Of a stretch of DNA of 64,000 nucleotides, positions 1 through 64,000 are shown piece after piece. The translations under genes and the position numbers were made by a program. Position 1 is the stretch's first letter, and each line of letters opens with the position of its first letter. The notes beneath the pieces are model-generated. The model did not search any database. It saw nothing but the letters and a program-made list of their open reading frames with translations, and was not told the origin of the DNA. This DNA comes from Anaerolinea thermophila (lineage in GTDB: Bacteria; Chloroflexota; Anaerolineae; Anaerolineales; Anaerolineaceae), in contig NZ_DYHZ01000002.1 of NCBI RefSeq assembly GCF_020723905.1, positions 434,001 to 498,000 on the forward strand. Reading direction: 5' to 3'.

Positions 1-1069
1 TCGTTTCTACGGAGAAAGGGATGCGCGGGGTGATCCCTGCCGGCATTCTTGCGGGTTTGACCTGGCTGGATCGGTATATCGGTGTATTGCTCCTTCCTTT
101 TGGGGTGGGATGGGTGTGGATGCATGCTCGTCTTTCCCTGCGCAAACGTCTGGAACACACCGGGTTATTCCTGACGGCGGCTTTCCTCCCCATGGCGGTG
201 TGGATGGTGCGCAACCTGCGTCTGTTTGGACACCCTTTCGGCGCTCCGCCGCCAGCCCGACGTACACTGGCAGAAAATGTGGATGCCGCTCTTGCGGAAA
301 TGCACCTGTGGCTCTTCCCCGATGCTTTTCCCCCGGTATGGGGATGGCTGACGGTTTTCCTGTTGGCGGTGGGAGCAGGATGGTTTGGACTGCGCTGGCG
401 CACGGGCAGGTTGATGGGGGCTCCGGGATGGTGGCGGCTCTGCTGAGCCTCTGGGGAGGGGGGTATTTTGTGTTTCTACTTTTCTCTTCTACTCAGGCGG
501 ATATCACCCGTCTGGATGCCCGTCTGATGGCGCCGCTCTACCCCTCATTTTTGATGGTGATTCTCAGCGGGCTGGAAGGCACCTCACAGGCACTGAAACG
601 CTGGCAGCGTCTTTCCTGGCTGGTGCCGCTCTTCATCGGTTTCATCTGGGGTATCCCTTCCGTGCAGGAATGGGGTCAGATGATTCAGCAAACCCGTAAC
701 CAGGGCGCACCCCTTTACAATTATCTCAACACACCTGAATTTCGTCAGTCGGGGGTGACGGCATACCTGCGGGCGGAGAGCATTCCCGAGGAACTGCCTC
801 TGTACAGCAACTATCCCACCGCGGTTTTTCTGTATACCCGCAGGATTTGTTCAGGTTCACCATGGAGCCGTCATCCTCATTATGCGATTGAGTATCCGCT
901 GGAACAGTATCTGCCGGAGTTTCCTCAGGGGGAGTCAGGAGTGCTGATCTGGTATGAAGCAGGGGTGCACACCCATTATTATGCGCCTGAGGAGATTGCC
1001 CGGTTCTATCAAATGGAGCCCCTGTATCATGGTGAGGATGGTGGTGTATATCTGATTCGGCGGCGTTAA
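1..1069 (+). pseudogene. Membrane glycosyltransferase-like protein, 5'-truncated and frameshifted
   Basis: The reading frame is open at the left edge of the window, so the N-terminus is missing. It encodes hydrophobic segments in one frame up to the stop at 444-446. The matching membrane-protein sequence then continues in the -1 frame from about 411-425 to the stop at 1067-1069, starting with a transmembrane segment and the motif RLDARLMAPLYP, then a soluble tail of about 120 residues. The switch lies around a run of five G (416-420), so a single lost G would explain it. The layout, membrane helices followed by a C-terminal periplasmic tail, resembles GT39/GT-C-like proteins of Chloroflexota; the exact family is inferred. 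It could be a true pseudogene, a sequencing error or, less likely, a programmed -1 shift. It converges on the beta-mannosidase gene. Confidence 0.6.
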
Positions 1070-1074
1070 ACAAA

Positions 1075-1104
1075 CCGTCGGAGAGGCGTTCACCTCCCCG
1101 ACGG
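1075..1104. terminator. Hairpin between convergent genes
   Basis: CCGTCGG at 1075-1081 pairs with CCGACGG at 1098-1104, and GAGG/CCTC extends the stem inside after one A/C mismatch. It fills the 56-bp gap between the stop of the frameshifted membrane gene and the stop of the minus-strand mannosidase gene. There is no clear T-tract on either strand, so it is a weak intrinsic terminator candidate that could serve both genes. Confidence 0.5.
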
Positions 1105-1125
1105 TAACAGGCTCAGGTATCCGAA

Positions 1126-3618
1126 TCAGGCAAAGGACTCATACAGTGAGGTCACCCGCAGGGCTTTGCTCATTTTCTTCAGCGTCCAGCCCCTGGGAAT
1201 GGGGCAGGTGACAGTCACGCTGAACCCGGCGGGCACGTCGAAGTAATTGTCGCTGAAGATGACATCTGCCCCTTCGAGTTTCAGTTCGACGAAGCGCGCC
1301 AGTTTACGGGCTTGAACCACGATGACCGCCTGATTGCCCTCGCGGTGCAGAGAGTACTCCATTTGCGGATCGCTTAATTGAAGGTGTTTGTTGGGAACAA
1401 AGGTCGCCAGCGAGCGAGAGATTAACTCGTTTGCGTGATACAGTTCTGCCATGAAGACCAGTTCGCGACTGCGGTCCTCTTCACCGTACACCACTCCACC
1501 GAAATCCTGTGAGAAGACTGCCTGAGAGGATAACGGTGCAAGGTGGACCGGCACTTCACCGGAAAGTACCATTTGCCCGTCCACCGAAACCAGCGCCCAG
1601 CGTACTTTGCCTTCCCAGGGGGCGGTCAGGTCGCTGGTGAGGTGCACTTTCATCTTGGTACCCTGATCCTCGATGGAGAGCAGAACCGGCGCATAGAAAC
1701 GTTTTGCCGCATAATGCAGGGCTTTCCAGCGCCCAAAATAATCAATGCTCGACCACGACGCTACGGGCCAGCAGTCGTTCAACTGCCAGTACAGCGTCCC
1801 GCTGACGCGGTCGCGGTTGCGTCGCCAGTGTTCCACACCGTAGCGAATGCCCTCGGCTTGCAGGACCATGCTCAGGTACACCAGTGAGGGGAAGTCTTTG
1901 GGCATGCGGAAGGTTTCGGTCATCTGGGTAATGATCAAGCCGTTGCCGCTGGCGCTGCGCTGATGATGTTCCATGATGTACGAGGTCATGTTCCAGTCTT
2001 CAGGCGCTGCATAGGTGCGGATGGTCTCCAGTGGCGGAAGCGACTGGAAACCAAACTCGCTCATGAAGCGCGGGTACACCGATCGGTAAGCGGTGAAAGG
2101 CTTGCGCCCGTGCCATACATCCCAGTAGTGCATATCTCCGCGGTCCTGGCTGTTGGGGTTGACGAAGGGCTCATTGGAAGAAGCCGAACTGGGCCAGTAC
2201 GGGCGGTCGGGGTCGAGTTTTTCCACCCAGGCGGGCAGGGTGTGGTAGAAGAAACGTTCGTAGGCTTCGCGTTCAATCACCCGCAGAGGATCCGTGGGGT
2301 TGGTCCAGCCCCAGTCTGCCCAGCCCTGTTCCATTTCATTGTTCCCGCACCACAGGGCGATGCAGGTGCGATGACGCAGGCGGCGGACGTTGTCCTCTAC
2401 CTCGTGGCGTAAATTCTCGATAAATTCCGGCTCATCGTGCGGGTAGATGTAGCAGGCAAACATGAAATCATGCCACAGCAGAATGCCATAGCGGTCGCAC
2501 AGGTCATAAAACCGTTCGTCTTCGTAAATGCCGCCGCCCCACACGCGGAGCATGTTTTGATGGGTTTCGGCGGCGGAGCGAATCAGATGTTCGTAGTGCG
2601 CTTCGGTCAGGCGGGTGGGGAAGGAATCGGCGGGAATCCAGTCTGACCCTTTCATGAAGACGGGCACGCCGTTGACGATGAAGGTAAAGGATTCGCCCCA
2701 TTCATCAGGTTCGCGGCGCAGTTCAATGGTGCGCAAACCCATCTGCACGGTTTTCTGGTCTTCCACGCCCTGCGAGGATTCCAGCCACACTTCCACACGG
2801 TACAGGGGTTGATCGCCGTATCCGTTGGGCCACCACAATTGCGGGTTGGAGATGGCAACCTGCAACAGGGCTTTCCCCTCCTCAACAGGCGCGCTGGTCT
2901 CATAGGTCTTCCTGCCGTTCGGGGCGGTGACGCGCAGGTGTGCTGTTAATGGGACATCCTCCCACACTTCGGGTTTGACTTCTGCCGAGATAAAGGCTTT
3001 TTTGCCTTCATGACGCTGGCGGAAATGCACGTCATCCAGGCGTGCCAGTGTATACCCTTCCAGACGAAGATCGCGCCACACCCCGATTGGAGGAAGTTTT
3101 GGACCCCAGTCCCAGCCGAACTGGCAGGGGGCTTTGCGCACAAACACCGAGCCTTCCAGAGACATGCCGCTTTTGGGCGTCAGCGGCTTTTCCTGATTGC
3201 GCTGGCGGCAGTACTTGACTGCTGAGTGGAAGAGCACGCGGATTTCGTTTTCTCCCGCTTTGACCAGTCCCGCCACGTCCCAGCGGTACTGACGGAAGGC
3301 ATTCTCGGTTTTGCCCAACACTTTGCCGTTAAGGCTCACATCTGCCAGCGTGTCAATACCGTCAGCAACCAGGAACAAATGCGGGGCATGTACCAGTTCC
3401 GGAGAAACGGTGAATATGCCACGGTACTCCCATTCGCTTTCGGCAACCCACTGTACTTTGAGTTCGTTATCCGCCACAAACGGGTCGGGAATGCGTCCGA
3501 GCGCCAGCAGGTCGGTATGCACGCCGCCCGGCACAGTTGCCGGTAGCCACTCTTCCGCTCCAGCCTGACGAAACGTCCACACTGTACCTTTCGATGAGGT
3601 CAAAGATTGTGCCAACAT
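1126..3618 (-). CDS. Beta-mannosidase, glycoside hydrolase family 2
   Basis: Hydrolyses terminal beta-mannosyl residues from mannan or N-glycan-type oligosaccharides. No signal peptide is seen, so it is probably cytoplasmic. The protein of about 830 residues has the usual beta-mannosidase length and order: a jelly-roll sugar-binding domain opening with ATVPGGVHTDLL, an immunoglobulin-like domain, the TIM barrel, and C-terminal beta domains. The barrel contains WCGNNE, where E428 is the predicted acid/base, and SEFGFQS, where E521 is the predicted nucleophile; both are the expected GH2 catalytic positions. I chose the ATG at 3618 because the conserved fold begins just after it; in-frame starts up to 3717 add a non-conserved 33-residue extension. 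The ribosome site upstream (AGGA) is distant. It sits between two membrane glycosyltransferase-like genes. Confidence 0.9.
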   Translation of the reverse strand: MLAQSLTSSKGTVWTFRQAGAEEWLPATVPGGVHTDLLALGRIPDPFVADNELKVQWVAESEWEYRGIFTVSPELVHAPHLFLVADGIDTLADVSLNGKVLGKTENAFRQYRWDVAGLVKAGENEIRVLFHSAVKYCRQRNQEKPLTPKSGMSLEGSVFVRKAPCQFGWDWGPKLPPIGVWRDLRLEGYTLARLDDVHFRQRHEGKKAFISAEVKPEVWEDVPLTAHLRVTAPNGRKTYETSAPVEEGKALLQVAISNPQLWWPNGYGDQPLYRVEVWLESSQGVEDQKTVQMGLRTIELRREPDEWGESFTFIVNGVPVFMKGSDWIPADSFPTRLTEAHYEHLIRSAAETHQNMLRVWGGGIYEDERFYDLCDRYGILLWHDFMFACYIYPHDEPEFIENLRHEVEDNVRRLRHRTCIALWCGNNEMEQGWADWGWTNPTDPLRVIEREAYERFFYHTLPAWVEKLDPDRPYWPSSASSNEPFVNPNSQDRGDMHYWDVWHGRKPFTAYRSVYPRFMSEFGFQSLPPLETIRTYAAPEDWNMTSYIMEHHQRSASGNGLIITQMTETFRMPKDFPSLVYLSMVLQAEGIRYGVEHWRRNRDRVSGTLYWQLNDCWPVASWSSIDYFGRWKALHYAAKRFYAPVLLSIEDQGTKMKVHLTSDLTAPWEGKVRWALVSVDGQMVLSGEVPVHLAPLSSQAVFSQDFGGVVYGEEDRSRELVFMAELYHANELISRSLATFVPNKHLQLSDPQMEYSLHREGNQAVIVVQARKLARFVELKLEGADVIFSDNYFDVPAGFSVTVTCPIPRGWTLKKMSKALRVTSLYESFA

Positions 3619-3738
3619 ACCGGTGAATTGATTCCTTTCTTGCAGGGATATTTGAATTGTACCTTGAATTTTCCCGGATTGAATCGTGAATCGATAAAAA
3701 TCCATCTTCCGGTTCAAAAAGATGGATCCGGGAGACTT

Positions 3739-5679
3739 TTACGGCTGGTAGCGGTACACTACCCAGTCTCTGCGGCTGTCCAGATATTTGTAGGATGGGG
3801 CGATTGATCTGGGATATGTTTCACTGACCTCAATGAGCAGGTATTCGATGCCGCGCTCCCGTAACCAGTTTTCCTCTCCAGTTTTCTCTGGCGGGTATAC
3901 GGGAACAAGTGTGCGGGTGAAATGCTCTCCAAACAGCCCATACTCAAAGTAAAAGCCTTTCTCGGTAGCAATCCCCACCACCGCATCCAGCGGGATGGAT
4001 TGATCTGCCAGATCCAGCATGGGCAGAGTCAGGTATGCCTGTCGGGTCAACTGGAAAGTACGGGTGGTGTTCCAGATGGTGCGTTCCCCCATCACTTCTC
4101 GAGTGGGGTTTTGGGTGGCACACATCCACACGCTGGAAAGCACCACCCCTGTCACCAGCACGCGCCAGAGGATACGTCCTTTGCCCTGTTCCAGTCCGAA
4201 AGGCAGCAGCGCCAGCGCAAAGGCTGAAACTGGCATGAAATACCGTCCATCGTAGGGCGTCCAGCCCGGTCGGAAGAGCGTCCCAAAGATAAGCCCGCTG
4301 AGAAGCAGGATCAGAGGAGCCAGTAAAAGCAGGTGACGTTTTTTGATTCCCTGCCAGAAAGCCCACAGACTTCCCGGAAGCATCAGCAAAGCGCCAATCG
4401 GACCAAACCAGGCTTCGTCTTCCTGGAGCAGGTACACTCTGCGCCACGAAAAGACGTGTCCGCTGTATGTGGCAGTTGTGCCTTCAATACGATCATTCCA
4501 GGCGCCTGCCAGGGCATGGGCAACCCACGCTTTGGCTTTGATGCCGTAGCCCCACAGGGGCTGGGGCAATCCGGCGGTGTCTGCCATCTGGTAAAGCCAG
4601 CGGGTGGTATTCAGGGCAAGGTACCGGGGTAGAGATACCTGACTCAGCACAGTCTGGCTGGTCATGGCTTCAGCACGCGCCCCCAGAGGCGAACCAAACT
4701 TCAGCCAGTTGCTCCAGTAGATGGGGGAACTGAAGATCAGGAAAGCCACGAGTGCGACAATTGCCCAGTGGATCAGCATGCGGATGGAATGGGTTCGTAA
4801 GAAGAGCCACCCCACCACGAAAAGCACAGCCAGAGCCGGCAGGTAAAAGATGATGGAAAAATTGGTGCCTGCAACCAGTCCAGCGGCAAGCGCCGAGAGA
4901 ACCATCCAGGAATACCGGTGCGGTTCTTTTCCCCAGCGGTAGAAGAACAGGACTGTGGTGGTGAACAGCCAGGTGCTGACCAGATCGTGCCGCACCGAGG
5001 AAAGATGTAAATTCACCACTGGCAGGGAGAGCCATACCAGCCCTGCTGTCAGCGCGGCGATGCGCCGAAACCCCAGTTCACGGGAAAGCGCCGCCACCCC
5101 CAGCGCACCTGCCAGTCCTGCCGTCCACGGGACAAAAGCCACAAAATGATCCGTTCCGCTGAGCAAGATGGTCCACAGGTATACCAGTTGCGCGTTGACC
5201 GGGAAGGTTAACTGCCACACCACGGCGGTTTCCCAGGGGAAGTACGTGCCCAGTTGCCGCCACATGCCCACGCGGGCAAGATGGATGGAGAGGGCGTCAT
5301 TGTTGTTGGGGGGGACTGTGTACGCCAGCACGGCAGCAAACCCCGCCGATATGGCGACGACAAGACCGATCACCGCATAGGGCAAATCGTTCCAGGTGGG
5401 TTTTTCAAGCGTCATCGGCGGGCGGGGGAAAAGTGGCGGTTTGCCGTTCCGCCACCACCAGCCAGCCGATAGCGCAAAGAAAACGCTCTGGATGAGCAGA
5501 ATGATCTCCAGACGATTAAGGGCATGGAGGAGATTGGCAATTTGGAAGACCAGCACCAGGGTGGCAAAGGCTGTCAATGCCACTCCCTGCGCCCACAAGA
5601 ATCGCTCGCGAATGCGCAGAATCGCTCCCAACAGGAATGCCGTGCCGGTCAGCAGGAGTATGGACAGGATACTTGCCAT
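3739..5679 (-). CDS. Polytopic glycosyltransferase-like membrane protein (GT39/GT-C type)
   Basis: The 646-residue protein is dominated by hydrophobic segments (roughly a dozen predicted membrane helices) and ends in a soluble tail of about 100 residues. The first large loop after two or three helices carries PPNNNDALSIH, with acidic/Asn residues where GT-C enzymes place their catalytic Asp. By analogy it would move a sugar from a polyprenyl-phosphate donor to an acceptor on the outer face of the membrane. This is inferred from topology and one motif, with no close family recognised. It lies 20 bp upstream of the mannosidase start region on the same strand and just downstream of the MoaD-like gene (10-bp gap), so co-transcription with either is possible, though the functions do not obviously match. 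Confidence 0.65.
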   Translation of the reverse strand: MASILSILLLTGTAFLLGAILRIRERFLWAQGVALTAFATLVLVFQIANLLHALNRLEIILLIQSVFFALSAGWWWRNGKPPLFPRPPMTLEKPTWNDLPYAVIGLVVAISAGFAAVLAYTVPPNNNDALSIHLARVGMWRQLGTYFPWETAVVWQLTFPVNAQLVYLWTILLSGTDHFVAFVPWTAGLAGALGVAALSRELGFRRIAALTAGLVWLSLPVVNLHLSSVRHDLVSTWLFTTTVLFFYRWGKEPHRYSWMVLSALAAGLVAGTNFSIIFYLPALAVLFVVGWLFLRTHSIRMLIHWAIVALVAFLIFSSPIYWSNWLKFGSPLGARAEAMTSQTVLSQVSLPRYLALNTTRWLYQMADTAGLPQPLWGYGIKAKAWVAHALAGAWNDRIEGTTATYSGHVFSWRRVYLLQEDEAWFGPIGALLMLPGSLWAFWQGIKKRHLLLLAPLILLLSGLIFGTLFRPGWTPYDGRYFMPVSAFALALLPFGLEQGKGRILWRVLVTGVVLSSVWMCATQNPTREVMGERTIWNTTRTFQLTRQAYLTLPMLDLADQSIPLDAVVGIATEKGFYFEYGLFGEHFTRTLVPVYPPEKTGEENWLRERGIEYLLIEVSETYPRSIAPSYKYLDSRRDWVVYRYQP

Positions 5680-5689
5680 GCAGTGGGGA

Positions 5690-5974
5690 TTACCCTCCGG
5701 TGATGACCGACATCAAAATCAGGTGCGCACCATCTGAAGGCGTTTCATCCAGCACCATCACTGGTGTTGCCAGATCGCCGTCAATCACCAGCATATTGGA
5801 ACTCAGGAAGGACTCGCCATCAGGAGCGATCAGCCAGCCCACCAGCTGGGGAAAGCGTTTTGCCAGTTCCCGCACAATATCGCGGTAGGTAGCGCCTTCG
5901 GGCAGGTGCAGGGTGAGGGTTTTCACCCCGGCATGGGCGCGGGCGGCGCCCGTCAACTCCACGGTGATTGTCAT
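5690..5974 (-). CDS. MoaD/ThiS-family ubiquitin-like sulfur carrier
   Basis: A protein of about 94 residues with the beta-grasp pattern of MoaD/ThiS proteins and the diagnostic C-terminal Gly-Gly (MSVITGG), which is adenylated and thiocarboxylated in this family. MoaD donates sulfur to make molybdopterin. That would fit the two molybdenum hydroxylases encoded nearby, although no other Moa gene is present here, and a role in another sulfur-transfer route cannot be excluded. The ATG at 5974 was chosen because GGGAG lies 8 nt upstream; the longer frame to 6040 lacks conserved sequence. A TATACT box at 6000-5995 on this strand could be its -10. The gene is transcribed divergently from the GNAT-like gene, with operator-like sequence in the shared spacer. 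Confidence 0.75.
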   Translation of the reverse strand: MTITVELTGAARAHAGVKTLTLHLPEGATYRDIVRELAKRFPQLVGWLIAPDGESFLSSNMLVIDGDLATPVMVLDETPSDGAHLILMSVITGG

Positions 5975-6080
5975 GGCTGTATCTCCCATCTGTAAGTATA
6001 AGAGAATTTTATGGCAGTTGAGAAGAGGAAGCCTGTCCAATTTCTGTCATATGTCAGATTTTTTGGCGATAAAAATCAAA

Positions 6081-6091
6081 TTGTCTGATAA
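6081..6091. promoter_or_regulatory. Candidate operator, TTGT-N3-ATAA
   Basis: TTGTCTGATAA matches the island-wide inverted repeat TTGT-N3-ACAA with one mismatch. It ends 4 bp before the -35 box of the promoter at 6096, in the divergent spacer between the MoaD-like and GNAT-like genes. A further half-site (TGTCAGAT) lies at 6053-6060. Spacing and symmetry are typical of GntR-family operators; the regulator is unknown. Confidence 0.45.
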
Positions 6092-6095
6092 CTTA

Positions 6096-6124
6096 TTGAC
6101 TCTGCACCCTTGCTTTGCTATACT
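6096..6124 (+). promoter_or_regulatory. Sigma70-type promoter of the first GNAT-like gene
   Basis: TTGACT (6096-6101), a 17-bp spacer and TATACT (6119-6124), followed by an AGAGAGGA ribosome site and the ATG at 6164. The predicted leader is about 33 nt. This is a near-consensus promoter. Confidence 0.75.
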
Positions 6125-6163
6125 GAATTTGTTCCATCCCCTAATCTTATCAGAGAGGAAGAT

Positions 6164-6889
6164 ATGAGACTCCAACCGCCGGTAGAAGTTTCTACCAACA
6201 CTGTTTCGTTTGACGTCAGTGAAATTGAGCCTTTGCTGCAGGCTCCCCCGATGAAACTGCCCCCCTGGCCCGAGGCGCAGATCACCCTGCGCGATGGACG
6301 GATTCTCTATATCCGCCATGCGAAGGAAGAAGAAGTGCCCGAGATGCTGGCTTACATGGAGAAGGTCATGAAAGTCAACAAAGACTTTTATGACATTGTG
6401 GGCGTGCGCGTCTACGGCGAAATTTTGGGCTGGGTACGCAAACGCATTAAGGATCCCTTCACCCTGGTGGGCTTGATTGATGGCGAGTGGGTTGGCTTTG
6501 CCAATGGCCGCGTAATGAACCCGGACATTGCCATCAGCCTGCACACTATGACCTTCACCCGCCGCGGGCGTGTGGGTTGGGCAATGTATTACGCCAAAAC
6601 CTACTATGCGCTGGAAATCCTCAAGTGCAAAGAGTGGTGGTCCACCTTTGAGTCCTACAACGGCTGGCGCATGGCGGGCGTTGAAATGGCGCAACCGACC
6701 AAACCCTGGCCTGAGTACCAGCACGAACTGGGCGGCGCGCGTGTGTACTACCTGACCCAGGACATGTGGAACGCCGGTGTAAAGGACTACGCTGTTCAAA
6801 CAATCGGCTCCGACCTGTCCTTTGAGGTAACCGACGAGGTGCGCAAGGCGAACGAGCACTTCCACGCACCCGCTGAAGTGAACCTGTAA
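6164..6889 (+). CDS. GNAT-like protein, island paralogue A
   Basis: A 241-residue soluble protein. Residues from about 45 follow a GNAT-fold pattern: beta strand with YIRHAKEEEVPEM, helix, LVGLIDGEWVGFANGR as a beta hairpin, a GRVGWAMYYAK segment at the acyl-CoA pyrophosphate loop position, FESYNGW, and a final ELGGARVYYLT. This assignment is by pattern only. GNAT-fold proteins mostly transfer acyl groups from acyl-CoA, but some are decarboxylases. Its paralogue at 28875-29600 is more than half identical by eye, with identical blocks (DGRILYIR, DFYDIVG, YQHELGGARVYY), and sits at the other end of the island. It starts after a strong SD (AGAGAGGA), has its own promoter and is followed by a hairpin, so it is probably monocistronic. 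The specific function is unknown. Confidence 0.6.
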   Translation: MRLQPPVEVSTNTVSFDVSEIEPLLQAPPMKLPPWPEAQITLRDGRILYIRHAKEEEVPEMLAYMEKVMKVNKDFYDIVGVRVYGEILGWVRKRIKDPFTLVGLIDGEWVGFANGRVMNPDIAISLHTMTFTRRGRVGWAMYYAKTYYALEILKCKEWWSTFESYNGWRMAGVEMAQPTKPWPEYQHELGGARVYYLTQDMWNAGVKDYAVQTIGSDLSFEVTDEVRKANEHFHAPAEVNL

Positions 6890-6919
6890 ATCTCAGGGTT
6901 CGGGAGGATGTGAAGCCAT

Positions 6920-6966
6920 GTTGAGCGGATGTTTTCGCAGGCTGGCTGTGGGGGCATCCGCTCAAC
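6920..6966 (+). terminator. Hairpin after GNAT-like gene A
   Basis: A perfect 12-bp inverted repeat (6920-6931 with 6955-6966) separated by 23 nt and followed by GTTTCCTCC. It lies 30 bp after the stop codon and before the promoter of the FdrA gene. The T-tract is short, so it may be a weak or factor-assisted terminator. Confidence 0.6.
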
Positions 6967-7011
6967 GTTTCCTCCTGGCAGATCATTCACATCTCCCTCG
7001 TCAATAGTCAA

Positions 7012-7022
7012 ATGTCATACAA
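7012..7022. promoter_or_regulatory. Candidate operator upstream of the fdrA promoter
   Basis: ATGTCATACAA (reverse strand TTGTATGACAT) matches TTGT-N3-ACAA with one mismatch. It ends 18 bp upstream of the -35 box at 7041. Confidence 0.4.
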
Positions 7023-7040
7023 ATTTACGCAAAACGCAAG

Positions 7041-7069
7041 TTGACGAGACATTTTGAACTTGCTATACT
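7041..7069 (+). promoter_or_regulatory. Sigma70-type promoter of the fdrA operon
   Basis: TTGACG (7041-7046), a 17-bp spacer and TATACT (7064-7069). The -10 sequence and the bases after it (TATACTGAAT) are identical to those at the 6096 promoter. The leader to the fdrA ATG at 7277 would be about 200 nt, long enough for leader control, but no known riboswitch was recognised in 7076-7265. Confidence 0.75.
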
Positions 7070-7276
7070 GAATCTGACAGGGCATCTCTTTTGTTTGCTT
7101 TTTTGACATTTTTCTGTGATGGTATTGTTTCAAGCATTGTGCTTATCCATGTTGACATTACTGGTCTCATGGTGAACCTTCTTTGAATGTCGTCTTTCGA
7201 TCGAGTATCGAAAGGGACATTTTGCTTTTCTGCAACCTGTCGGTTGCAAATAAAAAAATATTTTTGAGGAGGAGTG

Positions 7277-9004
7277 ATGGCGGCAATAAAAGTCGAAATT
7301 CGAAGCGGCGTCTATTATGATTCCGCTGTTCTGATGCAACTTCAGCGTTCTCTTGCATCCCTGCCTGGCATTGAGGATGCCGGTGTGGTGATGGGGACGG
7401 AGTCCAACAAGGAACTGCTGGCACATATTGATCTGACCACTCCCGAAGTGGAAAAAGCCCAGCCCAACGATCTGGTGATCGTTGTTCGCGGTGTGGATGA
7501 GAAAGCCGCCACTGAAGCGCTGGGAAAAGTGGATGAACTGCTCACGCGCAAGAAAGGCGGCGCCGAGCAAGCCTATCGCCCGCGCAGTATCGAGGGCGCC
7601 AACGATATGCTTCCCGAAGCCTCGTGGGTGCTGGTTTCGGTGGCGGGACGTTATGCCGCGGGTGTGGCGCGTGAAGCCATGCGCCTGGGCAAGCATGTTT
7701 TCCTCTTCAGCGATAACGTCTCGGTGGAAGAAGAGATTGCCCTCAAGCAAGAAGCCGCCGAGAAAGGTTTGCTGGTGATGGGACCCGACTGCGGAACTGC
7801 CCTGATTGGCGGGTTCGGTCTGGGCTTTGCCAATAAAGTGCGCCGCGGCAATATCGGCGTGGTGGCAGCGGCAGGCACTGGCTTACAGCATGTCACCAGT
7901 CGCATTCATCAGTTGGGTGGCGGCATTACCCACGGTATTGGCACCGGAGGGCGCGATCTCTCCGAAAAGGTGGGTGCGGTAACCTTCCGGCAGGGCATTG
8001 AACTGCTCAGCCGTGATCCTGAGACGAAAGTCATCGTGCTGGTATCGAAACCCCCTTCACCAAAAGTGGCAGAAGAAGTGCTTAAACTGGCGCGCAGAGC
8101 CGGTAAACCGGTGGTGGTCAACTTTATTGCTCGCCCGTTGAGCCTGCCGCAGATGGACAATCTCTACTTCGCCCGCGGACTGGATCATGCCGCAGAACTG
8201 GCGGTAGAACTCTCCCGCAACCTGCCCGCCCTTGAAACCGATGCAGATTTAGGCCTGGAGCGCTTTGCCGCGGGACAAAAATACCTGCGCGGGCTGTTCT
8301 CCGGCGGCACACTGGCATACGAAGCCCAGCACATCCTTGCCAGTTACCTGCCCAAGGTCTATGCCAATGCCCCCATTAACAAAGAACTCAAACTGCCCAA
8401 CAGTTATGTCAGCCAGGAACACTGCATTGTGGATCTTGGTGAAGATGAGTTCACCCAGGGACGCCTGCATCCGATGATGGACAACGAACTGCGCATTCGC
8501 CGGTTGATGGAGGAAGCCGCCGATCCTTCGGTGGCGGTTATCCTGCTGGATGTGGTGATTGGATATGGCTCGCACCCCGATCCTGCCAGCGAACTCGGTC
8601 CGGCTGTGGCAAAAGCCAAAGCCCTGGCAAAGGAAGCCGGGCGCTACCTGGAAGTGATTGCGGTGGTGTGCGGTACTGACGAAGACCCGCAGAAACTTGA
8701 AGCCCAGGTCCAGCAGATGAAAGAGGGTGGTGCATGGGTTTCCACCAGCAATGAAGAAGCCATGCGCTATGCGGGCCGTCTGGTGCGCGCTCTCAGCCAG
8801 GAAGCCGGCGGCGAATTCACCATGAAGCCGGTTGACCTGACGACTCTTCAGCGCCCGCTGGCGGCAATCAATGTGGGTCTGGAGTCCTTTGCCGAGAACC
8901 TGGCGGCGCAGGGTGCCCCGGTCATCCATGTGGACTGGCGTCCACCCGCCGGTGGGAATGAGCGTTTAATGTCCATCCTGGAGCGCATGAAACAGCGCCA
9001 GTAG
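7277..9004 (+). CDS. fdrA: FdrA family protein (AllF-like carbamoyltransferase subunit)
   Basis: A 575-residue protein related to the succinyl-CoA synthetase alpha/CoA-binding fold. Family hallmarks are VVMGTESNKELL near residues 38-48, GPDCGTA at 169-175, a glycine-rich AAAGTGLQ near 197-204, and GTGGRDLSE at 222-230. In Escherichia coli, FdrA works with DUF1116 and DUF2877 proteins as oxamate carbamoyltransferase, splitting oxalurate into oxamate and carbamoyl phosphate during allantoin fermentation. DUF1116 follows here after 36 bp, and DUF2877 lies at 29667-30596. The likely role is therefore phosphorolytic carbamoyl transfer from a ureido-type intermediate, yielding carbamoyl phosphate; the actual substrate is inferred and unknown. 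The ATG at 7277 follows GAGGAGG closely; a GTG at 7274 would also be in frame. Confidence 0.85.
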   Translation: MAAIKVEIRSGVYYDSAVLMQLQRSLASLPGIEDAGVVMGTESNKELLAHIDLTTPEVEKAQPNDLVIVVRGVDEKAATEALGKVDELLTRKKGGAEQAYRPRSIEGANDMLPEASWVLVSVAGRYAAGVAREAMRLGKHVFLFSDNVSVEEEIALKQEAAEKGLLVMGPDCGTALIGGFGLGFANKVRRGNIGVVAAAGTGLQHVTSRIHQLGGGITHGIGTGGRDLSEKVGAVTFRQGIELLSRDPETKVIVLVSKPPSPKVAEEVLKLARRAGKPVVVNFIARPLSLPQMDNLYFARGLDHAAELAVELSRNLPALETDADLGLERFAAGQKYLRGLFSGGTLAYEAQHILASYLPKVYANAPINKELKLPNSYVSQEHCIVDLGEDEFTQGRLHPMMDNELRIRRLMEEAADPSVAVILLDVVIGYGSHPDPASELGPAVAKAKALAKEAGRYLEVIAVVCGTDEDPQKLEAQVQQMKEGGAWVSTSNEEAMRYAGRLVRALSQEAGGEFTMKPVDLTTLQRPLAAINVGLESFAENLAAQGAPVIHVDWRPPAGGNERLMSILERMKQRQ

Positions 9005-9040
9005 GTTCATCCGAAATACACGAGGTTTTGGGAGGCTCTC

Positions 9041-10285
9041 ATGGTCGATATTGAAAAAGCCAATCAACAGGCTGTAGAACAAATGATGGAAGCCCGACCG
9101 GTAGTGGTGGGCGTCGCTCCGGCAATTGATGTCATCCCCGGCATGCACAGGGATTTACTGCTTCACGCCGGTCCTCCGGTGACCTGGGATCGCATGGCTG
9201 GCCCGATGAAAGGTGCCATGGTCGGCGCTTTGATCTGGGAGGGGCGTGCCAAAAACTGGGACGAAGCTGAAGCCCTGCTGAGCAGTGGCAAGATTAAATT
9301 TGAACCCTGCCATGAGCATTCTGCGGTTGGTCCCATGGCGGGCGTGATTTCCCCCTCGATGATGGTGTACATCGTGGAGAACAAGACCCATGGTAACAAA
9401 GCCTACTCCGGTTTGAACGAAGGACGCGGCAAGGTTCTGCGCATGGGCGCCTACAGCGAAGATGTGCTGGCACGCCTGACCTGGATGAACGAAGTGCTTG
9501 GTCCGGTCTCCAATGCTGCCCTGGAAGCCATGGGTGGGCTGGATCTGCGCACCCTGCTGGGTAAAGCCCTGCACATGGGTGATGATGGACACAATCGCTT
9601 GGATGCGGCTTCCATTCTTTACACTACTCAACTGGCGCCGTGGATTGTCAAGGTTGCCAAAGACAGCAATACTGCTTCGGAAGTTATCCGCTTCCTTGGC
9701 GAAAACGCCTTGAGCATTCTCAATCAGGTTATGGCGGGTTGTAAGACCATGACCGATGCCGCACATGGCATTGAAGGGTCTACCATCGTCACCGTGATGG
9801 CACGCAACGGCACCGATTTCGGTATCCGCGTCAGTGGTCTGGGTGATCGCTGGTTCACCGGACCGGCGGGCAAGGTGAAGGCACTGTACTTCCCCGGCTT
9901 TACCGAGAAGGACGCCAACCCCGATATTGGCGACAGCACCATCACCGAAACGGCGGGCATTGGCGGCTTTGCAATGGCGGCGGCTCCGGCAATCGTCACC
10001 TTCATCAGCGGTACTCCCCAGGATGCCGTCAACACCACCCTGGATATGTACGAAATTACCTACGCCGAGCACAAATACTTCACCATTCCTTACCTGAACT
10101 TCCGTGGTACGCCCACCGGTATTGATATCCGCAAGGTCATTGAGAAGAACATCCTGCCGCGAGTCAACACCGGCGTTGCCCACAAAGACCCCGGCGTTGG
10201 ACAGGTGGGTGCAGGCGTGGTGACTCCGCCCCAGAACATCTTCGAAGATGCCCTGGTGGCATTTGCGGAGCAATACGGTTTCTAG
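9041..10285 (+). CDS. DUF1116 protein (AllG/YlbE-like carbamoyltransferase subunit)
   Basis: A 414-residue protein with DUF1116 family features: HAGPPVTWDRMAGPMKGA near residues 42-59, SAVGPMAGVISPSMM near 95-108, ALHMGDDGHNR near 178-188, and the C-terminal region DPGVGQVGAGVV. In the E. coli allantoin pathway the corresponding protein is one of three subunits of oxamate carbamoyltransferase together with FdrA and a DUF2877 protein. It follows fdrA directly with a GGGAGG ribosome site, so the two are surely co-transcribed. A hairpin with eight T follows the gene, suggesting partial termination before the next gene. The family assignment is confident; the substrate is not known. Confidence 0.85.
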   Translation: MVDIEKANQQAVEQMMEARPVVVGVAPAIDVIPGMHRDLLLHAGPPVTWDRMAGPMKGAMVGALIWEGRAKNWDEAEALLSSGKIKFEPCHEHSAVGPMAGVISPSMMVYIVENKTHGNKAYSGLNEGRGKVLRMGAYSEDVLARLTWMNEVLGPVSNAALEAMGGLDLRTLLGKALHMGDDGHNRLDAASILYTTQLAPWIVKVAKDSNTASEVIRFLGENALSILNQVMAGCKTMTDAAHGIEGSTIVTVMARNGTDFGIRVSGLGDRWFTGPAGKVKALYFPGFTEKDANPDIGDSTITETAGIGGFAMAAAPAIVTFISGTPQDAVNTTLDMYEITYAEHKYFTIPYLNFRGTPTGIDIRKVIEKNILPRVNTGVAHKDPGVGQVGAGVVTPPQNIFEDALVAFAEQYGF

Positions 10286-10296
10286 CACGAATGCGC

Positions 10297-10343
10297 CCTT
10301 GTGACACGAGAGCGAGCGTGACAGAGGATACAAGGTTTTTTTT
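10297..10343 (+). terminator. Hairpin with T-run inside the island operon
   Basis: CCTTGT (10297-10302) pairs with ACAAGG (10330-10335), enclosing a smaller CACG/CGTG stem, and is followed at once by eight T (10336-10343). It lies between the DUF1116 gene and the two-domain cyclase gene, whose SD (AGAGGAGGAT) comes soon after. It may lower downstream expression. Confidence 0.5.
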
Positions 10344-10363
10344 CGGATCAAGAGGAGGATCGT

Positions 10364-12037
10364 ATGGACCGTGAGCGATTTATCAAAATGATGGCGGAAG
10401 CCAAAATGTACGACCTGACGCAGGACTGCAGCATCTTCACTCCGCCTTTCCCGGGCGACAAAGCGCTGGAAGTGCACTTCTTCAAGCGCGTCACCGGTGC
10501 CTACGGCGGCGGTCAGGGCGCCAATGGTCAGATTCTCAACTGGAGCAACAGTGTGGGCACCCATCTGGTGGGTGAAACTGCCTTCCATTCCGGCGGGCGG
10601 CGCATTTCCGATATCCCGTTGAGCGATTTGTGCGGTCCCGGCGTGATTGTGGACATCTCGGACATGGTATCCGATTACAGCATCTACACCCCCGAGATGA
10701 TCATGAAGAAAGCCGATGTTCGCCCCGGCGATATTCTGATCATCAATACGGGCTATCACCGCTATTCATGGGATCAGCCGGATGTGGTCAACCCTGAGGC
10801 GCAGGGCGGTGTGGAGTCCAAAGAATTCGGGTTCTACGTGCGTCATCCCGGTCCCTCGATGGACTTCTACAAATGGGCGCTGGACATGAAACTGAAGGTC
10901 ATCGGTGTGGACTGCGGTTCTGCCGAGCACCCCATGAACACCACCATCCGCTACATGCACGAGAATCACTTCCGCCGCGCCGAAGAAAAACTGATGCGCG
11001 AGCACGGCAAGAAGTGGGAAGAGATGTTCCCGCCGGATGAGTACTATCAGTTAACCCACATCACCATGCCGAAGAACCATCTGGTGTTCCTGGAGGCGGT
11101 GGTGGGCGAAATCGATAAACTCAAGAACCAGCGCGCGTGGATTACCATCATGCCCATCCCCTTCATGGAAGTGGAATCGGCATGGGCACGGGTTGCCGCC
11201 TATCAGGCGCCGGAGTGGATGAGCGAAGCCGAGTTCTACGAGGCGATGAGCAAAGCCGAAATGCTCGACATGACTGTGCCCTTCAGCGTGCAGACCCCGC
11301 AGTGGCTCAACTACGTGCCGTTGAGCGTTACCTATCACCGCCGCGTGGGTGGGCAGTATTTCGGCATGGGACGCAACAGTTCCATCTGCAATGCTTCCAT
11401 CCATCTGGCAACCCACATGGACGGCGAGAAACACTTCTACCCCTCTGGTCGCACCATTGGGCAGGTGCCGCTGTCTGAATGGGTGGGTCCCGGCGTGATT
11501 GCCGATATTTCCCATCTGGTGAGCGATGCCAGCGTGTACACCCCGCAGATGATTGAATCGGTGGTGGACATCCGCAAGGGCGATATTCTGGTCATCAAGA
11601 CCGGCTGGCACCGCTATGGCTGGATCAGCCCCGAGTCGGATGAATTCCGCTACATGGTCAAGCATCCGGGTCCTTCGCCCGATTTCTCCGAATGGGCGGC
11701 AAAACTGGAACTGAAGTGGATTGGTGTGGATGCGGTTTCGGCGGATCACCCGATGAACACCATCATGCGCATCTGGCATCCCAAGACCTTCCAGGAAGCC
11801 AATGAGAAACTCAAGCGCGACTTCGGCAAGACCTGGGATGAGATGTACCCGCTGGATAAATACTATCAGGATATGCATCTCAACCTGTTCCCCAAGCGCA
11901 TCGTCCACGCCGAGAATCTCGGCGGCGATATTGCCCGCGCCTCCAGCGGACGTTATTACATCGGCTGCTACCTGCAAAAGGCAATGGAAGCCGAGTCCAT
12001 GTGGGGTCGCTTCGTTGCCTTCAAGGAAGGCGAATAA
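10364..12037 (+). CDS. Tandem two-domain cyclase-family (isatin hydrolase/KynB-like) protein with degenerate first domain
   Basis: A 557-residue fusion of two cyclase-family (PF04199-type) domains, each about 265 residues; the family normally has one. These are metal-dependent amidohydrolases (kynurenine formamidase, isatin hydrolase) that open cyclic or linear amides. The second domain (from about residue 290) keeps the signature as H347, H351, D353 and H357. In the first domain the aligned positions are S63, H67, V69 and A73, so two of three metal ligands in this motif and the catalytic His are gone, while the later Glu in FLEAVVG is kept. Domain 1 is probably a structural or regulatory pseudo-domain. 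A single-domain paralogue at 27912 keeps every ligand. The cyclic amide substrate is inferred from context. It is preceded by AGAGGAGGAT. Confidence 0.85.
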   Translation: MDRERFIKMMAEAKMYDLTQDCSIFTPPFPGDKALEVHFFKRVTGAYGGGQGANGQILNWSNSVGTHLVGETAFHSGGRRISDIPLSDLCGPGVIVDISDMVSDYSIYTPEMIMKKADVRPGDILIINTGYHRYSWDQPDVVNPEAQGGVESKEFGFYVRHPGPSMDFYKWALDMKLKVIGVDCGSAEHPMNTTIRYMHENHFRRAEEKLMREHGKKWEEMFPPDEYYQLTHITMPKNHLVFLEAVVGEIDKLKNQRAWITIMPIPFMEVESAWARVAAYQAPEWMSEAEFYEAMSKAEMLDMTVPFSVQTPQWLNYVPLSVTYHRRVGGQYFGMGRNSSICNASIHLATHMDGEKHFYPSGRTIGQVPLSEWVGPGVIADISHLVSDASVYTPQMIESVVDIRKGDILVIKTGWHRYGWISPESDEFRYMVKHPGPSPDFSEWAAKLELKWIGVDAVSADHPMNTIMRIWHPKTFQEANEKLKRDFGKTWDEMYPLDKYYQDMHLNLFPKRIVHAENLGGDIARASSGRYYIGCYLQKAMEAESMWGRFVAFKEGE

Positions 12038-12048
12038 CGTTTTTTGAA

Positions 12049-12089
12049 TGCAAGTCTCCAGGGTGGTTTCATCTCTCTGGAGACTTGCA
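12049..12089 (+). terminator. Perfect 13-bp hairpin between cyclase and Mo hydroxylase genes
   Basis: TGCAAGTCTCCAG (12049-12061) is exactly complementary to 12077-12089, with a 15-nt loop. No T-tract follows. It ends 33 bp before the next start codon. It may be an mRNA-stabilising or processing stem or a weak terminator separating expression of the two parts of the operon. Confidence 0.45.
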
Positions 12090-12122
12090 GTTAACCGCAA
12101 TGGGAATGGAGGTTCTTAATTT

Positions 12123-12998
12123 ATGAAACCGATACCCTTTGAGTATTTTGCTCCAACCAGTACCGAAGAAGCGCTGGAACATCTGGCGAATCTCGGCTAT
12201 AACGGAAAAGTACTGGCAGGAGGGCAAAGCCTCATCCCTGCGATGAACTTTCGCATGGCGCGCCCCGGGGCACTGGTGGATTTGAATGGCATCCCCGAAC
12301 TGGCGTACATTAAACCCACTGCCGATGGCGGGCTGGCGATTGGCACCATGACCCGCGACAGCAAGGTGGAGCACAGCCCCGAAGTGGCTCAGCGCTTTCC
12401 TTTGTTGCTGGAGGTGATGCCCAATATCGCCCACCCGCAAATTCGCAACCGCGGGACCTTTGGCGGCTCAATTGCCCATGCCGACCCGGCAGGACAGTTG
12501 CCCGCGATTTCCATCGTTTTGAACGCCAATCTCAAGGTGCTTAAAAAGGGTGGGGAGCGCTGGGTCAAAGCCGAAGAGTTCTTCCTCGGTCCGTTCATGA
12601 CCGTCCTCGAGCCGGAAGAGATGCTGGCGGAAGTGGTGTTGCCCGGTTTACCCCCGCACACTGGCAGCAGTTACCAGCAGGTTTCCCGCCAGAAAGGTGG
12701 TTACTCTCTTGCAGCAGTTGCCTCGGTGGTTACGCTGGATACAGCGGGAAAATGCACCAGCGCCCGTATGGTGATGATCAGTGTAGGGGATGTGCCCATC
12801 CTTTCTGAAGCCGCCACACGCATCCTGGTTGGGCAAAAGCCTACCCCCGAAGCCATTGCCGAAGTGGCAGAGATTGCCGCCAGCAAGGAAATTGATCCCG
12901 GCACCGACATTCACGCTACAGCCGAGTACCGTCGCCACCTGGTTCGTGTGCTGGTGAGGCGGTCGCTCTCTACTGCGTTTGAACGAGCCGCAAAATAA
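12123..12998 (+). CDS. Molybdenum hydroxylase 1, FAD-binding medium subunit (CoxM-like)
   Basis: A 291-residue FAD subunit of the xanthine dehydrogenase/CO dehydrogenase family. It carries the two FAD-pyrophosphate motifs expected: AGGQSLIP near residues 36-43 and TFGGSIAHADPAGQLPA near 115-131. The second motif is the CoxM-type form. It passes electrons from the 2Fe-2S subunit encoded next to an acceptor. It forms an M-S-L operon with the two following genes; the stop codon precedes the GTG of the small subunit by 10 bp. Function: part of a hydroxylase that inserts water-derived oxygen into a carbon next to nitrogen in an aromatic ring, if it follows the usual chemistry. The substrate cannot be read from the sequence. 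Confidence 0.88.
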   Translation: MKPIPFEYFAPTSTEEALEHLANLGYNGKVLAGGQSLIPAMNFRMARPGALVDLNGIPELAYIKPTADGGLAIGTMTRDSKVEHSPEVAQRFPLLLEVMPNIAHPQIRNRGTFGGSIAHADPAGQLPAISIVLNANLKVLKKGGERWVKAEEFFLGPFMTVLEPEEMLAEVVLPGLPPHTGSSYQQVSRQKGGYSLAAVASVVTLDTAGKCTSARMVMISVGDVPILSEAATRILVGQKPTPEAIAEVAEIAASKEIDPGTDIHATAEYRRHLVRVLVRRSLSTAFERAAK

Positions 12999-13008
12999 GG
13001 AGGGAAAC

Positions 13009-13488
13009 GTGACCACGCATACGATTAAAGTCAAAGTAAATGGCGTTGAGTACGTTCGGGAAGTGGAGCCCCGCCGTCTGCTCAGTGATTTCCTCCGGCA
13101 TGATCTGGGTTTGACCGGCACGCATGTGGGTTGCGAGCATGGTCTTTGCGGCGCCTGTACCATCCTGTTTGATGGCGAGCCGGTGCGTTCCTGCCTCATG
13201 TTTGCCGTTCAGGCAAATGGACATGAGGTGACTACAGTGGAAGCGCTGGGCACTCCCGAAAAGATGCACCCCCTGCAGGAAGCCTTCCATGAGAAGCACG
13301 CCCTGCAGTGTGGATACTGCACGCCGGGTTTCCTGATGACCCTCAAACCCTTCCTCGAAACGCATCCCAACCCCACCGATGAGGAAATCCGCGAGGCGAT
13401 TGATGGAAACCTGTGCCGTTGCACCGGTTATGAACACATCATCGAAGCCGTCAAACTGGCGGCTGAGAAGATGGCTACCCGTTCGTAG
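13009..13488 (+). CDS. Molybdenum hydroxylase 1, 2Fe-2S small subunit
   Basis: A protein of about 159 residues with the two 2Fe-2S clusters of the family: a plant-ferredoxin-type cluster (CEHGLCGAC followed by a Cys in RSC) and the C-terminal helical cluster (CGYCTPGF and CRCTGY). It carries electrons from the Mo centre to FAD. I chose the GTG at 13009 because AAGGAGGG lies just upstream; an in-frame TTG at 12979 would overlap the previous gene and lacks a ribosome site. It sits in the M-S-L operon between the FAD and Mo subunits. Confidence 0.9.
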   Translation: MTTHTIKVKVNGVEYVREVEPRRLLSDFLRHDLGLTGTHVGCEHGLCGACTILFDGEPVRSCLMFAVQANGHEVTTVEALGTPEKMHPLQEAFHEKHALQCGYCTPGFLMTLKPFLETHPNPTDEEIREAIDGNLCRCTGYEHIIEAVKLAAEKMATRS

Positions 13489-13505
13489 GGAAAGGAGAGG
13501 TTACC

Positions 13506-15854
13506 GTGGCTGGACGAGTTTTTGGTCAAAGCATTCCCCGCAACGAGGACCCCTACCTGTTGACGGGTCAGGCAAAGTTCATTGATGATATTGAACTGCC
13601 GGGCATGCTCCATGCCGCTTTCTACCGCAGTGATTACGCTCATGCGCGGATCAAGAAAATTGACGTGTCAGAGGCGCGCAAACTGCCCGGTGTGATTGCC
13701 GTGTACACGGCAGAAGATTTTGGCGAGTTTGTGCGACCGGGTCCCCTGCAGGTTCCACCGCCAACCGCCATTAAAGGCTCCATTTTCCACGCCCGCCCCT
13801 TGATGCCCATTGCCAAGGATAAAGTGCGTTACTCTGGCGAGCCGCTGGCAGTGATCATTGCGGAAAACCGCTATATCGCCGAAGACGCCATGGATTACAT
13901 TGTGGCGGAACTGGAACCATTACCGGCGGTAACGGATCTGGAGAAAGCCCTTGAACCCGGCGCACCGCTGGTGCATGAAGACCTTGAAAGCAATCTGGCG
14001 GCGCTGGTCAAGCAGGAGCGCGGGAATTATGAAGAAGCCGCTGCCAAAGCCGATGTGGTCATTAAGAAAAAGATTTATGTGGATCGCGGCGCCGGTGCGG
14101 CAATGGAAAACCGCGGTCTTGTGGTCAACTGGGACGACCGCGCCCGCGAAATGACCATCTGGGCAACCACACAGGCGCCCATTCCTTTGCGCAACAGCAT
14201 TGCCACACGCCTGGGGTTGTTCGAGGAACAGGTGCGGGTGATCACCCCCTTCATTGGTGGCGGATTTGGTCCCAAGATTATGACCTCACAGCCGGATGAT
14301 GTGTTGCTGCCCATCATTGCCATGTGGTTGAAGCGCCCCATCAAATGGATTGAAGACCGCCGTGAGAACTTCCTCGCCACCACTTCGGAGCGCGATCAGA
14401 TCCACTACGCCGAAATTGCCCTTACCAGAGACGGCATCATTCTGGGCGTGAAGGATGTGTTCTATCACAACACTGGCGCTTATGACCCCTACGGCATGAC
14501 GGTGCCATTGAACACACAGACTCACACCGTGTCCTGCTATGAAGTGCCCAATTTCTACACCGAAATCCGCATGGTCTTTACCAACGAGTATGTGGTGACG
14601 CCAGTCCGCGGTGCGGGACGCCCCGAAGGCGTGTTTGTGATGGAACGGTTGCTGGACTACGCCGCCCAGGAACTGGGCATGGATCCGGCAGAAATTCGCC
14701 GCCGCAACCTTTTGCGCAAGGAACGCTTCCCGTATCCCACGGGCATCATTGGGCAGGACTTTGTGGAAGGTGTGCTGGATAGCGGCGATTACCCCGAAAC
14801 CCTGCGCCGGGTGATGGAAGTGATTGAGTACGAAAAGTTCCGCAAGGAAATCCAGCCGCAACTGCGTGCTCAGGGCAAGCATAAGGGCATCGGCATTGTC
14901 TGCTTCACAGAAGGGACAGCAGTCGGACCGTATGAAGGTGCGCGCGTCACGGTTGGCGCGAATGGCAAGGTGACCGTGGCTACCGGCATCAGCACCCAGG
15001 GTCAGGGACACTTCACCGTCTTTGCGCAAATTGCCGCCGAGCAGTTGGGTGTGGACGTCAAAGATGTCAATGTGATTACCGGCGATACCGGACACTTCCA
15101 CTGGGGTGCGGGCACATTTGCCAGCCGGGGTATGGGCGTTGCCGGGACGGCGGTATACAATGCTGCCGTCAAGGTGCGCCAGAAAGCCCTGCAATTTGGC
15201 GCCAGGTTCCTGGGCGTTTCTGAAGACGAAGTAGAACTGTGCGACGGCAAGGTATGTGTCAAAGGTGATCCGTCCCGCAGTATGCCGCTGGGCGAAATTG
15301 CTCTCAAAGCCAACCCTACCCGCGGCACAATTGAGCCCGGGGTGGAACCCGGTCTGGAAGCCACAGCATACTTTGGACCTCCTTACGGCGCAACCGGTGC
15401 AGGTGCGGTGGCAATGATTGTGGATGTGGATCCCGAAACGATGGCGGTCAACATCGAGAAGTTTGCCATTGTGCATGACTGCGGTACGGTGGTCAACCCC
15501 TTACTGCTCGAAGGGCAGGTGATGGGCGGCGTGCACATGGGCATTGGCAACGCCTTCTATGAGAAGATTAAATACGACGAAAACGGGCAGTTGCTGACCG
15601 CTTCGCTGATGGACTACCTCATTCCGCAAGCCACCGACATGCCCAAAGAGATGATTGTGGAGCATCTGGAGACGCCTTCGCCGCTCAATCCTCTGGGGAT
15701 GAAAGGGGTGGGCGAAGCAGGCGCAATTCCCACTCCGGCATGCTTCATGCAAGCCCTGGAAGATGCGCTCTACGAGTACCGCCTGCAAATTGACGAGACG
15801 CCGCTGAATCCCAGCCGGCTGTGGGAACTGGTGCAGCAAGCGCCCAAAAAGTAA
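13506..15854 (+). CDS. Molybdenum hydroxylase 1, molybdopterin-binding large subunit
   Basis: The catalytic subunit of 782 residues with a GTG start behind GGAAAGGAGAGG. Visible family motifs are the N-terminal IPRNEDPYLLTGQAKFIDDI, the loop FIGGGFGPK, VRGAGRPEG, GQGHFTVFAQIAAEQLGV, and GVGEAGAI near the C-terminus with the catalytic Glu. The RGAGRPEG form is typical of CO dehydrogenase-like members, but the CO dehydrogenase active-site CSFR loop is absent, so it should hydroxylate an organic substrate and not CO. The adjacent CoxG-like gene fits this subgroup. It binds Mo with a pyranopterin cofactor. Substrate unknown; an N-heterocycle is suggested by the permease and cyclase genes. Confidence 0.9.
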   Translation: MAGRVFGQSIPRNEDPYLLTGQAKFIDDIELPGMLHAAFYRSDYAHARIKKIDVSEARKLPGVIAVYTAEDFGEFVRPGPLQVPPPTAIKGSIFHARPLMPIAKDKVRYSGEPLAVIIAENRYIAEDAMDYIVAELEPLPAVTDLEKALEPGAPLVHEDLESNLAALVKQERGNYEEAAAKADVVIKKKIYVDRGAGAAMENRGLVVNWDDRAREMTIWATTQAPIPLRNSIATRLGLFEEQVRVITPFIGGGFGPKIMTSQPDDVLLPIIAMWLKRPIKWIEDRRENFLATTSERDQIHYAEIALTRDGIILGVKDVFYHNTGAYDPYGMTVPLNTQTHTVSCYEVPNFYTEIRMVFTNEYVVTPVRGAGRPEGVFVMERLLDYAAQELGMDPAEIRRRNLLRKERFPYPTGIIGQDFVEGVLDSGDYPETLRRVMEVIEYEKFRKEIQPQLRAQGKHKGIGIVCFTEGTAVGPYEGARVTVGANGKVTVATGISTQGQGHFTVFAQIAAEQLGVDVKDVNVITGDTGHFHWGAGTFASRGMGVAGTAVYNAAVKVRQKALQFGARFLGVSEDEVELCDGKVCVKGDPSRSMPLGEIALKANPTRGTIEPGVEPGLEATAYFGPPYGATGAGAVAMIVDVDPETMAVNIEKFAIVHDCGTVVNPLLLEGQVMGGVHMGIGNAFYEKIKYDENGQLLTASLMDYLIPQATDMPKEMIVEHLETPSPLNPLGMKGVGEAGAIPTPACFMQALEDALYEYRLQIDETPLNPSRLWELVQQAPKK

Positions 15855-15920
15855 ATGATCGGGAGTGAAGCCCCGTGATTTTAAAAATCTCATATACAAT
15901 ATTGAGGAGGATATTTATCC

Positions 15921-16544
15921 ATGCAACTCGAAGGTGAACACGTTTTCAAGGGACCGCGCGAAGAAGTGTATGCCATGTTTCGCGATCCTGAAGTGCTGGC
16001 AACCGCCGTGCCCGGTGCGCAATCGTTAACCAAGATTGACGACCAGCATTTCGAAGGTGCCATGAACATCCGCATTGGTCCGGTCTCCGGATCTTTCTCC
16101 GGGAAGGTGGAAGTTGCCAATGAGGTTTACCCCGAAAAATTTACCCTCATCGTGGAAGGTCGCGGCGCACCTGGATTTGCCAAGGGCATGGGAGATGTGG
16201 AACTCATCGATCAGGGAGATGGCACAACCCTGTTGAAGTACTCCGGAGACGTTCAGATCGGCGGAACCCTGGCGAGTGTGGGACAGCGCATGATTGACAG
16301 CGTAGCGAAAAGCATCATCAAGACTGCCTTCGAGACGTTGGACAAAGCCCTGGAAGCCCGCCTGGCGGCAAAAGCGGGAAGCGCCCCGGTAGAATTCAAA
16401 GCCCCCACGGAGGCAGAATTTGCCGCCGCCGTAACCAAAGACATGGCATCAGGGTTATCAAAGGTAGCGGAAGTGCGTATGCTCTTTTATGTCATCCCGC
16501 TGATTGTGGTGCTTGTCATTGTGGCATACCTGCTTTCGCACTAA
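15921..16544 (+). CDS. CoxG-like SRPBCC protein with C-terminal membrane anchor
   Basis: A 207-residue protein. Residues 1 to about 145 match the carbon monoxide dehydrogenase subunit G family: opening MQLEGEHVFKGPREEVYAMF, then VLATAVPGAQSL and GDGTTLLKYSGDVQIGG. A variable linker follows, then one hydrophobic helix at the extreme C-terminus (IPLIVVLVIVAYLL), so it is anchored to the membrane by its tail. CoxG recruits CO dehydrogenase to the membrane in aerobic CO oxidisers; here it may dock Mo hydroxylase 1 to the membrane or to a quinone acceptor. The SD GAGGAGG precedes it. It ends the Mo hydroxylase 1 operon, with a hairpin just downstream. Confidence 0.85.
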   Translation: MQLEGEHVFKGPREEVYAMFRDPEVLATAVPGAQSLTKIDDQHFEGAMNIRIGPVSGSFSGKVEVANEVYPEKFTLIVEGRGAPGFAKGMGDVELIDQGDGTTLLKYSGDVQIGGTLASVGQRMIDSVAKSIIKTAFETLDKALEARLAAKAGSAPVEFKAPTEAEFAAAVTKDMASGLSKVAEVRMLFYVIPLIVVLVIVAYLLSH

Positions 16545-16556
16545 AGTTGTGGATAG

Positions 16557-16585
16557 GGTGATTCGAAGGGGGCGAATCACCTTTA
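16557..16585 (+). terminator. Intrinsic terminator after the CoxG-like gene
   Basis: GGTGATTCG (16557-16565) pairs perfectly with CGAATCACC (16573-16581), with a 7-nt purine loop followed by TTTAT. It lies 13 bp after the stop codon. Confidence 0.7.
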
Positions 16586-16775
16586 TCGAAATTCCTCAAC
16601 GAAAAACGGGCATGGAGGAGACAGCGCCCGGAGAAGAGGAGAAAAGGAGGTGGTTATCGAGGGTACGTGAAGCGTTTTTCTCATCCCTGTGGGCTGGCAA
16701 ACCCACAAAGTTTTCAACCGTTTTTTCATCCAAAATCACCTGTTCCATATTTTTTCTTCGGAGGAAGGAAGTCAC

Positions 16776-18191
16776 ATGGCTACAACTGCTAAAAAACCTG
16801 CAGTGATGGGGTACCTTCCCAATGACGTTCCGCCGTTCGGGCAGATGGTTCTGCTGGGCTTCCAGCACGTGCTCACCATGTTCCCCGCGACGGTGTTGTG
16901 CGCCATCCTGATGAAGTTCCCCGTCAGCACTGTGTTGACCATCACCGGTCTGGGCACGGTCGTGGCGTTGCTCGGTTCCAAGTTTGCCATGGGGAAATAC
17001 ATCCCCCTGTACTACGGTTCGTCCTTCTCTTACATTGCGGCGGTAACCGCCATTATGCAGGCAAAGGGTGTGGAAGGACCCGTTGCTCCGCCCGAAGTGA
17101 TTTCGGTGGTGACGGCGGGCTTCATCGCCACAGGAACGATCAACATCATCGTTGGCTTGATCATCCGCCTCTCCGGTGGGAAGGAAGCCATTGATAAAGT
17201 TTTGCCCCCCATCGTCACGGGTCCGGTGGCATGCACTATCGGTATCGGGTTGGGCGCGGCAGCGTTGAACATGTCAAGCGGTGCTTGCTGTGGCGTTACC
17301 GATCCGGTCATGCAACTGAAGTGGTGGGCGGCGGCGACCGTTACCCTGCTGGCGGCGTTTATCTTCTCCGTGTATCTGCAGGGCAAAGGCTTCATTGGCA
17401 TGCTCCCCATCCTTCTGGCGGCGATCTTCGGCTACATTGTGGCCATCCCACTGGGACTGGTGGACTTCTCCAACTTTGGCAAGGAAGCCCTCATCCGCGC
17501 CCCAACGATCACCTTCCCGGTCTTCAATGACCCTCTGACTGCCACGGTCATCATCGGTGTTGGTATCATGGCGATTGCGACCATCCCGGAATCCACCGCT
17601 CACCTGTATCAGATCAGCCTGTATGTGGATCATCTGGCTGAGGAACAGGGACGCGAGAAATACGGGCTGGCTCGCTACATCGGTTTGAACCTGATGCTGG
17701 ACGGTTTGAACGATCTGGTCAACGGTCTGTTCGGCTCCACCGCGGGAACGAACTACGGCGAGAACAACTCGCTGATGGTGATCAGCCGCAACTACTCCGG
17801 CCCGTCCCTGCTGGCGGCGGGTGTGATTGCCATCCTGCTGGGCTTCATCGGACCGCTGGCAGAAGCCGTGGCTTCGATCCCCACTGCAGTGAGCGGTGGT
17901 CTGGCGATCTACCTGTTCGGCGTCATCGGCATGCAAGGTATTGCGCTGATGATGGCGGAGAAAGTTAACCTGTACGATCCCAAATCGCTGGCAATCGGCG
18001 CAGCCATCCTGATCATCGGTATCGGCGGCAACATCGGTTTCTCCGGTGGCTTCCTGCCGATCCCCTTGCTTCAGAGCGTGTTCCCCTATGGCTGGCCCGC
18101 CATTGCGACGGGTGCTGTGGTGGGTATCATCCTCAACCTCATCACCATGGCGTGGAAACCGCCCATGGAGCGCGCCTCTGTCGAGCATTAG
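16776..18191 (+). CDS. NCS2 nucleobase permease, UraA-like
   Basis: A 471-residue polytopic membrane protein of the nucleobase:cation symporter-2 family, about 14 helices. The family signature reads TNYGENNSLMVISR, close to the TTYGEN form of uracil permease UraA and unlike the QNNG form of xanthine permeases. An upstream PESTAH matches the UraA substrate-site Glu region, and GVIGMQGIALMMAEKVN also resembles UraA. It therefore probably imports uracil or a related pyrimidine or oxo-heterocycle with a cation. The start at 16776 follows GGAGGAAGGAA; upstream in-frame starts have no SD. The 231-bp upstream gap holds a terminator but no convincing promoter. Its place in the island gives the best hint of the substrate class. 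Confidence 0.88.
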   Translation: MATTAKKPAVMGYLPNDVPPFGQMVLLGFQHVLTMFPATVLCAILMKFPVSTVLTITGLGTVVALLGSKFAMGKYIPLYYGSSFSYIAAVTAIMQAKGVEGPVAPPEVISVVTAGFIATGTINIIVGLIIRLSGGKEAIDKVLPPIVTGPVACTIGIGLGAAALNMSSGACCGVTDPVMQLKWWAAATVTLLAAFIFSVYLQGKGFIGMLPILLAAIFGYIVAIPLGLVDFSNFGKEALIRAPTITFPVFNDPLTATVIIGVGIMAIATIPESTAHLYQISLYVDHLAEEQGREKYGLARYIGLNLMLDGLNDLVNGLFGSTAGTNYGENNSLMVISRNYSGPSLLAAGVIAILLGFIGPLAEAVASIPTAVSGGLAIYLFGVIGMQGIALMMAEKVNLYDPKSLAIGAAILIIGIGGNIGFSGGFLPIPLLQSVFPYGWPAIATGAVVGIILNLITMAWKPPMERASVEH

Positions 18192-18209
18192 TCTTGTAAT
18201 CTGACACCT

Positions 18210-18272
18210 GTGCAGGCGGAGCCTGCACCTCTCGGGGCTCCCGGTGCGGAATGGATTCTTCATCGGGAGCCC
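18210..18272 (+). terminator. Two tandem hairpins after the permease gene
   Basis: GTGCAGG (18210-18216) pairs with CCTGCAC (18222-18228) around a 5-nt loop. GGGCTCCCG (18235-18243) then pairs with CGGGAGCCC (18264-18272). Neither is followed by a good T-tract. They may attenuate transcription or protect the permease mRNA 3' end; the next gene starts about 30 bp later. Confidence 0.45.
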
Positions 18273-18299
18273 TGAACCTTCCAGAGCAGGATTCAGGGA

Positions 18300-19169
18300 G
18301 TGAGCATGATTCTGGTCAGCGGTGCGGCAGGAAAAACGGGTCTGGCGATCATCCAGGCGTTGTCCAGACGGGGGAAATCTGTACGGGCATGGGTGTATCG
18401 TGAGGAACAACGTCAGCGGGTGCTGACGCAGGGCGCCGCAGAGGTTATCACAGGGGATATGCTTGAGGAGCGGGTGTGGCGGGAGGCTCTGCAGGGAACG
18501 GAGGCGGTCTACCACATCTGTCCCAACATGAGCCCCGATGAGGGAGCCATAGCGGACATTCTACTGAAGGTACTTTGCCGTCTGAATGGCGTGCGTCTGG
18601 TGTATCACTCGGTACTGCATCCTCAGGTCGAAGCCATGCCCCATCACTGGGCAAAGATGCGGGTGGAAGAGCGCATTTTTGCCAGCGGGGTTCCGTTTAC
18701 CATTCTCCAACCCTGTGCCTATTTCCAGAATCTGCTGGCATTTCGTCAAAGTGTGCTGGAGCAGGGCGTTTTGAGCATCCCCTATTCCATTCAGGCGCGC
18801 CTGAGCATGGTAGATTTGCTGGACGTTGCCGGGGTTGCGGCAAAGGTGCTGAGCGAAACAGGACATGAGGGTGCCATCTATGAACTGGCGGGTCCTCAAC
18901 CGGTTTCACATGAGCAGGTTGCCGCAGTTCTTTCGCGCCTGTTGAACCGCCTCATTCAGGCGCAATCGATTCCGTTGGAAGACTGGATTCATCAGGCGGA
19001 ACGTTCCGGAATGTCTGCCTATGCTGTGGAGACGCTTGCAAAGATGTTTGCCTATTATGACGCGCATGGTCTGATTGGCAATGCCCGTGTGCTGGAATGC
19101 CTGCTGGGTCGTGCGCCGGTTTCGCTGGAAACCTTTTTATCTCGTGAATTTTTACCCTCAGGAGAGTAA
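18300..19169 (+). CDS. NmrA-like NAD(P)-binding protein
   Basis: A protein of about 289 residues of the atypical short-chain dehydrogenase group. It opens with a Rossmann beta strand and GAAGKTG (GxxGxxG), continues with the VITGDMLEE second-dinucleotide region, and contains FTILQPCAYFQNLL, the NmrA-type segment. NmrA-like proteins either sense NAD(P) or act as reductases; the classical Tyr-x3-Lys pair is not evident, so a catalytic role is uncertain. GTG at 18300 and ATG at 18306 are both possible; spacing to AGGGAG slightly favours the ATG. The stop codon directly precedes the next start, so it is translationally linked to the two small genes that follow. Confidence 0.75.
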   Translation: MSMILVSGAAGKTGLAIIQALSRRGKSVRAWVYREEQRQRVLTQGAAEVITGDMLEERVWREALQGTEAVYHICPNMSPDEGAIADILLKVLCRLNGVRLVYHSVLHPQVEAMPHHWAKMRVEERIFASGVPFTILQPCAYFQNLLAFRQSVLEQGVLSIPYSIQARLSMVDLLDVAGVAAKVLSETGHEGAIYELAGPQPVSHEQVAAVLSRLLNRLIQAQSIPLEDWIHQAERSGMSAYAVETLAKMFAYYDAHGLIGNARVLECLLGRAPVSLETFLSREFLPSGE

Positions 19170-19658
19170 ATGGATTCAAACCGCAGTCAACACTATAACT
19201 TCACCTATGAAGCCATCCCGGTGATGTTTCACAGCCAGACCAATCAATTTATGAAGTACCTGGAGAAGGATGGCGTAAAGTTCCTGGAGTTCTGGTGGGA
19301 TCATGTGGGGGAACGCCTGCCCGAAGAGCGCCTGAGCGATTTCAAAGATGTGGCGTGTGAAATCACTCCCGTGGACAAGCAAACCAAAATGGCCATCATC
19401 CGCCTGCCGGTGCCAGCGGCAGAAAAGGAAGCCTTTTACATTGGATTGATCAGCCGCCCGGAGCGGCGTTTTGCCTGGGTGCGTCTGCCCAATACCTCGG
19501 TGGTATGCCTGATTCGGCGGGAGGGCGAGGCATTTCCCAACGGCACAGAATTGATTGAACTGACCCCATCGGCGCGGGTGGTGCCGATGGGGGCGGGACC
19601 TGCCCCTGATTGGGAGGCGTTCAAACAGGTTTTGCTCAAAATGGTCAAGAAGGGGTGA
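19170..19658 (+). CDS. Conserved hypothetical protein, island-encoded
   Basis: A 162-residue soluble protein with no signal peptide or membrane segment that I do not recognise. Notable features are the aromatic N-terminus (HYNFTYEAIPVMFHSQTNQFMKYL in short pieces), KFLEFWWDHVGERLP near residues 37-51 and a Pro-rich stretch before a C-terminal amphipathic helix ending in KKG. Its ATG follows the stop of the NmrA-like gene with no gap (TAAATG), which implies coupled translation. The next gene starts 13 bp later behind GAGGAGGG. It may be an accessory protein for the adjacent redox enzymes, but nothing in the sequence proves that. Confidence 0.65.
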   Translation: MDSNRSQHYNFTYEAIPVMFHSQTNQFMKYLEKDGVKFLEFWWDHVGERLPEERLSDFKDVACEITPVDKQTKMAIIRLPVPAAEKEAFYIGLISRPERRFAWVRLPNTSVVCLIRREGEAFPNGTELIELTPSARVVPMGAGPAPDWEAFKQVLLKMVKKG

Positions 19659-19671
19659 GGAGGGAAGCACC

Positions 19672-20022
19672 ATGAAGATTGACTGGGGTACTGTGGTAGT
19701 GGGTCTGGCAATTCTGGTTGTGTATGGGCGCATGGCATTGATCCGCGGGCGCAAGCGTCGTCTGGAGCGTCAGGCACTGCTGGAACAGAAACGCGAAGCC
19801 AAAAAGCAGAAGAATCGTCCCCATACGCCGGTAGCACAACCCGAGCCGGGAGTCAAAATCACCTATCAGGTCATTTCCTGGTGGCTGGTTGGCGGCGGCT
19901 TGCTCATCACGCTGGTCGGGATTGCCATGCGCTATTCCACGCTGTTCCCGGTAACGCTTCAGCCCTACTGGTGGGCGGTGACGGCAGCGGGGATTCTGTT
20001 GTTTGCCTTCAGTTTCAAGTGA
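19672..20022 (+). CDS. Small membrane protein, unknown function
   Basis: A 116-residue protein. It has one N-terminal hydrophobic segment (VVVGLAILVVYGRMAL), a highly basic cytoplasmic stretch with many Arg, Lys and Gln (residues about 25-50), then two more membrane helices (WWLVGGGLLITLVGIAM and a C-terminal helix). No family is recognised. It is preceded by a strong GAGGAGGG site and ends the NmrA-like gene set; the 316-bp gap that follows carries operators and the promoter of the second Mo hydroxylase. Confidence 0.65.
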   Translation: MKIDWGTVVVGLAILVVYGRMALIRGRKRRLERQALLEQKREAKKQKNRPHTPVAQPEPGVKITYQVISWWLVGGGLLITLVGIAMRYSTLFPVTLQPYWWAVTAAGILLFAFSFK

Positions 20023-20034
20023 TGAATATTACAT

Positions 20035-20045
20035 TTGTAAGACAA
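20035..20045. promoter_or_regulatory. Perfect operator-like inverted repeat, distal site
   Basis: TTGTAAGACAA is a perfect TTGT-N3-ACAA inverted repeat. It lies 33 bp (about three helical turns) upstream, centre to centre, of a second perfect copy at 20068. Confidence 0.55.
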
Positions 20046-20067
20046 GTAAATGTGATAAAGGTCAAAC

Positions 20068-20096
20068 TTGTCAAACAATTTGGATTGTGCTACCAT
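20068..20096 (+). promoter_or_regulatory. Promoter with overlapping operator for Mo hydroxylase 2
   Basis: TTGTCA (20068-20073), a 17-bp spacer and TACCAT (20091-20096) form a sigma70-like promoter. The perfect inverted repeat TTGTCAAACAA (20068-20078) covers the -35 box, which suggests repression by a bound regulator. The leader to the ATG at 20339 is about 235 nt; no known riboswitch was recognised in it. Confidence 0.55.
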
Positions 20097-20338
20097 GATG
20101 GTGTCCAATTGCAAAAAATCGCGAAAACAGCACTCAATGGGAACCACAGAGTTAACCTCATCGGTGCGGGAAAACCGCCCGCACGAGGAGTATTTGTTTT
20201 TTTGAGGAGGTGAAGCAGCGGAAACGGGAGAAACCGTGGGAGGAGTGCAAGATCAGGTGATGTGGAAAGATGTTTTTTCCCTGCGCTGGCAGGAGTCTTG
20301 AGAAAGACACGATCCGTTTTATAGAGAAGGAAAATCGT

Positions 20339-21238
20339 ATGCAAAATCCTCATCCTGGACTTCCTGAAATTGAATATATCAAACCGGCATCGCTGGAAGA
20401 AGCCAGCAAATTTTTAGCGGCTCATGCCGGCGAAGCCCGCCCCTTCCTGGGCGGAACGGATACCTTCGTGCGCCTGCGCGATGGCGCCTGGAAGGATAAG
20501 TATCTGGTTGATGTCAAGGGGCTGGACGGCACGGCGCAGGTTTCCTTTGACCCGGAAAAAGGATTGACCATTGGCGCTGGCGTTGCGATGAACCGGGTGG
20601 AAGCCATGCCGGAAGTTCGCGAGCATTATCCTCTGCTGGCGGAAGCTATCCGAACTGTTGCCAGTTACCAGTTGCGCAATCGTGCCACCATTGTGGGCAA
20701 TATCTGCAATGCTTCACCGGCGGGCGATACCATCGGTGCGTGCATGCTGTACGGCGGCGTGCTCAAGGTGTTTGGCGCGGATGGCGTACGCGAGGAACCG
20801 CTGGACACCTTCTTTAAAGGTCCTGGCAAGACCAACCTGAAACCCGGTGACATTGCCCTTTCGCTCACCCTGCCTTTACCCCCCAGAGGTCATGTGGGAC
20901 GCTACATCAAGGTAGCCCGCAACAAACTGGGTGATCTGGCGATTGTAGGTGTTTCTGTGCTTGCCTATCCCGATGCCACTCTTGCATCGGGATATCGTTT
21001 CCTGATTGCGCTGGCTTCGGTTGCCCCGGTACCTCTGCGTGTTCCGGCAGCAGAGAAAGTGCTGGCGGAGAAAACCATTGACGAAGCCACCATCGCCGAA
21101 GCGGCGCAGATTGCCATGGATTCCTGCTCACCGATTGATGATGTGCGCGGTAGCGCTCAGTATCGCAAACTGATGGTGCGCAATATGACGCGCCGCGCGC
21201 TCACCGAAGTCTGGCAAAAACTCACTCAGGCAGCCTGA
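20339..21238 (+). CDS. Molybdenum hydroxylase 2, FAD-binding subunit (XDH-type)
   Basis: A protein of about 299 residues of the FAD-binding subunit family of xanthine dehydrogenase-type enzymes. FAD motifs are FLGGTDTFVRLRDG near residues 36-49 and TIVGNICNASPAGDTIGA near 117-134; the second is the XDH-type form, unlike the CoxM-type form of the first hydroxylase in the island. It starts an M-S-L operon. The ATG at 20339 follows AGAAGG; the longer frame back to 20270 has no conserved sequence. The enzyme would transfer electrons from substrate hydroxylation to NAD or another acceptor. Substrate unknown. Confidence 0.88.
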   Translation: MQNPHPGLPEIEYIKPASLEEASKFLAAHAGEARPFLGGTDTFVRLRDGAWKDKYLVDVKGLDGTAQVSFDPEKGLTIGAGVAMNRVEAMPEVREHYPLLAEAIRTVASYQLRNRATIVGNICNASPAGDTIGACMLYGGVLKVFGADGVREEPLDTFFKGPGKTNLKPGDIALSLTLPLPPRGHVGRYIKVARNKLGDLAIVGVSVLAYPDATLASGYRFLIALASVAPVPLRVPAAEKVLAEKTIDEATIAEAAQIAMDSCSPIDDVRGSAQYRKLMVRNMTRRALTEVWQKLTQAA

Positions 21239-21272
21239 TCCCGGGCAGCCATTCACAACAGGAGGATTTCCT

Positions 21273-21740
21273 ATGGGTTATCACCGTATTACCTTAACCG
21301 TCAACGGAGTCATGGAACTGGTGGATGTGCCGTCCAACATGACCCTGTTACAAATGTTGCGTGAAAAACTGGGCTTGACCGGCACGAAGAATGGTTGCGC
21401 TTCGGGTGAGTGTGGTGCCTGTACCGTGATGTTGAACGGTGAACCGGTCAATTCCTGCATGGTGCTGGCTGTGGAGTGCGATGGCGCCGATGTGGTCACG
21501 GTGGAAGGGCTCGCCAAGAACGGACAACTGGACCCCTTGCAGGAAGCCATTATCGAGACGGGCGGAGTCCAGTGCGGTTTCTGCACCCCCGGTATTCTTA
21601 TTTCGTCCCGGGCGTTATTAAACCGCAAACCCAAGCCCACTGAATTTGAAATCCGGGAAGCCATCTCGGGCAACCTGTGCCGATGCACAGGCTACAACCG
21701 CATCGTCGAAGCGGTGAAAAAAGTCGCTGGAACGGAATAG
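21273..21740 (+). CDS. Molybdenum hydroxylase 2, 2Fe-2S subunit
   Basis: A 155-residue two-cluster iron-sulfur subunit. The eight cluster Cys appear as CASGECGAC plus NSC in the N-terminal ferredoxin-like domain, and CGFCTPGI plus CRCTGY in the helical domain. It relays electrons from the molybdenum centre to FAD. It follows the FAD subunit after 34 bp with a strong AGGAGG site and precedes the large subunit by 18 bp. Confidence 0.9.
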   Translation: MGYHRITLTVNGVMELVDVPSNMTLLQMLREKLGLTGTKNGCASGECGACTVMLNGEPVNSCMVLAVECDGADVVTVEGLAKNGQLDPLQEAIIETGGVQCGFCTPGILISSRALLNRKPKPTEFEIREAISGNLCRCTGYNRIVEAVKKVAGTE

Positions 21741-21758
21741 CGGAAAGGAGAAACAACC

Positions 21759-24107
21759 ATGGCAGTCGCTGAAAAACAACAAACCGTCATTGGCGCCAGT
21801 GTGCCGCGCCTGGATGTGCGCGAAAAAGTTACCGGCGCCGCGGTGTATGCCGATGACATTCAATTTGGTCCCGGATTGCTGCACTGCCGGGTGAAGCGCT
21901 CACCCATTCCGCACGGCATCATCAAGCGCATTGATACCAGCAAGGCAGAAAAATTGCCCGGCGTCAAGGTGGTCGTTACCGGTGCTGATTTCCCCGATCG
22001 AATCGGTCTGTACCTGAAAGACCGCCACATCTTCGCCCGGGACCGCGTGCGCTTTATCGGTGAGCCGGTTGCCGCCGTTGCCGCTGTGACCGAAGAAATT
22101 GCCGAGAAGGCGCTCGAACTGATTGAGGTGGAATACGAAGAACTGCCCGGTGTGTTTGATCCGGTTTACGGCGCTTCGCCGGAAGCCCCCCTTCTGCACC
22201 CCGAACTGGGCACTTACGAGTATCCCAACTTCATCTTCCCCAAACCCGGCACAAACATTGCCAACCATTTCAAGATCCGCAAGGGCGATACCGAAGCCGC
22301 CTGGCCCCAGTGCGCCGCAATTGTGGAACATACCTTCCGCATCCCGCATGTTCAACATGTCCCCATTGAACCGCATGTGGCGGTGGCAAAAGCCGAAGAA
22401 AACGGGCAGGTGACTCTGTGGGCAAGCACGCAATCGCCGTTTGCTCAGCGTGCGTTGATTGCCAAAGCCCTCCATATCCCCGAAAGCAAATTGCGGGTGA
22501 TTGCCCCGTTCGTGGGCGGTGGCTTTGGATGTAAGGCGGGTGTGACCATGGAAGCCATTCCCGTCGCCGTAGCGCTCAAACTGCCCGGTTATCCCATCAA
22601 ACTGCGCCTGACCCGCGAGGAAGAGTTCTACACCAACTTTGTCCGCCAGGGTCTGGTTATCAAGATCAAGGTCGGGTGCGATAAGGATGGCAACCTGCTG
22701 GCGCTGGAAAACACCATGTACTGGGACGGCGGCGCGTACACCGAATATGGCGTTAACGTCACCCGCGCAGGCGGTTACTCCAGCACCGGTCCGTATGATA
22801 TCCCCAATGTCAAGACCGACAGCATGTGTGTGTACACCAACCATCCAGTCGGTGGCGCATATCGCGGCTTTGGCATGGCGGAACTGCATACCGGCATTGA
22901 TCAGGCAATGGATATGCTCGCTGAGAAGATCGGCATGGACCGCGTGGAGTTCTTCAAGAAGAACTGCATCCGCGGCGGCGATGTGCTTGCCACCGGTATG
23001 GTGATTCATGATGTGGGCATCGAAGATTGTATTGATGCTGTCGCCAGAGACCTCAACTGGGGTGTGAAAGAGAAGCCCTCCGGTCCCAATAAAGTGCGCG
23101 GCAAGGGCATTGCCCTCGCCTGGAAAGCCCCGGCAATGCCGCCGAACGCAGGTTCTTCTGCCATTGTCAAACTGAACGCCGATGGCACGGTGGACGTCAG
23201 CGTGGGTGGTCAGGAGATCGGGCAGGGCACCTTTACCGTCATGGCGCAGATTGCCGCTGAGACCCTCGGTGTGCCCTATGAGAATGTGCGTGTTACCGGT
23301 CCCATTGATACCCGCTACAGCCCCTACGAGTGGCAGACGGTTGCCAGCCGCCTGACCTGGTCAATGGGCAATGCGGTGCGCAATGCGGCGCTGGATGCCC
23401 GCCAGAAGGTGCTCAACGTGGTGGCGGAAGCCTGGCAGCAGGATCCCAAAGAACTGGATATCAAGAACGGGTATGTCATTTCCTATCGCACCGAAGACAC
23501 CATGCCTCTGAAGGACGTGGTGGTGTACGGCATTCCCAAACCCAACGATCAGGGCTGGATTGGCGGTCCCATCGTCGGCACCGGCTCGTTCATGCCCACC
23601 TACGTCACCGGGCTTGACCCCGAAACCGGTCAGGGTGACCGTGCAGTGGTGCATTACACCACCGGTGCGCAAGGGGTTGATCTGGAAGTGGACCTTGAGA
23701 CCGGGCAAATCACCATCCTCAAAGCCGTTTCGGCGTTCGACGTGGGGAAAGCCATCAACCCCGAACTGGTCAAACAGCAGATGGAAGGCGGCATGGTGCA
23801 GGGGCTCAGTTCGGCACTCTTTGAGGAGTGCAAACTGGAAAAGGGTGTGATGCGCAATCCCTCCTTTGTGGATTACCGCATTGCCACCGCCATTGATGTG
23901 CCCCCCATCATGGATACCTTCATCATTGAACACGCCCAGGACGATGGTCCCTTTGGCGCGCGCGGGATCGGCGAGCATCCGCTGGTGCCGTCCATTGCCG
24001 CGGTGGCTTCGGCGTTGCATGACGCGCTCGGTATCCGCATCACCAACCCGCCCTTCAGCGCCGAGAAGGTCTATCTGGCACTAGTGGAAGCCGGACTGGC
24101 GAAGTAA
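21759..24107 (+). CDS. Molybdenum hydroxylase 2, molybdopterin-binding subunit (XDH-type)
   Basis: The catalytic subunit of 782 residues, the same length as its counterpart in hydroxylase 1 but clearly a different subgroup. Motifs are VPRLDVREKVTGAAVYADDI at the start, FVGGGFGCK, AYRGFGMAE (with the Arg-Gly-Phe-Gly form of xanthine and aldehyde oxidoreductases), GQGTFTVMAQIAAETLGV, and GIGEHPLVPS with the catalytic Glu near the C-terminus. It should hydroxylate a ring carbon of a heterocycle or oxidise an aldehyde. That the island has two distinct hydroxylases suggests two different oxidation steps or two related substrates. A terminator-like hairpin follows. Confidence 0.9.
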   Translation: MAVAEKQQTVIGASVPRLDVREKVTGAAVYADDIQFGPGLLHCRVKRSPIPHGIIKRIDTSKAEKLPGVKVVVTGADFPDRIGLYLKDRHIFARDRVRFIGEPVAAVAAVTEEIAEKALELIEVEYEELPGVFDPVYGASPEAPLLHPELGTYEYPNFIFPKPGTNIANHFKIRKGDTEAAWPQCAAIVEHTFRIPHVQHVPIEPHVAVAKAEENGQVTLWASTQSPFAQRALIAKALHIPESKLRVIAPFVGGGFGCKAGVTMEAIPVAVALKLPGYPIKLRLTREEEFYTNFVRQGLVIKIKVGCDKDGNLLALENTMYWDGGAYTEYGVNVTRAGGYSSTGPYDIPNVKTDSMCVYTNHPVGGAYRGFGMAELHTGIDQAMDMLAEKIGMDRVEFFKKNCIRGGDVLATGMVIHDVGIEDCIDAVARDLNWGVKEKPSGPNKVRGKGIALAWKAPAMPPNAGSSAIVKLNADGTVDVSVGGQEIGQGTFTVMAQIAAETLGVPYENVRVTGPIDTRYSPYEWQTVASRLTWSMGNAVRNAALDARQKVLNVVAEAWQQDPKELDIKNGYVISYRTEDTMPLKDVVVYGIPKPNDQGWIGGPIVGTGSFMPTYVTGLDPETGQGDRAVVHYTTGAQGVDLEVDLETGQITILKAVSAFDVGKAINPELVKQQMEGGMVQGLSSALFEECKLEKGVMRNPSFVDYRIATAIDVPPIMDTFIIEHAQDDGPFGARGIGEHPLVPSIAAVASALHDALGIRITNPPFSAEKVYLALVEAGLAK

Positions 24108-24120
24108 TCATTGGCGATCA

Positions 24121-24158
24121 GGCAGGTTGGGGACTGTTTTCAGCCCCAGCCTGCCTTT
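24121..24158 (+). terminator. Intrinsic terminator after Mo hydroxylase 2
   Basis: GGCAGGTTGGGG (24121-24132) pairs with CCCCAGCCTGCC (24144-24155) with one G-T wobble and an 11-nt loop, followed by TTT. It lies 13 bp after the stop codon. Confidence 0.7.
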
Positions 24159-24199
24159 GAGGATGTGACAATTGACAGGCTTTTTAGCATGAAAGTCCC

Positions 24200-24228
24200 T
24201 TGAATTGTCTGACATTCTTGCTTACACT
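24200..24228 (+). promoter_or_regulatory. Promoter of the Na+-pumping decarboxylase operon with operator-like site
   Basis: TTGAAT (24200-24205), a 17-bp spacer and TACACT (24223-24228). TTGTCTGACAT (24205-24215) inside it matches TTGT-N3-ACAA with one mismatch. It shares AATTGTCTGA with the site at 6079-6088. Binding there would block the spacer. Confidence 0.5.
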
Positions 24229-24272
24229 GAGTACGGTCATTCTTTCAATTTTATAAACGATGGAGAGGAGCA

Positions 24273-25877
24273 ATGACAGATTCCAACGTGAATGCTCAAC
24301 CGACGAGTGGGGAAGCGGAACAGATGGATGAACGCCAGCACCTGTACAAAAAACTGCAGGAATACCGCGAAAAACTTCTTGAAGCAGGTGGAAAAGACCG
24401 CATTGAAGCCCAGCATGCCAAGGGCAAATTGACGGCGCGCGAGCGCATCGAAAAATTGCTGGATGAGGGCACATTCCAGGAAATTGACGCTTTCATGGTG
24501 CACCGTCACAGCGACTTTGGTATGGACAAATCACGCTTTTTAGGCGATGGCGTGATTGCCGGCTTTGGCAAGATTGACGGCAGACGGGTGTGCGTTTTCT
24601 CGCAGGATTTCACCGTACTGGGCGGGTCCTTTGGCGAGGTCGCCGGTCAGAAAGTCTGCAAGATTCTGGACATGGCAATGGAGGCCGGCGTTCCGGTGAT
24701 CGGTTTGAACGACAGCGGCGGTGCGCGTATTCAGGAAGGCGTTCACAGCCTTTCGGCTTACGGTGAGGTCTTTTACCGCAACACCCTCGCCAGCGGCGTT
24801 ATCCCGCAAATCAGCGTAATGCTGGGACCCTGCGCGGGTGGTGCGGTGTACTCGCCAGCGCTGATGGACTTCATTATCATGACCAAAGGCATCAGCAACA
24901 TGTTCATCACCGGTCCGGAAGTTATCAAGACGGTCACGGCAGAAGTGGTGGATGCCGAGACGCTGGGCGGTGCCATGGCGCATTCAACGATCAGTGGTGT
25001 GGCGCACTTTGCCACTGAGAACGAGGAAGAATCCTTTGCCACGGTGCGGCGCCTGCTCTCGTACCTGCCGCTGAATAACGCCGAACCGGCTCCGGCAATC
25101 GAGCCGTATGATGATCCCAATCGTATGGATGAGGGCTTGAACGCCATCGTTCCGGCGAACCCCAATGAGCCTTACGATATGAAGCAAATTATCGAGAAGG
25201 TCTTCGACCTGGGTTCGTTCTTCGAGGTGCACGCCAACTTTGCCCCCAATGCCATTGTCGGCTTTGCCCGTCTGCATGGGCAATCGGTGGGTGTGGTGGC
25301 GCAACAGCCCGCCATGATGGCTGGGGCGATTGACATCAACGCCGCCGATAAAATTGCCCGCTTTGTGCGTTTCTGCGATGCCTTCAACATTCCATTGATT
25401 ACCTTCTCCGACTCGCCCGGCTTCATGCCCGGTGTGGCGCAGGAACATGGCGGCATTATCCGTCACGGTGCCAAGATCGTCTATGCCTACTCTGAGGCTA
25501 CTGTTCCGAAACTGACCGTGGTGACCCGCAAGGGCTATGGCGGCGCCTATATCGTGATGGGTAGTAAGCACATCCATGCGGATCTGGTGTTTGCCTGGCC
25601 CATGGCTGAAATTGCAGTGATGGGTGCGGAAGGTGCAGTGAACATCCTCTACCGCAAGGAAATCAGCAATCACCCCGATCCGGCGGCAGAGCGTGCCCGT
25701 CTGGTGGCGGAATTCCGCGAGAAATTTGCCAACCCGTACCGCGCCGCCGCCTCGGGTTACGTGGATGATGTCATCATGCCTTCGGAAACCCGTCCGCGTC
25801 TCATCGCCGCTCTGGAACTCCTGCGCGATAAACAGGTGAGCCAGCCCAGCAAGAAACATGGTTCCATCCCGCTGTAA
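24273..25877 (+). CDS. Acyl-CoA carboxyltransferase subunit of Na+-pumping decarboxylase (MmdA-like)
   Basis: A 534-residue carboxyltransferase with two crotonase-like halves. Features are KLTARERIEKLLDEGTF, GGSFGEVAGQK, NDSGGARIQEGVHSL (first-half CoA/oxyanion region), GPCAGGAVYSPAL, and in the second half FSDSPGFMPGVAQEHGGII and RKGYGGAYIVMGSK. This is the acyl-CoA type (propionyl-, methylmalonyl-, malonyl- or glutaconyl-CoA), unlike the oxaloacetate type. It moves CO2 from an acyl-CoA to biotin on the carrier protein encoded at 26256. With the OadG-like, biotin carrier and beta subunits that follow, it forms a complete membrane decarboxylase. The acyl-CoA used here is not known. SD GAGAGGAG precedes it. 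Confidence 0.88.
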   Translation: MTDSNVNAQPTSGEAEQMDERQHLYKKLQEYREKLLEAGGKDRIEAQHAKGKLTARERIEKLLDEGTFQEIDAFMVHRHSDFGMDKSRFLGDGVIAGFGKIDGRRVCVFSQDFTVLGGSFGEVAGQKVCKILDMAMEAGVPVIGLNDSGGARIQEGVHSLSAYGEVFYRNTLASGVIPQISVMLGPCAGGAVYSPALMDFIIMTKGISNMFITGPEVIKTVTAEVVDAETLGGAMAHSTISGVAHFATENEEESFATVRRLLSYLPLNNAEPAPAIEPYDDPNRMDEGLNAIVPANPNEPYDMKQIIEKVFDLGSFFEVHANFAPNAIVGFARLHGQSVGVVAQQPAMMAGAIDINAADKIARFVRFCDAFNIPLITFSDSPGFMPGVAQEHGGIIRHGAKIVYAYSEATVPKLTVVTRKGYGGAYIVMGSKHIHADLVFAWPMAEIAVMGAEGAVNILYRKEISNHPDPAAERARLVAEFREKFANPYRAAASGYVDDVIMPSETRPRLIAALELLRDKQVSQPSKKHGSIPL

Positions 25878-25898
25878 ACCGTTTGACGGAGGTGTTCT

Positions 25899-26246
25899 TT
25901 GAACGGTGATTTTATGCAAGGTCTGACCGTCAGCGTGCTGGGAATTCTGATCACCTTTACCGCGCTGGGGGTATTCATTCTCATTATGATTGTGCTTCAG
26001 CGGCTTTTCCCTTACCGTGAGGAAGAGGAGGAGCAGGCCGAGGTAGCGCAGATTGAAACCAGCCAGCCCGCTGAAGAAACGGGCGTTTCACAAGAGGGAG
26101 AAATCATTGCGGCAATTGCTGCGGCAGTGGCTTATTTCCGCCTGCGCGCCAACCCGCAACTGGGAAATTCCTTCCAGGAAGGACGCAGTCGCTGGTGGTT
26201 CTCCCGCCGTCTGGAAGCCATTGAAGGAAAAACGCGAAAACGCTAG
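25899..26246 (+). CDS. OadG/MmdD-like small membrane subunit, probable TTG start
   Basis: A 115-residue protein with one N-terminal membrane helix (VLGILITFTALGVFILIMIVL), an acidic linker rich in Glu, and a C-terminal segment EGEIIAAIAAAVAYFRL typical of gamma/delta subunits of Na+-translocating decarboxylases. It assembles the cytoplasmic carboxyltransferase with the membrane beta subunit. The TTG at 25899 is 6 nt from GGAGG, an ideal spacing, whereas the in-frame ATG at 25914 is 21 nt away, so TTG is preferred. It lies between the carboxyltransferase and biotin carrier genes. Confidence 0.8.
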   Translation: MNGDFMQGLTVSVLGILITFTALGVFILIMIVLQRLFPYREEEEEQAEVAQIETSQPAEETGVSQEGEIIAAIAAAVAYFRLRANPQLGNSFQEGRSRWWFSRRLEAIEGKTRKR

Positions 26247-26255
26247 GAGAAAGGC

Positions 26256-26702
26256 ATGAAGAAAATCAAGGTCATCGTCAACGAAAAACCTTATGAAGTC
26301 GAAGTGGGTGATATGAGCATTTCCCCCTTCACCGTGGTGGTGAATGGACAGTCCTATCAGGTCACGTTGGAAGGTGAACAGGTGCAGGAAGTTCGCCCCG
26401 TAGCGAGCGTTCCCACTGCTCCGGCGCCTCGCCCGGCGGCACCGGTGCCCGCTCCCGCGCCAAAACCAGCCACTGTCCCTGCTGCCAGTGGGGATGTGCT
26501 TACCGCGCCCATGCCCGGCGTCATTCTGGATATTGCTGTCAAACCCGGCGACAAGGTGACGGTTGGACAGCAGTTGTGCGCACTGGAAGCGATGAAGATG
26601 AAGAACGCCATTCGCTCACCGCGCGAAGGCACCATTGCCAGCGTGGAAGTGCAGGATGGCCAGCGCGTCAATTACGGCGAAGTCCTGTTCCGTTTCTCGT
26701 AA
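26256..26702 (+). CDS. Biotin carboxyl carrier protein of the decarboxylase (MmdC-like)
   Basis: A 148-residue protein: an N-terminal beta segment (residues 1-45), a flexible Ala/Pro-rich linker (about 50-78), and a biotinyl domain with the site EAMKM, whose Lys carries biotin, flanked by APMPGVI and the C-terminal NYGEVLF. The carried CO2 moves between the carboxyltransferase and the membrane beta subunit. The start follows TAGGAGAAAG just after the previous stop, and the next gene begins 9 bp after its stop. Confidence 0.92.
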   Translation: MKKIKVIVNEKPYEVEVGDMSISPFTVVVNGQSYQVTLEGEQVQEVRPVASVPTAPAPRPAAPVPAPAPKPATVPAASGDVLTAPMPGVILDIAVKPGDKVTVGQQLCALEAMKMKNAIRSPREGTIASVEVQDGQRVNYGEVLFRFS

Positions 26703-26711
26703 AGAGGTCGT

Positions 26712-27836
26712 ATGGATCTTTCCAATCTCAGTATCCTCTTACAGGCTGTTCGGGAACTGGGCTGGCAGAATATCGTCATGCTGGGCGTGGGCGGATTTCT
26801 CATCTTCCTCGCCGTCAAGTATGAATTCGAACCGAATTTGCTTCTGCCGATCGGTTTTGGCGCTATTTTGGGCAACCTGCCGCTCACCGGTGTGACCGAA
26901 GAAGGCGGTTTTCTGAAGACCATCTACGACTTCGGCATCAGCACCGAATTGTTCCCGTTATTTATCTTCATCGCCATTGGCGCGATGACCGATTTTGGTC
27001 CACTGCTGGAAAACCCCCGCATGGCGTTGCTGGGCGCCGCCGGACAACTTGGTATTTTCACCACCCTCCTGCTGGCTCTGCTGATTGGTTTTCCGCTCAA
27101 TGAAGCCGCATCTATTGGCATCATTGGCGCCATTGATGGTCCTACCGCCATTTATGTCTCCAGCAAACTGGCGCCGCATCTTTTACCTGCCATTACTGTG
27201 ACGGCGTACAGTTACATGTCGCTGGTACCCATCATTCAACCGCCAGTCATGCGTCTGCTCACAACCAAAGCCGAACGGCGCGTGCGCATGCCCTACACCA
27301 TCAAACCGGTTTCGCGGGTGGTGCGGGTGCTCTTCCCCATTGTGGTCACCGTTCTGGTCTCGTTGATTGCCCCGAAGGCGTCCCCGCTCATTTCCGCTCT
27401 GATGTTCGGAAATCTTATCCGCGAGTCGGGCGTGGTGGAACGCCTGAGCGAAGGTGCGCAGAACGAACTGGCGAATCTGGTTACCCTCTTCCTCGGTCTG
27501 GTGATCGGCTCGACCATGGAAGGCAGGGCGTTCATCCAGCCGCAGACGCTGGCAATTCTGGGGTTGGGTTTGCTGGCATTCATCCTTGACACCGTGGGTG
27601 GCGTGCTCTTTGGCAAGTTGATGTATGTCCTCTCCGGCAAGAAATTCAACCCCTGTATTGGCGCGGCGGGTATCAGCGCCTTTCCCATGTCGGCACGCAT
27701 TGTCCAGCGCTTTGTTTCGGAAGAGGATTTCGAGAATTTTGTGCTCATGCATGCCATGGGTGCCAATGCCGCAGGCCAGTTAGGCAGTGTGGTGGCTGGC
27801 GGCGTTGTGCTGGCGGTACTTGCGGGTGTGTTGTAA
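26712..27836 (+). CDS. Na+-translocating decarboxylase beta subunit (OadB/MmdB-like)
   Basis: A 374-residue membrane protein of the OadB/MmdB/GcdB family. Seen are many hydrophobic helices and family blocks LLPIGFGAILGNLP, GAIDGPTAIYVSS (the conserved Asp segment of the Na+ channel), SYMSLVPIIQPP, and the C-terminal GISAFPMSARIVQ and HAMGANAAGQLGSVVAGG. It couples decarboxylation of carboxybiotin to outward Na+ pumping, so acyl-CoA decarboxylation becomes an energy source in fermentation. Together with the three upstream genes it completes a decarboxylase operon, adjacent to cyclase and GNAT-like genes. Confidence 0.92.
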   Translation: MDLSNLSILLQAVRELGWQNIVMLGVGGFLIFLAVKYEFEPNLLLPIGFGAILGNLPLTGVTEEGGFLKTIYDFGISTELFPLFIFIAIGAMTDFGPLLENPRMALLGAAGQLGIFTTLLLALLIGFPLNEAASIGIIGAIDGPTAIYVSSKLAPHLLPAITVTAYSYMSLVPIIQPPVMRLLTTKAERRVRMPYTIKPVSRVVRVLFPIVVTVLVSLIAPKASPLISALMFGNLIRESGVVERLSEGAQNELANLVTLFLGLVIGSTMEGRAFIQPQTLAILGLGLLAFILDTVGGVLFGKLMYVLSGKKFNPCIGAAGISAFPMSARIVQRFVSEEDFENFVLMHAMGANAAGQLGSVVAGGVVLAVLAGVL

Positions 27837-27911
27837 AGTTTGGGGCGTCTCTGGAAGGATTGTGCAGAGGTGCCAGTTCATTCAATCTAATCTGTTTTTG
27901 AGGAGGAACGT

Positions 27912-28793
27912 ATGAAACTGATTGATCTGACTATCCCATTGGGAATCGGAACCCCTGCCTGGCCCACCTATGAGCCGTTGCAGGTTAAGTACTTCAAGCG
28001 GCTTGCCCCAAACGGCGCCAACGGACAGTTGTTGACCCATTCCAACCATCTGGGCACGCATCTGGACGGGGAAATCCATTTCTATACCCCCGGAAAGGAT
28101 ATGGCGTCGCTCACCATGGACTATCTGGTGCACGAAGCCGCCATCGTGGATCTGAGCGATGTATGCGGCGATTATGATGTGTACACCAGCAAGATGATTG
28201 AGGATCGTGTGGAAGTCAAAGAGGGTGATATCCTGGTTATTCACACCGGCTATCATCACTTTGGATGGGACATGCCCACCGCCGATGAGGTGCGCTATAT
28301 GGTCAAGCATCCAGGTCCCGACCGCGAATTCGCCGAATGGGCAAAGAAGAAGAAACTGCGCTGGATCGCCGTGGACTGCGGAAGTGCCGATCATCCAATG
28401 AATACCATCATCCGCACCTGGATGCCCCGCCAGGCAAAGGAAGCCGAGTATGTCTTCAAGAAGAAGTACGGCATGTCGCTGGAAGAGTTCTTCTCCGATG
28501 ACAAGTATCAACTGATGCACATCGAAATGTTCCCGCATGAGATCATCCATGCCGAGTGCTTTGGCGGTGAGATTGATCTCCTGCTCAACCAGCGCTTTAC
28601 GGTGGGCTTCTTCCCGTGGCGGTTTGTGGATGGCGAAGCCTCAATCGGGCGCGCAGTGGCTTTCGTGGACGATGACAAGTACGAAGAACTGATGAAGAAA
28701 CGCGAGAGCATGCCCAAGACCCGCTTTGGCGATGCCTATGATCCCACGCATGTGGAGCGTCTGAACGCCATTTCGCGCGCCAACCTGTCGTAA
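27912..28793 (+). CDS. Cyclase-family metal-dependent amidohydrolase, single domain
   Basis: A 293-residue protein of the kynurenine formamidase/isatin hydrolase fold. The metal and catalytic signature is intact as SNHLGTHLDGEIHF (ligands His, His, Asp; catalytic His), with a later SADHPMNT and HAECFGG, where the Glu is the expected second-site ligand. The family hydrolyses cyclic or linear amides. It is closest in this window to domain 2 of the fusion at 10364. A ring-opening role in the island's heterocycle pathway is inferred. SD GAGGAGGAAC precedes it; it lies 75 bp after the decarboxylase beta gene without a visible promoter, so it probably belongs to the same transcript. Confidence 0.85.
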   Translation: MKLIDLTIPLGIGTPAWPTYEPLQVKYFKRLAPNGANGQLLTHSNHLGTHLDGEIHFYTPGKDMASLTMDYLVHEAAIVDLSDVCGDYDVYTSKMIEDRVEVKEGDILVIHTGYHHFGWDMPTADEVRYMVKHPGPDREFAEWAKKKKLRWIAVDCGSADHPMNTIIRTWMPRQAKEAEYVFKKKYGMSLEEFFSDDKYQLMHIEMFPHEIIHAECFGGEIDLLLNQRFTVGFFPWRFVDGEASIGRAVAFVDDDKYEELMKKRESMPKTRFGDAYDPTHVERLNAISRANLS

Positions 28794-28874
28794 GGGGATT
28801 CCCTCTGTTTTCTCGTGGGGAGAAACAGCGGTGTAACCGGAATTCGTTTTATTCATATCGAAAAGGAGTTCTGT

Positions 28875-29600
28875 ATGAAATTCGATCTGCCAACCAAAGC
28901 CTCTCAGGAAGTTCTCGAAATTGATGCCCGAGAAGTGGAAGCCGTTCTTCAGGGACCTTCCATGAAAATGAAGCCCTGGCCCGGTGCCATGGTGCCGTTG
29001 AAGGATGGACGCATCCTCTACATCCGCGAGGCGCGGCTGGATGAGGTGCCTTTGATGCTTTCTTACCTCAAGCGCTTCCTCGATGTGGACCATGACTTCT
29101 ATGACATTGTGGGCGCCCGCGTGTACTCCGAGGTGCTGGGCTGGTACCGCAAGCGCCTTAAGGACCCCTACACGCTGGTTGGCTTGATTGATGGCTTGTG
29201 GGCTGGCTTTGCCAACGGGCGTCTGATGAACGAGGACATCAACATCAGTCTGCACACCATGGCACTGGTGCGCGGCGGGCGCATTGGCGCTGCCATGTAC
29301 TACGCCAAGGCGTACTATGGCTTTGAAATCCTCGGCAACAAAGAGTGGTGGGCAACCTACGAGTCCTACAACGGCTGGCTCCGCTGGGGCTTGGGCATGG
29401 CGCAACCCTCTTACCCCTGGCCCGAGTATCAGCACGAACTGGGCGGCGCCCGCGTGTACTACATTACCAAGAAGTACTGGGATCAACTGGTGAAGGATTA
29501 TATTCGCCAGATGGTCGGCGCCGACCTTGACTTCAACGTGCCTGATGAGGTCCGCAAAGCCAATGAGGTGATGCGCGTCCCGGATGATATTCTGGTATAG
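28875..29600 (+). CDS. GNAT-like protein, island paralogue B
   Basis: A 241-residue paralogue of the protein at 6164-6889, the same length and more than half identical by eye. Shared blocks are DGRILYIR, DFYDIVG, LVGLIDG, GFANGR, ISLHTM, YESYNGW (FESYNGW in A) and PWPEYQHELGGARVYY. The GNAT fold assignment is by pattern. The near-perfect conservation of the YNGW and ELGGARVYY regions suggests a catalytic or binding site. The start at 28875 follows AAAAGGAG. It is downstream of the single-domain cyclase; a strong terminator lies just after. The exact reaction is unknown; acyl transfer or decarboxylation of a CoA ester are candidates. Confidence 0.6.
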   Translation: MKFDLPTKASQEVLEIDAREVEAVLQGPSMKMKPWPGAMVPLKDGRILYIREARLDEVPLMLSYLKRFLDVDHDFYDIVGARVYSEVLGWYRKRLKDPYTLVGLIDGLWAGFANGRLMNEDINISLHTMALVRGGRIGAAMYYAKAYYGFEILGNKEWWATYESYNGWLRWGLGMAQPSYPWPEYQHELGGARVYYITKKYWDQLVKDYIRQMVGADLDFNVPDEVRKANEVMRVPDDILV

Positions 29601-29620
29601 TTGACCTCTGGTTATGTGAA

Positions 29621-29652
29621 AAAGAGGGCGCCGTGAGGCGCCCTCTTTGTTT
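29621..29652. terminator. Strong bidirectional terminator at the end of the island operon
   Basis: A perfect 12-bp stem (29621-29632 with 29637-29648), GC-rich, with a GTGA loop. Its AAAGAGG/CCTCTTT ends give U-rich tails on both strands. It separates GNAT-like gene B from the convergent DUF2877 gene. Confidence 0.85.
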
Positions 29653-29666
29653 CGGATTGAGTTGCC

Positions 29667-30596
29667 TTAATGATGTGCGCGAACAGCCTGAAGCGCGCGC
29701 ATTCCTGATGCAATGCCGGTCAGGGCATCTACACCGGAGGAACTACCGTATTCCTGCAACGTATGGAGAATACCCGCTTCGTTCAGAGAGCCGGTTAAAA
29801 AGCCATCCACGGCTCGAATGAGACGCTCATCTGCGCTTCCCTCGCATGCGCAGGCAATCAGGTTGGCGCTTAATGCGGTGGTCTTCTCGAAGGCAATTTC
29901 AACCACCTGACGATGCAGGGCTTCGATGGTGTCGTGTAGCGAATTCAACCCCGGCATGCGGCTCAAGAGCAACATCAGCCCAACGATGAAATCATCTCCT
30001 GAGGGGGTAAGTCCTCTGCCTGTGCCCATCAGAGCGGTCAGGGCAGACATGCTGACTTCCACCGGCTGTGTAAAGAGATTTTTGAGAATGAGGATGTTGG
30101 CAATGGTGGACTGGAGCATGGCAGGAATGGTGGGCGGATGAGGATCGTCCATGATGAATGCCAGCATAGGGACCAGTCCAACCCCACGGTGTACATACAG
30201 GGCGCTTTCGCTCAACCGCTTTATGCTTGCCCACAGGTCTTCATTGGGAAGAATGTTTGCTGGCGGAGCAGGTGGGAGCCACAGGGTTTCTTCGCTCAGA
30301 GTGATGTGCGTATTCAGCGTGGGCAGGCTGATTTCATCGGCTTCCACGTGAACTTCCTGCCCAATATAAACGGGCAGAGGTTCAGCAGGTCTTGGAGTAA
30401 GGTTGAGCGTCAGCGGACCCCGATAGGATTCATAAGAGAGAAAGAACACCCGTTGAGGGGGGATAAGGACAAAGATCCCTTTGGAGGTTGACCCTGTAAC
30501 CCTTCCGGTAGCCGGAAAACTCAATCCTTTCAGAGCAGCATAGCCAGTGGATTCACAGCGGTACATACGGACATACGTGGCAGGGGGATTTTCCAT
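29667..30596 (-). CDS. DUF2877 protein (AllH-like carbamoyltransferase subunit)
   Basis: A 309-residue protein with the DUF2877 hallmark GTGRGLTPSGDDFIVG near residue 190 and a conserved C-terminal GVDALTGIASG. DUF2877 proteins (AllH/YlbF) form oxamate carbamoyltransferase with FdrA and a DUF1116 protein in E. coli allantoin fermentation. The other two partners are about 20 kb away at 7277-10285, on the opposite strand, so the set is complete but split across both ends of the island. It is convergent with GNAT-like gene B. The start at 30596 lacks a good ribosome site; M11 is an alternative. Confidence 0.82.
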   Translation of the reverse strand: MENPPATYVRMYRCESTGYAALKGLSFPATGRVTGSTSKGIFVLIPPQRVFFLSYESYRGPLTLNLTPRPAEPLPVYIGQEVHVEADEISLPTLNTHITLSEETLWLPPAPPANILPNEDLWASIKRLSESALYVHRGVGLVPMLAFIMDDPHPPTIPAMLQSTIANILILKNLFTQPVEVSMSALTALMGTGRGLTPSGDDFIVGLMLLLSRMPGLNSLHDTIEALHRQVVEIAFEKTTALSANLIACACEGSADERLIRAVDGFLTGSLNEAGILHTLQEYGSSSGVDALTGIASGMRALQAVRAHH

Positions 30597-30695
30597 ATCG
30601 GTTTAATCATAACACAACCTCTGAATAACTTCGGAGATATTCATCGCTCGAACAGGCGGAATGAAAAGGTTTGCATTATTGTAAAGTTCCTGTGC

Positions 30696-30724
30696 TTGCA
30701 GATTGTTCCCACTGGGGCTAAAAT
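30696..30724 (+). promoter_or_regulatory. Promoter of response regulator gene, near-leaderless
   Basis: TTGCAG (30696-30701), a 17-bp spacer and TAAAAT (30719-30724). Transcription would start about 7 bp later, within 1-3 nt of the ATG at 30733, and there is no ribosome site, so the mRNA should be leaderless or nearly so. Confidence 0.55.
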
Positions 30725-30732
30725 CAAAGTGT

Positions 30733-31362
30733 ATGAGTGTACCGCTGGGTCCCATTCTTGTTGTTGAAGATGTTCCCCATGTCCGGGAGTTGCTTGAGGT
30801 TACCCTGCGCTTTAAGGGGTATCCGGTGGTGACTGCTGCGGATGGACTGGAAGCCCTGGAGTTTATTGCCAGAGAGCGCCCTGCGCTCATCGTAGCCGAT
30901 ATTCTCATGCCGCGCATGGATGGATTTGCCATGGCGCATGAGATTCGCAAGAATCCGCAAACCCGCTCCATCCCCATCATCTTCGTCTCTGCGACGTATG
31001 TCACCCCGGAAGACAAGAAATTTGCCCTCAGTTTTGGCGGGGTGCGCTTTATCGAGAAGCCGATTGACACCGAGGACTTCCTGCTGACCGTGGCGGAGGT
31101 GCTGACATCGGACTCTCCCAATGTGCCTGCCCCGATGAACGAACGCGACTTCTATCAGGGTTACCGCGAGCGGTTGGAGCAGAAACTGCGCCACAAGAAC
31201 ACGCAGATTTCCCGCACCGAACGTTTGCTGGCTACCTTACCCGATGAGCAAAAACCGGCTTTTGAAACTCTGCTCAAACAGGCACTTGCCGATCGGGACG
31301 AAATCCAGCGAGAACTGGATCAACTGTACAGGATTCTGGATGAGATGAAGGGGTTAAGTTAA
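30733..31362 (+). CDS. Response regulator receiver protein with coiled-coil tail
   Basis: A 209-residue protein. Residues 5 to about 122 form a CheY-like receiver domain: VVEDVPHV acidic pocket, phosphoacceptor D56 in VADILMPRMDG, FVSAT with the switch Thr/Ser region, and IEKPID with the conserved Lys. The rest is a charged helical, probably coiled-coil region with no DNA-binding domain, so output is likely through protein partners. No histidine kinase is adjacent. The start at 30733 was chosen by the domain and the promoter position; the frame extends upstream to 30703 without conserved sequence. Confidence 0.85.
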   Translation: MSVPLGPILVVEDVPHVRELLEVTLRFKGYPVVTAADGLEALEFIARERPALIVADILMPRMDGFAMAHEIRKNPQTRSIPIIFVSATYVTPEDKKFALSFGGVRFIEKPIDTEDFLLTVAEVLTSDSPNVPAPMNERDFYQGYRERLEQKLRHKNTQISRTERLLATLPDEQKPAFETLLKQALADRDEIQRELDQLYRILDEMKGLS

Positions 31363-31442
31363 ACCCTTTATTGCGGAGTCTCCTTCTGCGAGTCCCCTGT
31401 TCAGGCAGGGGACTTTGTATTGAAAGGAGTATAATCAATGCC

Positions 31443-32240
31443 ATGTTGCCAGAACTGGAAGATCTGAAAATGTTTGCCCGCGAAGCGGGCGCTGTGTTGC
31501 TGGAGGGCTTTGGACGCAAAATGGCGGTGGAGTACAAAGCCCGCATCAATCCAGTTACCGAGTATGACCGCCGTTCGGAAGACCTGTTGACCCGCCTCAT
31601 TCGCTCGCATTTTCCATACCATGCCATTCTGGGCGAGGAAAACGGTCATCAGGACGGGCAGAAAGAGCATCTGTGGATTATCGATCCGCTGGATGGTACG
31701 ACCAATTTTGCCCACGGCATGCCCATCTTTGCGGTTTCGATTGCCTACGCTTACCGGGGACAGGTACAGTTAGGGGTGGTTTACGACCCTTATCAGGATG
31801 ATCTCTTCTGCGCCGAGCGTGGACAGGGCGCCTGGCTGGGTGATCGGCGTTTGACCGTTGAAGGTTCTGAGGATTTAATCCACAGTCTGCTTATCACCGG
31901 TTTTGCCTATGAAAACTGGGTCATTGAGACCAACCTGCAATTTTTTGCCCATTTCCACCGCCGCTGTGAAGGGGTGCGCCGGTTAGGCGCGGCGGCGCTG
32001 GATTTGTGTTATGTTGCCGCTAACCGTGCCGATGGTTACTGGGAAGTCTCGGTGAATCCGTGGGATCTGGCGGCGGGCGGGCTGGTGGCAGAAGAGGCTG
32101 GTGCCCGCGTCACCCGCATGGATGGCGATCCCGACTACCTTCGCCCGCCCTGCAATGTGCTCTGCGCCAATCCGGTGTTGCATCAGGTCATGCTGGAAGA
32201 GATTCAGAACGTGGCAATTCCACTGTACCCAGCGCCGTAA
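31443..32240 (+). CDS. Inositol monophosphatase family protein
   Basis: A protein of about 265 residues with all Mg2+-dependent family motifs: GEENG, DPLDGTTNF (metal ligands Asp, Asp), and the C-terminal WDLAAGGLVAEEAGA. It dephosphorylates myo-inositol phosphates or related sugar phosphates; family members also act on fructose-1,6-bisphosphate or NADP, so the precise substrate is open. The ATG at 31443 is where similarity begins; the earlier in-frame start at 31371 is in non-conserved sequence. The 3' end overlaps the convergent trpA gene by 53 bp (32188-32240). Confidence 0.88.
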   Translation: MLPELEDLKMFAREAGAVLLEGFGRKMAVEYKARINPVTEYDRRSEDLLTRLIRSHFPYHAILGEENGHQDGQKEHLWIIDPLDGTTNFAHGMPIFAVSIAYAYRGQVQLGVVYDPYQDDLFCAERGQGAWLGDRRLTVEGSEDLIHSLLITGFAYENWVIETNLQFFAHFHRRCEGVRRLGAAALDLCYVAANRADGYWEVSVNPWDLAAGGLVAEEAGARVTRMDGDPDYLRPPCNVLCANPVLHQVMLEEIQNVAIPLYPAP

Positions 32241-33021
32241 GCATTTGGGAGACGAACCCGGCGGCATCTTGAACCGGATTTAACGCTGACTCTACCCGTG
32301 CAATCAATGCCGAGCCGATGATGACCCCGTCGGCAATCCGGCTGACGCGGCGGGCTTGTTGAGGGGTGCTCACGCCAAACCCGACTGCCAGCGGGGTTTG
32401 AGCAACAGCACGCATCCTGTCAACAAACGCCTCCAGGTCCGGCGGGAGTGCGTCTCTTGCGCCAGTCACGCCAGTGAGCGAGACCAGGTAAAGAAATCCC
32501 CGCGTGGTTTCGGCAATCTGTCGCGCTCTTTCGATTGAGGTGGCTGGTGAAACCAGAGAAATGAAAGCCAGTCCCTCTGCATCGCACAAAGCGCGAAAAC
32601 CAGCACTCTCTTCCGGGGGAAAATCCGGCAGGATAACCCCATCTGCACCGGCGTCCCGGCAATCTCGAACAAAGCGCTCCATGCCATACGCCAGCACCGG
32701 ATTCAAATAGCCCATCAATACAATGGGTTGTTTTACTCCCCGGCGGCGCAAAAGGCGTACCGTTTCCAGACAGCGCCGGGTGTTCATCCCTTGAGAGAGC
32801 GCTGTCTGGGTGGCATGCTGGATGGTCGGTCCATCTGCCAGTGGATCGGAGAAGGGCATGCCTACCTCCAGCACATCGGTGCCGTTTTGCGCCAGCGTTT
32901 CCAGCACTGCCAGCGAAGTCTGTTCATCCGGATAGCCTGCCGGGTAATACAAAATCAATGCCGCCCGCTGTTGGGTTCGGGCATTTTCAAAAGTCTGGGT
33001 GATGCGTTCAATTCCGTTCAT
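32188..33021 (-). CDS. trpA: Tryptophan synthase alpha chain
   Basis: A 277-residue TIM-barrel enzyme that cleaves indole-3-glycerol phosphate to indole, which passes by tunnel to the beta chain. Motifs include [14 protein letters not shown] with the first catalytic Glu position, [12 protein letters not shown] with the catalytic Asp, and SLTGVTGAR. Its start overlaps the trpB stop by 4 nt (ATGA), giving coupled translation. It is the last gene of trpEGDCFBA. Its 3' end runs 53 bp into the convergent inositol monophosphatase gene, and no terminator is visible. Confidence 0.95.
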
Positions 33022-34238
33022 CCGTTGCTCCGGTTTAAGGCTTTCAACACGGTTTCCAGATCTTTATCCCCGCGCCCGGAAAGGTTCACCAGCAGGATGC
33101 TGTCACGAGGCAGGGTAGGAGCGCGGCGCATGGCTTCTGCCAGTGCATGGGAGGACTCCAGCGCAGGTAAAATCCCTTCTGTGCGGGCAAGGGCCTGAAA
33201 GGCTTGCAGGGCTTCCTCATCGGTCACGCTGGTATATTCTGACCGTCCAGTTTCCCGCAGGTAAGCATGTTCTGGACCGACTGCAGGGTAATCCAGTCCG
33301 GCAGAGATGGAATGGGTGGGAAGGACCTGCCCGTCCTCGTCCTGGAGCAGGTAAGTGTATGTGCCGTGTAAGACGCCCGGTCTCCCGCGCAGTGGGTCGG
33401 CAAAACGGGCGGCATGCCTGCCGCTCAGGATGCCCTCTCCGCCGGCTTCGACACCAATCAGAGCCACATCCTCGTCGTCCAGAAAAGCGCTGAACAACCC
33501 GATGGCGTTTGAGCCGCCGCCCACGCAGGCAATACAGGCATCCGGCAGGCGTCCTTCGGCTTCCAGAATCTGTGCGCGGGCTTCTCGCCCGATCACCGAC
33601 TGGAAATCCCGTACGATGGTGGGGTAGGGGTGCGGTCCCAGCGCTGACCCAAGCAGGTAATGGGTGGTGTGCACATTGCTCACCCAGTCGCGGATGGCTT
33701 CATTCACGGCATCCTTCAGGGTGCGGGTGCCGCTTTCCACGGCTCTAACTTCTGCGCCCAGCAGTTTCATACGCTGAACGTTGGGCTGTTGCCGGGCAAT
33801 GTCCACGCTGCCCATGTACACCACGCATTCCATGTCCAGCAGGGCGGCGACGGTGGCAGTGGCAACGCCGTGCTGTCCGGCGCCGGTCTCTGCCACCAGG
33901 CGGCGTTTTCCCATGCGTTTTGCCAGCAGGGCTTGCCCTAAGGCATTGTTGATTTTATGTGCGCCGGTGTGGGTCAAATCTTCACGCTTCAGGTAAATGC
34001 GCGCCCCACCCAGTTCTTCCGTAAGGCGTTCGGCAAAGGTCAATGGGGTGGGACGTCCAACATAGGTCTTCAGTAAATGCGTATAGATTTTATGAAACTC
34101 CGGGTCTTGCCGCGAATGGCGGTAGGTTTCTTCCAGTTCCTGTACGGCAGGCATGAGCACTTCAGGAATGTACTGTCCCCCAAAGACGCCAAACCGTCCT
34201 TCGGCAGATTGTGTGGTGATGTAAGATAAAGTTTCCAT
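33018..34238 (-). CDS. trpB: Tryptophan synthase beta chain
   Basis: A 406-residue PLP enzyme joining indole and serine. Seen are [13 protein letters not shown] near the N-terminus, [19 protein letters not shown] with the PLP-binding Lys, [12 protein letters not shown] and [10 protein letters not shown] for phosphate binding. The ATG at 34238 has GGAG 8 nt upstream; the frame extends to 34376 without conserved sequence. It lies 25 bp after trpF and overlaps trpA by 4 nt. Confidence 0.96.
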
Positions 34239-34263
34239 GGTGAATTCTCCGTTGAATGTTGAG

Positions 34264-34911
34264 TTAAAGGAATTCCATTGTACGTTCGCAGGTGCGCACA
34301 GCCTGGATGAATCGGCGCACCCGCTCAGCATCCTTTCTTCCGGGGGAGGACTCCACTCCGGAAGATACATCCACACCCCATGGGCGTATCCGGAAAACCC
34401 GTTCGGCGACGTTTTCCGGGGTCAAACCGCCTGCCAGCAGGACAGGCATACGCATTGCCAGCCAGCGGGCTATCTCCAGGTTGACTGAGGCGCCCGTCCC
34501 TCCATAAGCGCCCGGCTGAAAAGCATCCAGCAGATATGCCGGCGCAGGATGATGAGGGGGATAGAGCCGCAGGGCATCTTCCAGCGCCTGTAAACTGGCT
34601 GGACGGATGGCTTTGAAGGATTTCCCTGCCATGAACTGGAGGGTTTCAGGCGGTTCATCTCCAGAAAGTTGTGCCAGAGCCAGCCCGCAGGATTGCAGGA
34701 TGGATTGCATCTCTTCCACAGGATGGTTGACAAACACCCCGACGCACTGCACCGGATAGCCTTTGAGGGCTTCAACAATGCGCATACAGGTTTCGGGATG
34801 AACAAAGCGTGGGCTGCCTTGATAGAAGATAAAGCCCAGAAAGTCTGCTCCTGCATCTGCGGCGATCAGGGCGTCTTCTCTTGAGGTCAGTCCGCAAATC
34901 TTGACGATCAT
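34264..34911 (-). CDS. trpF: Phosphoribosylanthranilate isomerase
   Basis: A 215-residue TIM-barrel protein catalysing the Amadori rearrangement to CdRP. The N-terminal [12 protein letters not shown] carries the catalytic Cys, [14 protein letters not shown] follows, and [10 protein letters not shown] plus [16 protein letters not shown] form the phosphate site with the catalytic Asp region. It overlaps trpC by 4 nt and precedes trpB. Confidence 0.95.
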
Positions 34912-35702
34912 GGGATTGCTCCAATCAATTCTTTGATTTTCTCGCCGGGTTTTTCTGCCGTGACCAGTGCCTCGCCGACCAGCAGGGCGTCAAATCCGGC
35001 ATCAGCAAGGCGGCGGGCGTCCTCGCGGGTGTGGATGCCGCTCTCGGCAACCCGAACTATCGAAGACGGGATGAGTGGGAGAAGGTGCAGAGCGGTTTCC
35101 CGATGGACTTCAAAGGTGCGCAGGTCGCGGTTGTTGATGCCAATCACCTCCGGCTGGAATGGGAGAACCCGTTCCAGTTCGGCTTCGTTGTGGACTTCCA
35201 CCAGCGTGCTCATCCCCAGATCGCTGGCGTAGGTCATCAGGCTGTGGAGCGAAGCCGGTGAAAGACAGGCGGCAATCAGCAGAACCGCTGAAGCGCCAGC
35301 AGCGCGGGCTTCCAGTACCTGCATGGGGTGTAAGATGAAGTCCTTTCGCAAAAGTGGGGGATGATGGGGCAAGGCGGCAAGCGCACGCAAATCGTCCAGA
35401 CTGCCGGAGAAGAAACGTACATCGGTCAGTACACTGATCGCCGAAGCGCCATTTTGCTGATAACAGCGTGCCAGTTCGATGGGGTTGGCGATGGATGCCA
35501 TGTGCCCGCGGGAAGGAGAAGACCGTTTAATTTCAGCAATTAACCGCACAGGCGCGCCGGCAGGACGTCGCAGGGCTTCGCGGAAGTCGGGCGGGGAGGG
35601 GGTGCGGAGAATGTCCTGTTCCAGACGCTCCAGTGGTAACGTTTGCAGGCGCTCCTCAATTTCTTTCTGTTTGTATGCCAGAATGGTTTCCAGCCGGTTC
35701 AT
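34908..35702 (-). CDS. trpC: Indole-3-glycerol phosphate synthase
   Basis: A 264-residue TIM barrel. Motifs: LIAEIKRSSPSRG with the catalytic Lys, LRKDFI (second catalytic Lys), IGINNRDLRTFEV, and VAESGIHTREDARRL. It closes the pyrrole ring of CdRP with CO2 loss. It overlaps trpD upstream and trpF downstream by 4 nt each, so the three are tightly coupled in translation. Confidence 0.95.
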   Translation of the reverse strand: MNRLETILAYKQKEIEERLQTLPLERLEQDILRTPSPPDFREALRRPAGAPVRLIAEIKRSSPSRGHMASIANPIELARCYQQNGASAISVLTDVRFFSGSLDDLRALAALPHHPPLLRKDFILHPMQVLEARAAGASAVLLIAACLSPASLHSLMTYASDLGMSTLVEVHNEAELERVLPFQPEVIGINNRDLRTFEVHRETALHLLPLIPSSIVRVAESGIHTREDARRLADAGFDALLVGEALVTAEKPGEKIKELIGAIP

Positions 35703-36715
35703 GCCGCCACCTGATGGGTATATGCAATCAGCGCTTCCAGTTTTTGCAGGGCGGCGCCGCTGGAGAGAGAATGCTCGGCTTCTGCCAGAGCCCGGGTCAG
35801 GTCACCGTTTTCTGCGGCAATGGCGGCGGCGCTGTTCAGGAGAACCACATCGCGGCGCGGGCTGTCATCGCGGTTTTCAAGGATAGCGCGCAGGATGCTG
35901 GCGTTCTCGGCAGGCTCGCCGCCGCGCAGGTCTTCGGGTTTTGCCCGACGCAGACCGAAATCACGGGCATCCAGTTCTTCATTCTCCACCTTACCGTGGT
36001 GCAGTCGGCTGATGCGGTTGGGCCCGCTGGTGGAAAGTTCGTCCAGTCCTCCATGACCGTGCACGACAAAGGCGCCCTGCACCCCCAATTCGCCCAGAAC
36101 TTCAGCCAGCAACGGGGTCAGTTTCCCGTCGTAAACACCGATGAGTTGATGGGTAGCGCCTGCCGGGTTCGTCAGAGGTCCCAGCAGGTTGAACAGGGTT
36201 CGTTGTCCCAGTTCCCGGCGCGGTGCTACTGCGTGTTTCATCGCCGGGTGAAAACTGGGGGCAAACAGGAAGCCAATGCCCACATCCTCAATACAGCGCG
36301 CCACCTGTTCGGGGGTGAGGTGAATGCGCACGCCCAGGGCATCCAGCACATCGGCGCTCCCGCAGCGGGATGAAGCCGCACGGTTCCCGTGTTTGGCTAC
36401 CTTCCTCCCTGTCCCGGCAATGACGAAAGCCGCAGTGGTAGAAATATTAAATGTATGGGCTCCATCTCCTCCGGTGCCGGCAGTATCCAGCAAGGGGACG
36501 CTCTGGACTTTTACCCGACTGGCATGCGCACGCATGGCACGGGCGCTCCCCGTAATCTCTTCTACCGTTTCGCCTTTCATGCGCAGGGCAACCAGATACC
36601 CGCCGATTTGTGCGGGGGTGGCTTCGCCGCTCATGATAATGTTCATGGCTTCTTCTGCTTCCTGAGCCGAAAGCGACTGGAAATTCATGACTTTGGCAAG
36701 ATATGGTTTGAGCAT
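35699..36715 (-). CDS. trpD: Anthranilate phosphoribosyltransferase
   Basis: A 338-residue protein transferring phosphoribose from PRPP to anthranilate. It shows DTAGTGGDGAHTFNIST, the PRPP-binding glycine-rich loop, AKHGNRAASSRCGSADVLDA, and HGHGGLDELS. The ATG at 36715 has GGGAG 8 nt upstream; a TTG at 36721 would be too close to that site. It is separated from trpG by 18 bp and overlaps trpC by 4 nt. Confidence 0.95.
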   Translation of the reverse strand: MLKPYLAKVMNFQSLSAQEAEEAMNIIMSGEATPAQIGGYLVALRMKGETVEEITGSARAMRAHASRVKVQSVPLLDTAGTGGDGAHTFNISTTAAFVIAGTGRKVAKHGNRAASSRCGSADVLDALGVRIHLTPEQVARCIEDVGIGFLFAPSFHPAMKHAVAPRRELGQRTLFNLLGPLTNPAGATHQLIGVYDGKLTPLLAEVLGELGVQGAFVVHGHGGLDELSTSGPNRISRLHHGKVENEELDARDFGLRRAKPEDLRGGEPAENASILRAILENRDDSPRRDVVLLNSAAAIAAENGDLTRALAEAEHSLSSGAALQKLEALIAYTHQVAA

Positions 36716-36733
36716 GGTCAATTCTCCCTTCGA

Positions 36734-37318
36734 TCAATGCGAATGCGGTGCGGGAACGCGCACCTCTAGAAAATTTTTCAGCAGTTGTTTTCCAAACGGG
36801 GTGAGGATGGATTCAGGGTGGAACTGTACCCCAAAGATGGGATACTGGCGATGACGCAATCCCATCAGTTCTCCGGCTGAGGTAAATGCCGTGGCAGTCA
36901 ATTCGGCTGGCAGGGGTTCGGCAACGATGAGAGAGTGGTAGCGGGTGGCTTCAAAAGGGCTGGGAATACCGGTGAACAGGTCTTCTCCATAGTGATAAAC
37001 CGGCGAGGTTTTTCCGTGCATCAGGCGCGGGGCACGGATTACCCTGCCTCCAAATGCGGCAGCGATGCACTGATGTCCAAGGCATACTCCCAGAATGGGA
37101 ATGTCCATGCCTAACTGTCGGACGATTTCGATGGAAATACCGGCATCTTCAGGTCCCCCGGGTCCCGGGGAGATGACAATGCGCTCTGGCTGCAGGGAGC
37201 GAATTTCTTCCAGGGTAATCTGGTCGTTGCGAAAGACACAGATTTCTTCCCCCAGTGCGCCAAAGACCTGCGCCAGATTGTAGGTAAACGAGTCGTAGTT
37301 ATCCAGAATAAGTAACAT
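36734..37318 (-). CDS. trpG: Anthranilate synthase glutamine amidotransferase subunit
   Basis: A 194-residue class I glutamine amidotransferase delivering ammonia to TrpE. Seen: LLILDNYDSFTYNL, SPGPGGPED, the nucleophile Cys in GVCLGHQC, and the C-terminal HPESILTPFG with catalytic His and Glu. The ATG at 37318 follows CGGAGGAAC. Its first 20 bp overlap the end of trpE, suggesting coupled translation of the two subunits. Such a subunit often also serves folate synthesis, but no pab genes are nearby. Confidence 0.95.
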   Translation of the reverse strand: MLLILDNYDSFTYNLAQVFGALGEEICVFRNDQITLEEIRSLQPERIVISPGPGGPEDAGISIEIVRQLGMDIPILGVCLGHQCIAAAFGGRVIRAPRLMHGKTSPVYHYGEDLFTGIPSPFEATRYHSLIVAEPLPAELTATAFTSAGELMGLRHRQYPIFGVQFHPESILTPFGKQLLKNFLEVRVPAPHSH

Positions 37319-38810
37319 GGTGTTCCTCCGGTTTTTCTGCCATCTCAATGGCCTGGGCTAATGCCCGGGCTTTGTTCAGTGTTTCCTGATATTCCCGTTC
37401 GGGGTCTGAATCGGCGACTATGCCTGCGCCGGCTTGCACGGAAATGGTTTTGCCGCACATCACCAGCGTTCGGATGGCGATGCAGGTGTCCATACTGCCG
37501 TCGAAGGCAAAATACCCCACCGCGCCAGCATACACTCCGCGGGGGTCGGGTTCCAGGTCGCGGATGATTTGCATGGCGCGCACTTTGGGAGCGCCGCTCA
37601 CCGTTCCGGCAGGGAAGGTAGCCCGCATCAAATCGAAGGCGTTGAGTTCCGGGCGGAGTGTCCCTTCTACCTGAGAGACGATGTGCATCACATGGGAATA
37701 CCGCTCGATAGTCATCTGTTCTTGCACCTGCACACTGCCGTAAGTACACACCCGTCCAAGGTCATTGCGTGCCAGGTCCACCAGCATGACATGTTCCGCG
37801 CGCTCTTTGGGGTCTGCCAGTAAATCTTGTTCCAATCGCTGATCTTCTTCCGGGGTTGCGCCGCGTGGGCGGGTTCCGGCAATGGGGCGGATGGTTGCCC
37901 GGTCTCCGCTCAGGCGTACGTGCATCTCCGGCGAAGCGCCGATGAGGTACAGGGGTTCTCCTGCCATGCCGCCGCTGAAATCGAAGTAGAACATGTAGGG
38001 CGAAGGGTTCAGGCGGCGCAGAGCACGGTAAATGTCAAATGGATGGGCGCTGGTGACGCGGCTGAAGCGTTGTGAAAGCACCACCTGAAAAATTTCGCCT
38101 GCGCGAATGGCTTCCTTTGCCTGTTCTACAGCATGGAGGAACTGCTCCCGCGGCATGTTGGCGTTCATCTGGAGAATCTCTGAGCGCAGAGACTGTGCAG
38201 GGGGAATCTCCAGCGGCTTTTTGAGTCTGGCTTGCAACTCGTTCAGCCGGTTTTCGGCTTCCCGGTAGCCTTCTTCACGGTCGAGACCGGGTTTCGGGTG
38301 GGCGATGAGGATCATCTTGCCAAAAGCGTGATCAAACGCCGCCAGTGTGTCGATTTCCAGAAAGAGGGCATCGGGGTACTCCTGTTGAACGGGTAACACG
38401 CCAGTACCCGGTTCAAAGTGGCGTACCATTTCGTAACCCAGATATCCCACCAGCCCGCCGCAGAAACGCGGTAATCCGGGCAGAGCAGGGCGCTTTTGAA
38501 CACTAAAGATGTCTTCCAGACGCTGGAAGGGATCACCGTGAAATTGCTCCTCAGAGCCATCCGCCCCTTGCACCAGCAGATCATCTCCTGAAATGCGGTA
38601 CACCCGGCGAGGGTTTACGCCAATAAACGAATAGCGGGCAACCTGCTCTCCGCCGGTTACGGACTCTAGCAGGAAAGATGGGGAGCCGTTCGCTAGTTTC
38701 AGGTAGATGGAAACAGGCGTTTCCAGATCGGCAGGCAGGGTGCGAACCAGTGGGACAGGGTTTTCCTGTTCGGATACGGGTAAAAGGGCGTTTTTCATGA
38801 GTTCTGTCAT
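37299..38810 (-). CDS. trpE: Anthranilate synthase component I
   Basis: A protein of about 503 residues converting chorismate plus ammonia to anthranilate. The C-terminal chorismate-binding half shows GEIFQVVLSQRFSR, IGASPEMHV, GTRPRGATPEEDQRLEQDLL, ERAEHVMLVDLARNDLGRV and FPAGTVSGAPKVRAM. The N-terminal half has LLESVTGGEQVARYSFIG, close to the Ser-rich LLES motif that binds tryptophan, so feedback inhibition by Trp is likely. The ATG at 38810 follows AGGAGAG. It is the first gene of the operon, directly downstream of a T-box leader, so expression should respond to uncharged tRNA-Trp. Confidence 0.96.
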   Translation of the reverse strand: MTELMKNALLPVSEQENPVPLVRTLPADLETPVSIYLKLANGSPSFLLESVTGGEQVARYSFIGVNPRRVYRISGDDLLVQGADGSEEQFHGDPFQRLEDIFSVQKRPALPGLPRFCGGLVGYLGYEMVRHFEPGTGVLPVQQEYPDALFLEIDTLAAFDHAFGKMILIAHPKPGLDREEGYREAENRLNELQARLKKPLEIPPAQSLRSEILQMNANMPREQFLHAVEQAKEAIRAGEIFQVVLSQRFSRVTSAHPFDIYRALRRLNPSPYMFYFDFSGGMAGEPLYLIGASPEMHVRLSGDRATIRPIAGTRPRGATPEEDQRLEQDLLADPKERAEHVMLVDLARNDLGRVCTYGSVQVQEQMTIERYSHVMHIVSQVEGTLRPELNAFDLMRATFPAGTVSGAPKVRAMQIIRDLEPDPRGVYAGAVGYFAFDGSMDTCIAIRTLVMCGKTISVQAGAGIVADSDPEREYQETLNKARALAQAIEMAEKPEEHHVTYSG

Positions 38811-38835
38811 CACGTCTCTCCTGGTTTGTTAATCA

Positions 38836-39180
38836 AAAAACCTCTCCGTCCATTGGGACGAGAGAGGTTTCTCGCGGTGCCACCCAATTTAGGCTGGAAG
38901 GGGTTTTAATCAAAATCCCCGTCGTGACGACGACGGGGAAAAAAAGCCAGCCTCACTCATGGGGTACGGCGGTTCACAACGAACCGGTTATACCCTTTGC
39001 CTGGATAACGGCGGCAACTCCGGCGCGGGATACTTGGCAGTTTTGCCTTTCACCCTGCGGCTCTGGGAACCATTCCCCTTCACGGAACGGGCAGGGCTTT
39101 CACCTTTTCCCTGCTCTCTGTACCGTCTTGGCGAAGGGTACTCTTTCCCTTCACAGCCTTTTCTTTGTTAAGATGTTGGT
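38836..39180 (-). ncRNA. T-box leader of the trp operon
   Basis: The leader between the promoter (39184) and trpE contains the T-box core GGGTGGCACCGCG (38885-38873 on this strand), preceded by AAATT. Just downstream is an intrinsic terminator: a 12-bp stem with one bulge (38868-38840) and six T. A Stem I region occupies about 39165-39055, with AGAGAG and GGTGAAAG-type conserved elements and a UGG (39072-39070) in a GAATGGTTCCC context, fitting a tryptophan specifier. Between Stem I and the core, AGGCTGG/CCAGCCT (38953-38947 with 38897-38891) encloses two mutually exclusive hairpins (38938-38917 and 38920-38900). Known T-boxes bind uncharged tRNA to favour the antiterminator. The T-box identity is firm; the specifier position is inferred by eye. 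Confidence 0.9.
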
Positions 39181-39183
39181 TAT

Positions 39184-39212
39184 TTTATAGCAAGTTCGCC
39201 GGTAAAAGTCAA
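39184..39212 (-). promoter_or_regulatory. Promoter of the trp operon
   Basis: On the minus strand, TTGACT (39212-39207), a 17-bp spacer and TATAAA (39189-39184). It lies 22 bp downstream of the stop codon of the coiled-coil membrane gene and directly upstream of the T-box leader. Confidence 0.8.
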
Positions 39213-39233
39213 GCCCTTTGAGGGGTAGTTTTT

Positions 39234-40097
39234 TCAGGGTTTTGGGGATTCCATATCACCCGTCGCGACGGGGGCTCTTCCGCTTCCCGGAAAGCCATGA
39301 ACAAGCAGTTCCCAGCCTTGAAGGAACAGACTGACCTGTGCCAGCGCCAGCCAGACCAGGATGAAGGTCATCAGCACACGGAAGATGGTTACCCAGGTGA
39401 GCAGGCGTTTTTCAAAGTCGAGCAGTTTCATCTGCAGATCTTCTACCAGAATCAGGTACTCCTCCACCACGTTCTTCATATCCAGAACAACTTCCTCAAT
39501 CCTGCTCATCTGCCCGCTGATGGTTTCGAGTCCGCTTTCCATTTTCTCATTCTCTGTGCTGGCGGTTTGGACACCTTTTTGGGCGTCCTGCAATGCCGCA
39601 GGGATGTTATCCAGACTGCTGTTAACTTCACCGATGGCAGTGTGCAGGGCAACTTCAGGGGGACGAACAAAGTTGCTCAAAATGGGTACCTGACTCAGCC
39701 CGTACAGGAAAATATCCAGGGTTTGGGCGGCGGCTTGGGCGGCTTGTAAAGTCACCTGTGTGGTGCGAATAGCAGCGGGCAGCGATTCGCCCAGCAGGGT
39801 GTGAAATGCCTCCAGTGCGGGGGAAAACCCTTCCACGGTAGCAGTGACTCCATCCAGGGTCTGGTGAATGGCAGAGAGGGTGGTCTGGGCTTCTTCCAGC
39901 GAGGTGCGGGCGGCGTAAAGCCCTCTGGCGGTGTTGAGCAGGGTGCGCTCAGTCAGATCGCCGGTAGCGACGATGGCCGTACGGGCTTCGTTCAGAAACC
40001 GGTTGGTCAGGACAATCGCTGTGATGCTAAAAAGCACTCCCAGAATCGCCATACTGATAAGGGTGATTCCGGTGATGCGGCTCATTAAACTGCGCAT
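39234..40097 (-). CDS. Membrane protein with coiled-coil periplasmic region, unknown function
   Basis: A 287-residue protein. It has an N-terminal membrane helix (residues about 8-32), a long helical central region rich in Ala, Gln, Thr and Glu (about 40-235, likely coiled coil), and a second membrane helix near residues 240-265. The layout resembles the sensory part of chemoreceptors, but there is no HAMP or signalling domain. The ATG at 40097 follows AAAGGAGGG; the longer frame to 40244 overlaps mrpG. It lies 52 bp downstream of mrpG on the same strand, so it may be co-expressed with the Mrp operon. Its role is unknown. Confidence 0.7.
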   Translation of the reverse strand: MRSLMSRITGITLISMAILGVLFSITAIVLTNRFLNEARTAIVATGDLTERTLLNTARGLYAARTSLEEAQTTLSAIHQTLDGVTATVEGFSPALEAFHTLLGESLPAAIRTTQVTLQAAQAAAQTLDIFLYGLSQVPILSNFVRPPEVALHTAIGEVNSSLDNIPAALQDAQKGVQTASTENEKMESGLETISGQMSRIEEVVLDMKNVVEEYLILVEDLQMKLLDFEKRLLTWVTIFRVLMTFILVWLALAQVSLFLQGWELLVHGFPGSGRAPVATGDMESPKP

Positions 40098-40149
40098 CTT
40101 TCCCTCCTTTCCGGCACTCTGACGGAAAAAAGATCTTCCAAAAGAAAAT

Positions 40150-40569
40150 TTATCCTTCTTCGGTAAAGTCATCGCCTTCGACAACTGTAATGGCGGGAGT
40201 TTCTTCGGCAGGATGTGCCTGACTGTCCAGCGTGTGGGTGGCAATCTGGTAATGGTATTTCAAGTCATCCCTTACGGTGCCTGCCCAGAGCGGTGTCCCA
40301 TCAAAGTATGCGGCGCGGGCGATCATGTGGGCGGCGACAGGCGCGGTGAGAAATAAAAACACAATGATTGCCAGCGCCCGACTGGTGATGACAAAATCCT
40401 GAAAGTGAAGGATGGCGGCGAACAGCATTAAACCCACGCCCAGCGTCCCTGCTTTGGCGGTTGCCGACATACGCAGGAACAGATCGGGCATGCGCAGAAT
40501 GCCTACCGAAGCCAGGAAAACCAGGAATGCTCCCAAAAAAGCCAGAATCAGAACGACGATGGAGATCAT
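40150..40569 (-). CDS. mrpG: Mrp antiporter subunit G
   Basis: A 139-residue subunit with three membrane helices and the MnhG signature FLASVGILRMPDLFLRMSATAKAGTLG. The C-terminal 40 residues are a soluble, acidic extension not typical of shorter MrpG proteins. Part of the multisubunit Na+(K+)/H+ antiporter. The ATG at 40569 follows GAGGTGA; the frame extends to 40605 but would overlap mrpF. It follows mrpF after 7 bp. Confidence 0.92.
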   Translation of the reverse strand: MISIVVLILAFLGAFLVFLASVGILRMPDLFLRMSATAKAGTLGVGLMLFAAILHFQDFVITSRALAIIVFLFLTAPVAAHMIARAAYFDGTPLWAGTVRDDLKYHYQIATHTLDSQAHPAEETPAITVVEGDDFTEEG

Positions 40570-40576
40570 GTTCACC

Positions 40577-40840
40577 TCACACGCGCTGTTCAATGTAATA
40601 GGCAAACGCCACAGTTCCCAGGAATGAAATCAATGCCAGGATGATGGCGACATCCAGAAACGCGGGCTGATTGGCGCGAATCGCAGCCACCGATATGACG
40701 GCAATAATCTCCGCCGTGATCAGGTCCAGGGACACTACCCGGTCGGGAAGACGTGGTCCGTGAATCAGGCGAAACACGGTGAGGATGAACGCCAGCCCAA
40801 GCAGTCCAAAAATGATGTTCCAGCCTAAGTCTATGATCAT
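40577..40840 (-). CDS. mrpF: Mrp antiporter subunit F
   Basis: An 87-residue protein with three membrane helices and the family motif HGPRLPDRVVSLDLITAEIIAV. It overlaps mrpE by 4 nt. A small core subunit of the Mrp complex. Confidence 0.92.
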   Translation of the reverse strand: MIIDLGWNIIFGLLGLAFILTVFRLIHGPRLPDRVVSLDLITAEIIAVISVAAIRANQPAFLDVAIILALISFLGTVAFAYYIEQRV

Positions 40841-41310
40841 TCAAACAACTCCTGTATGCGGCGCTCAAAATTGTCCTTGATTTTCTGGATAAATTCGTCA
40901 GTGCTTTCTAACCAGAGGGTATGCACAAAAAGAATTTTCCGGTCGTTCGAAACATCCAGCGAAAGGGTCCCTGGTGTGAGGGTGATCAGGTTCATCAGCA
41001 GGGCAATTTCAGCACGCCTCTTCAATGAAAGCGGGATGCCTACCACACCCGGACGCAAATGTGGACGGGGCGATAAAACCGTTGCAGCAACGCGAAGATT
41101 GGCGAGAAAAATCTCCCATAGAAAGAAGAGGATAAATTCAATAGCAAGCAGGAAACGATGAAAATATTTGATTCGCGGAAAGGAAGAAAAGACCAGCCAG
41201 AGGATTAAGTACCCGATCACAAACCCCCCGATCAGGTTTTCGGGCGCAAAATTGCCTGTCAGCGCTCCCCAGACGATGGCTAACAGCACGTTGAGCAAAA
41301 AAATGTTCAT
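40837..41310 (-). CDS. mrpE: Mrp antiporter subunit E
   Basis: A 157-residue membrane protein with two N-terminal helices, then LWEIFLANLRVAATVLSP and NLITLTPGTLSLDVS, the MnhE signature. It overlaps mrpD and mrpF by 4 nt each. Confidence 0.92.
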   Translation of the reverse strand: MNIFLLNVLLAIVWGALTGNFAPENLIGGFVIGYLILWLVFSSFPRIKYFHRFLLAIEFILFFLWEIFLANLRVAATVLSPRPHLRPGVVGIPLSLKRRAEIALLMNLITLTPGTLSLDVSNDRKILFVHTLWLESTDEFIQKIKDNFERRIQELFE

Positions 41311-42788
41311 GGCTGTCCTCCAAGCACCATTTGAATATACATGGAAGGCTGGAGCAGTTGTTCAGCGGCTTGCAAACTCAGTGTCATGATGGGGTTGGCA
41401 AACAATCCCAACAACACACCAACAACTACAATGCCGCCCACTGCCCCCCACATATGGACAGGAAGTATGCCTTTTCCCTCGCGCCTGGCGGGTTTCCAGA
41501 AGGCTTCCTGCCAGATTTTGCTCATCGAAAACAGTGTGAGCAAACTTACCACCAGCGATACTGCCACAATGGCTCCCTGCTGTGCCTCCAGACCGGCACG
41601 TACCAGAATCAGTTTGGCAAAGAAGCCGGAAAAAGGTGGCAGTCCAGCCAGCGAAAGCGCAGGAAAGGCAAAGAGCAGAGCCATGCCGGGCTGGGTTTGG
41701 GCAAGATTCCCCAGAGACTTCAGGTTGAATGTGCCGGTCAACCGTTGAATCATCCCGGAAACGAGGAAGAGCGCGGCTTTGGCAATGACCACGTGCAGGG
41801 TGAAGAAAATCGTCCCTGCCAGCGCCAGTGGTGTGAACAGCCCCAGTCCCATGATAAGATACCCGATCTGACTGATAATGTGGAATGAGAGCAGGCGGCG
41901 CAGGTCCCACTGCGCGGCGGCGCCCAGCACTCCGGTGACCATGGTAAACCCGGCCAGAACAAGCAAGATGGGTTGCAGGATGGTGCCGTTGAAAGGGAAA
42001 ATCAGGGTGAACACCCGCACCATTGCATATACACCTACTTTAGTCAGCAATCCTGAGAAGAGCGCGGTGACCGCCACAGGCGGAGTATGGTAAGAGGCAG
42101 GCAGCCAGAAAAACAGGGGGAAGATGGCGGCTTTAATTCCGAATGCAATCAGAAAGAGAGCAGAGAGCACTAAAGGTAGAGATGGATTGTCTATTTCACG
42201 AATCTGCACTGCCAGATCTGCCATGTTCAGGGTGCCCGTCAGACTGTAGGTCAGACCCGCGGCGATCAGGAAAAACGTTGAGCCGATCAGGTTCAGTAAG
42301 ACGTACTTGGTGGCGCCTTCCAGTTGAGCCCGGTAACCGCCCAGTGCCATCAGGACAAAGGAAGCCATCAGCATCACCTCAAACCAGACGTAGAGGTTGA
42401 ACAAATCGCCGGTAGTGAATGCGCCAAACACCCCCATGAGCAACAGGAAAAAAAGCGGGTAAAAACCATACCGCACCTGAGATTCGTCTATTTCGGTGAG
42501 GCTGTACAGGGCGATGAACCATGCCAGGACGCTGGTCATGGTGACCATCAATGCTCCCAGCAGGTCAATGGCGATGGTGATTCCAAAGGGGGCTCGCCAT
42601 GCTCCCACCTGAAGGATGAGGAATTTCTCTTTCTGTACCATTGTCAGCAGTGCTATGGAAAGCGCCACAAACGAAGTGCTTCCCAGCACACCCAGCCAGC
42701 GCAACAGGCGGATGCGCTGCCAGAATATTAATCCCATAATGCCCCAGGCAAGCGCCAGTCCAATCGGGGCAATGCTCCATGCGTTCAT
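41307..42788 (-). CDS. mrpD: Mrp antiporter subunit D
   Basis: A 493-residue NuoN/NuoM-like proton-translocating subunit with about 14 helices. Features are YVWFEVMLMASFVLMALGG with the conserved Glu, FGIKAAIFPLFFWLPASY with the conserved Lys, and SFHIISQIGYLIMGLGLF. It overlaps neighbours mrpC and mrpE by 4 nt. Confidence 0.94.
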   Translation of the reverse strand: MNAWSIAPIGLALAWGIMGLIFWQRIRLLRWLGVLGSTSFVALSIALLTMVQKEKFLILQVGAWRAPFGITIAIDLLGALMVTMTSVLAWFIALYSLTEIDESQVRYGFYPLFFLLLMGVFGAFTTGDLFNLYVWFEVMLMASFVLMALGGYRAQLEGATKYVLLNLIGSTFFLIAAGLTYSLTGTLNMADLAVQIREIDNPSLPLVLSALFLIAFGIKAAIFPLFFWLPASYHTPPVAVTALFSGLLTKVGVYAMVRVFTLIFPFNGTILQPILLVLAGFTMVTGVLGAAAQWDLRRLLSFHIISQIGYLIMGLGLFTPLALAGTIFFTLHVVIAKAALFLVSGMIQRLTGTFNLKSLGNLAQTQPGMALLFAFPALSLAGLPPFSGFFAKLILVRAGLEAQQGAIVAVSLVVSLLTLFSMSKIWQEAFWKPARREGKGILPVHMWGAVGGIVVVGVLLGLFANPIMTLSLQAAEQLLQPSMYIQMVLGGQP

Positions 42789-43162
42789 GATGCGGCTTCC
42801 TCCTCGTCTTCCACAGGTGTGTCGGTACTGCGCATTTCGTTCATATCCGCATTCCCCAGTGACCGGTAAGTCTGTTGCATCAGCACAATGGCAAATGCCG
42901 TGACCCCAAAACTGATCACAATGGCGGTGAGAATGAGCGCTTGAGGGACGGGGTCTGCATATGGCGGTTGCAGAGCGGATTCGCCGGCAGAAATAAGGGG
43001 GGGACGTGCAGGCACCAGCCTGCCTGCGGTAAAGATGATCAGATTAACGGCATTGCTGATCATCAAAAGCCCGATCAGCACCCGCACCAGACTGCGTCTG
43101 AGCATCATAAACAATCCCCCTCCGAACAGCACCCCGGCTGTGATGGCAAGCAAAACGTTCAT
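42785..43162 (-). CDS. mrpC: Mrp antiporter subunit C
   Basis: A 125-residue NuoK-like subunit with three membrane helices. It shows [17 protein letters not shown] and [20 protein letters not shown], the MnhC signature, then an acidic C-terminus. It overlaps mrpB and mrpD by 4 nt. Confidence 0.94.
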
Positions 43163-43578
43163 CGTTCATCCTCCGCAAGGTTCAGCAGGATGTGCAAACA
43201 GACGCCAATGACGACCAGATAAACCCCGACATCGAAAATAAAGGGGGTGCCCACCTTTCCAATCACCGGCAAGGGCTGTTTGAGCCAGATGCCTGTCATG
43301 AAAGGGTTACCCTGAAAGAGGGCGAGAACCCCGCTCAGCAAGGCTATTGAAAGCCCCACCGCAATCAGTTTGTCGGGGGAGAGGGGCAGGTGTGCGCGTG
43401 TTGCTTTTGGCGATTCGGCGATGGCGTGCAGGATAAAAGCCGCCGCCGCTACCAGCCCGCCGACAAAGCCACCGCCTACCTCGTTGTGCCCCCGGATGAG
43501 CAGAAAAATGGAGAAGATCAGCAACAGAGGCATTAAATACGCTACTGCGACCTGAAGAAGCATGGAACGAGCTTTCAT
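43159..43578 (-). CDS. mrpB: Mrp antiporter subunit B
   Basis: A 139-residue membrane protein with four helices and the MnhB motif [20 protein letters not shown]. It overlaps mrpA and mrpC by 4 nt. Confidence 0.94.
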
Positions 43579-45902
43579 TTGGTTTCCTCCTGACTGGAAG
43601 TACGGATGGCTTCGGTTTTGCCGCTTAATTTCAACAGGGCAAAGACGCCAATACCTGCCAGCGCCAGGACGGTAATTTCTCCCAGAGTATCAAAACCGCG
43701 AAAATCCACCAGAATCACATTGACCACATTTCTGCCCTGTGCCAGTTTCAAACTGTTTTCGGCATAGAAGGAGGTAACCAGCGAGTCGTGTGGTACGGCA
43801 GAGAGGGTCAGTACCAGTACGGTGACAAGAACCCCGGCGGCAACGGAGACCACCACATCCAGCACAGCAGGGGGACCTCCGCGGGTGCGGGTAAACTGCG
43901 GCAGGCGATAAATAACCAGAACAAATAAAATGACCGACAGGGTTTCAATGGTGAACTGTACCATTGCCAGATCGGGGGCAGAGTAGAGCAGATAGATCAG
44001 CGCAATGGTAAAACCCATCATCCCCAGCAGTGCCGCTGCTACCATCCGCGAAGAGGTGCGCGTCACGCTAAAGACCCCTGTCAGGATCACTCCCACCAGG
44101 ATGACTTCATAAAACCGCGGCGGGGTAAAGGATGTCCACGGGAGGGAGTCGCTTTGAAGCAGAACAATTCCAACCAGCAGGATGCCAGAAAGGATTGTGA
44201 CCATCAGGTAGCGGCGGAAGTAGCCATTTTGCAGAAAATTAGTTTGCAACGCGGCAAAGTGTTTCAACCCCGTCAGCCCGCGTTCATATCCCCGTTCAGG
44301 GCTGATGGGAGCCAGCGTTTGTAAGATCGTCTGCACAGCCGGCTGAAACCGCATGCGGTTGAGCGCTAACACAGTGCCAATCGCCAGGGTAAGCCCACTT
44401 AATGCCAGCATGGGGGTAAATCCATGCCACAGTGCCAGTTTGACCGGAGTGCTCTTAAGAAGTACCGCCTCTACAGCGGGCTGTACAAGCGCTTTGGAAG
44501 CAATTCCGGGAAGGAGTCCCAAACCGAGTGAAATCAGCCCCAGAAGCACAGGCGGTAGCCACAAGGTAATCTCTTCGCCGTGTCCTCTGGCGGTTTGCTC
44601 GTCCGGCTTTTTCCAGAATGGCAGGAATGCCACCCAGATACCCACTGCAGTGACACCCGAAAGGGCAATCAGCGCAATCAGGGCGTTCCCGCCGCTGGCG
44701 CTTTCCAGCGCCGCTTCGTAGACCAGTTCTTTAGAAATGAATCCAAGAGCGGGCGGCAATCCCAGCATGGAAAGCCCGGCAAGGACTGCGGCAAAGGCAG
44801 TGAATGGCATAGTGCCAGCCAGACCGCCCAGCCGATTCAGATCCCGCGTGTGGGCGCTGTGGTCAATTCCGCCCGCTACGAAGAAGAGCGCGCCTTTGTA
44901 CAGCGCATGTGCCAGAATCAGGGTGATGGCGCTTTTGATGGCAAGAGAATCTCCCAGACCGATGAGGAAAACCATCGTTCCTAGCGAGGCAACGGTGGTG
45001 TATGCCAGCAGGCGTTTCAGGTCGGTCTGGCCCAGTGCCAGGAATGCACCTGCCAGCAGGGTAGCCAGCCCAAACAGGGTAAGCAGGGTATGCCATTGAG
45101 GGGTTCCACCGAGTGCGGGAGTCAGTCGCGCCAGCAGGTACACCCCCGCCTTGACCATGGTGGCAGAATGCAGGTATGCACTGACCGGTGTGGGCGCTGC
45201 CATAGCGCCTGGCAACCAGAAGTGGAAGGGGAACTGTGCGCTTTTGGTAAAAGCCCCTGCCAGAATGAGCAGCAATACCGGTAAGTACAGTTCGCTTTGC
45301 ACGATTTTGCCATTCAACGTATTCATCACCGAGAGATTGCTGGAGCCGGTGATAAGAGTCAGCCCGACCAGCCCGGCAAGCAGAGCCAGCCCACCTCCGG
45401 CGGTGACTAACAGGGCTTGCAGGGCGGCTTTACGGGCTTTTTCTTCCGGATGCTCCAGACCGATCAACAGGAAAGAAGAAATGCTGGTCAATTCCCAGAA
45501 GACAAACAGCAGGAAGATGTCCTCGCTCCACACTACCCCCAGCATGGCGGTCATGAACAGGAACAGGAAACCGTAAAAGCGGTTTTCCTGCGGGTGGTGG
45601 TGCAGGTAACCATGGGCGTACACAATCACCAGTGCGCCAATTCCGCTGATGAGCAACCCGAACAACCATCCCAATCCATCAATGCGCAGGGAAAGGTTGA
45701 CGCCGAGGGAAGGCACCCACGGCAAAGATACAGCAATGGCAGATTGTTTCTGAATGGTCTCGCTTATATTCCACAAAAGCGCCAGTGCTGCAAGTGGATA
45801 CAGCAGAAAAACGGGCAGGCTCCACTTCCTCAGCCTGCGGCGTATCCATGGTGCAGTAAAGGTCAGTACGAAACCCGTCAGAAGCAGAATCATGAACCCC
45901 AT
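43575..45902 (-). CDS. mrpA: Mrp antiporter subunit A
   Basis: A 775-residue NuoL-like subunit, the normal length for full MrpA. It has the NuoL-type core with [33 protein letters not shown] (conserved Lys), [13 protein letters not shown], and the C-terminal MrpA-specific region including [22 protein letters not shown] and [19 protein letters not shown]. It exchanges Na+ for H+ as part of the complete mrpABCDEFG operon, which could use or balance the Na+ gradient made by the decarboxylase at 24.3-27.8 kb. The start at 45902 follows GGGAG 9 nt upstream. Confidence 0.95.
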
Positions 45903-45928
45903 AGGTGCTTTCTCCCAAAAAAACTGTC

Positions 45929-45934
45929 ATTATA
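45929..45934 (-). promoter_or_regulatory. Possible -10 box of the mrp operon
   Basis: TATAAT on the minus strand, 26 bp upstream of the mrpA start, with no good -35 at 16-18 bp. The rest of the 160-bp gap between mrpA and the Fur-family gene shows no other clear element apart from an AT-rich stretch (46017-46036) before the Fur-family gene that might be an autoregulatory site. Confidence 0.35.
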
Positions 45935-46062
45935 TCTTACCGGAATTAGACACCCCATGCAAATATTTTTACAAGTCAATCCCATTTTCAGGGGTGTTAT
46001 AAGGAGGAATTTAGGGTTATAATTCCTTATAGATAATCTTTTTCCAGAGAGAACAGAGACGT

Positions 46063-46518
46063 ATGAGAGATCCTGAACAACGTTTTCAAGAATTGATGGC
46101 GAAATTGCGCGCCCGCGCTTACCGGTTGACCCCCCAGCGAGTGGCGCTGATCCGGTTGCTGGCATACAGTGAAGGGCACCCCGATGCCGCTGAACTGTAC
46201 CGCCGCCTGCTTGACCAGTTTCCCACGACCAGCCTTGCTACTGTGTATAAGACCCTGAATCTCCTCAAAGAGATGGGTGAGGTGCTGGAGATTGAAATTA
46301 ACGGCATTGGCGGAGAGGGAAGCCGTTTTGATGGCAATGACCCTGCTCCCCATCCGCACTTAATCTGTGTGCGCTGTCATCGCATTATGGATGGGCAAGT
46401 CAGTTTGACCGAGGAAATCTTGCAAACCGTGCAGGGACAATCGGGATACCGGGTGATCAGCCATCGGTTGGATTTCTATGGCATTTGCCCTGAATGCCAG
46501 GTGCAGGGAGTCAATTGA
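46063..46518 (+). CDS. Fur-family metal- or peroxide-responsive regulator
   Basis: A 151-residue protein with an N-terminal winged helix (RLTPQRVALIRLL, the recognition region TTSLATVYKTLNLL) and a C-terminal metal domain: HPHLICVRC and CPEC supply the CxxC pairs of the structural zinc site, with nearby His and Glu for the regulatory metal. Whether it is Fur, PerR or Zur cannot be settled by sequence; the missing classical HHHDH of Fur (here PAPHPHL) leans towards PerR. Immediately downstream is a ferritin-like gene with a Fur-box-like site in its promoter, a likely target. It may also control itself. Confidence 0.9.
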   Translation: MRDPEQRFQELMAKLRARAYRLTPQRVALIRLLAYSEGHPDAAELYRRLLDQFPTTSLATVYKTLNLLKEMGEVLEIEINGIGGEGSRFDGNDPAPHPHLICVRCHRIMDGQVSLTEEILQTVQGQSGYRVISHRLDFYGICPECQVQGVN

Positions 46519-46543
46519 GTTAAAATTTTAAGGTTTCTAAAAG

Positions 46544-46581
46544 AAAATCATTATCCATAAATAAATGTTTTCTGATATAAT
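46544..46581 (+). promoter_or_regulatory. Fur-box-like half site and -10 of the ferritin-like gene
   Basis: AAAATCATTATC (46544-46555; reverse strand GATAATGATTTT) matches half of the classical Fur box, ending 20 bp before the -10 TATAAT (46576-46581). It would cover the -35 region of the ferritin-like gene, consistent with metal- or peroxide-dependent repression by the neighbouring Fur-family protein. Confidence 0.5.
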
Positions 46582-46622
46582 AGCCATAGTTCAAGAAATT
46601 TAAAGATGGAGGATATGAAACT

Positions 46623-47048
46623 ATGGATAAAGAAACCTTAATTGCTCATTTGAATGAAGACCTGTCTGGCGAACTGGGCGCCATCATTCAGTACATCACC
46701 TATGCTGCCAAAGCCAGCGGACCGTTCCGCCCGCAACTGGCGCAGTTCTTCCTTGCCGAAGTGCCTGATGAGCAACTGCATGCGCAGTTCCTTGCCAATA
46801 AAATTGTGGCGCTGGGCGGCGAACCGACCACAACCCCGCGTCCGGTTCCCCCGGCGCGTACCAATCGTGAGATGCTGGAAGCCGTGCTGGAAGCCGAACG
46901 CAAAGCCCGTGCCGATTACACCCGCCGCGCAGAAGAAGCCGAAGCCTTTGGCGATAAAGGTCTGGCGGTTCAACTGGAAAACATGGTGCTGGATGAGAGC
47001 AACCATACTGAAGAAACCGAGCGCATCCTTCGTGAGTGGCATCTCTAA
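46623..47048 (+). CDS. Ferritin-like diiron protein (Dps/bacterioferritin-type)
   Basis: A 141-residue all-helical protein of the ferritin-like superfamily. Metal residues visible: Glu in LSGELGAIIQY near residue 17, DEQLHAQF (Glu and His, ExxH) in helix 2, VLEAERKARADYTRRAEE in helix 3, and ENMVLDESNHTEE (Glu and His) in helix 4. It would bind iron and oxidise or store it, protecting against peroxide. It sits downstream of a Fur-family gene with a Fur-box-like promoter. The ATG at 46623 has GGAGG 10 nt upstream; a nearer ATG (46615) is out of frame. Confidence 0.85.
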   Translation: MDKETLIAHLNEDLSGELGAIIQYITYAAKASGPFRPQLAQFFLAEVPDEQLHAQFLANKIVALGGEPTTTPRPVPPARTNREMLEAVLEAERKARADYTRRAEEAEAFGDKGLAVQLENMVLDESNHTEETERILREWHL

Positions 47049-47198
47049 TTTTTCGTCCAACATTCTGTAACCGGGCAGGCTGTCTGAGAGATTTCGGACA
47101 GCCTGCTTGATTCTCTGGAATGGGTATAAAATCAAAATCATGCAGGGTGAAGAGCCTCTGTCTTCTCTGCCATGCCCAACTTTTCAGGAGGTGTATCT

Positions 47199-47642
47199 AT
47201 GTGGAAAGAGTTTAAGGAATTTGCTCTTCGCGGCAATGTCATTGATCTGGCAGTGGGTATTATCATCGGAGGGGCTTTTGGCAAGGTGGTCAGTTCACTG
47301 GTCAATGATATTATCATGCCGCCGATCGGGTTGATTCTGGGGAAAATCAATTTCTCCGATCTTTTCCTGGATCTTTCCGGTACGAATCCCCCATCTCTGA
47401 GCGCCGCCCGGGAAGCGGGAGTGCCGGTGCTGGCTTACGGAAGTTTCATTCAATCGTTGGTAGATTTTCTCATTGTTGCTTTCGCCATCTTTTTGCTGAT
47501 TCGGGCAGTCAATCGTCTGCGTGCACTTAAACCCGAACCTGCTACTCCCCCCGCACAGCCTACCACCAGGGAATGTCCGTACTGCTTCTCCACCATTCCC
47601 ATCAAAGCCACCCGGTGTCCCCACTGTACCTCGCAGTTGTAA
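47199..47642 (+). CDS. mscL: Large-conductance mechanosensitive channel with C-terminal zinc ribbon
   Basis: A 147-residue protein. The N-terminus [19 protein letters not shown] and [21 protein letters not shown] match MscL TM1, and residues 75-105 give TM2. It relieves turgor in hypo-osmotic shock. The C-terminal 25 residues hold a CPYC-x11-CPHC zinc ribbon in place of the usual helical bundle tail, which is unusual. The ATG at 47199 follows CAGGAGGTG. A strong terminator follows. Confidence 0.92.
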
Positions 47643-47651
47643 GAAAACAGG

Positions 47652-47692
47652 CATCCCCCGCAACCTTTTGCGCTTGCGGGGGATGCTTTTTA
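47652..47692. terminator. Strong terminator after mscL
   Basis: A perfect 13-bp GC-rich stem (47652-47664 with 47675-47687) followed by TTTTT. The other strand also has a U-rich end, so it can serve the convergent ATP-grasp gene. Confidence 0.88.
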
Positions 47693-47709
47693 AGTTTTAA
47701 TGAGATAAA

Positions 47710-48912
47710 TTATTTGAAAACCATCGGCGCGGACTGGAAGGCTTTATGATGCGCCTGCATGGGAACATGAATGGGGTGGGGCGTTTCTTCCAGTAAACCC
47801 CAGCGCGATGCTCCCAGATACAGAATTTCCAGAATCAAATCGCGGTACGATAGCCCTTCTGCCTGGGCAATCACACACAGATCGCTGAAGCCGGGGGTCA
47901 GCCCGGGCAGGGTGTTGATCTCCATCAGGCGGGGATTGCCTTCGGTATCCAGTCTCACATCCACCCGCGAGACGTCCAGTGCGCCAATGGCGTGGTGAGC
48001 GCGGATTGCCAGCGTCCACAGTTTTTCTGCCAGTTCCGTGTCCACATCAGCGGGGCAGATAAAGCCGGGCACGCCCTCCTCACCGGGGTGCAGTGTCTTG
48101 GCGGCATAGCCGTACACTCCAGGGGTGACCGTATTCCGGTTGTCCACTTCCAGGATGGGAAAGCGGTGAAATCCATCTGCGCGGTACAGATGGGGCTTGG
48201 GCGACCAGCGGCGGGCATCGGCGCGCCCCAGCACACCCACGGTAAATTCCCGCCCGGGCAGGTAGGCTTCCACCAGCGCCGGTTGATGATACGCTTTTAT
48301 AACCCACTTTACCCTGCGGCGCAGTTCGTCTTCATTGTGGACGATTGAGCCTTCATCCATGCCCATGCCGGTGCCTTCGCGGGCTGGCTTGACGAACAAC
48401 GGGTACTGGAGATCTGGTTCTACGGTTTCCTCGCCAGTAACGAATTCCTGAAAGGGAGCGGTGGGAATGCCCAGATTGCGCCAGATGCGTTTGGTCATGG
48501 TTTTATCCAGCCCCAGGGCATTTGCAAGCACGCGCGAGGCGGTGTAAGGAATGCCCAGCATCTCCAGCAAAGCCGGAACCTGCGCTTCGCGGGCATCGCC
48601 GATGATACCCTCGGCAATGTTGAAGCAGATATCGGGCTGGTACTGTCGTAAACTGTCTAACAGCGTATGGTCGGCGGAAAGAAAACGGGTGACGTGTCCG
48701 TCACTTTCGATGGCTGATTGAATGGCTTCGATGGTTTCTTTGCGGTCAAATTCCGCGCCGGCGTCGGGAGGTGCCTGGATCGGTAACACAGTTTCCCCCT
48801 TCACGTTCGCGATCACTGCCACTCGCCAGGGGCGTGCCGGTCGCGGACGGCTACTTGGAGGCTTTTCTGGGTCGGGATCCAGTTCCTCTTGAATGAAAAT
48901 TGTGGTGTCCAT
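47710..48912 (-). CDS. ATP-grasp D-Ala-D-Ala ligase-like protein
   Basis: A 400-residue protein. After a variable, Pro-rich N-terminus (1-40), it follows the D-alanine ligase pattern: DICFNIAEG, ALLEMLGIPYTAS, LDKTMTKRIW, FVKPAREGTGMGM (ATP-binding loop), VEAYLPGREFTVGVLG and LMEINTLPGLTP (Mg ligands Glu and Asn). It ligates two amino acids or related carboxylate and amine using ATP; being longer and more divergent than Ddl, it may not make D-Ala-D-Ala. The ATG at 48912 follows AGAGGAA. Its own promoter is not clear. Confidence 0.82.
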   Translation of the reverse strand: MDTTIFIQEELDPDPEKPPSSRPRPARPWRVAVIANVKGETVLPIQAPPDAGAEFDRKETIEAIQSAIESDGHVTRFLSADHTLLDSLRQYQPDICFNIAEGIIGDAREAQVPALLEMLGIPYTASRVLANALGLDKTMTKRIWRNLGIPTAPFQEFVTGEETVEPDLQYPLFVKPAREGTGMGMDEGSIVHNEDELRRRVKWVIKAYHQPALVEAYLPGREFTVGVLGRADARRWSPKPHLYRADGFHRFPILEVDNRNTVTPGVYGYAAKTLHPGEEGVPGFICPADVDTELAEKLWTLAIRAHHAIGALDVSRVDVRLDTEGNPRLMEINTLPGLTPGFSDLCVIAQAEGLSYRDLILEILYLGASRWGLLEETPHPIHVPMQAHHKAFQSAPMVFK

Positions 48913-49022
48913 ATTTTTCCTCTTCCTGTACTCAAAAAGAATTGACGAAGTTCGCTTCGTCAAAGACGGCATTATAGCACTATTTGTCCTTTGTCAAGGG
49001 CGATTTTTCGGTTAAGAACGGG

Positions 49023-49028
49023 TAAAAT
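49023..49028 (+). promoter_or_regulatory. -10 box of a probably leaderless transcript
   Basis: TAAAAT, 6 bp before the ATG at 49035, with no ribosome site between. No good -35 at the usual distance. The transcript would start at or near the ATG. Confidence 0.4.
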
Positions 49029-49034
49029 TAACCC

Positions 49035-49919
49035 ATGCACTTTGGCGTCATTCTCCCCAATTATGGTGCGGGTTCCGGGCGGCTAGCCGTGCTGGATACT
49101 GCTCTGGCGGCTGAATCGGCTGGATACCAGTCGGTTTGGACAACCGATCATCTGGCGCTCCCGAGAGGCGATGCCGAGCGTTTTTCCCCTATACTGGAAG
49201 CCCTGATGACGCTGGGCTTTCTGGCAGGCAGTACTGCGCGGGTGAAGTTAGGCGTTTCGGCGCTGGTTTTGCCTCAGCGCAATCCGCTGGAGGTGGCGCG
49301 CGAGGTTGCCACCCTGGATGTGCTGTCCGGCGGCAGGGTCATTCTGGCGGCGGGCATTGGCTGGTCACAGGGGGAGTATGCCAATCTGGGCTATTCCTTT
49401 ACCGATCGTGCCAGGCGCATGGAAGAAGCCCTTCAGGTACTGCGGACCTGTTGGCGCGGCAACCGTATTGTCTCGTATCAGGGCAGGTATTACCGTTTTG
49501 AGCAGGTGGATTTTGCACCCCCGCCGATACAGGCGGGGGGACCGCCGCTGTGGGTAGCCGGTAATTCTCCCAGTGCGTTGAATCGTGCTCTGCGCCTTGC
49601 AGATGGCTGGCATCCGGTGGGTTTGCCGCCTGACGTGTTGGCAGATCAACTGGCAAAGGTGCGCCCCCTGCTGGCGAATCGTCCCTTTAGCGTAGCAGTC
49701 CGTCTCAGTGTGGCATGGGAGCGCGAGGCGGCAGAAGGCGGCGCGCTGTGTGGTTCTCCCGAACAAATTCTGGAGATCCTGCGCCTCTATCAGTCCTCGG
49801 GGGCCACTGCATTTCTGTTACATTTCCTCGCCGACACTCAAAGCGAACGCGAACGGGCTTTGCGGGCTTTTGCACGTGAAATCATCCCGCATTTCCCGCG
49901 CGATGTGGAGATGGGATGA
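49035..49919 (+). CDS. LLM-class (luciferase-like) flavin or F420-dependent oxidoreductase
   Basis: A 294-residue TIM-barrel protein of the bacterial luciferase-like superfamily. It shows the N-terminal FGVILPNYG, AESAGYQSVWTTDHL, RVKLGVSALVLPQRNPLEVAREVATLD in shorter blocks, and LAAGIGWSQGEYANLGYSF. Members use FMN or coenzyme F420; which one is used here cannot be read from the sequence. Substrate unknown. It overlaps the next gene (lipoprotein) by 4 nt, so they are co-translated, though their functions look unrelated. Confidence 0.88.
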   Translation: MHFGVILPNYGAGSGRLAVLDTALAAESAGYQSVWTTDHLALPRGDAERFSPILEALMTLGFLAGSTARVKLGVSALVLPQRNPLEVAREVATLDVLSGGRVILAAGIGWSQGEYANLGYSFTDRARRMEEALQVLRTCWRGNRIVSYQGRYYRFEQVDFAPPPIQAGGPPLWVAGNSPSALNRALRLADGWHPVGLPPDVLADQLAKVRPLLANRPFSVAVRLSVAWEREAAEGGALCGSPEQILEILRLYQSSGATAFLLHFLADTQSERERALRAFAREIIPHFPRDVEMG

Positions 49920-50965
49920 GAAAGACGCTTTTCCTGCTGGCTTTGCTGGTAACCCTGTCCCTGTCTGCCTGCGCTTCCTCTGTCGAACTGGTCAATCTCT
50001 TCACCCCCACGTTTACGCTTACCCCATCTGTAACCCCAACTGTCACCGAAACGCCTGCCTCAACGGAGACGTTTACGCCTTCCCCAACTGAAACGCTCAC
50101 GCCTACCCTCTCCCCCACTGTTACCCCCAGTCCTACCACCACACCTACCGATACCATCACCCCGGGTCCCAGCCCGACGGACACGCGCACTCCCACCATC
50201 ACCCGCACCCCCACGCGGACGCGCATCCCCACCCGCACGCGGGTGCCTTCCCGCACGCCGACCATCACCCTCACGCCGACCATCACCAATACACCCACGC
50301 CGCCGCCCCCACAAACGGCAATATTACGCCCCGGACTGCTCTCGCGGGTGGTTTCGCCCATTCAGACAGAGATCAACGTGATCCCGGGAGAGGATGGCAT
50401 GGTGCGAATTGAACTGATTGGCGAAGATGGGCGCATTATTGTCCGGCAGGTGCTGGATTACCGCAACTACCGCGGACGCTCCATCACGATTTACCCGCAG
50501 ATTCCTTTTGAGATTCAAGCCATGGCAGAGACTGCCCGCCTGCAGGTCATCACCCAGGACCGCTTTGGGCGTATCATCACTCTGATGTCGGTGGATGTGG
50601 TTTTGCTTTCGCTGGGCAGGGCAGAGATTTATCCCCCGCTGGTCACGCAGGAACCGTACATTGTGCGTTTTCCGCTTGAAGGGCAGGTGGTCAGCGGCGG
50701 CGTGTTATGGATCAGCGGGCTGGCACGCCCGGTCAATTCCAGCCCTATTTTGATTGAACTGGTGGACGAAAACGGCGCGGTATTGACCACCAAACTGCTC
50801 ACCGTTGAACCGCCTGTTGGCGAACTCAGCCATACGCCTTTTGAGGTGGAAATCCCTTACCGGGTCACCACCAGCACACCGGTGCGCCTGACCTTCCGAC
50901 AGGAAGGCGGACGCATTCCCGGTACGGTTGCTCTCTCCAGCCGGGTGATTGTGCTGGAGCCTTAA
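49916..50965 (+). CDS. Lipoprotein with Thr/Pro-rich linker
   Basis: A 349-residue lipoprotein: signal peptide with the lipobox LSAC (Cys at about residue 19), then a long low-complexity Thr/Pro/Ser stretch (about residues 30-138) made of repeated TPT-type units, then a soluble beta-rich domain of about 210 residues with no recognised family. The linker would lift the domain off the membrane and through the wall. Such PT-rich linkers are common in Chloroflexota exoproteins. The repeat DNA at 50000-50310 is unstable-looking and strongly C-rich. ATG overlaps the previous stop by 4 nt. Function unknown. Confidence 0.82.
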   Translation: MRKTLFLLALLVTLSLSACASSVELVNLFTPTFTLTPSVTPTVTETPASTETFTPSPTETLTPTLSPTVTPSPTTTPTDTITPGPSPTDTRTPTITRTPTRTRIPTRTRVPSRTPTITLTPTITNTPTPPPPQTAILRPGLLSRVVSPIQTEINVIPGEDGMVRIELIGEDGRIIVRQVLDYRNYRGRSITIYPQIPFEIQAMAETARLQVITQDRFGRIITLMSVDVVLLSLGRAEIYPPLVTQEPYIVRFPLEGQVVSGGVLWISGLARPVNSSPILIELVDENGAVLTTKLLTVEPPVGELSHTPFEVEIPYRVTTSTPVRLTFRQEGGRIPGTVALSSRVIVLEP

Positions 50966-50989
50966 CTGGAATCAAACAGGGAAAATCTT

Positions 50990-51454
50990 ATGGAGAAGAA
51001 GCGTTTTCAACCGGGGTTCTGGCGAATTGTAGATAACGATTACATTGCCACGTTTTCCATTTACACCATTGGCACTTTATGGGCGGTGTATCTCATTTTC
51101 AAAGTCTTTGCGCTGGAATTTCGCGACGAGAGTTTTTATCTGATCCTTTCGGTTGTGCTGACCGTGGTGGGGATCATCGTGCTGGCATGGCGGTACTGGA
51201 CAATCCGCCTGTTTTTTGAAAGAGGGGAACGCACCCGTGGCAGGCTGATCAAGAGCGACTTTTTTCGCTCCACGGGCTGGCTGGAGTATGAGTATACCCT
51301 CAAAGGGAAACGCTATCACAGAAAAGAGACGGTGCACCGCAATCCGCGCACCCGCGCTTTAAAAGAGGGTGACTTGCTGTGGGTAGTATTTGACCCGCAA
51401 CGCCCGGAACGTGCCATGGTGGCGGATATTTACGAAGAGAGTCTCAAAAAGTAA
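50990..51454 (+). CDS. DUF3592-like small membrane protein
   Basis: A 154-residue protein with two membrane helices (about 20-42 and 52-68) and a C-terminal soluble beta region (GWLEYEYTLKGKRYH, LLWVVFDPQRPERAMV) that fits the DUF3592 pattern by eye. Function unknown. It follows the lipoprotein gene by 24 bp and ends 15 bp from the convergent L,D-transpeptidase gene. Confidence 0.65.
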   Translation: MEKKRFQPGFWRIVDNDYIATFSIYTIGTLWAVYLIFKVFALEFRDESFYLILSVVLTVVGIIVLAWRYWTIRLFFERGERTRGRLIKSDFFRSTGWLEYEYTLKGKRYHRKETVHRNPRTRALKEGDLLWVVFDPQRPERAMVADIYEESLKK

Positions 51455-51469
51455 ATTTTTCTGAAGGGA

Positions 51470-52624
51470 TTAAGCGCCACCCTGGGTGTACAGTGACGGG
51501 TCAGTGGGGGTCTGTCCTGAAGGATCCCATACATACACCCAGTCGCCTTCTTTTGCCCACTGGAACAGCCACGCCGAATCGCCGATAGACAGGTTGACAC
51601 AGCCGTGCGTTCCGGGGAATCCATACCATGCCCGCCAGTATGCGCCGTGCAAAGCGCGCGCCTGATCGAAGTACATTGTCCAGGGTACATCTTCCAGATA
51701 ATAGAAGTCCGAGCGGTCTGCCTCAAAAGCCCCCTGCATGGTCTCCAGCGGTTTCTTCTTGTAAATCTGGAACAGCCCCGGGCGGGTGTAGAAGGGTTCG
51801 CCTCCGCTGGCAATCATGGTGGCAAAGATTAACTGGTTATTCTCATACACTGAAAGGGTCTGGTCGTATAAATTGACTTCAATCCAGCGGTTGCCGGTTA
51901 CCCCCGCGGGTGGAGTGGTGTTGATGCGCACCTGACGAATATAACGGCGTTCCACCCAGCGATCGAAGCCAATTTGATACCAGTCCGTGCCCTCGCGGTT
52001 GACGATCTGGTAAATCTGTACGGGGGTCTCGCGGTACAGGATGGGATCGACTTCCGGGCTGGAATAAGAAGGCGCGGTGCGGGCGCGGGTATGATCAACG
52101 ATCCAGCCAAAGGAATTGGCGGGTGTCCGGTAGAACTGCAACCCCTGAAAACTGGAATACGCCGCCGGTGAGGCGCGCATCCATTCGCCACTTTTCAACT
52201 GCACATAAGGCTTGTCATTGACGCGTTGAACATTAATGATGGACACATAGCGCAGTTTACCGGCGTCAATGTAACGCACCGGGTTATTCCCGTTAACGGC
52301 GTCATCCAGAGTGCTGAAAAGCGGCGCGGCTTCGGTAGCGGGCAGGTTGATTTTGGCAATCGTCACCGGGCTTTGGGTGAGTTCGGCGGGAGGCTTGCGC
52401 GCAGGCAGAGGGCGCGGAGGGTACGTCAACCCATAAGCAGCCCATTCGGTCAATTTTTTCGCTGGACCCAGCGCCAGGCAGTCAGCCCCTCCGGGGTAGG
52501 CATCGGGCAGACACAGTGCCTCGCCGGTAAAAGGTTCAGGCTGGTTTTGCGCTGTGGCTGTCGAAGCCGCACCTGCCAGCCAGAACAGGAAGGTCAGAAA
52601 GAATACCACTAAACCTTTTCGCAT
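51470..52624 (-). CDS. L,D-transpeptidase (YkuD domain), secreted
   Basis: A 384-residue protein with a signal peptide (1-25), a variable region with SH3-like stretches (about 150-230), and a C-terminal YkuD domain. The active site is complete: HGAYW followed by GTHGCVNLS with the catalytic Cys (HGC) and His. It crosslinks peptidoglycan stem peptides or attaches proteins to them. The YkuD domain begins at WIEVNLYDQTLSVYEN. It is the convergent partner of the DUF3592-like gene. It suggests the organism has peptidoglycan or a related wall polymer. Confidence 0.92.
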   Translation of the reverse strand: MRKGLVVFFLTFLFWLAGAASTATAQNQPEPFTGEALCLPDAYPGGADCLALGPAKKLTEWAAYGLTYPPRPLPARKPPAELTQSPVTIAKINLPATEAAPLFSTLDDAVNGNNPVRYIDAGKLRYVSIINVQRVNDKPYVQLKSGEWMRASPAAYSSFQGLQFYRTPANSFGWIVDHTRARTAPSYSSPEVDPILYRETPVQIYQIVNREGTDWYQIGFDRWVERRYIRQVRINTTPPAGVTGNRWIEVNLYDQTLSVYENNQLIFATMIASGGEPFYTRPGLFQIYKKKPLETMQGAFEADRSDFYYLEDVPWTMYFDQARALHGAYWRAWYGFPGTHGCVNLSIGDSAWLFQWAKEGDWVYVWDPSGQTPTDPSLYTQGGA

Positions 52625-52665
52625 GTGCAGAATTTTACTCGATAATCTTGTGAATGAGTGAGGGT

Positions 52666-54822
52666 CTATGGCTCATCAGGCGTCTGAATCTGGACGCGAA
52701 TACCATAATAATCCTGGATGCATTGGTTCAACCAGTGGTTGGGGTCTGGCTGCAGGTCCACTTCTGCAATATGGCGATAGGGAGGCACGAACACCTCAGG
52801 TTTTCCAGCCTCCCGTGCCTGGGTGATCAGGTTCACCCGGGCATCCCATTCTGCGGCATGCAGGCGCATTTCCCGATGAAATGTTGTCACTGCGGGATAG
52901 ATCAGCCAGCCTGCCCAGAGCAGTACACCCACGGTGAAAACCGAAACCGGAATCAGTAAATGGGTATTTTGCTTTCTCAACCACTCTCCCGCCCAGACGC
53001 CATGCCCAAATGCCGCTGAAATCAGCACCATTTGAGGAATGAACAGCGAGCGCAGGGGGAAGTACCCCATCAACACTGCCGAAGGGAGCAGCATGATCAG
53101 AATGGAAAATACCGGGAGGAAGAAGAGGATGATTTTTTCCAGGGGGTGAAGAGGGGCAAAGCCCAGAGATGGGATTGAATATCGTCTTCCCCATTGTATC
53201 CCCAGAAGGAATACCACCAGCAGAATCATCAGCGGGAAACCGCTTTGGTCGGGTCCGCCAAGCATCCAGTGGAAACTGGAGCGTATCAAATCACCCGTCT
53301 GGAAAAGAATCTCTTTCAGAGTTAAAGAGTAGCCAATTTCTGCCATGCGGGAGGTGTTTCCCGGCGCCAGGGCGACGATCAAAGTGCCGCAAATCAATCC
53401 CAGAACAGCCACCGCGCTCACCGGCATGGAAAAGCGGTTTTCCCCTTTCCGGGTACGCCATTCCAGCCATGTGGTCAGGGTCAGCAGCAGGATTCCCGCG
53501 ATGGACAGGGTTTCGTGGAACCCTCCTGTGAAGAGTGCCAGCAGGAATAAGCCGATGCGCTCTTTCACAGATGCAGGGCTGGGAATCATTCGGAATACGG
53601 CTCTGAAGGTCAGCAGGAGAAACCCCAGACCGGCACAGACGCTCAAAGCGTGAAGTGTCCAGAACACAGATTGTACCGGATTGGCGGTGGTGATGAGGGC
53701 AAAGAGCGGTAAAGCCCATGCCATCCCGGCGGTTTGCCAGCCCTTTGCTACAGGGTACAGCGTGCGCATCAGCAGGTAAAGCGCGCCTCCGCCTGCGGTG
53801 AACAGCACAAAGATTCCCAGCGGGGCGATTCGTTCATCCAGATGATACGCCACAAAGTCCAGCGCATGGGCGGCAAAACGTCCGGTGATGTGCAGATAAG
53901 CATGCACATTGGCGCCTGCCCAGCCTTTCTGGTTCAAGAGGTTCAGATAGCAGTAATCATCGACGTAGAGGCGGTTGTATTGTGCGGTGACCATGCCGAC
54001 AACCCAGCCCAACCCGGTAAGGAATATCAGCGGTACCCACGGCAAAAAATCCTGCCAGCGGGGGGAGGGAAGATGAAACCATTTTCCGCGGGGAACCGCT
54101 GTGCCAACCCACATCGAGAGAAAGAAACTGAGAAACACATTTCCCCACATGGCAGTCTGGATAACCCGGGCAAATTGCGGATCTCCGATGGGGATGTGCA
54201 CGGCGCGCTCGGATGGTGACGCCGGTTCGATGATCATGTCCATGTGAGTATGGCGGGTGGAAACCTCTGCCAGGAGTGGGACCTCACTTTTCAGGGTGAG
54301 CGTAAGAGTCCGCCAGCCTTTCCCTTCCCACTGCAATCCCCCCGGATGGTCTTTCGAGAGTTCTAAGCGGACGCCGTCAGACTGAATCTGGGCTCCCCCT
54401 AGCCAGTTTACTTGCTGAAAAGATACATCCGATACGCCGTTGTGCATCCAGGTGACCAGCGCACTCGTCGCATTGTCCTGTAATTGGGTAAATGTAACCT
54501 CTACACGCTCAGGAAGAGCGAAAATCGCCATGGAAGGCTGTGGTTTTCCCAGAAAGACCAGCCCAGTAGTCCACAGTGCGAAGAGCGCCCCCCATCGAAT
54601 GGGCACGTGCAGCGCCGGAGCGTTTTCGCGCTGATACCAGGTCAACAGCAACATCACCATCCCCCCTGCAACAAGTCCGCTTAACCCCAGTTGCACCCTG
54701 CTGACGGTGTGAACAGGCTGAAACACGAAGAGGTACAGGTTCAGCGTTAAACTGCCCCACAGAATCAGCACCATGAAAACAGGGGAGAATGCAGGGTTAA
54801 AATGCAGGAAATGCTGTTTCAT
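52666..54822 (-). CDS. Large polytopic membrane protein (DUF6056-like)
   Basis: A 718-residue protein. It has about 14 hydrophobic helices, a soluble beta-rich insertion between helices 3 and 4 (residues about 105-240), and [13 protein letters not shown] after the first outward loop, with acidic residues placed as in GT-C or DUF6056 proteins. A role as a membrane glycosyltransferase or polymerase of surface glycan is inferred from this and from the GT2 and flippase-like genes upstream. The ATG at 54822 has AAGGAAA just upstream. Its 5' region lies beside the end of the next gene (54870). Confidence 0.62.
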
Positions 54823-54869
54823 GGTTTCCTTTTTTCCCTGATGCGTACCGATTTGCCTCTTAAGAACGT

Positions 54870-56840
54870 TCAGGGTGCGGCGATCTTTAAACACGTCGGC
54901 GGATTGGCTTTGGGGACCAGAATCTGGGTACCGCTTTGATCCAGCGTGTCAATCGCTTCGTAAAAACTGAGAATTGGAATGGTCACCCGGGTTACCCAGA
55001 CGTTATTTTCTTCCGGGAAGGCATCCTGCGCACCTTTGAATACAATATTCTGCTGGGCAGAGACAATATAGGCAAAGCGTTGATGGCAGAGGTCGTCGTA
55101 GAATTGCTGAAGGTAAGCCCGGTTATCTGACATGGCGTATTCCATCAGGTCAATGGTTTCGTAGGGAAATACCAGGCGTACCCCTTCAATTTGATGGAAG
55201 GTCAGCAAATGTCTCTGCCAGATGAACAGCACCGGTTGTTGTCGTTCCACGGCGGGTTTCAGGTAGGCTCTCAGCAGGTTCAATTCAAATTCGGCGCGGG
55301 CTTTATCCAGAATGGGGATGGGACGCCCTTCCATCACTGCGGGGTAGAGCGGCAAAAGGAAAGCCAGTGCCAGCAAGATTGCCGGTTTGCGGAGAGGCAC
55401 AAACGGTACTTCTTTGCTCACCTGACCGGTGAAAATTGCACTTCCCCATATCCACAGCACCATCCAGTAAGCATCCAGATTGTGCAGGTTGGCGCCTCCA
55501 CCAATTTTGGTGCTGACCACCATCCCGCCGGCGAACAGGATAAATAAAATCCCGCCTGATCCGATCAGTCGCAGTGGATGGAGAACAGAACGGCTGGCAT
55601 TGGACCCAATCAATGCCAGCAGGGGCAGGCTGAGGATCAGAGTCAACGGCAGAATGCCCGGCGGGTAAGTAGGGCTGGGGAGCAGGCGGTACCACAGCAA
55701 ACTGGAGAAAAAACTGGATCCGAATGAGGAAATATCGGGTTGCCCGGAGAGGGCAATGTACCCTGCCTGGGCGATAAAGGCGCTGAGAATGCCTGCCAGT
55801 CCCCACAGGAGAGGATTTCTCGCCCAGCGCCAGAAGTTCCCTTGGTACGGACGTTCCATAAGATAAAGGGTGATCGCCAGCATGGCAGGCACAGGAAACC
55901 AGTTCACCCGGCTGATGCCTGCCCAGAGAGACGCCAGGACAATGATGACAAGAGATTTCCAGAACCGACGGCTCTCAAACCCAGCCAGCACAATACCGGA
56001 CGCGATCAGCAGGTGATAATAAACCGGTCCCTGCATCAGGAACAGCGATGACCAGCCAATGAAAAGCCCCTGTATGGTTCGGGAAGGAAAGGGCAAGCGC
56101 CGTGCAAGCAGGAAGGCATTCAGTAAGGGCATGCCAGTCCACAGGAGTGCCTGCCAGAAGCGGTGCGCCCAGAGGGGAAGGTTGCCAGCCAGATGCGGAA
56201 TGGACAGCAGAAGATAGCGCGAGGGATGCAGGAACGGCAGGGGCGTTGCCTCGCCGTAGATGGCTTTTGCGTGGAACAGTGAGCCATAGTAAAAGCGGCT
56301 GGCTTCCGACCACCCCAGGGTGAAGGGATAGTCCCGAACGGCGGAGAAATACTCTCCACCTCGATGAATCAGTCCCAGGAAAAGCAGTGCGCCGGCAAGT
56401 GCTTCAATGGCTTGCAGGCGTGGGAACAGCGCCATGAGGAAAGGGGTAAGCAGGACTCCCAGCACCCAGAGCAGGCTCAATCGCAACAGCGGGTTCAGGA
56501 ATAAGTCATTGCGCTCAAAGAGGTTGGGGTAAGGCATGAAAATCAACTCCAGCCATGTCAGCGCCGCCAGCACAAGCACGCCCATCCCCAGCCAGGAACC
56601 TTTCCGCAGGGCTTGCAGGATTCGCTTCAGGACATTTTCTACAATGTGCCAGCGTCGGGTAAAAGAGAGCGCCCACAGGATGGCAACGAAGACAAAGAAA
56701 AACCCTCCAAGGGTGAATGCCAGCATCCATTTACCCGAGGCAGGCAACCGTCCATCCTGCACGGCAGGGATACCCAGATCCAGCAGAGCGAATCCCGTGG
56801 CAAGGAAGGTCAACCCCAGAACGGCACGCCGCCAGGTCAT
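54870..56840 (-). CDS. Polytopic membrane protein, glycan assembly operon
   Basis: A 656-residue protein, with roughly 13 membrane helices and a C-terminal soluble tail of about 150 residues (from about 510), a layout like the GT-C-type proteins elsewhere in this window. I do not recognise a specific family. It lies between a flippase-like gene, whose stop overlaps its start by 4 nt, and a second polytopic gene 47 bp downstream, which points to surface polysaccharide or glycolipid synthesis. Confidence 0.6.
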
Positions 56841-57733
56841 TTCTGTGCATCCTCCCGTGCGGCAAGGATGCCCGGCACAAACAGCGCGCCGGGCAAACTG
56901 GCGAGCATTTGCAGGGCGCGCAGCAGTACCGCCAGCGTCAGACTGGCTTCCATGGAGATGCCGCCCAGATGGGCGTAGAGCAGGGTGCTGGATACTTCCT
57001 GTAAACCCAACCCGTTGATGGAAACCGGCAGGAGGGTAATGAAATACACCAGTGACCAGATGCCTGCAATGGTCAACCAGTTGATGGATTGTCTCTGCCC
57101 TGCCAGCAGGATGTCAATCGAGGTGAACAGACACACCATATGCACAAAGGTAAAGCCCAGCGATGATACCAAAGTCACCGGTTTGTGTACCCAGAAGCGG
57201 AAATGCTCCATCAGGTGGGAGAGGAAAACGCGTACTTTTTGCACCAGAGCAGGGAAAGGCAGGATCGCGCCTGCCAGGACAGGCAGCCCTGCATCCAGCG
57301 CGCGCGCCAGACCCCAGGGCAATGCCAGGGTCATCCCCGCCATACCAATCAGGCGGTCTGCCACCAGAGAAGCGGTGCTTAAGGCGGCATCCATGCGCAA
57401 CTGAATGGCGCCCACCAGGCGCACGGCATCTCCGCCGACGGTGGTGGGCAAAAAATTGGCGGCAAATAAACCGGCAAAGGTAAGGCGTAAACTCTGGGAG
57501 AAGCGCATGCGGGGCTGGGCAGATGCCAGCAGGACATGCCACCGCAGAGTGACCGCCAGGCGAGAAAGCAGAGTCAAACCCAGTGCCGCCAGCCAGCGCC
57601 AGGGTTCAATTTGCTGGAAAGAGGCGCGTAAAACCTCCCAGTCCTGTTGTGTTGCCAGATACCCCAACAAAATCAGGGTCAGCAGAGTTCCTGCCCATCG
57701 AATCCAGGTGGCTTTGGAACGGGGAACCTTCAT
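56837..57733 (-). CDS. LPG synthase TM / AglD-type integral membrane protein (UPF0104)
   Basis: A 298-residue protein with about 8 helices and the family features LTLLSRLAVTLRW, AGLFAANFLPTTVGGDAVR and the C-terminal PVSINGLGLQEVSSTLL. The family includes the flippase part of lysyl-phosphatidylglycerol synthase and AglD-like proteins that act with polyprenyl-phosphate sugars. Its start overlaps the GT2 gene stop by 4 nt. Transport of a polyprenyl-linked sugar or glycolipid is the likely role. Confidence 0.8.
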   Translation of the reverse strand: MKVPRSKATWIRWAGTLLTLILLGYLATQQDWEVLRASFQQIEPWRWLAALGLTLLSRLAVTLRWHVLLASAQPRMRFSQSLRLTFAGLFAANFLPTTVGGDAVRLVGAIQLRMDAALSTASLVADRLIGMAGMTLALPWGLARALDAGLPVLAGAILPFPALVQKVRVFLSHLMEHFRFWVHKPVTLVSSLGFTFVHMVCLFTSIDILLAGQRQSINWLTIAGIWSLVYFITLLPVSINGLGLQEVSSTLLYAHLGGISMEASLTLAVLLRALQMLASLPGALFVPGILAAREDAQK

Positions 57734-58683
57734 ACGTCGGGGGGGAAGTTGAGGGTTTTTCGTACGGTGTAAGTGGGTTTGCCCTGCGATTCATGGTAGG
57801 TACGCACCAGCAGTTCAGCGATTAACCCCATCAGAATGGACTGGAAGCCAAAAATGGCTACCATGGTGCTGATTTGAAACAGTGGACTGCCCAACACAGA
57901 AATGCCGAAGAACACCCGCCGCACGAACAGGTAAAACAGCACCAGGAACGCCAGCGCTATCAGCGTGATTCCCACCCCACCGAAAAGGTAAATGGGCTTG
58001 TTCGAGTAACTGGAAAGGAATTTCACCGTGAAGAGGTCGAGAATCACTTTGGCGGTGCGCTCCAGACCATATTTGGCTTTGCCAAAGCGGCGCGGATGGT
58101 GATGGACTTCAACTTCCAGAATGCGGGCGCCAACCGAATGTGCATACACGGGAATGAAACGGTGCATTTCGCCATACAGGCGGAAGCCAGTAAGCACTTC
58201 GCGGCGGTAGGCTTTCAGGGTGCAACCATAATCGTGGAGGTGTACGCCCGTCACCCGGGAAATCAAACCGTTTGCCAGTCGGGAAGGCAGGGTACGGCTC
58301 AGGTCATCCTGCCGGTTTTTGCGCCACCCGCTGACCACATCGTATCCTTCACGAATCTTTTCCAGCATCATGGGAATATCGGCGGGGTCATTTTGCAGGT
58401 CGGCGTCCATCAGGACAACAATCTCGCCGGAAGAATGGTCAATCCCGGCGGCGATAGCGGCAGTTTGACCGAAGTTGCGCCGCAACAGCACCACGCGCAC
58501 ATGCTGGGGGTCCTGTTTTGCCAGAGTTTGCAGAACCTGCGGACTCCCATCGCGACTGCCATCGTCTACCAGAATCAATTCCCACTGGAGATTGAGCGGT
58601 GCCACGGCTTTGATAATGGCTTGATACAGCAGAGGAAGATTTTCCTCTTCGTTATAGACGGGGACAACGATTGAGAGATCCAT
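57730..58683 (-). CDS. GT2 family polyprenyl-phosphate glycosyltransferase
   Basis: A 317-residue protein. The GT2 domain (1-220) has SIVVPVYNEEENL, LILVDDGSRDGSP, NFGQTAAIAAGI, and the metal-binding DADLQNDP; KYGLERTAKVILDLF is typical of dolichol-phosphate mannose synthase-like enzymes. Two C-terminal membrane helices (from about 230) anchor it. It would make a polyprenyl-phosphate sugar used by the GT-C-like proteins downstream. It heads this operon. TATAAT on the minus strand (58698-58693) ends 10 bp from the ATG, so the transcript may be nearly leaderless; a GTG at 58686 is also in frame. Confidence 0.88.
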   Translation of the reverse strand: MDLSIVVPVYNEEENLPLLYQAIIKAVAPLNLQWELILVDDGSRDGSPQVLQTLAKQDPQHVRVVLLRRNFGQTAAIAAGIDHSSGEIVVLMDADLQNDPADIPMMLEKIREGYDVVSGWRKNRQDDLSRTLPSRLANGLISRVTGVHLHDYGCTLKAYRREVLTGFRLYGEMHRFIPVYAHSVGARILEVEVHHHPRRFGKAKYGLERTAKVILDLFTVKFLSSYSNKPIYLFGGVGITLIALAFLVLFYLFVRRVFFGISVLGSPLFQISTMVAIFGFQSILMGLIAELLVRTYHESQGKPTYTVRKTLNFPPDV

Positions 58684-58739
58684 CACGCCCCAATTATAGT
58701 CGAGATTCGTTTTTCTCGATGTTCCCCATGCAAAAGAAA

Positions 58740-58762
58740 ACCGCGCCTGGATAAGGCGCGGT
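58740..58762 (-). terminator. Terminator after the LCP-family gene
   Basis: An 8-bp GC-rich stem (58740-58747 with 58755-58762) with a 7-nt loop. On the minus strand it is followed by TTTTCTTTTG. Confidence 0.8.
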
Positions 58763-58785
58763 GATCCGGTTGAACCTCAACAAAA

Positions 58786-60249
58786 TTATGGCAGTGGATT
58801 GCTCTGAGCGAATGGCGTTCCGAGGATGATCTCAATATCCACCTGGGCATTGGGATCATAGCGATTGAGTACGCGGGTATTATCTTTGCCCAGTATTTCC
58901 AGCAACATGGTCATCGTATAGGGTTTACCGCTGTAGTCAATCAGGGTGTTGAAACCGTACACCTGATCTGCATTGCCTTCACCGGTGACATTCAAGCCTT
59001 TACTCCGCAAAAACTCAGCCGTTTTGCCAGCCAGCCCTTCAGTCGTCGTGCCGTTCTTGACGAGGATGCGCGCGGCTTCCTGTTTCACCAGTTCCTGAGG
59101 ATCATCACTGACTGCCGCAGGGCCTACCGGACCGCCAGTGGCAAAGATTTCATCGCGAAGAACACGAATCTGATCGGTGACAGGAATCTCTATGGCTTGC
59201 CCGTCTGGCGAAGTGCTGAAAGTGACGTAATTGGGAGGACCGATAATACCGCGTTTGATATTTTCTTTGTCAATTTGCTGGCTCAGCCATGCCAGTTGAA
59301 TGATCTGTTCCAGAGTCAGGTTGGTGCGTACACCCGATTGCACTTCAGCATACAGGCGCGGTGCTTTGGTGATGAGTGTGGGCAGCATGTTGAATTGCAA
59401 CACGCGGTCGCGGATGGAAATGAGCACTTCCTGCTGGCGGGCGGCACGGTCAAAATCCCCGCCTTCAGTGTAGCGGTTGCGAGCATAAGCCAGCGCCAGA
59501 TCGCCGGGCACCGTATACACGCCCGGATCCAGCCAGACGGTGTTGTTCGGGCCGATGGGGTCGAGTTTGATGCGTTCTTTGGGACGAATCTTTACCCCGC
59601 CCAGTTCGTCTATGATGCGTACGAAGGCGTTAAAATCCACGAGCGCGTAGTACTGGATGGGCACACCCAGCAGTTGCTCCACGGTGCGCATGGCAAGACC
59701 GGGACCGCCTTCCGGCAGTTTGTACGCCTCACCCAGAAAGTAGGCGGTGTTAATTTTGCCGTAATCAAACCCGGGAATCTGCACCCACAGGTCGCGGGGA
59801 ATGGAAAGCATCCCGGCAGTTTTACTGACCGGGTCAACGGTCAACAGCATCATGCTGTCGGTGCGTGCAGCGCCGTTCTGGTCGCATTCGGCGAAATTGT
59901 CTTCACAGTCGCGGTAATCCAGTCCCATCACCAGCAGGGTGACGCGGGTTTTCCCATCCCACGGCTTGGGTTCGGGACCGGCGCCGCTGTTCTGGAGCGG
60001 ACCTTCGGGCAGAGGCACATTGCTGTTGCCCTGATTTTGTCCCCCCGTTTGGGAAGGCGATGAGATGGCGGGGGCATTGCCCATGCCGGTCATCGTCCAG
60101 GAGGAAAACAGATTGCGCGCCCAGAGATACGCCACAATCGCGGTTGCCAGTGCCAGCACCACAAAAACCACCAGCAGAATCAACGTGGTGCGATCCAGTG
60201 AGGGTTGGGGTTGTCGATATCGAGAACTTACACGAGCCATGGACTGCAT
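58786..60249 (-). CDS. LytR-CpsA-Psr (LCP) family protein with LytR_C-like domain
   Basis: A protein of about 487 residues (499 if started at 60285). It has an N-terminal membrane helix (about 20-42), a low-complexity stretch, then an LCP domain from about residue 100 with RTDSMMLLTVDP, SIPRDLWVQIPG and AYARNRYTEGGDFDRAARQQEVL, the catalytic and pyrophosphate-binding residues. A LytR_C-like domain follows (ILVKNGTTTEGLAGKTAEFL). LCP proteins attach glycopolymers from a lipid carrier to the wall. That fits the glycan operon alongside. The ATG at 60249 follows GGGAGAGAAGAGAG; the one at 60285 has none. Confidence 0.88.
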   Translation of the reverse strand: MQSMARVSSRYRQPQPSLDRTTLILLVVFVVLALATAIVAYLWARNLFSSWTMTGMGNAPAISSPSQTGGQNQGNSNVPLPEGPLQNSGAGPEPKPWDGKTRVTLLVMGLDYRDCEDNFAECDQNGAARTDSMMLLTVDPVSKTAGMLSIPRDLWVQIPGFDYGKINTAYFLGEAYKLPEGGPGLAMRTVEQLLGVPIQYYALVDFNAFVRIIDELGGVKIRPKERIKLDPIGPNNTVWLDPGVYTVPGDLALAYARNRYTEGGDFDRAARQQEVLISIRDRVLQFNMLPTLITKAPRLYAEVQSGVRTNLTLEQIIQLAWLSQQIDKENIKRGIIGPPNYVTFSTSPDGQAIEIPVTDQIRVLRDEIFATGGPVGPAAVSDDPQELVKQEAARILVKNGTTTEGLAGKTAEFLRSKGLNVTGEGNADQVYGFNTLIDYSGKPYTMTMLLEILGKDNTRVLNRYDPNAQVDIEIILGTPFAQSNPLP

Positions 60250-60324
60250 ACTCTCTTCTCTCCCATTGCGGATGTTACTGCTCATGTGTGCAAGAAGCGT
60301 TCCATCCGCCGGGGAGAGGAAATA

Positions 60325-60552
60325 TTATTTGGGAGAAGGGGGCGGCACGGGCAGGTCTTCAATGGCAGTCTGTATCCACCTGTCGCCTTCGTCAATTAAC
60401 ATAACCGGGATGTCATCCACAACGGGGTATTTTCGCTGGCAATCCTGACATACCAGCCAGGACTCCCGCACAAGGGTCAGCAATCCTGTTTTGCCTTCCT
60501 CCCGGACGCATACAGGACAGCGTAAAATCTCCATTAAGTCAGGGTGCACCAT
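60325..60552 (-). CDS. Trm112-family zinc-finger protein (UPF0434-like)
   Basis: A 75-residue protein with ILRCPVC and CQDCQRKYPVVDDIPVML, giving a four-Cys zinc site and the Trm112/UPF0434 signature. In eukaryotes and archaea Trm112 activates methyltransferases; in bacteria its role is less clear. The ATG at 60552 has GGAG 9 nt upstream. It lies 75 bp upstream of the LCP gene on the same strand. The 145-bp gap upstream holds nothing I recognise. Confidence 0.85.
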   Translation of the reverse strand: MVHPDLMEILRCPVCVREEGKTGLLTLVRESWLVCQDCQRKYPVVDDIPVMLIDEGDRWIQTAIEDLPVPPPSPK

Positions 60553-60697
60553 ACCATTCTTCTCCTACCATTTGGGTCAGGCTAGGTCAATTGTATCACG
60601 AAAAAAGGGGCAATCCCAAGCGCGCATTTCTCAGGTCATTGTTTTATGGTCGCGATGGCAGAGTGAAACCTGCCAGATGATCAAATGCCGTCTGGTT

Positions 60698-61897
60698 CTA
60701 CCGGATTACTGCGGGCAGAAACACCCGGTAGGTCAGAGAATTCACCACGGTAATGCGAACCGGGATGGACTTTGAAGAGCCTTCCGGCGGATTGGTGACT
60801 GTAATGGACAGAGTGCCCTGAGTGGTTCCCACGTTTTGCAGGGTGGCAGAATGCGGTGTGACCAGCATGGTATCACCGGGTGTCGTACCACTGGTGCGGC
60901 TGAGTTGCAGGAAATTGCTGGAAGGGCTGGTGCTGGCGCTCCACGTCAGCGGCGCACTGCCGAGGGAGTTTGTGGGCTGAACAGAAACGGAGTCCGGGTA
61001 CAGTTTTCCGGTGCTTTTTTCGTAAACAAAGGCGATCGAATCGGGCAGGTTCCCCAGGCGGCTCCCGTTGGTAGTCAGGTAAATGGTATCGCTGGCGCTG
61101 GTCGAGGTGGAGCCATTGCGCAGTTCCACCGAGACGGTATGCGTACCCGCTGTCCAGGGCAAACTCCAGCCGTTCAGACGCTCCTGAAAAGGCATCCATG
61201 CTGTCCATGTGCCGGAGTCGTTGCGCAGGCGCATTTCGTTCCAGGTGCCCTTGCCATATATGTACAGATTGACATCCGGAAAATCCGTTTGCGCGGCTTC
61301 GAGGTTAATCACAATAGGGTAAACGTTGGAACGTTTCCCAAAATCCTGTGTCCAGTACCGGTAATAATACCCACCCCCGTAGGTGTACCCTACCCCAATC
61401 TCACGGTAATTGCTGTTGAGGATGTTTGCGCGGTGCCCTTCGGAATTCATCCAGCCTTCCACAACGGCTTCCGGGCTGGCGAATCCGGCGGCAATGTTTT
61501 CACCGAGAGCAGACCAGCCTGAATAAAAGTTGCTGATCCGACTGGACCAGGAACATACCAGAGTTCCGCCGTCATAAGAGTCGTGATTAAAGTAATTCTC
61601 GTCCATCATATCCTTGGAGTGGTAACGACCGGCGTAGTCCAGATCGGTGTTACGCTTCAGCGGGGGAATGCCCAGTTTGTTCCGTTCGATGTTGGTCAGT
61701 TCCACCACACGCTGTTCATAGGAGTCATTCATCGGCGCTACATTCACCCGTGTACACCCGGTAAAGAGCAGTTCGGATGGGGGTGGGGTGTCCAGATTGA
61801 CCGCTTCGCCGATGACTTTGTCAGGTGGAGGCGTCTGGGCGGTGGCAAGCATGAACCAGAGGACAAGGGACAAAAGCAATAGAAGAGTGCGTTTCAT
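60698..61897 (-). CDS. Secreted CAP-domain (SCP/PR-1, YkwD-like) protein with FLP-type C-terminal tail
   Basis: A 399-residue secreted protein: signal peptide (1-21), CAP domain about residues 60-190 with YAGRYHSKDMMDENYFNH, GENIAAGF and EGWMNSEGHRANILN (His and Glu of the family site), then two beta-rich domains and the C-terminus YRVFLPAVIR. CAP proteins of this YkwD class occur in Gram-positive and Chloroflexota exoproteins; function is unclear. The tail is treated in the findings. Upstream it shares space with the VanW terminator. Confidence 0.85.
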   Translation of the reverse strand: MKRTLLLLLSLVLWFMLATAQTPPPDKVIGEAVNLDTPPPSELLFTGCTRVNVAPMNDSYEQRVVELTNIERNKLGIPPLKRNTDLDYAGRYHSKDMMDENYFNHDSYDGGTLVCSWSSRISNFYSGWSALGENIAAGFASPEAVVEGWMNSEGHRANILNSNYREIGVGYTYGGGYYYRYWTQDFGKRSNVYPIVINLEAAQTDFPDVNLYIYGKGTWNEMRLRNDSGTWTAWMPFQERLNGWSLPWTAGTHTVSVELRNGSTSTSASDTIYLTTNGSRLGNLPDSIAFVYEKSTGKLYPDSVSVQPTNSLGSAPLTWSASTSPSSNFLQLSRTSGTTPGDTMLVTPHSATLQNVGTTQGTLSITVTNPPEGSSKSIPVRITVVNSLTYRVFLPAVIR

Positions 61898-61911
61898 GGT
61901 GAACCCTCATG

Positions 61912-61949
61912 AAAAAAAAAGATGCGCCTATCTAGAGGATAAGCGCATC
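61912..61949 (-). terminator. Terminator after the VanW gene
   Basis: A 7-bp stem GATGCGC (61921-61927 with 61943-61949) with an inner 4-bp TATC/GATA extension after a C/A mismatch. On the minus strand it is followed by nine T (61920-61912). Confidence 0.85.
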
Positions 61950-61983
61950 CCCGTGCTTTTTGACTTTACAGGTCCTTTACGGT

Positions 61984-63843
61984 TTAATCCCGCGGGGGCA
62001 GTTCGGTGCCGGGACCGTACTCGAACACCTCTCCCCACGGCTCATAATGGGTGAAGAAGCGATCGCTGAAGTACAGCGTCCCATTCCTGTACACCCGGCG
62101 GGTCACCGTCACATCGGCACCTTTTGCCGCCCATTCCACCTGGCGGATTTCTCCCTGTTTGAGGTCCGGATTTTCACGGTACACCGTCTCCGGTGGATCG
62201 ACAATGTTGGTTGGGCCGGTGGTATCCCATTCTACAGAACGCCCATCTCTGGTGGAGTAAAATTTCCAGGTCAGGCTGTATCCGTTGACGTAGGTTTCCA
62301 TCAACAGCCAGTAAGGGGTGTCGTTGACAAACTTGAAGTCCACCAGCGGGACGAACACGGTAGCATCCAGCCCGGCAAGACGATCGGAATGCCCGGAAGC
62401 GGTTTGTTCGTAATATCCGACACGGTAGGCATGGGCGTGCCGTTCGACAATGGGGAATCCGGCGAAAAAGGCGTTGCGGAAGAGGGTGGTGCTCACCTGG
62501 CATACGCCGCCGCCCACGCCTTTGATGGTTTGTCCGCCGATGATGATGAGTGCTTCAGCATAGCCGTTATCCAGGGTAATATCGCCCATGGCTTGTGCCA
62601 TGGAAAAGGTCTCGCCTGGCGCGACCAGCAATCCGTGGAATTTGGAAGCCGCGGCTTTGATGTTTTGCACCCGCTCTGCGCTCGAACCACGGAAATAGGT
62701 GGTGGTTGCCTGAACCAGTTCGGTAATACCCAGTTGCTCACCGGTCATGTCATCGGTCACCGGCGGATTGGTGTATTGAATCTGCAGGGCAATGGTGTGC
62801 TCGCCCTGGGCCAGTTTTTCCTGAATGAGGTTTGCGCTTGCAGAAACGTCCAGTTCCCTGCCAATGACGGCATTTTGAATCACTTCCAGCTGGCGGGTGT
62901 CATCGTTGAAGATAAAGCGGGCATTGACCGGAGAACGGCGCAGTTTGGGGGCTAAATCGCTCAGGTAGGTGAGCAGATAGGACTCGTTCAGCCCAACCTG
63001 ATAGCGGGTGCCATCTTCTGCTTCAGCCCGCCGGATGACCAGCATTTGGGCTAACTGTTCGGGGGGGATAACCCATGGTCCATCTCCGGATGAGTCGCTG
63101 GCAGGCAGGGTGAGGGTCAGCGGCGCGCTGAGGATGCGGCGGGCTTGTTCGGCGGCGGTACTGGCATCCAGAATGGCGGGGGCTTCTTCCTGTACATACA
63201 GGTTGAGGATGGCGTCTTTCAGGGTTTGCATCTGCACACTGACCAGAATCAGCGAGGCGTTGAGGTCGAGTCTGCGCCCAATCTGTCCCTGGGTAACCTT
63301 GACCTCAGTGCCTTCTACCTGTAGGGTGGCATCCTTTGCGGAGATGTTAATTTCGGCGGCAATGTTGTTCAGATATGCCAGTGTGACCCGCTGGTCGAGC
63401 AACAACACCGGCGGGACATTTTTGCCACCTGCCAGCGCCAGACTCTGATCCCACAGGCGGGTGAGAGGATCACCGCTTCGTCCCACCTGAAAAGCCTGAC
63501 GAGCGCTTGCCAGCGGGTCGAGCGCCAGTCCCAGTTCGGCAGGGGTAACCATCCAGAAGCGGTCCCCGTCTTTGAGGACGATTTTTCCGGTTTGCGGGTA
63601 AGTGATGCGACGCTGAATTTCCAGGGCGGCATCGCGAGGGGTCATCCCGCTTACGTCCACACCTGCCACACTCACACCGGGGAAAATCCTGCCGGCATAG
63701 ACAATCTGGAACCCGAGGAAAAACACTGTCAGCACCACCGCAAATAGAGCAACACCCAGCATTCCTGCCAGCAAGATCTGCTGAAGAACAGGCACTGAAG
63801 GTTGTGGGGTGGGTCTTCGTGCGGGGTAATAAATTGTACTCAT
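61984..63843 (-). CDS. VanW-family protein with peptidoglycan-binding-like repeats
   Basis: A 619-residue protein. It has an N-terminal membrane helix (about 25-50), tandem peptidoglycan-binding-4-like domains (from IFPGVSVAGVDVSGMTP to about residue 370, with a repeated ALEIQRRI-type unit), and a VanW domain with FSMAQAMGDIT, GGGVCQVSTTLFRNAFFAG and ERHAHAYRVGYY. The end (about 550-619) resembles a G5-like beta domain by position only. VanW proteins are cell-wall associated; the exact function is unknown. The ATG at 63843 follows GGAGACCAG, with TATAAT (63858-63853) just upstream. Confidence 0.88.
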   Translation of the reverse strand: MSTIYYPARRPTPQPSVPVLQQILLAGMLGVALFAVVLTVFFLGFQIVYAGRIFPGVSVAGVDVSGMTPRDAALEIQRRITYPQTGKIVLKDGDRFWMVTPAELGLALDPLASARQAFQVGRSGDPLTRLWDQSLALAGGKNVPPVLLLDQRVTLAYLNNIAAEINISAKDATLQVEGTEVKVTQGQIGRRLDLNASLILVSVQMQTLKDAILNLYVQEEAPAILDASTAAEQARRILSAPLTLTLPASDSSGDGPWVIPPEQLAQMLVIRRAEAEDGTRYQVGLNESYLLTYLSDLAPKLRRSPVNARFIFNDDTRQLEVIQNAVIGRELDVSASANLIQEKLAQGEHTIALQIQYTNPPVTDDMTGEQLGITELVQATTTYFRGSSAERVQNIKAAASKFHGLLVAPGETFSMAQAMGDITLDNGYAEALIIIGGQTIKGVGGGVCQVSTTLFRNAFFAGFPIVERHAHAYRVGYYEQTASGHSDRLAGLDATVFVPLVDFKFVNDTPYWLLMETYVNGYSLTWKFYSTRDGRSVEWDTTGPTNIVDPPETVYRENPDLKQGEIRQVEWAAKGADVTVTRRVYRNGTLYFSDRFFTHYEPWGEVFEYGPGTELPPRD

Positions 63844-63959
63844 CTGGTCTCCATTATAACAAAACCGCTTAAGATATACATGAGACGTTCAGGCATGCAA
63901 AAAAGGTTCCAGAATAAAAAAACTGGAGGACGAATTTTGAATCAATTTTCTCAAATCCC

Positions 63960-63987
63960 TTGACACGGTATAGAAGGCGTGTATAAT
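63960..63987 (+). promoter_or_regulatory. Consensus sigma70 promoter reading off the right edge
   Basis: TTGACA (63960-63965), a 16-bp spacer and TATAAT (63982-63987), both perfect consensus. The window ends 13 bp later, so the transcript lies outside. The remaining 116 bp between the VanW start and this promoter are AT-rich with no other feature seen. Confidence 0.8.
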
Positions 63988-64000
63988 TCAGCCCGCTGTG

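Follow-up and report, generated by a model that had tools for sequence, protein, structure and literature searches.

In some bacteria, pyrimidines are degraded oxidatively: uracil is converted to barbiturate, then to ureidomalonate, and finally to malonate and urea, with barbiturase and ureidomalonase named in the available part of the source (PMC3758960). In the anaerobic allantoin/oxamate branch of Escherichia coli (allFGHK), carbamoyl phosphate serves as the energy currency, and AllFGH constitutes an oxamate carbamoyltransferase family that is active on oxalurate and, in the sections available, is described as having no similarity to YgeW (PMC11326118). YgeW is the carbamoyltransferase of the E. 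coli reductive uric acid pathway, which together with a carbamate kinase gains ATP from the ureido group (PMC12507026, in excerpt). A further point of comparison is provided by the Na+-translocating methylmalonyl-CoA and malonate decarboxylases.

We analyzed a stretch of 64,000 nucleotides from Anaerolinea thermophila (the window), in which an island at positions 5690-30596 (Table 1) appears, judging from its predicted proteins, to hold most of the kit for breakdown of a uracil-type base, with energy conserved at two points, one by way of carbamoyl phosphate and the other by a sodium pump. The island may represent a new variant of oxidative pyrimidine catabolism with predicted substrates. As in the known oxidative pathway, the base would be oxidized first, barbiturate opened, and ureidomalonate formed as a proposed intermediate, and barbiturase homologues adjoin such genes in relatives; unlike that pathway, the window encodes predicted ring opening by a cyclase-family enzyme, a predicted phosphorolytic role for AllFGH rather than a hydrolytic ureidomalonase, and a predicted Na+-pumping decarboxylase. 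AllF, AllG, and AllH are shared with the allFGHK branch, a carbamate kinase is present in the genome, and carbamoyl phosphate is the predicted energy currency here as well; however, the island proteins scanned include no allantoin enzymes, and the proposed substrate, ureidomalonate, is one carbon longer. The predicted gain of ATP from a ureido group by a carbamoyltransferase and a carbamate kinase recalls the reductive uric acid pathway, but there the substrate is a purine, YgeW is dissimilar to AllFGH, and the available text describes no biotin decarboxylase. Finally, alpha, gamma, biotin carrier, and beta subunits occur as in the Na+-translocating decarboxylases, and the beta subunit scores above the curated cutoff for Na+-translocating enzymes (TIGR01109, 444.2 versus 190.6), whereas the alpha subunit falls below that of the methylmalonyl-CoA decarboxylase MmdA (TIGR01117, 802.4 versus 998.8), the beta subunit falls below that of the malonate-specific TIGR03136, and the genes lie in a pyrimidine-type island.

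Table 1. Features of the island (positions within the window)
Feature	Position	Strand	Basis
MoaD/ThiS-like sulfur carrier	5690..6040	-	PF02597 24.7 bits, cutoff 22.5
GNAT-type protein u259, module A copy	6164..6889	+	Alternative TTG start 6110; in module A group of tree
AllF/FdrA, carbamoyltransferase subunit	7274..9004	+	NF004760 562.4 bits, cutoff 433; 39% identical to E. coli AllF
AllG/DUF1116, carbamoyltransferase subunit	9041..10285	+	PF06545 320.4 bits, cutoff 27; 48% identical to E. coli AllG
Tandem cyclase-family amidohydrolase	10364..12037	+	PF04199, two stretches, 194 bits, cutoff 23.1; 557 aa
Mo hydroxylase 1, FAD subunit	12123..12998	+	PF00941, PF03450
Mo hydroxylase 1, [2Fe-2S] subunit	12979..13488	+	PF01799, PF00111
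Mo hydroxylase 1, Mo subunit	13506..15854	+	PF20256, PF02738
CoxG-like Mo-enzyme accessory protein	15921..16544	+	PF06240 91.5 bits
NCS2 nucleobase permease	16689..18191	+	PF00860 178.6 bits; TIGR00801 197, below 291.8
NmrA-like NAD(P)-binding protein	18300..19169	+	PF05368
Mo hydroxylase 2, FAD subunit	20270..21238	+	PF00941, PF03450
Mo hydroxylase 2, [2Fe-2S] subunit	21273..21740	+	PF01799, PF00111
Mo hydroxylase 2, Mo subunit	21759..24107	+	PF02738, PF20256
Carboxyltransferase CT (alpha), Na+ decarboxylase	24273..25877	+	PF01039 650 bits
Gamma subunit, Na+ decarboxylase	25899..26246	+	PF04277 53.6 bits, cutoff 27
Biotin carrier (BCCP)	26256..26702	+	PF00364 72.9 bits; EAMKM motif in translation
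Beta subunit, Na+-translocating carboxybiotin decarboxylase	26712..27836	+	PF03977 508 bits
Single-domain cyclase-family amidohydrolase	27912..28793	+	PF04199 104 bits, cutoff 23.1; 293 aa
GNAT-fold protein u261, module B copy	28815..29600	+	Model with GNAT fold
AllH/DUF2877, carbamoyltransferase subunit	29667..30596	-	PF11392 78.9 bits, cutoff 25

Pfam and NCBIfam searches recovered every family that a sequence-only reading of the island had named, including two GNAT-like paralogues (58% identical), one of which was modeled with a GNAT fold. Its statement that the window holds no carbamate kinase or CoA-activating enzyme was borne out by searches for carbamate kinase and PF01144 CoA transferases: the genome carries a carbamate kinase scoring above the cutoff at C9:146911-147846 and its sole PF01144 pair at C9:107301-108831, both outside the window. 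The neighborhood comparison that it had proposed was favorable, with much of the set found together across several phyla. The single pathway that it had drawn stood in that the genes travel together, but they form two paralogous front ends, which are found apart in other genomes. Module A comprises u259, AllF and AllG, the tandem cyclase, Mo hydroxylase 1, and the permease; module B comprises Mo hydroxylase 2, the decarboxylase, the single-domain cyclase, u261, and AllH. Since module A alone carries AllF and AllG, and AllH is confined to module B, the two modules probably share one enzyme.

The pyrimidine identity of the pathway is drawn from genes of relatives and is accordingly a prediction. 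Across 72 loci carrying the GNAT gene, a cyclase was found in 51 and a barbiturase in 4, with both together in none. The four barbiturase loci (L049, L051, L052, and L080, Acidimicrobiaceae) represent one gene cluster type, in which a barbiturase-type enzyme takes the place of the cyclase and stands with GNAT, CT, AllH, AllF, AllG, and Mo hydroxylase genes; Pfam was run on the L049 copy, and the L051 copy gave 573.8 bits to PDB 5hwe "Barbiturase" versus 311.7 to the best cyanuric acid hydrolase. Barbiturase also occurs in the same kind of cluster in actinobacterial loci: AllF, AllG, AllH, and/or ArcC lay within about 10 kb of 10 of 13 barbiturase-like genes of at least 60% identity (AllF near 7, AllG near 7, AllH near 5, and ArcC near 9), compared with none of four distant homologues. 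In Embleya (L183), a 63% relative of the L051 CT adjoins ArcC and barbiturase. Counting against the pathway, the same 13 neighborhoods contained no GNAT gene, no CT, one Mo large subunit, and any Mo subunit in only four, and Nonomuraea (L182) showed just a barbiturase and a CT 13 kb away. Uridine phosphorylase genes lie beside the cyclase in L059 (297.5, cutoff 280.3) and, slightly below the cutoff, in L069 (276.7) and L077 (270.7), and a cytosine-deaminase-like gene, under its cutoff, occurs in 4/72 GNAT loci. The earlier guess at a pyrimidine gains from these neighbors, while the substrates themselves are predicted.

In A. thermophila itself, the barbiturase family PF09663 gave no match, as in all 14 controls of that search, but the same family search was positive in 18 of 296 other genomes. 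Because the genome also carries a D-hydantoinase/dihydropyrimidinase-type gene, a reductive pyrimidine route may apply. The PF04199 ligand columns, which we take to be metal binding, are intact in the single-domain cyclase; in the tandem cyclase, the N domain lacks three of four ligands and the C domain is intact, a pattern seen in 17/17 tandem sequences, this protein included. The tandem cyclase scored below the cutoff of the kynurenine formamidase model TIGR03035 (52 versus 223.05).

We consider the island probably to encode oxidative pyrimidine degradation that conserves energy and has two front ends in parallel. The NCS2 permease would import the base, a Mo hydroxylase would oxidize uracil to barbiturate (or thymine to 5-methylbarbiturate), and a cyclase-family metal amidohydrolase would open the ring to ureidomalonate. 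AllFGH is known to act on oxalurate, of which ureidomalonate is the one-carbon homologue; it would therefore likely convert ureidomalonate with phosphate to malonamate and carbamoyl phosphate, as the E. coli enzyme does with oxalurate, and the carbamate kinase encoded elsewhere would make ATP from the latter. Malonamate may reach malonyl-CoA via malonate with the help of a CoA transferase, or the GNAT-fold protein may convert it directly. The biotin decarboxylase would then decarboxylate (methyl)malonyl-CoA with export of Na+, malonyl-CoA yielding acetyl-CoA. Modules A and B may serve uracil and thymine, a split that, like each substrate and both energy steps, we infer.

The AllFGH assignment rests on matches for all three subunits, AllH being 25% identical to its E. 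coli counterpart over 194 residues. In nitrifiers, AllFGH also adjoins biuret genes (PMC12625717, in the part available), so AllFGH alone is no proof of a barbiturate pathway; the literature searched yielded no link between AllFGH and barbiturate. Among 400 genomes, all six with strong GNAT matches also carry AllG, and an archaeal locus (L100) combines GNAT, CoA transferase, carbamate kinase (above the cutoff), AllF, Mo hydroxylase, and a BMP-type transporter. Against the pathway, the GNAT gene is present without AllG in three Thermotogota genomes, 8/72 GNAT loci (four of at least 10 kb) contain no AllF/AllG, cyclase or barbiturase, Mo large subunit, or CT, and carbamate kinase above the cutoff is about as frequent in AllG-negative genomes of the phylum (18/20) as in GNAT-positive genomes (23/25).

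The decarboxylase was recovered with its full subunit set, including an EAMKM sequence that is presumably the biotin carrier motif, and its CT is the sole PF01039 match in the genome. In favor of the pathway, CT occurs in 16/72 GNAT loci, and that of L051 is AccD/AccA-like, which points to malonyl-CoA. The link of this enzyme to the pathway, proposed earlier, holds less well elsewhere: the beta subunit occurs in only 9/72 GNAT loci, and CT in none of 40 AllG neighborhoods of the phylum. Because of these counts and the separate occurrence of the modules, and because substrates, fermentation, and Na+ transport rest on prediction with the carbamate kinase and CoA transferase outside the window, the earlier interpretation as a whole is partly supported.

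Neither u259 nor u261 had a Pfam match at E ≤ 1. The u261 model (pLDDT 90.5) aligned with the GNAT structure 8gxk_D (VIA; Z 15.0, rmsd 3.0, 171 residues) and with 1yre_B, a CoA complex (Z 14.9, rmsd 2.8, 170 residues), consistent with a GNAT superfamily fold. The GNAT gene adjoins CT with neither AllF nor AllG beside it in L082, L087, and L102 (L039 has the same cluster), and in the compact clusters L057, L058, and L062, it is the lone member of the conserved set with no assigned step. On this gene context, we tentatively propose, as a rather doubtful possibility, that the family converts malonamate or methylmalonamate plus CoA to (methyl)malonyl-CoA and ammonia, feeding the decarboxylase and closing a uracil/thymine fermentation with no CoA ligase; substrate-level phosphorylation through carbamoyl phosphate would then be joined to a Na+ pump.

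The island could instead be two or more unrelated catabolic modules side by side: one for pyrimidines, a distinct Mo-hydroxylase pathway acting on some other heterocycle (a purine, for example), and a methylmalonyl-CoA decarboxylase of general function. The separation of modules A and B in other genomes, the 31% identity of the Mo subunits with their differing nearest solved structures, and the absence of the decarboxylase from most GNAT loci and the AllG neighborhoods favor this reading. We nevertheless regard it as unlikely: the carbamoyltransferase split between modules is probably common to both, cyclase and GNAT copies of the same families occur in each, the GNAT gene adjoins CT in several phyla, and the genome has a single CT.

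A purine (allantoin/oxalurate) branch, in which AllFGH would keep the oxalurate activity of its E. coli counterpart and the Mo hydroxylases would be xanthine dehydrogenases, would suit the family membership of AllFGH (PMC11326118, available part), the sub-cutoff matches of the Mo subunits to xanthine dehydrogenase models, and the XdhC-like gene in 5/72 GNAT loci. Yet Pfam and NCBIfam scans of the island proteins detected no allantoinase, allantoate amidohydrolase, or ureidoglycolate dehydrogenase family, whereas allE, allC, and allD adjoin fdrA in E. coli; with barbiturase and uridine phosphorylase in relatives, we judge this branch highly improbable. Opening of another cyclic imide or ureide, such as hydantoin or an s-triazine, is very unlikely too: PF04199 is a broad family, and the single-domain cyclase has only weakly similar kynurenine formamidases as its nearest solved relatives (E 2.8e-6), but the enzyme that replaces the cyclase matches barbiturase with a much higher score than it does cyanuric acid hydrolases.

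If the oxidative pyrimidine pathway is correct, phosphorolysis of ureidomalonate would be a second role for the AllFGH family, the step attributed to ureidomalonase would gain candidate genes, and barbiturate ring opening would have a second, unrelated enzyme family. The pathway would also describe how pyrimidines could sustain anaerobes and archaea, with energy conserved at two distinct steps.

Among the Mo hydroxylases, the Mo subunit of enzyme 1 scored under the cutoff of every NCBIfam model listed and matched CoxL best in the PDB (525 bits), followed by quinoline 2-oxidoreductase (485); that of enzyme 2 matched 4-hydroxybenzoyl-CoA reductase best (348 bits). Enzyme 1 fell below the aerobic CO dehydrogenase models (NF040766, 831.9 versus 950; TIGR02416, 549 versus 991.15), and both enzymes fell below the xanthine dehydrogenase model NF043082 (426.2 and 529 versus 780). 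A minus-strand open reading frame antisense to u259 (6047-6865) had no Pfam match. AllG was present in 71 of the 400 genomes, and a BMP-type substrate-binding protein in 9/72 GNAT loci. NmrA-like homologues occurred in 6/40 AllG neighborhoods, 2/17 PF09663 neighborhoods, L183, and 0/72 GNAT loci, and in L067, L068, and L094, too, the GNAT gene is preceded by a MoaD/ThiS-like homologue.

To identify gene families that accompany the two GNAT-like proteins of the island, species genomes were scanned with both sequences, and genes were counted per locus or neighborhood by tblastn (E ≤ 1e-6 and >50 bits). The scan yielded 72 loci, several pairs of which share one genome, in Chloroflexota, Actinomycetota (Acidimicrobiaceae), Caldisericota, Thermotogota, Spirochaetota, Auribacterota, and several archaeal groups. 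The carbamoyltransferase subunits AllF, AllG, and AllH were found in 38, 35, and 22 of the 72 loci, a cyclase in 51, a barbiturase in 4, a Mo hydroxylase subunit in 33, an NCS2 permease in 12, a biotin-type carboxyltransferase (CT) in 16, and the Na+-pump beta subunit in 9. The sequence-only reading had treated the island as a single pathway, to be given up if its genes do not travel together. In 64 of the 72 loci, the GNAT gene is indeed accompanied by one or more of AllF/AllG, cyclase/barbiturase, a Mo subunit, and CT; the Na+ pump follows in a minority only, as the count of its beta subunit indicates. The same queries gave no matches in a control stretch (40 to 64 kb of the window). The gene set is real and widely conserved. 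The coordinates of the main features are listed in the table.

Features of the window
Feature	Coordinates	Strand	Remarks
GNAT-like gene u259	6164-6889		module A
Tandem cyclase	10364-12037		module A
Two small ORFs	19170-20022		separate modules A and B; encode 162 and 116 aa; Pfam gave nothing above cutoff
Single cyclase	27912-28793
GNAT-like gene u261	28815-29600		module B
Tryptophan-operon-type genes	32188-38813		anthranilate synthase to tryptophan synthase
T-box leader	38851-39163	-	Rfam, 111.8 bits; sole Rfam match in the window; outside the island
Mrp-type Na+/H+ antiporter genes	40837-45902	-	one subunit carries fused MbhD and MbhE domains

Twenty genomes carry the GNAT gene with neither AllF nor AllG in the fetched loci; AllG lies elsewhere in 17 of them, and the remaining 3, which have no AllG in the genome, are Thermotogota (loci L065, L086, and L103). 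L065 holds a cyclase fragment, with a CT about 4 kb further on. In a sample of 400 genomes of the phylum, 71 carry AllG, and all 6 with strong GNAT matches are among these; genome G078, with a GNAT match at E = 6e-4 and four stops, was excluded from the strong matches. We then scored 40 AllG neighborhoods from 37 of the 71 genomes, hand-chosen rather than random (from the same family, the order, and the class, with some others of the phylum). A cyclase and a Mo subunit occur together in 22 of the 40 and GNAT in 3; the grouping of AllG, cyclase, and Mo subunit thus extends beyond the GNAT variant. Carbamate kinase (ArcC) is present in 11, and CT is near AllG in none of these 40. Within these samples, the decarboxylase accompanies only the GNAT variant. 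In one locus (L136, contig C5 of genome G168), an in-frame stop interrupts the GNAT copy, which stands among genes for cyclase, AllG, AllF, and Mo subunits; the GNAT step may be decaying there. Next to the GNAT gene and a BMP-type transporter, three loci (L038, L047, and L056) carry aldehyde-ferredoxin-oxidoreductase-like genes of one cluster. The L047 copy scores 189 bits, far under the cutoff, and such a gene is perhaps an electron partner or a further oxidation step.

The island is built of two modules. Module A comprises GNAT, AllF, AllG, the tandem cyclase, Mo hydroxylase 1, CoxG, and the permease; module B comprises Mo hydroxylase 2, the Na+ decarboxylase, a cyclase, GNAT, and AllH, and not every member is always present. 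The modules lie side by side in the window, and in relatives they are apart or on different contigs. Bellilinea caldifistulae GOMI-1 likewise has two GNAT copies, one of each kind (L036 and L089). Thermoflexia-type genomes (L057, L058, and L062) have a compact set of AllF, AllG, cyclase, GNAT, permease, and Mo hydroxylase. For a GNAT tree and fold alignment, we used 69 of the 74 fetched rows (≥225 aa) and the two window copies (71 rows). With module labels assigned by the analyst and 34 of the 71 rows unlabeled, one change separates the 20 module A rows from the 17 module B rows (with 84/96 support and in 87% of bootstrap trees), and none of 500 shuffles gave so few changes. The presence of two modules and of an alpha subunit of methylmalonyl type hints at a uracil branch and a thymine branch.

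The genome of the window (3.29 Mb, 13 contigs) is 99.96% complete. Profile searches bore out every family named from the sequence except the two GNAT-like proteins, for which a Pfam search at E ≤ 1 matched no family. An AlphaFold model of u261 from the 71-row alignment (pLDDT 90.5, pTM 0.87) nonetheless has a GNAT fold by structure comparison, aligning with 8gxk_D (VIA Z 15.0, rmsd 3.0, 171 residues) and with the CoA complex 1yre_B (Z 14.9, rmsd 2.8, 170 residues). A malonyl-CoA-decarboxylase-like role gained no support among the 50 matches listed in each structure comparison, which include neither MCD nor CurA. Of the four metal ligands expected in each domain of the tandem cyclase, the N-terminal domain lacks three and the C-terminal domain has all, a pattern found in all 17 distinct tandem sequences (the window's included); judged from these residues, the protein is a fixed pseudoenzyme-enzyme fusion. 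Both Mo hydroxylases scored under the model cutoffs for CO dehydrogenase and for xanthine dehydrogenase, and neither identity was retained. Mo hydroxylase 1 has the loop sequence RGAGRPE; in CO-oxidizing Mo enzymes, the loop bears a Cys. The two small ORFs between the modules had no homologues in the 72 loci at E ≤ 1e-6. An RNA regulator of the island was rejected, since the Rfam search of the window gave only the T-box leader, which lies upstream of the tryptophan-operon-type genes.

What points to pyrimidines comes from relatives. Four Acidimicrobiaceae loci have a ring-opening amidohydrolase between CT and AllH, and no cyclase was found there. The enzyme of one of them (L051) scores 573.8 bits against PDB 5hwe, "Barbiturase," versus 311.7 against the best cyanuric acid hydrolase. 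The Acidimicrobiaceae GNAT copies group with a Chloroflexota module B copy, L050 (tree support 99/67), as if the gene had been transferred into a barbiturase-using host. In a sample from the phylum of L051, the barbiturase family PF09663 occurs in 18 of 296 genomes; 17 gave neighborhoods, and the eighteenth (G400) is the genome of L051. These actinobacterial neighborhoods, GC-rich and with antisense ORFs, were scored for the query families. Near the 13 close homologues (≥60% identity; two on short contigs, L128 of 3 kb and L121 of 10.5 kb), we found AllF in 7, AllG in 7, ArcC in 9, and one or more of AllF/AllG/AllH/ArcC in 10; Mo subunits of any kind accompany 4 of the 13 and the Mo large subunit 1, and GNAT and CT are each near none. 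AllF, AllG, AllH, and ArcC are near none of the 4 more distant homologues. Embleya (L183) combines an NmrA-like gene, ArcC, barbiturase, Mo hydroxylase, and permease with a CT 63% related to that of L051; Nonomuraea (L182) has only the L051-type CT and, 13 kb away, barbiturase. Furthermore, three Auribacterota loci have uridine phosphorylase next to the cyclase, one of the three scoring over the cutoff, and the archaeal locus L100 also encodes a CoA transferase, along with a carbamate kinase that passes its cutoff.

Some findings count against the pyrimidine reading, among them that a family search found no barbiturase in the window's own genome. The three PF01048 matches of this genome do not support a uridine phosphorylase: one passes the cutoff for purine nucleoside phosphorylase, one falls under every cutoff listed, and the third (L204) resembles MTA phosphorylase, by eye only. 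Another point against is a D-hydantoinase/dihydropyrimidinase-type gene (L212, contig C13), which scores 536 bits against a cutoff of 393; the surrounding ORF list, judged by eye, has no evident pyrimidine genes. Carbamate kinase, present in all 4 genomes of a smaller sample, was also discounted as support by presence: it is over the cutoff in 23 of 25 GNAT-positive genomes and in 18 of 20 genomes from the phylum that lack AllG, these 20 being nearest kin and not random. Because presence is equally common with or without AllG, the kinase counts by adjacency only.

Ureidomalonate is oxalurate plus one CH2, and AllFGH could act on it as on oxalurate, giving malonamate and carbamoyl phosphate. 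The window AllF, AllG, and AllH are 39%, 48%, and 25% (over 194 residues) identical to the E. coli proteins. One published account gives ureidomalonate (3-oxo-3-ureidopropanoate) as the product of barbiturase (PMC3758960). Another places AllFGH next to biuret genes in nitrifiers (PMC12625717), a point against the barbiturate reading. A search by title and abstract start, covering few subscription papers and no bioRxiv preprints, found among the papers listed no link of AllFGH to barbiturate and no report of this route, which is weak evidence that none exists; where FdrA was paired with barbiturate words, the one paper holding both concerns a chicken virus. Malonamate would then be converted to malonyl-CoA, either via a CoA-transferase pair on contig C9 of the own genome (42% and 44% identity with the pair in the archaeal island) or directly by the GNAT protein. 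The CT beside the GNAT gene in L051 is AccD/AccA-like, a resemblance that fits malonyl-CoA as substrate. The window CT is the sole such protein of its genome, and the neighboring beta subunit is over the Na+-pump cutoff. Altogether, the island is best read as oxidative pyrimidine catabolism by putative activities, with a phosphorolytic step in place of the hydrolytic one and a Na+ pump added in this lineage. The Mrp-type antiporter of the window is a possible partner of the Na+ decarboxylase.
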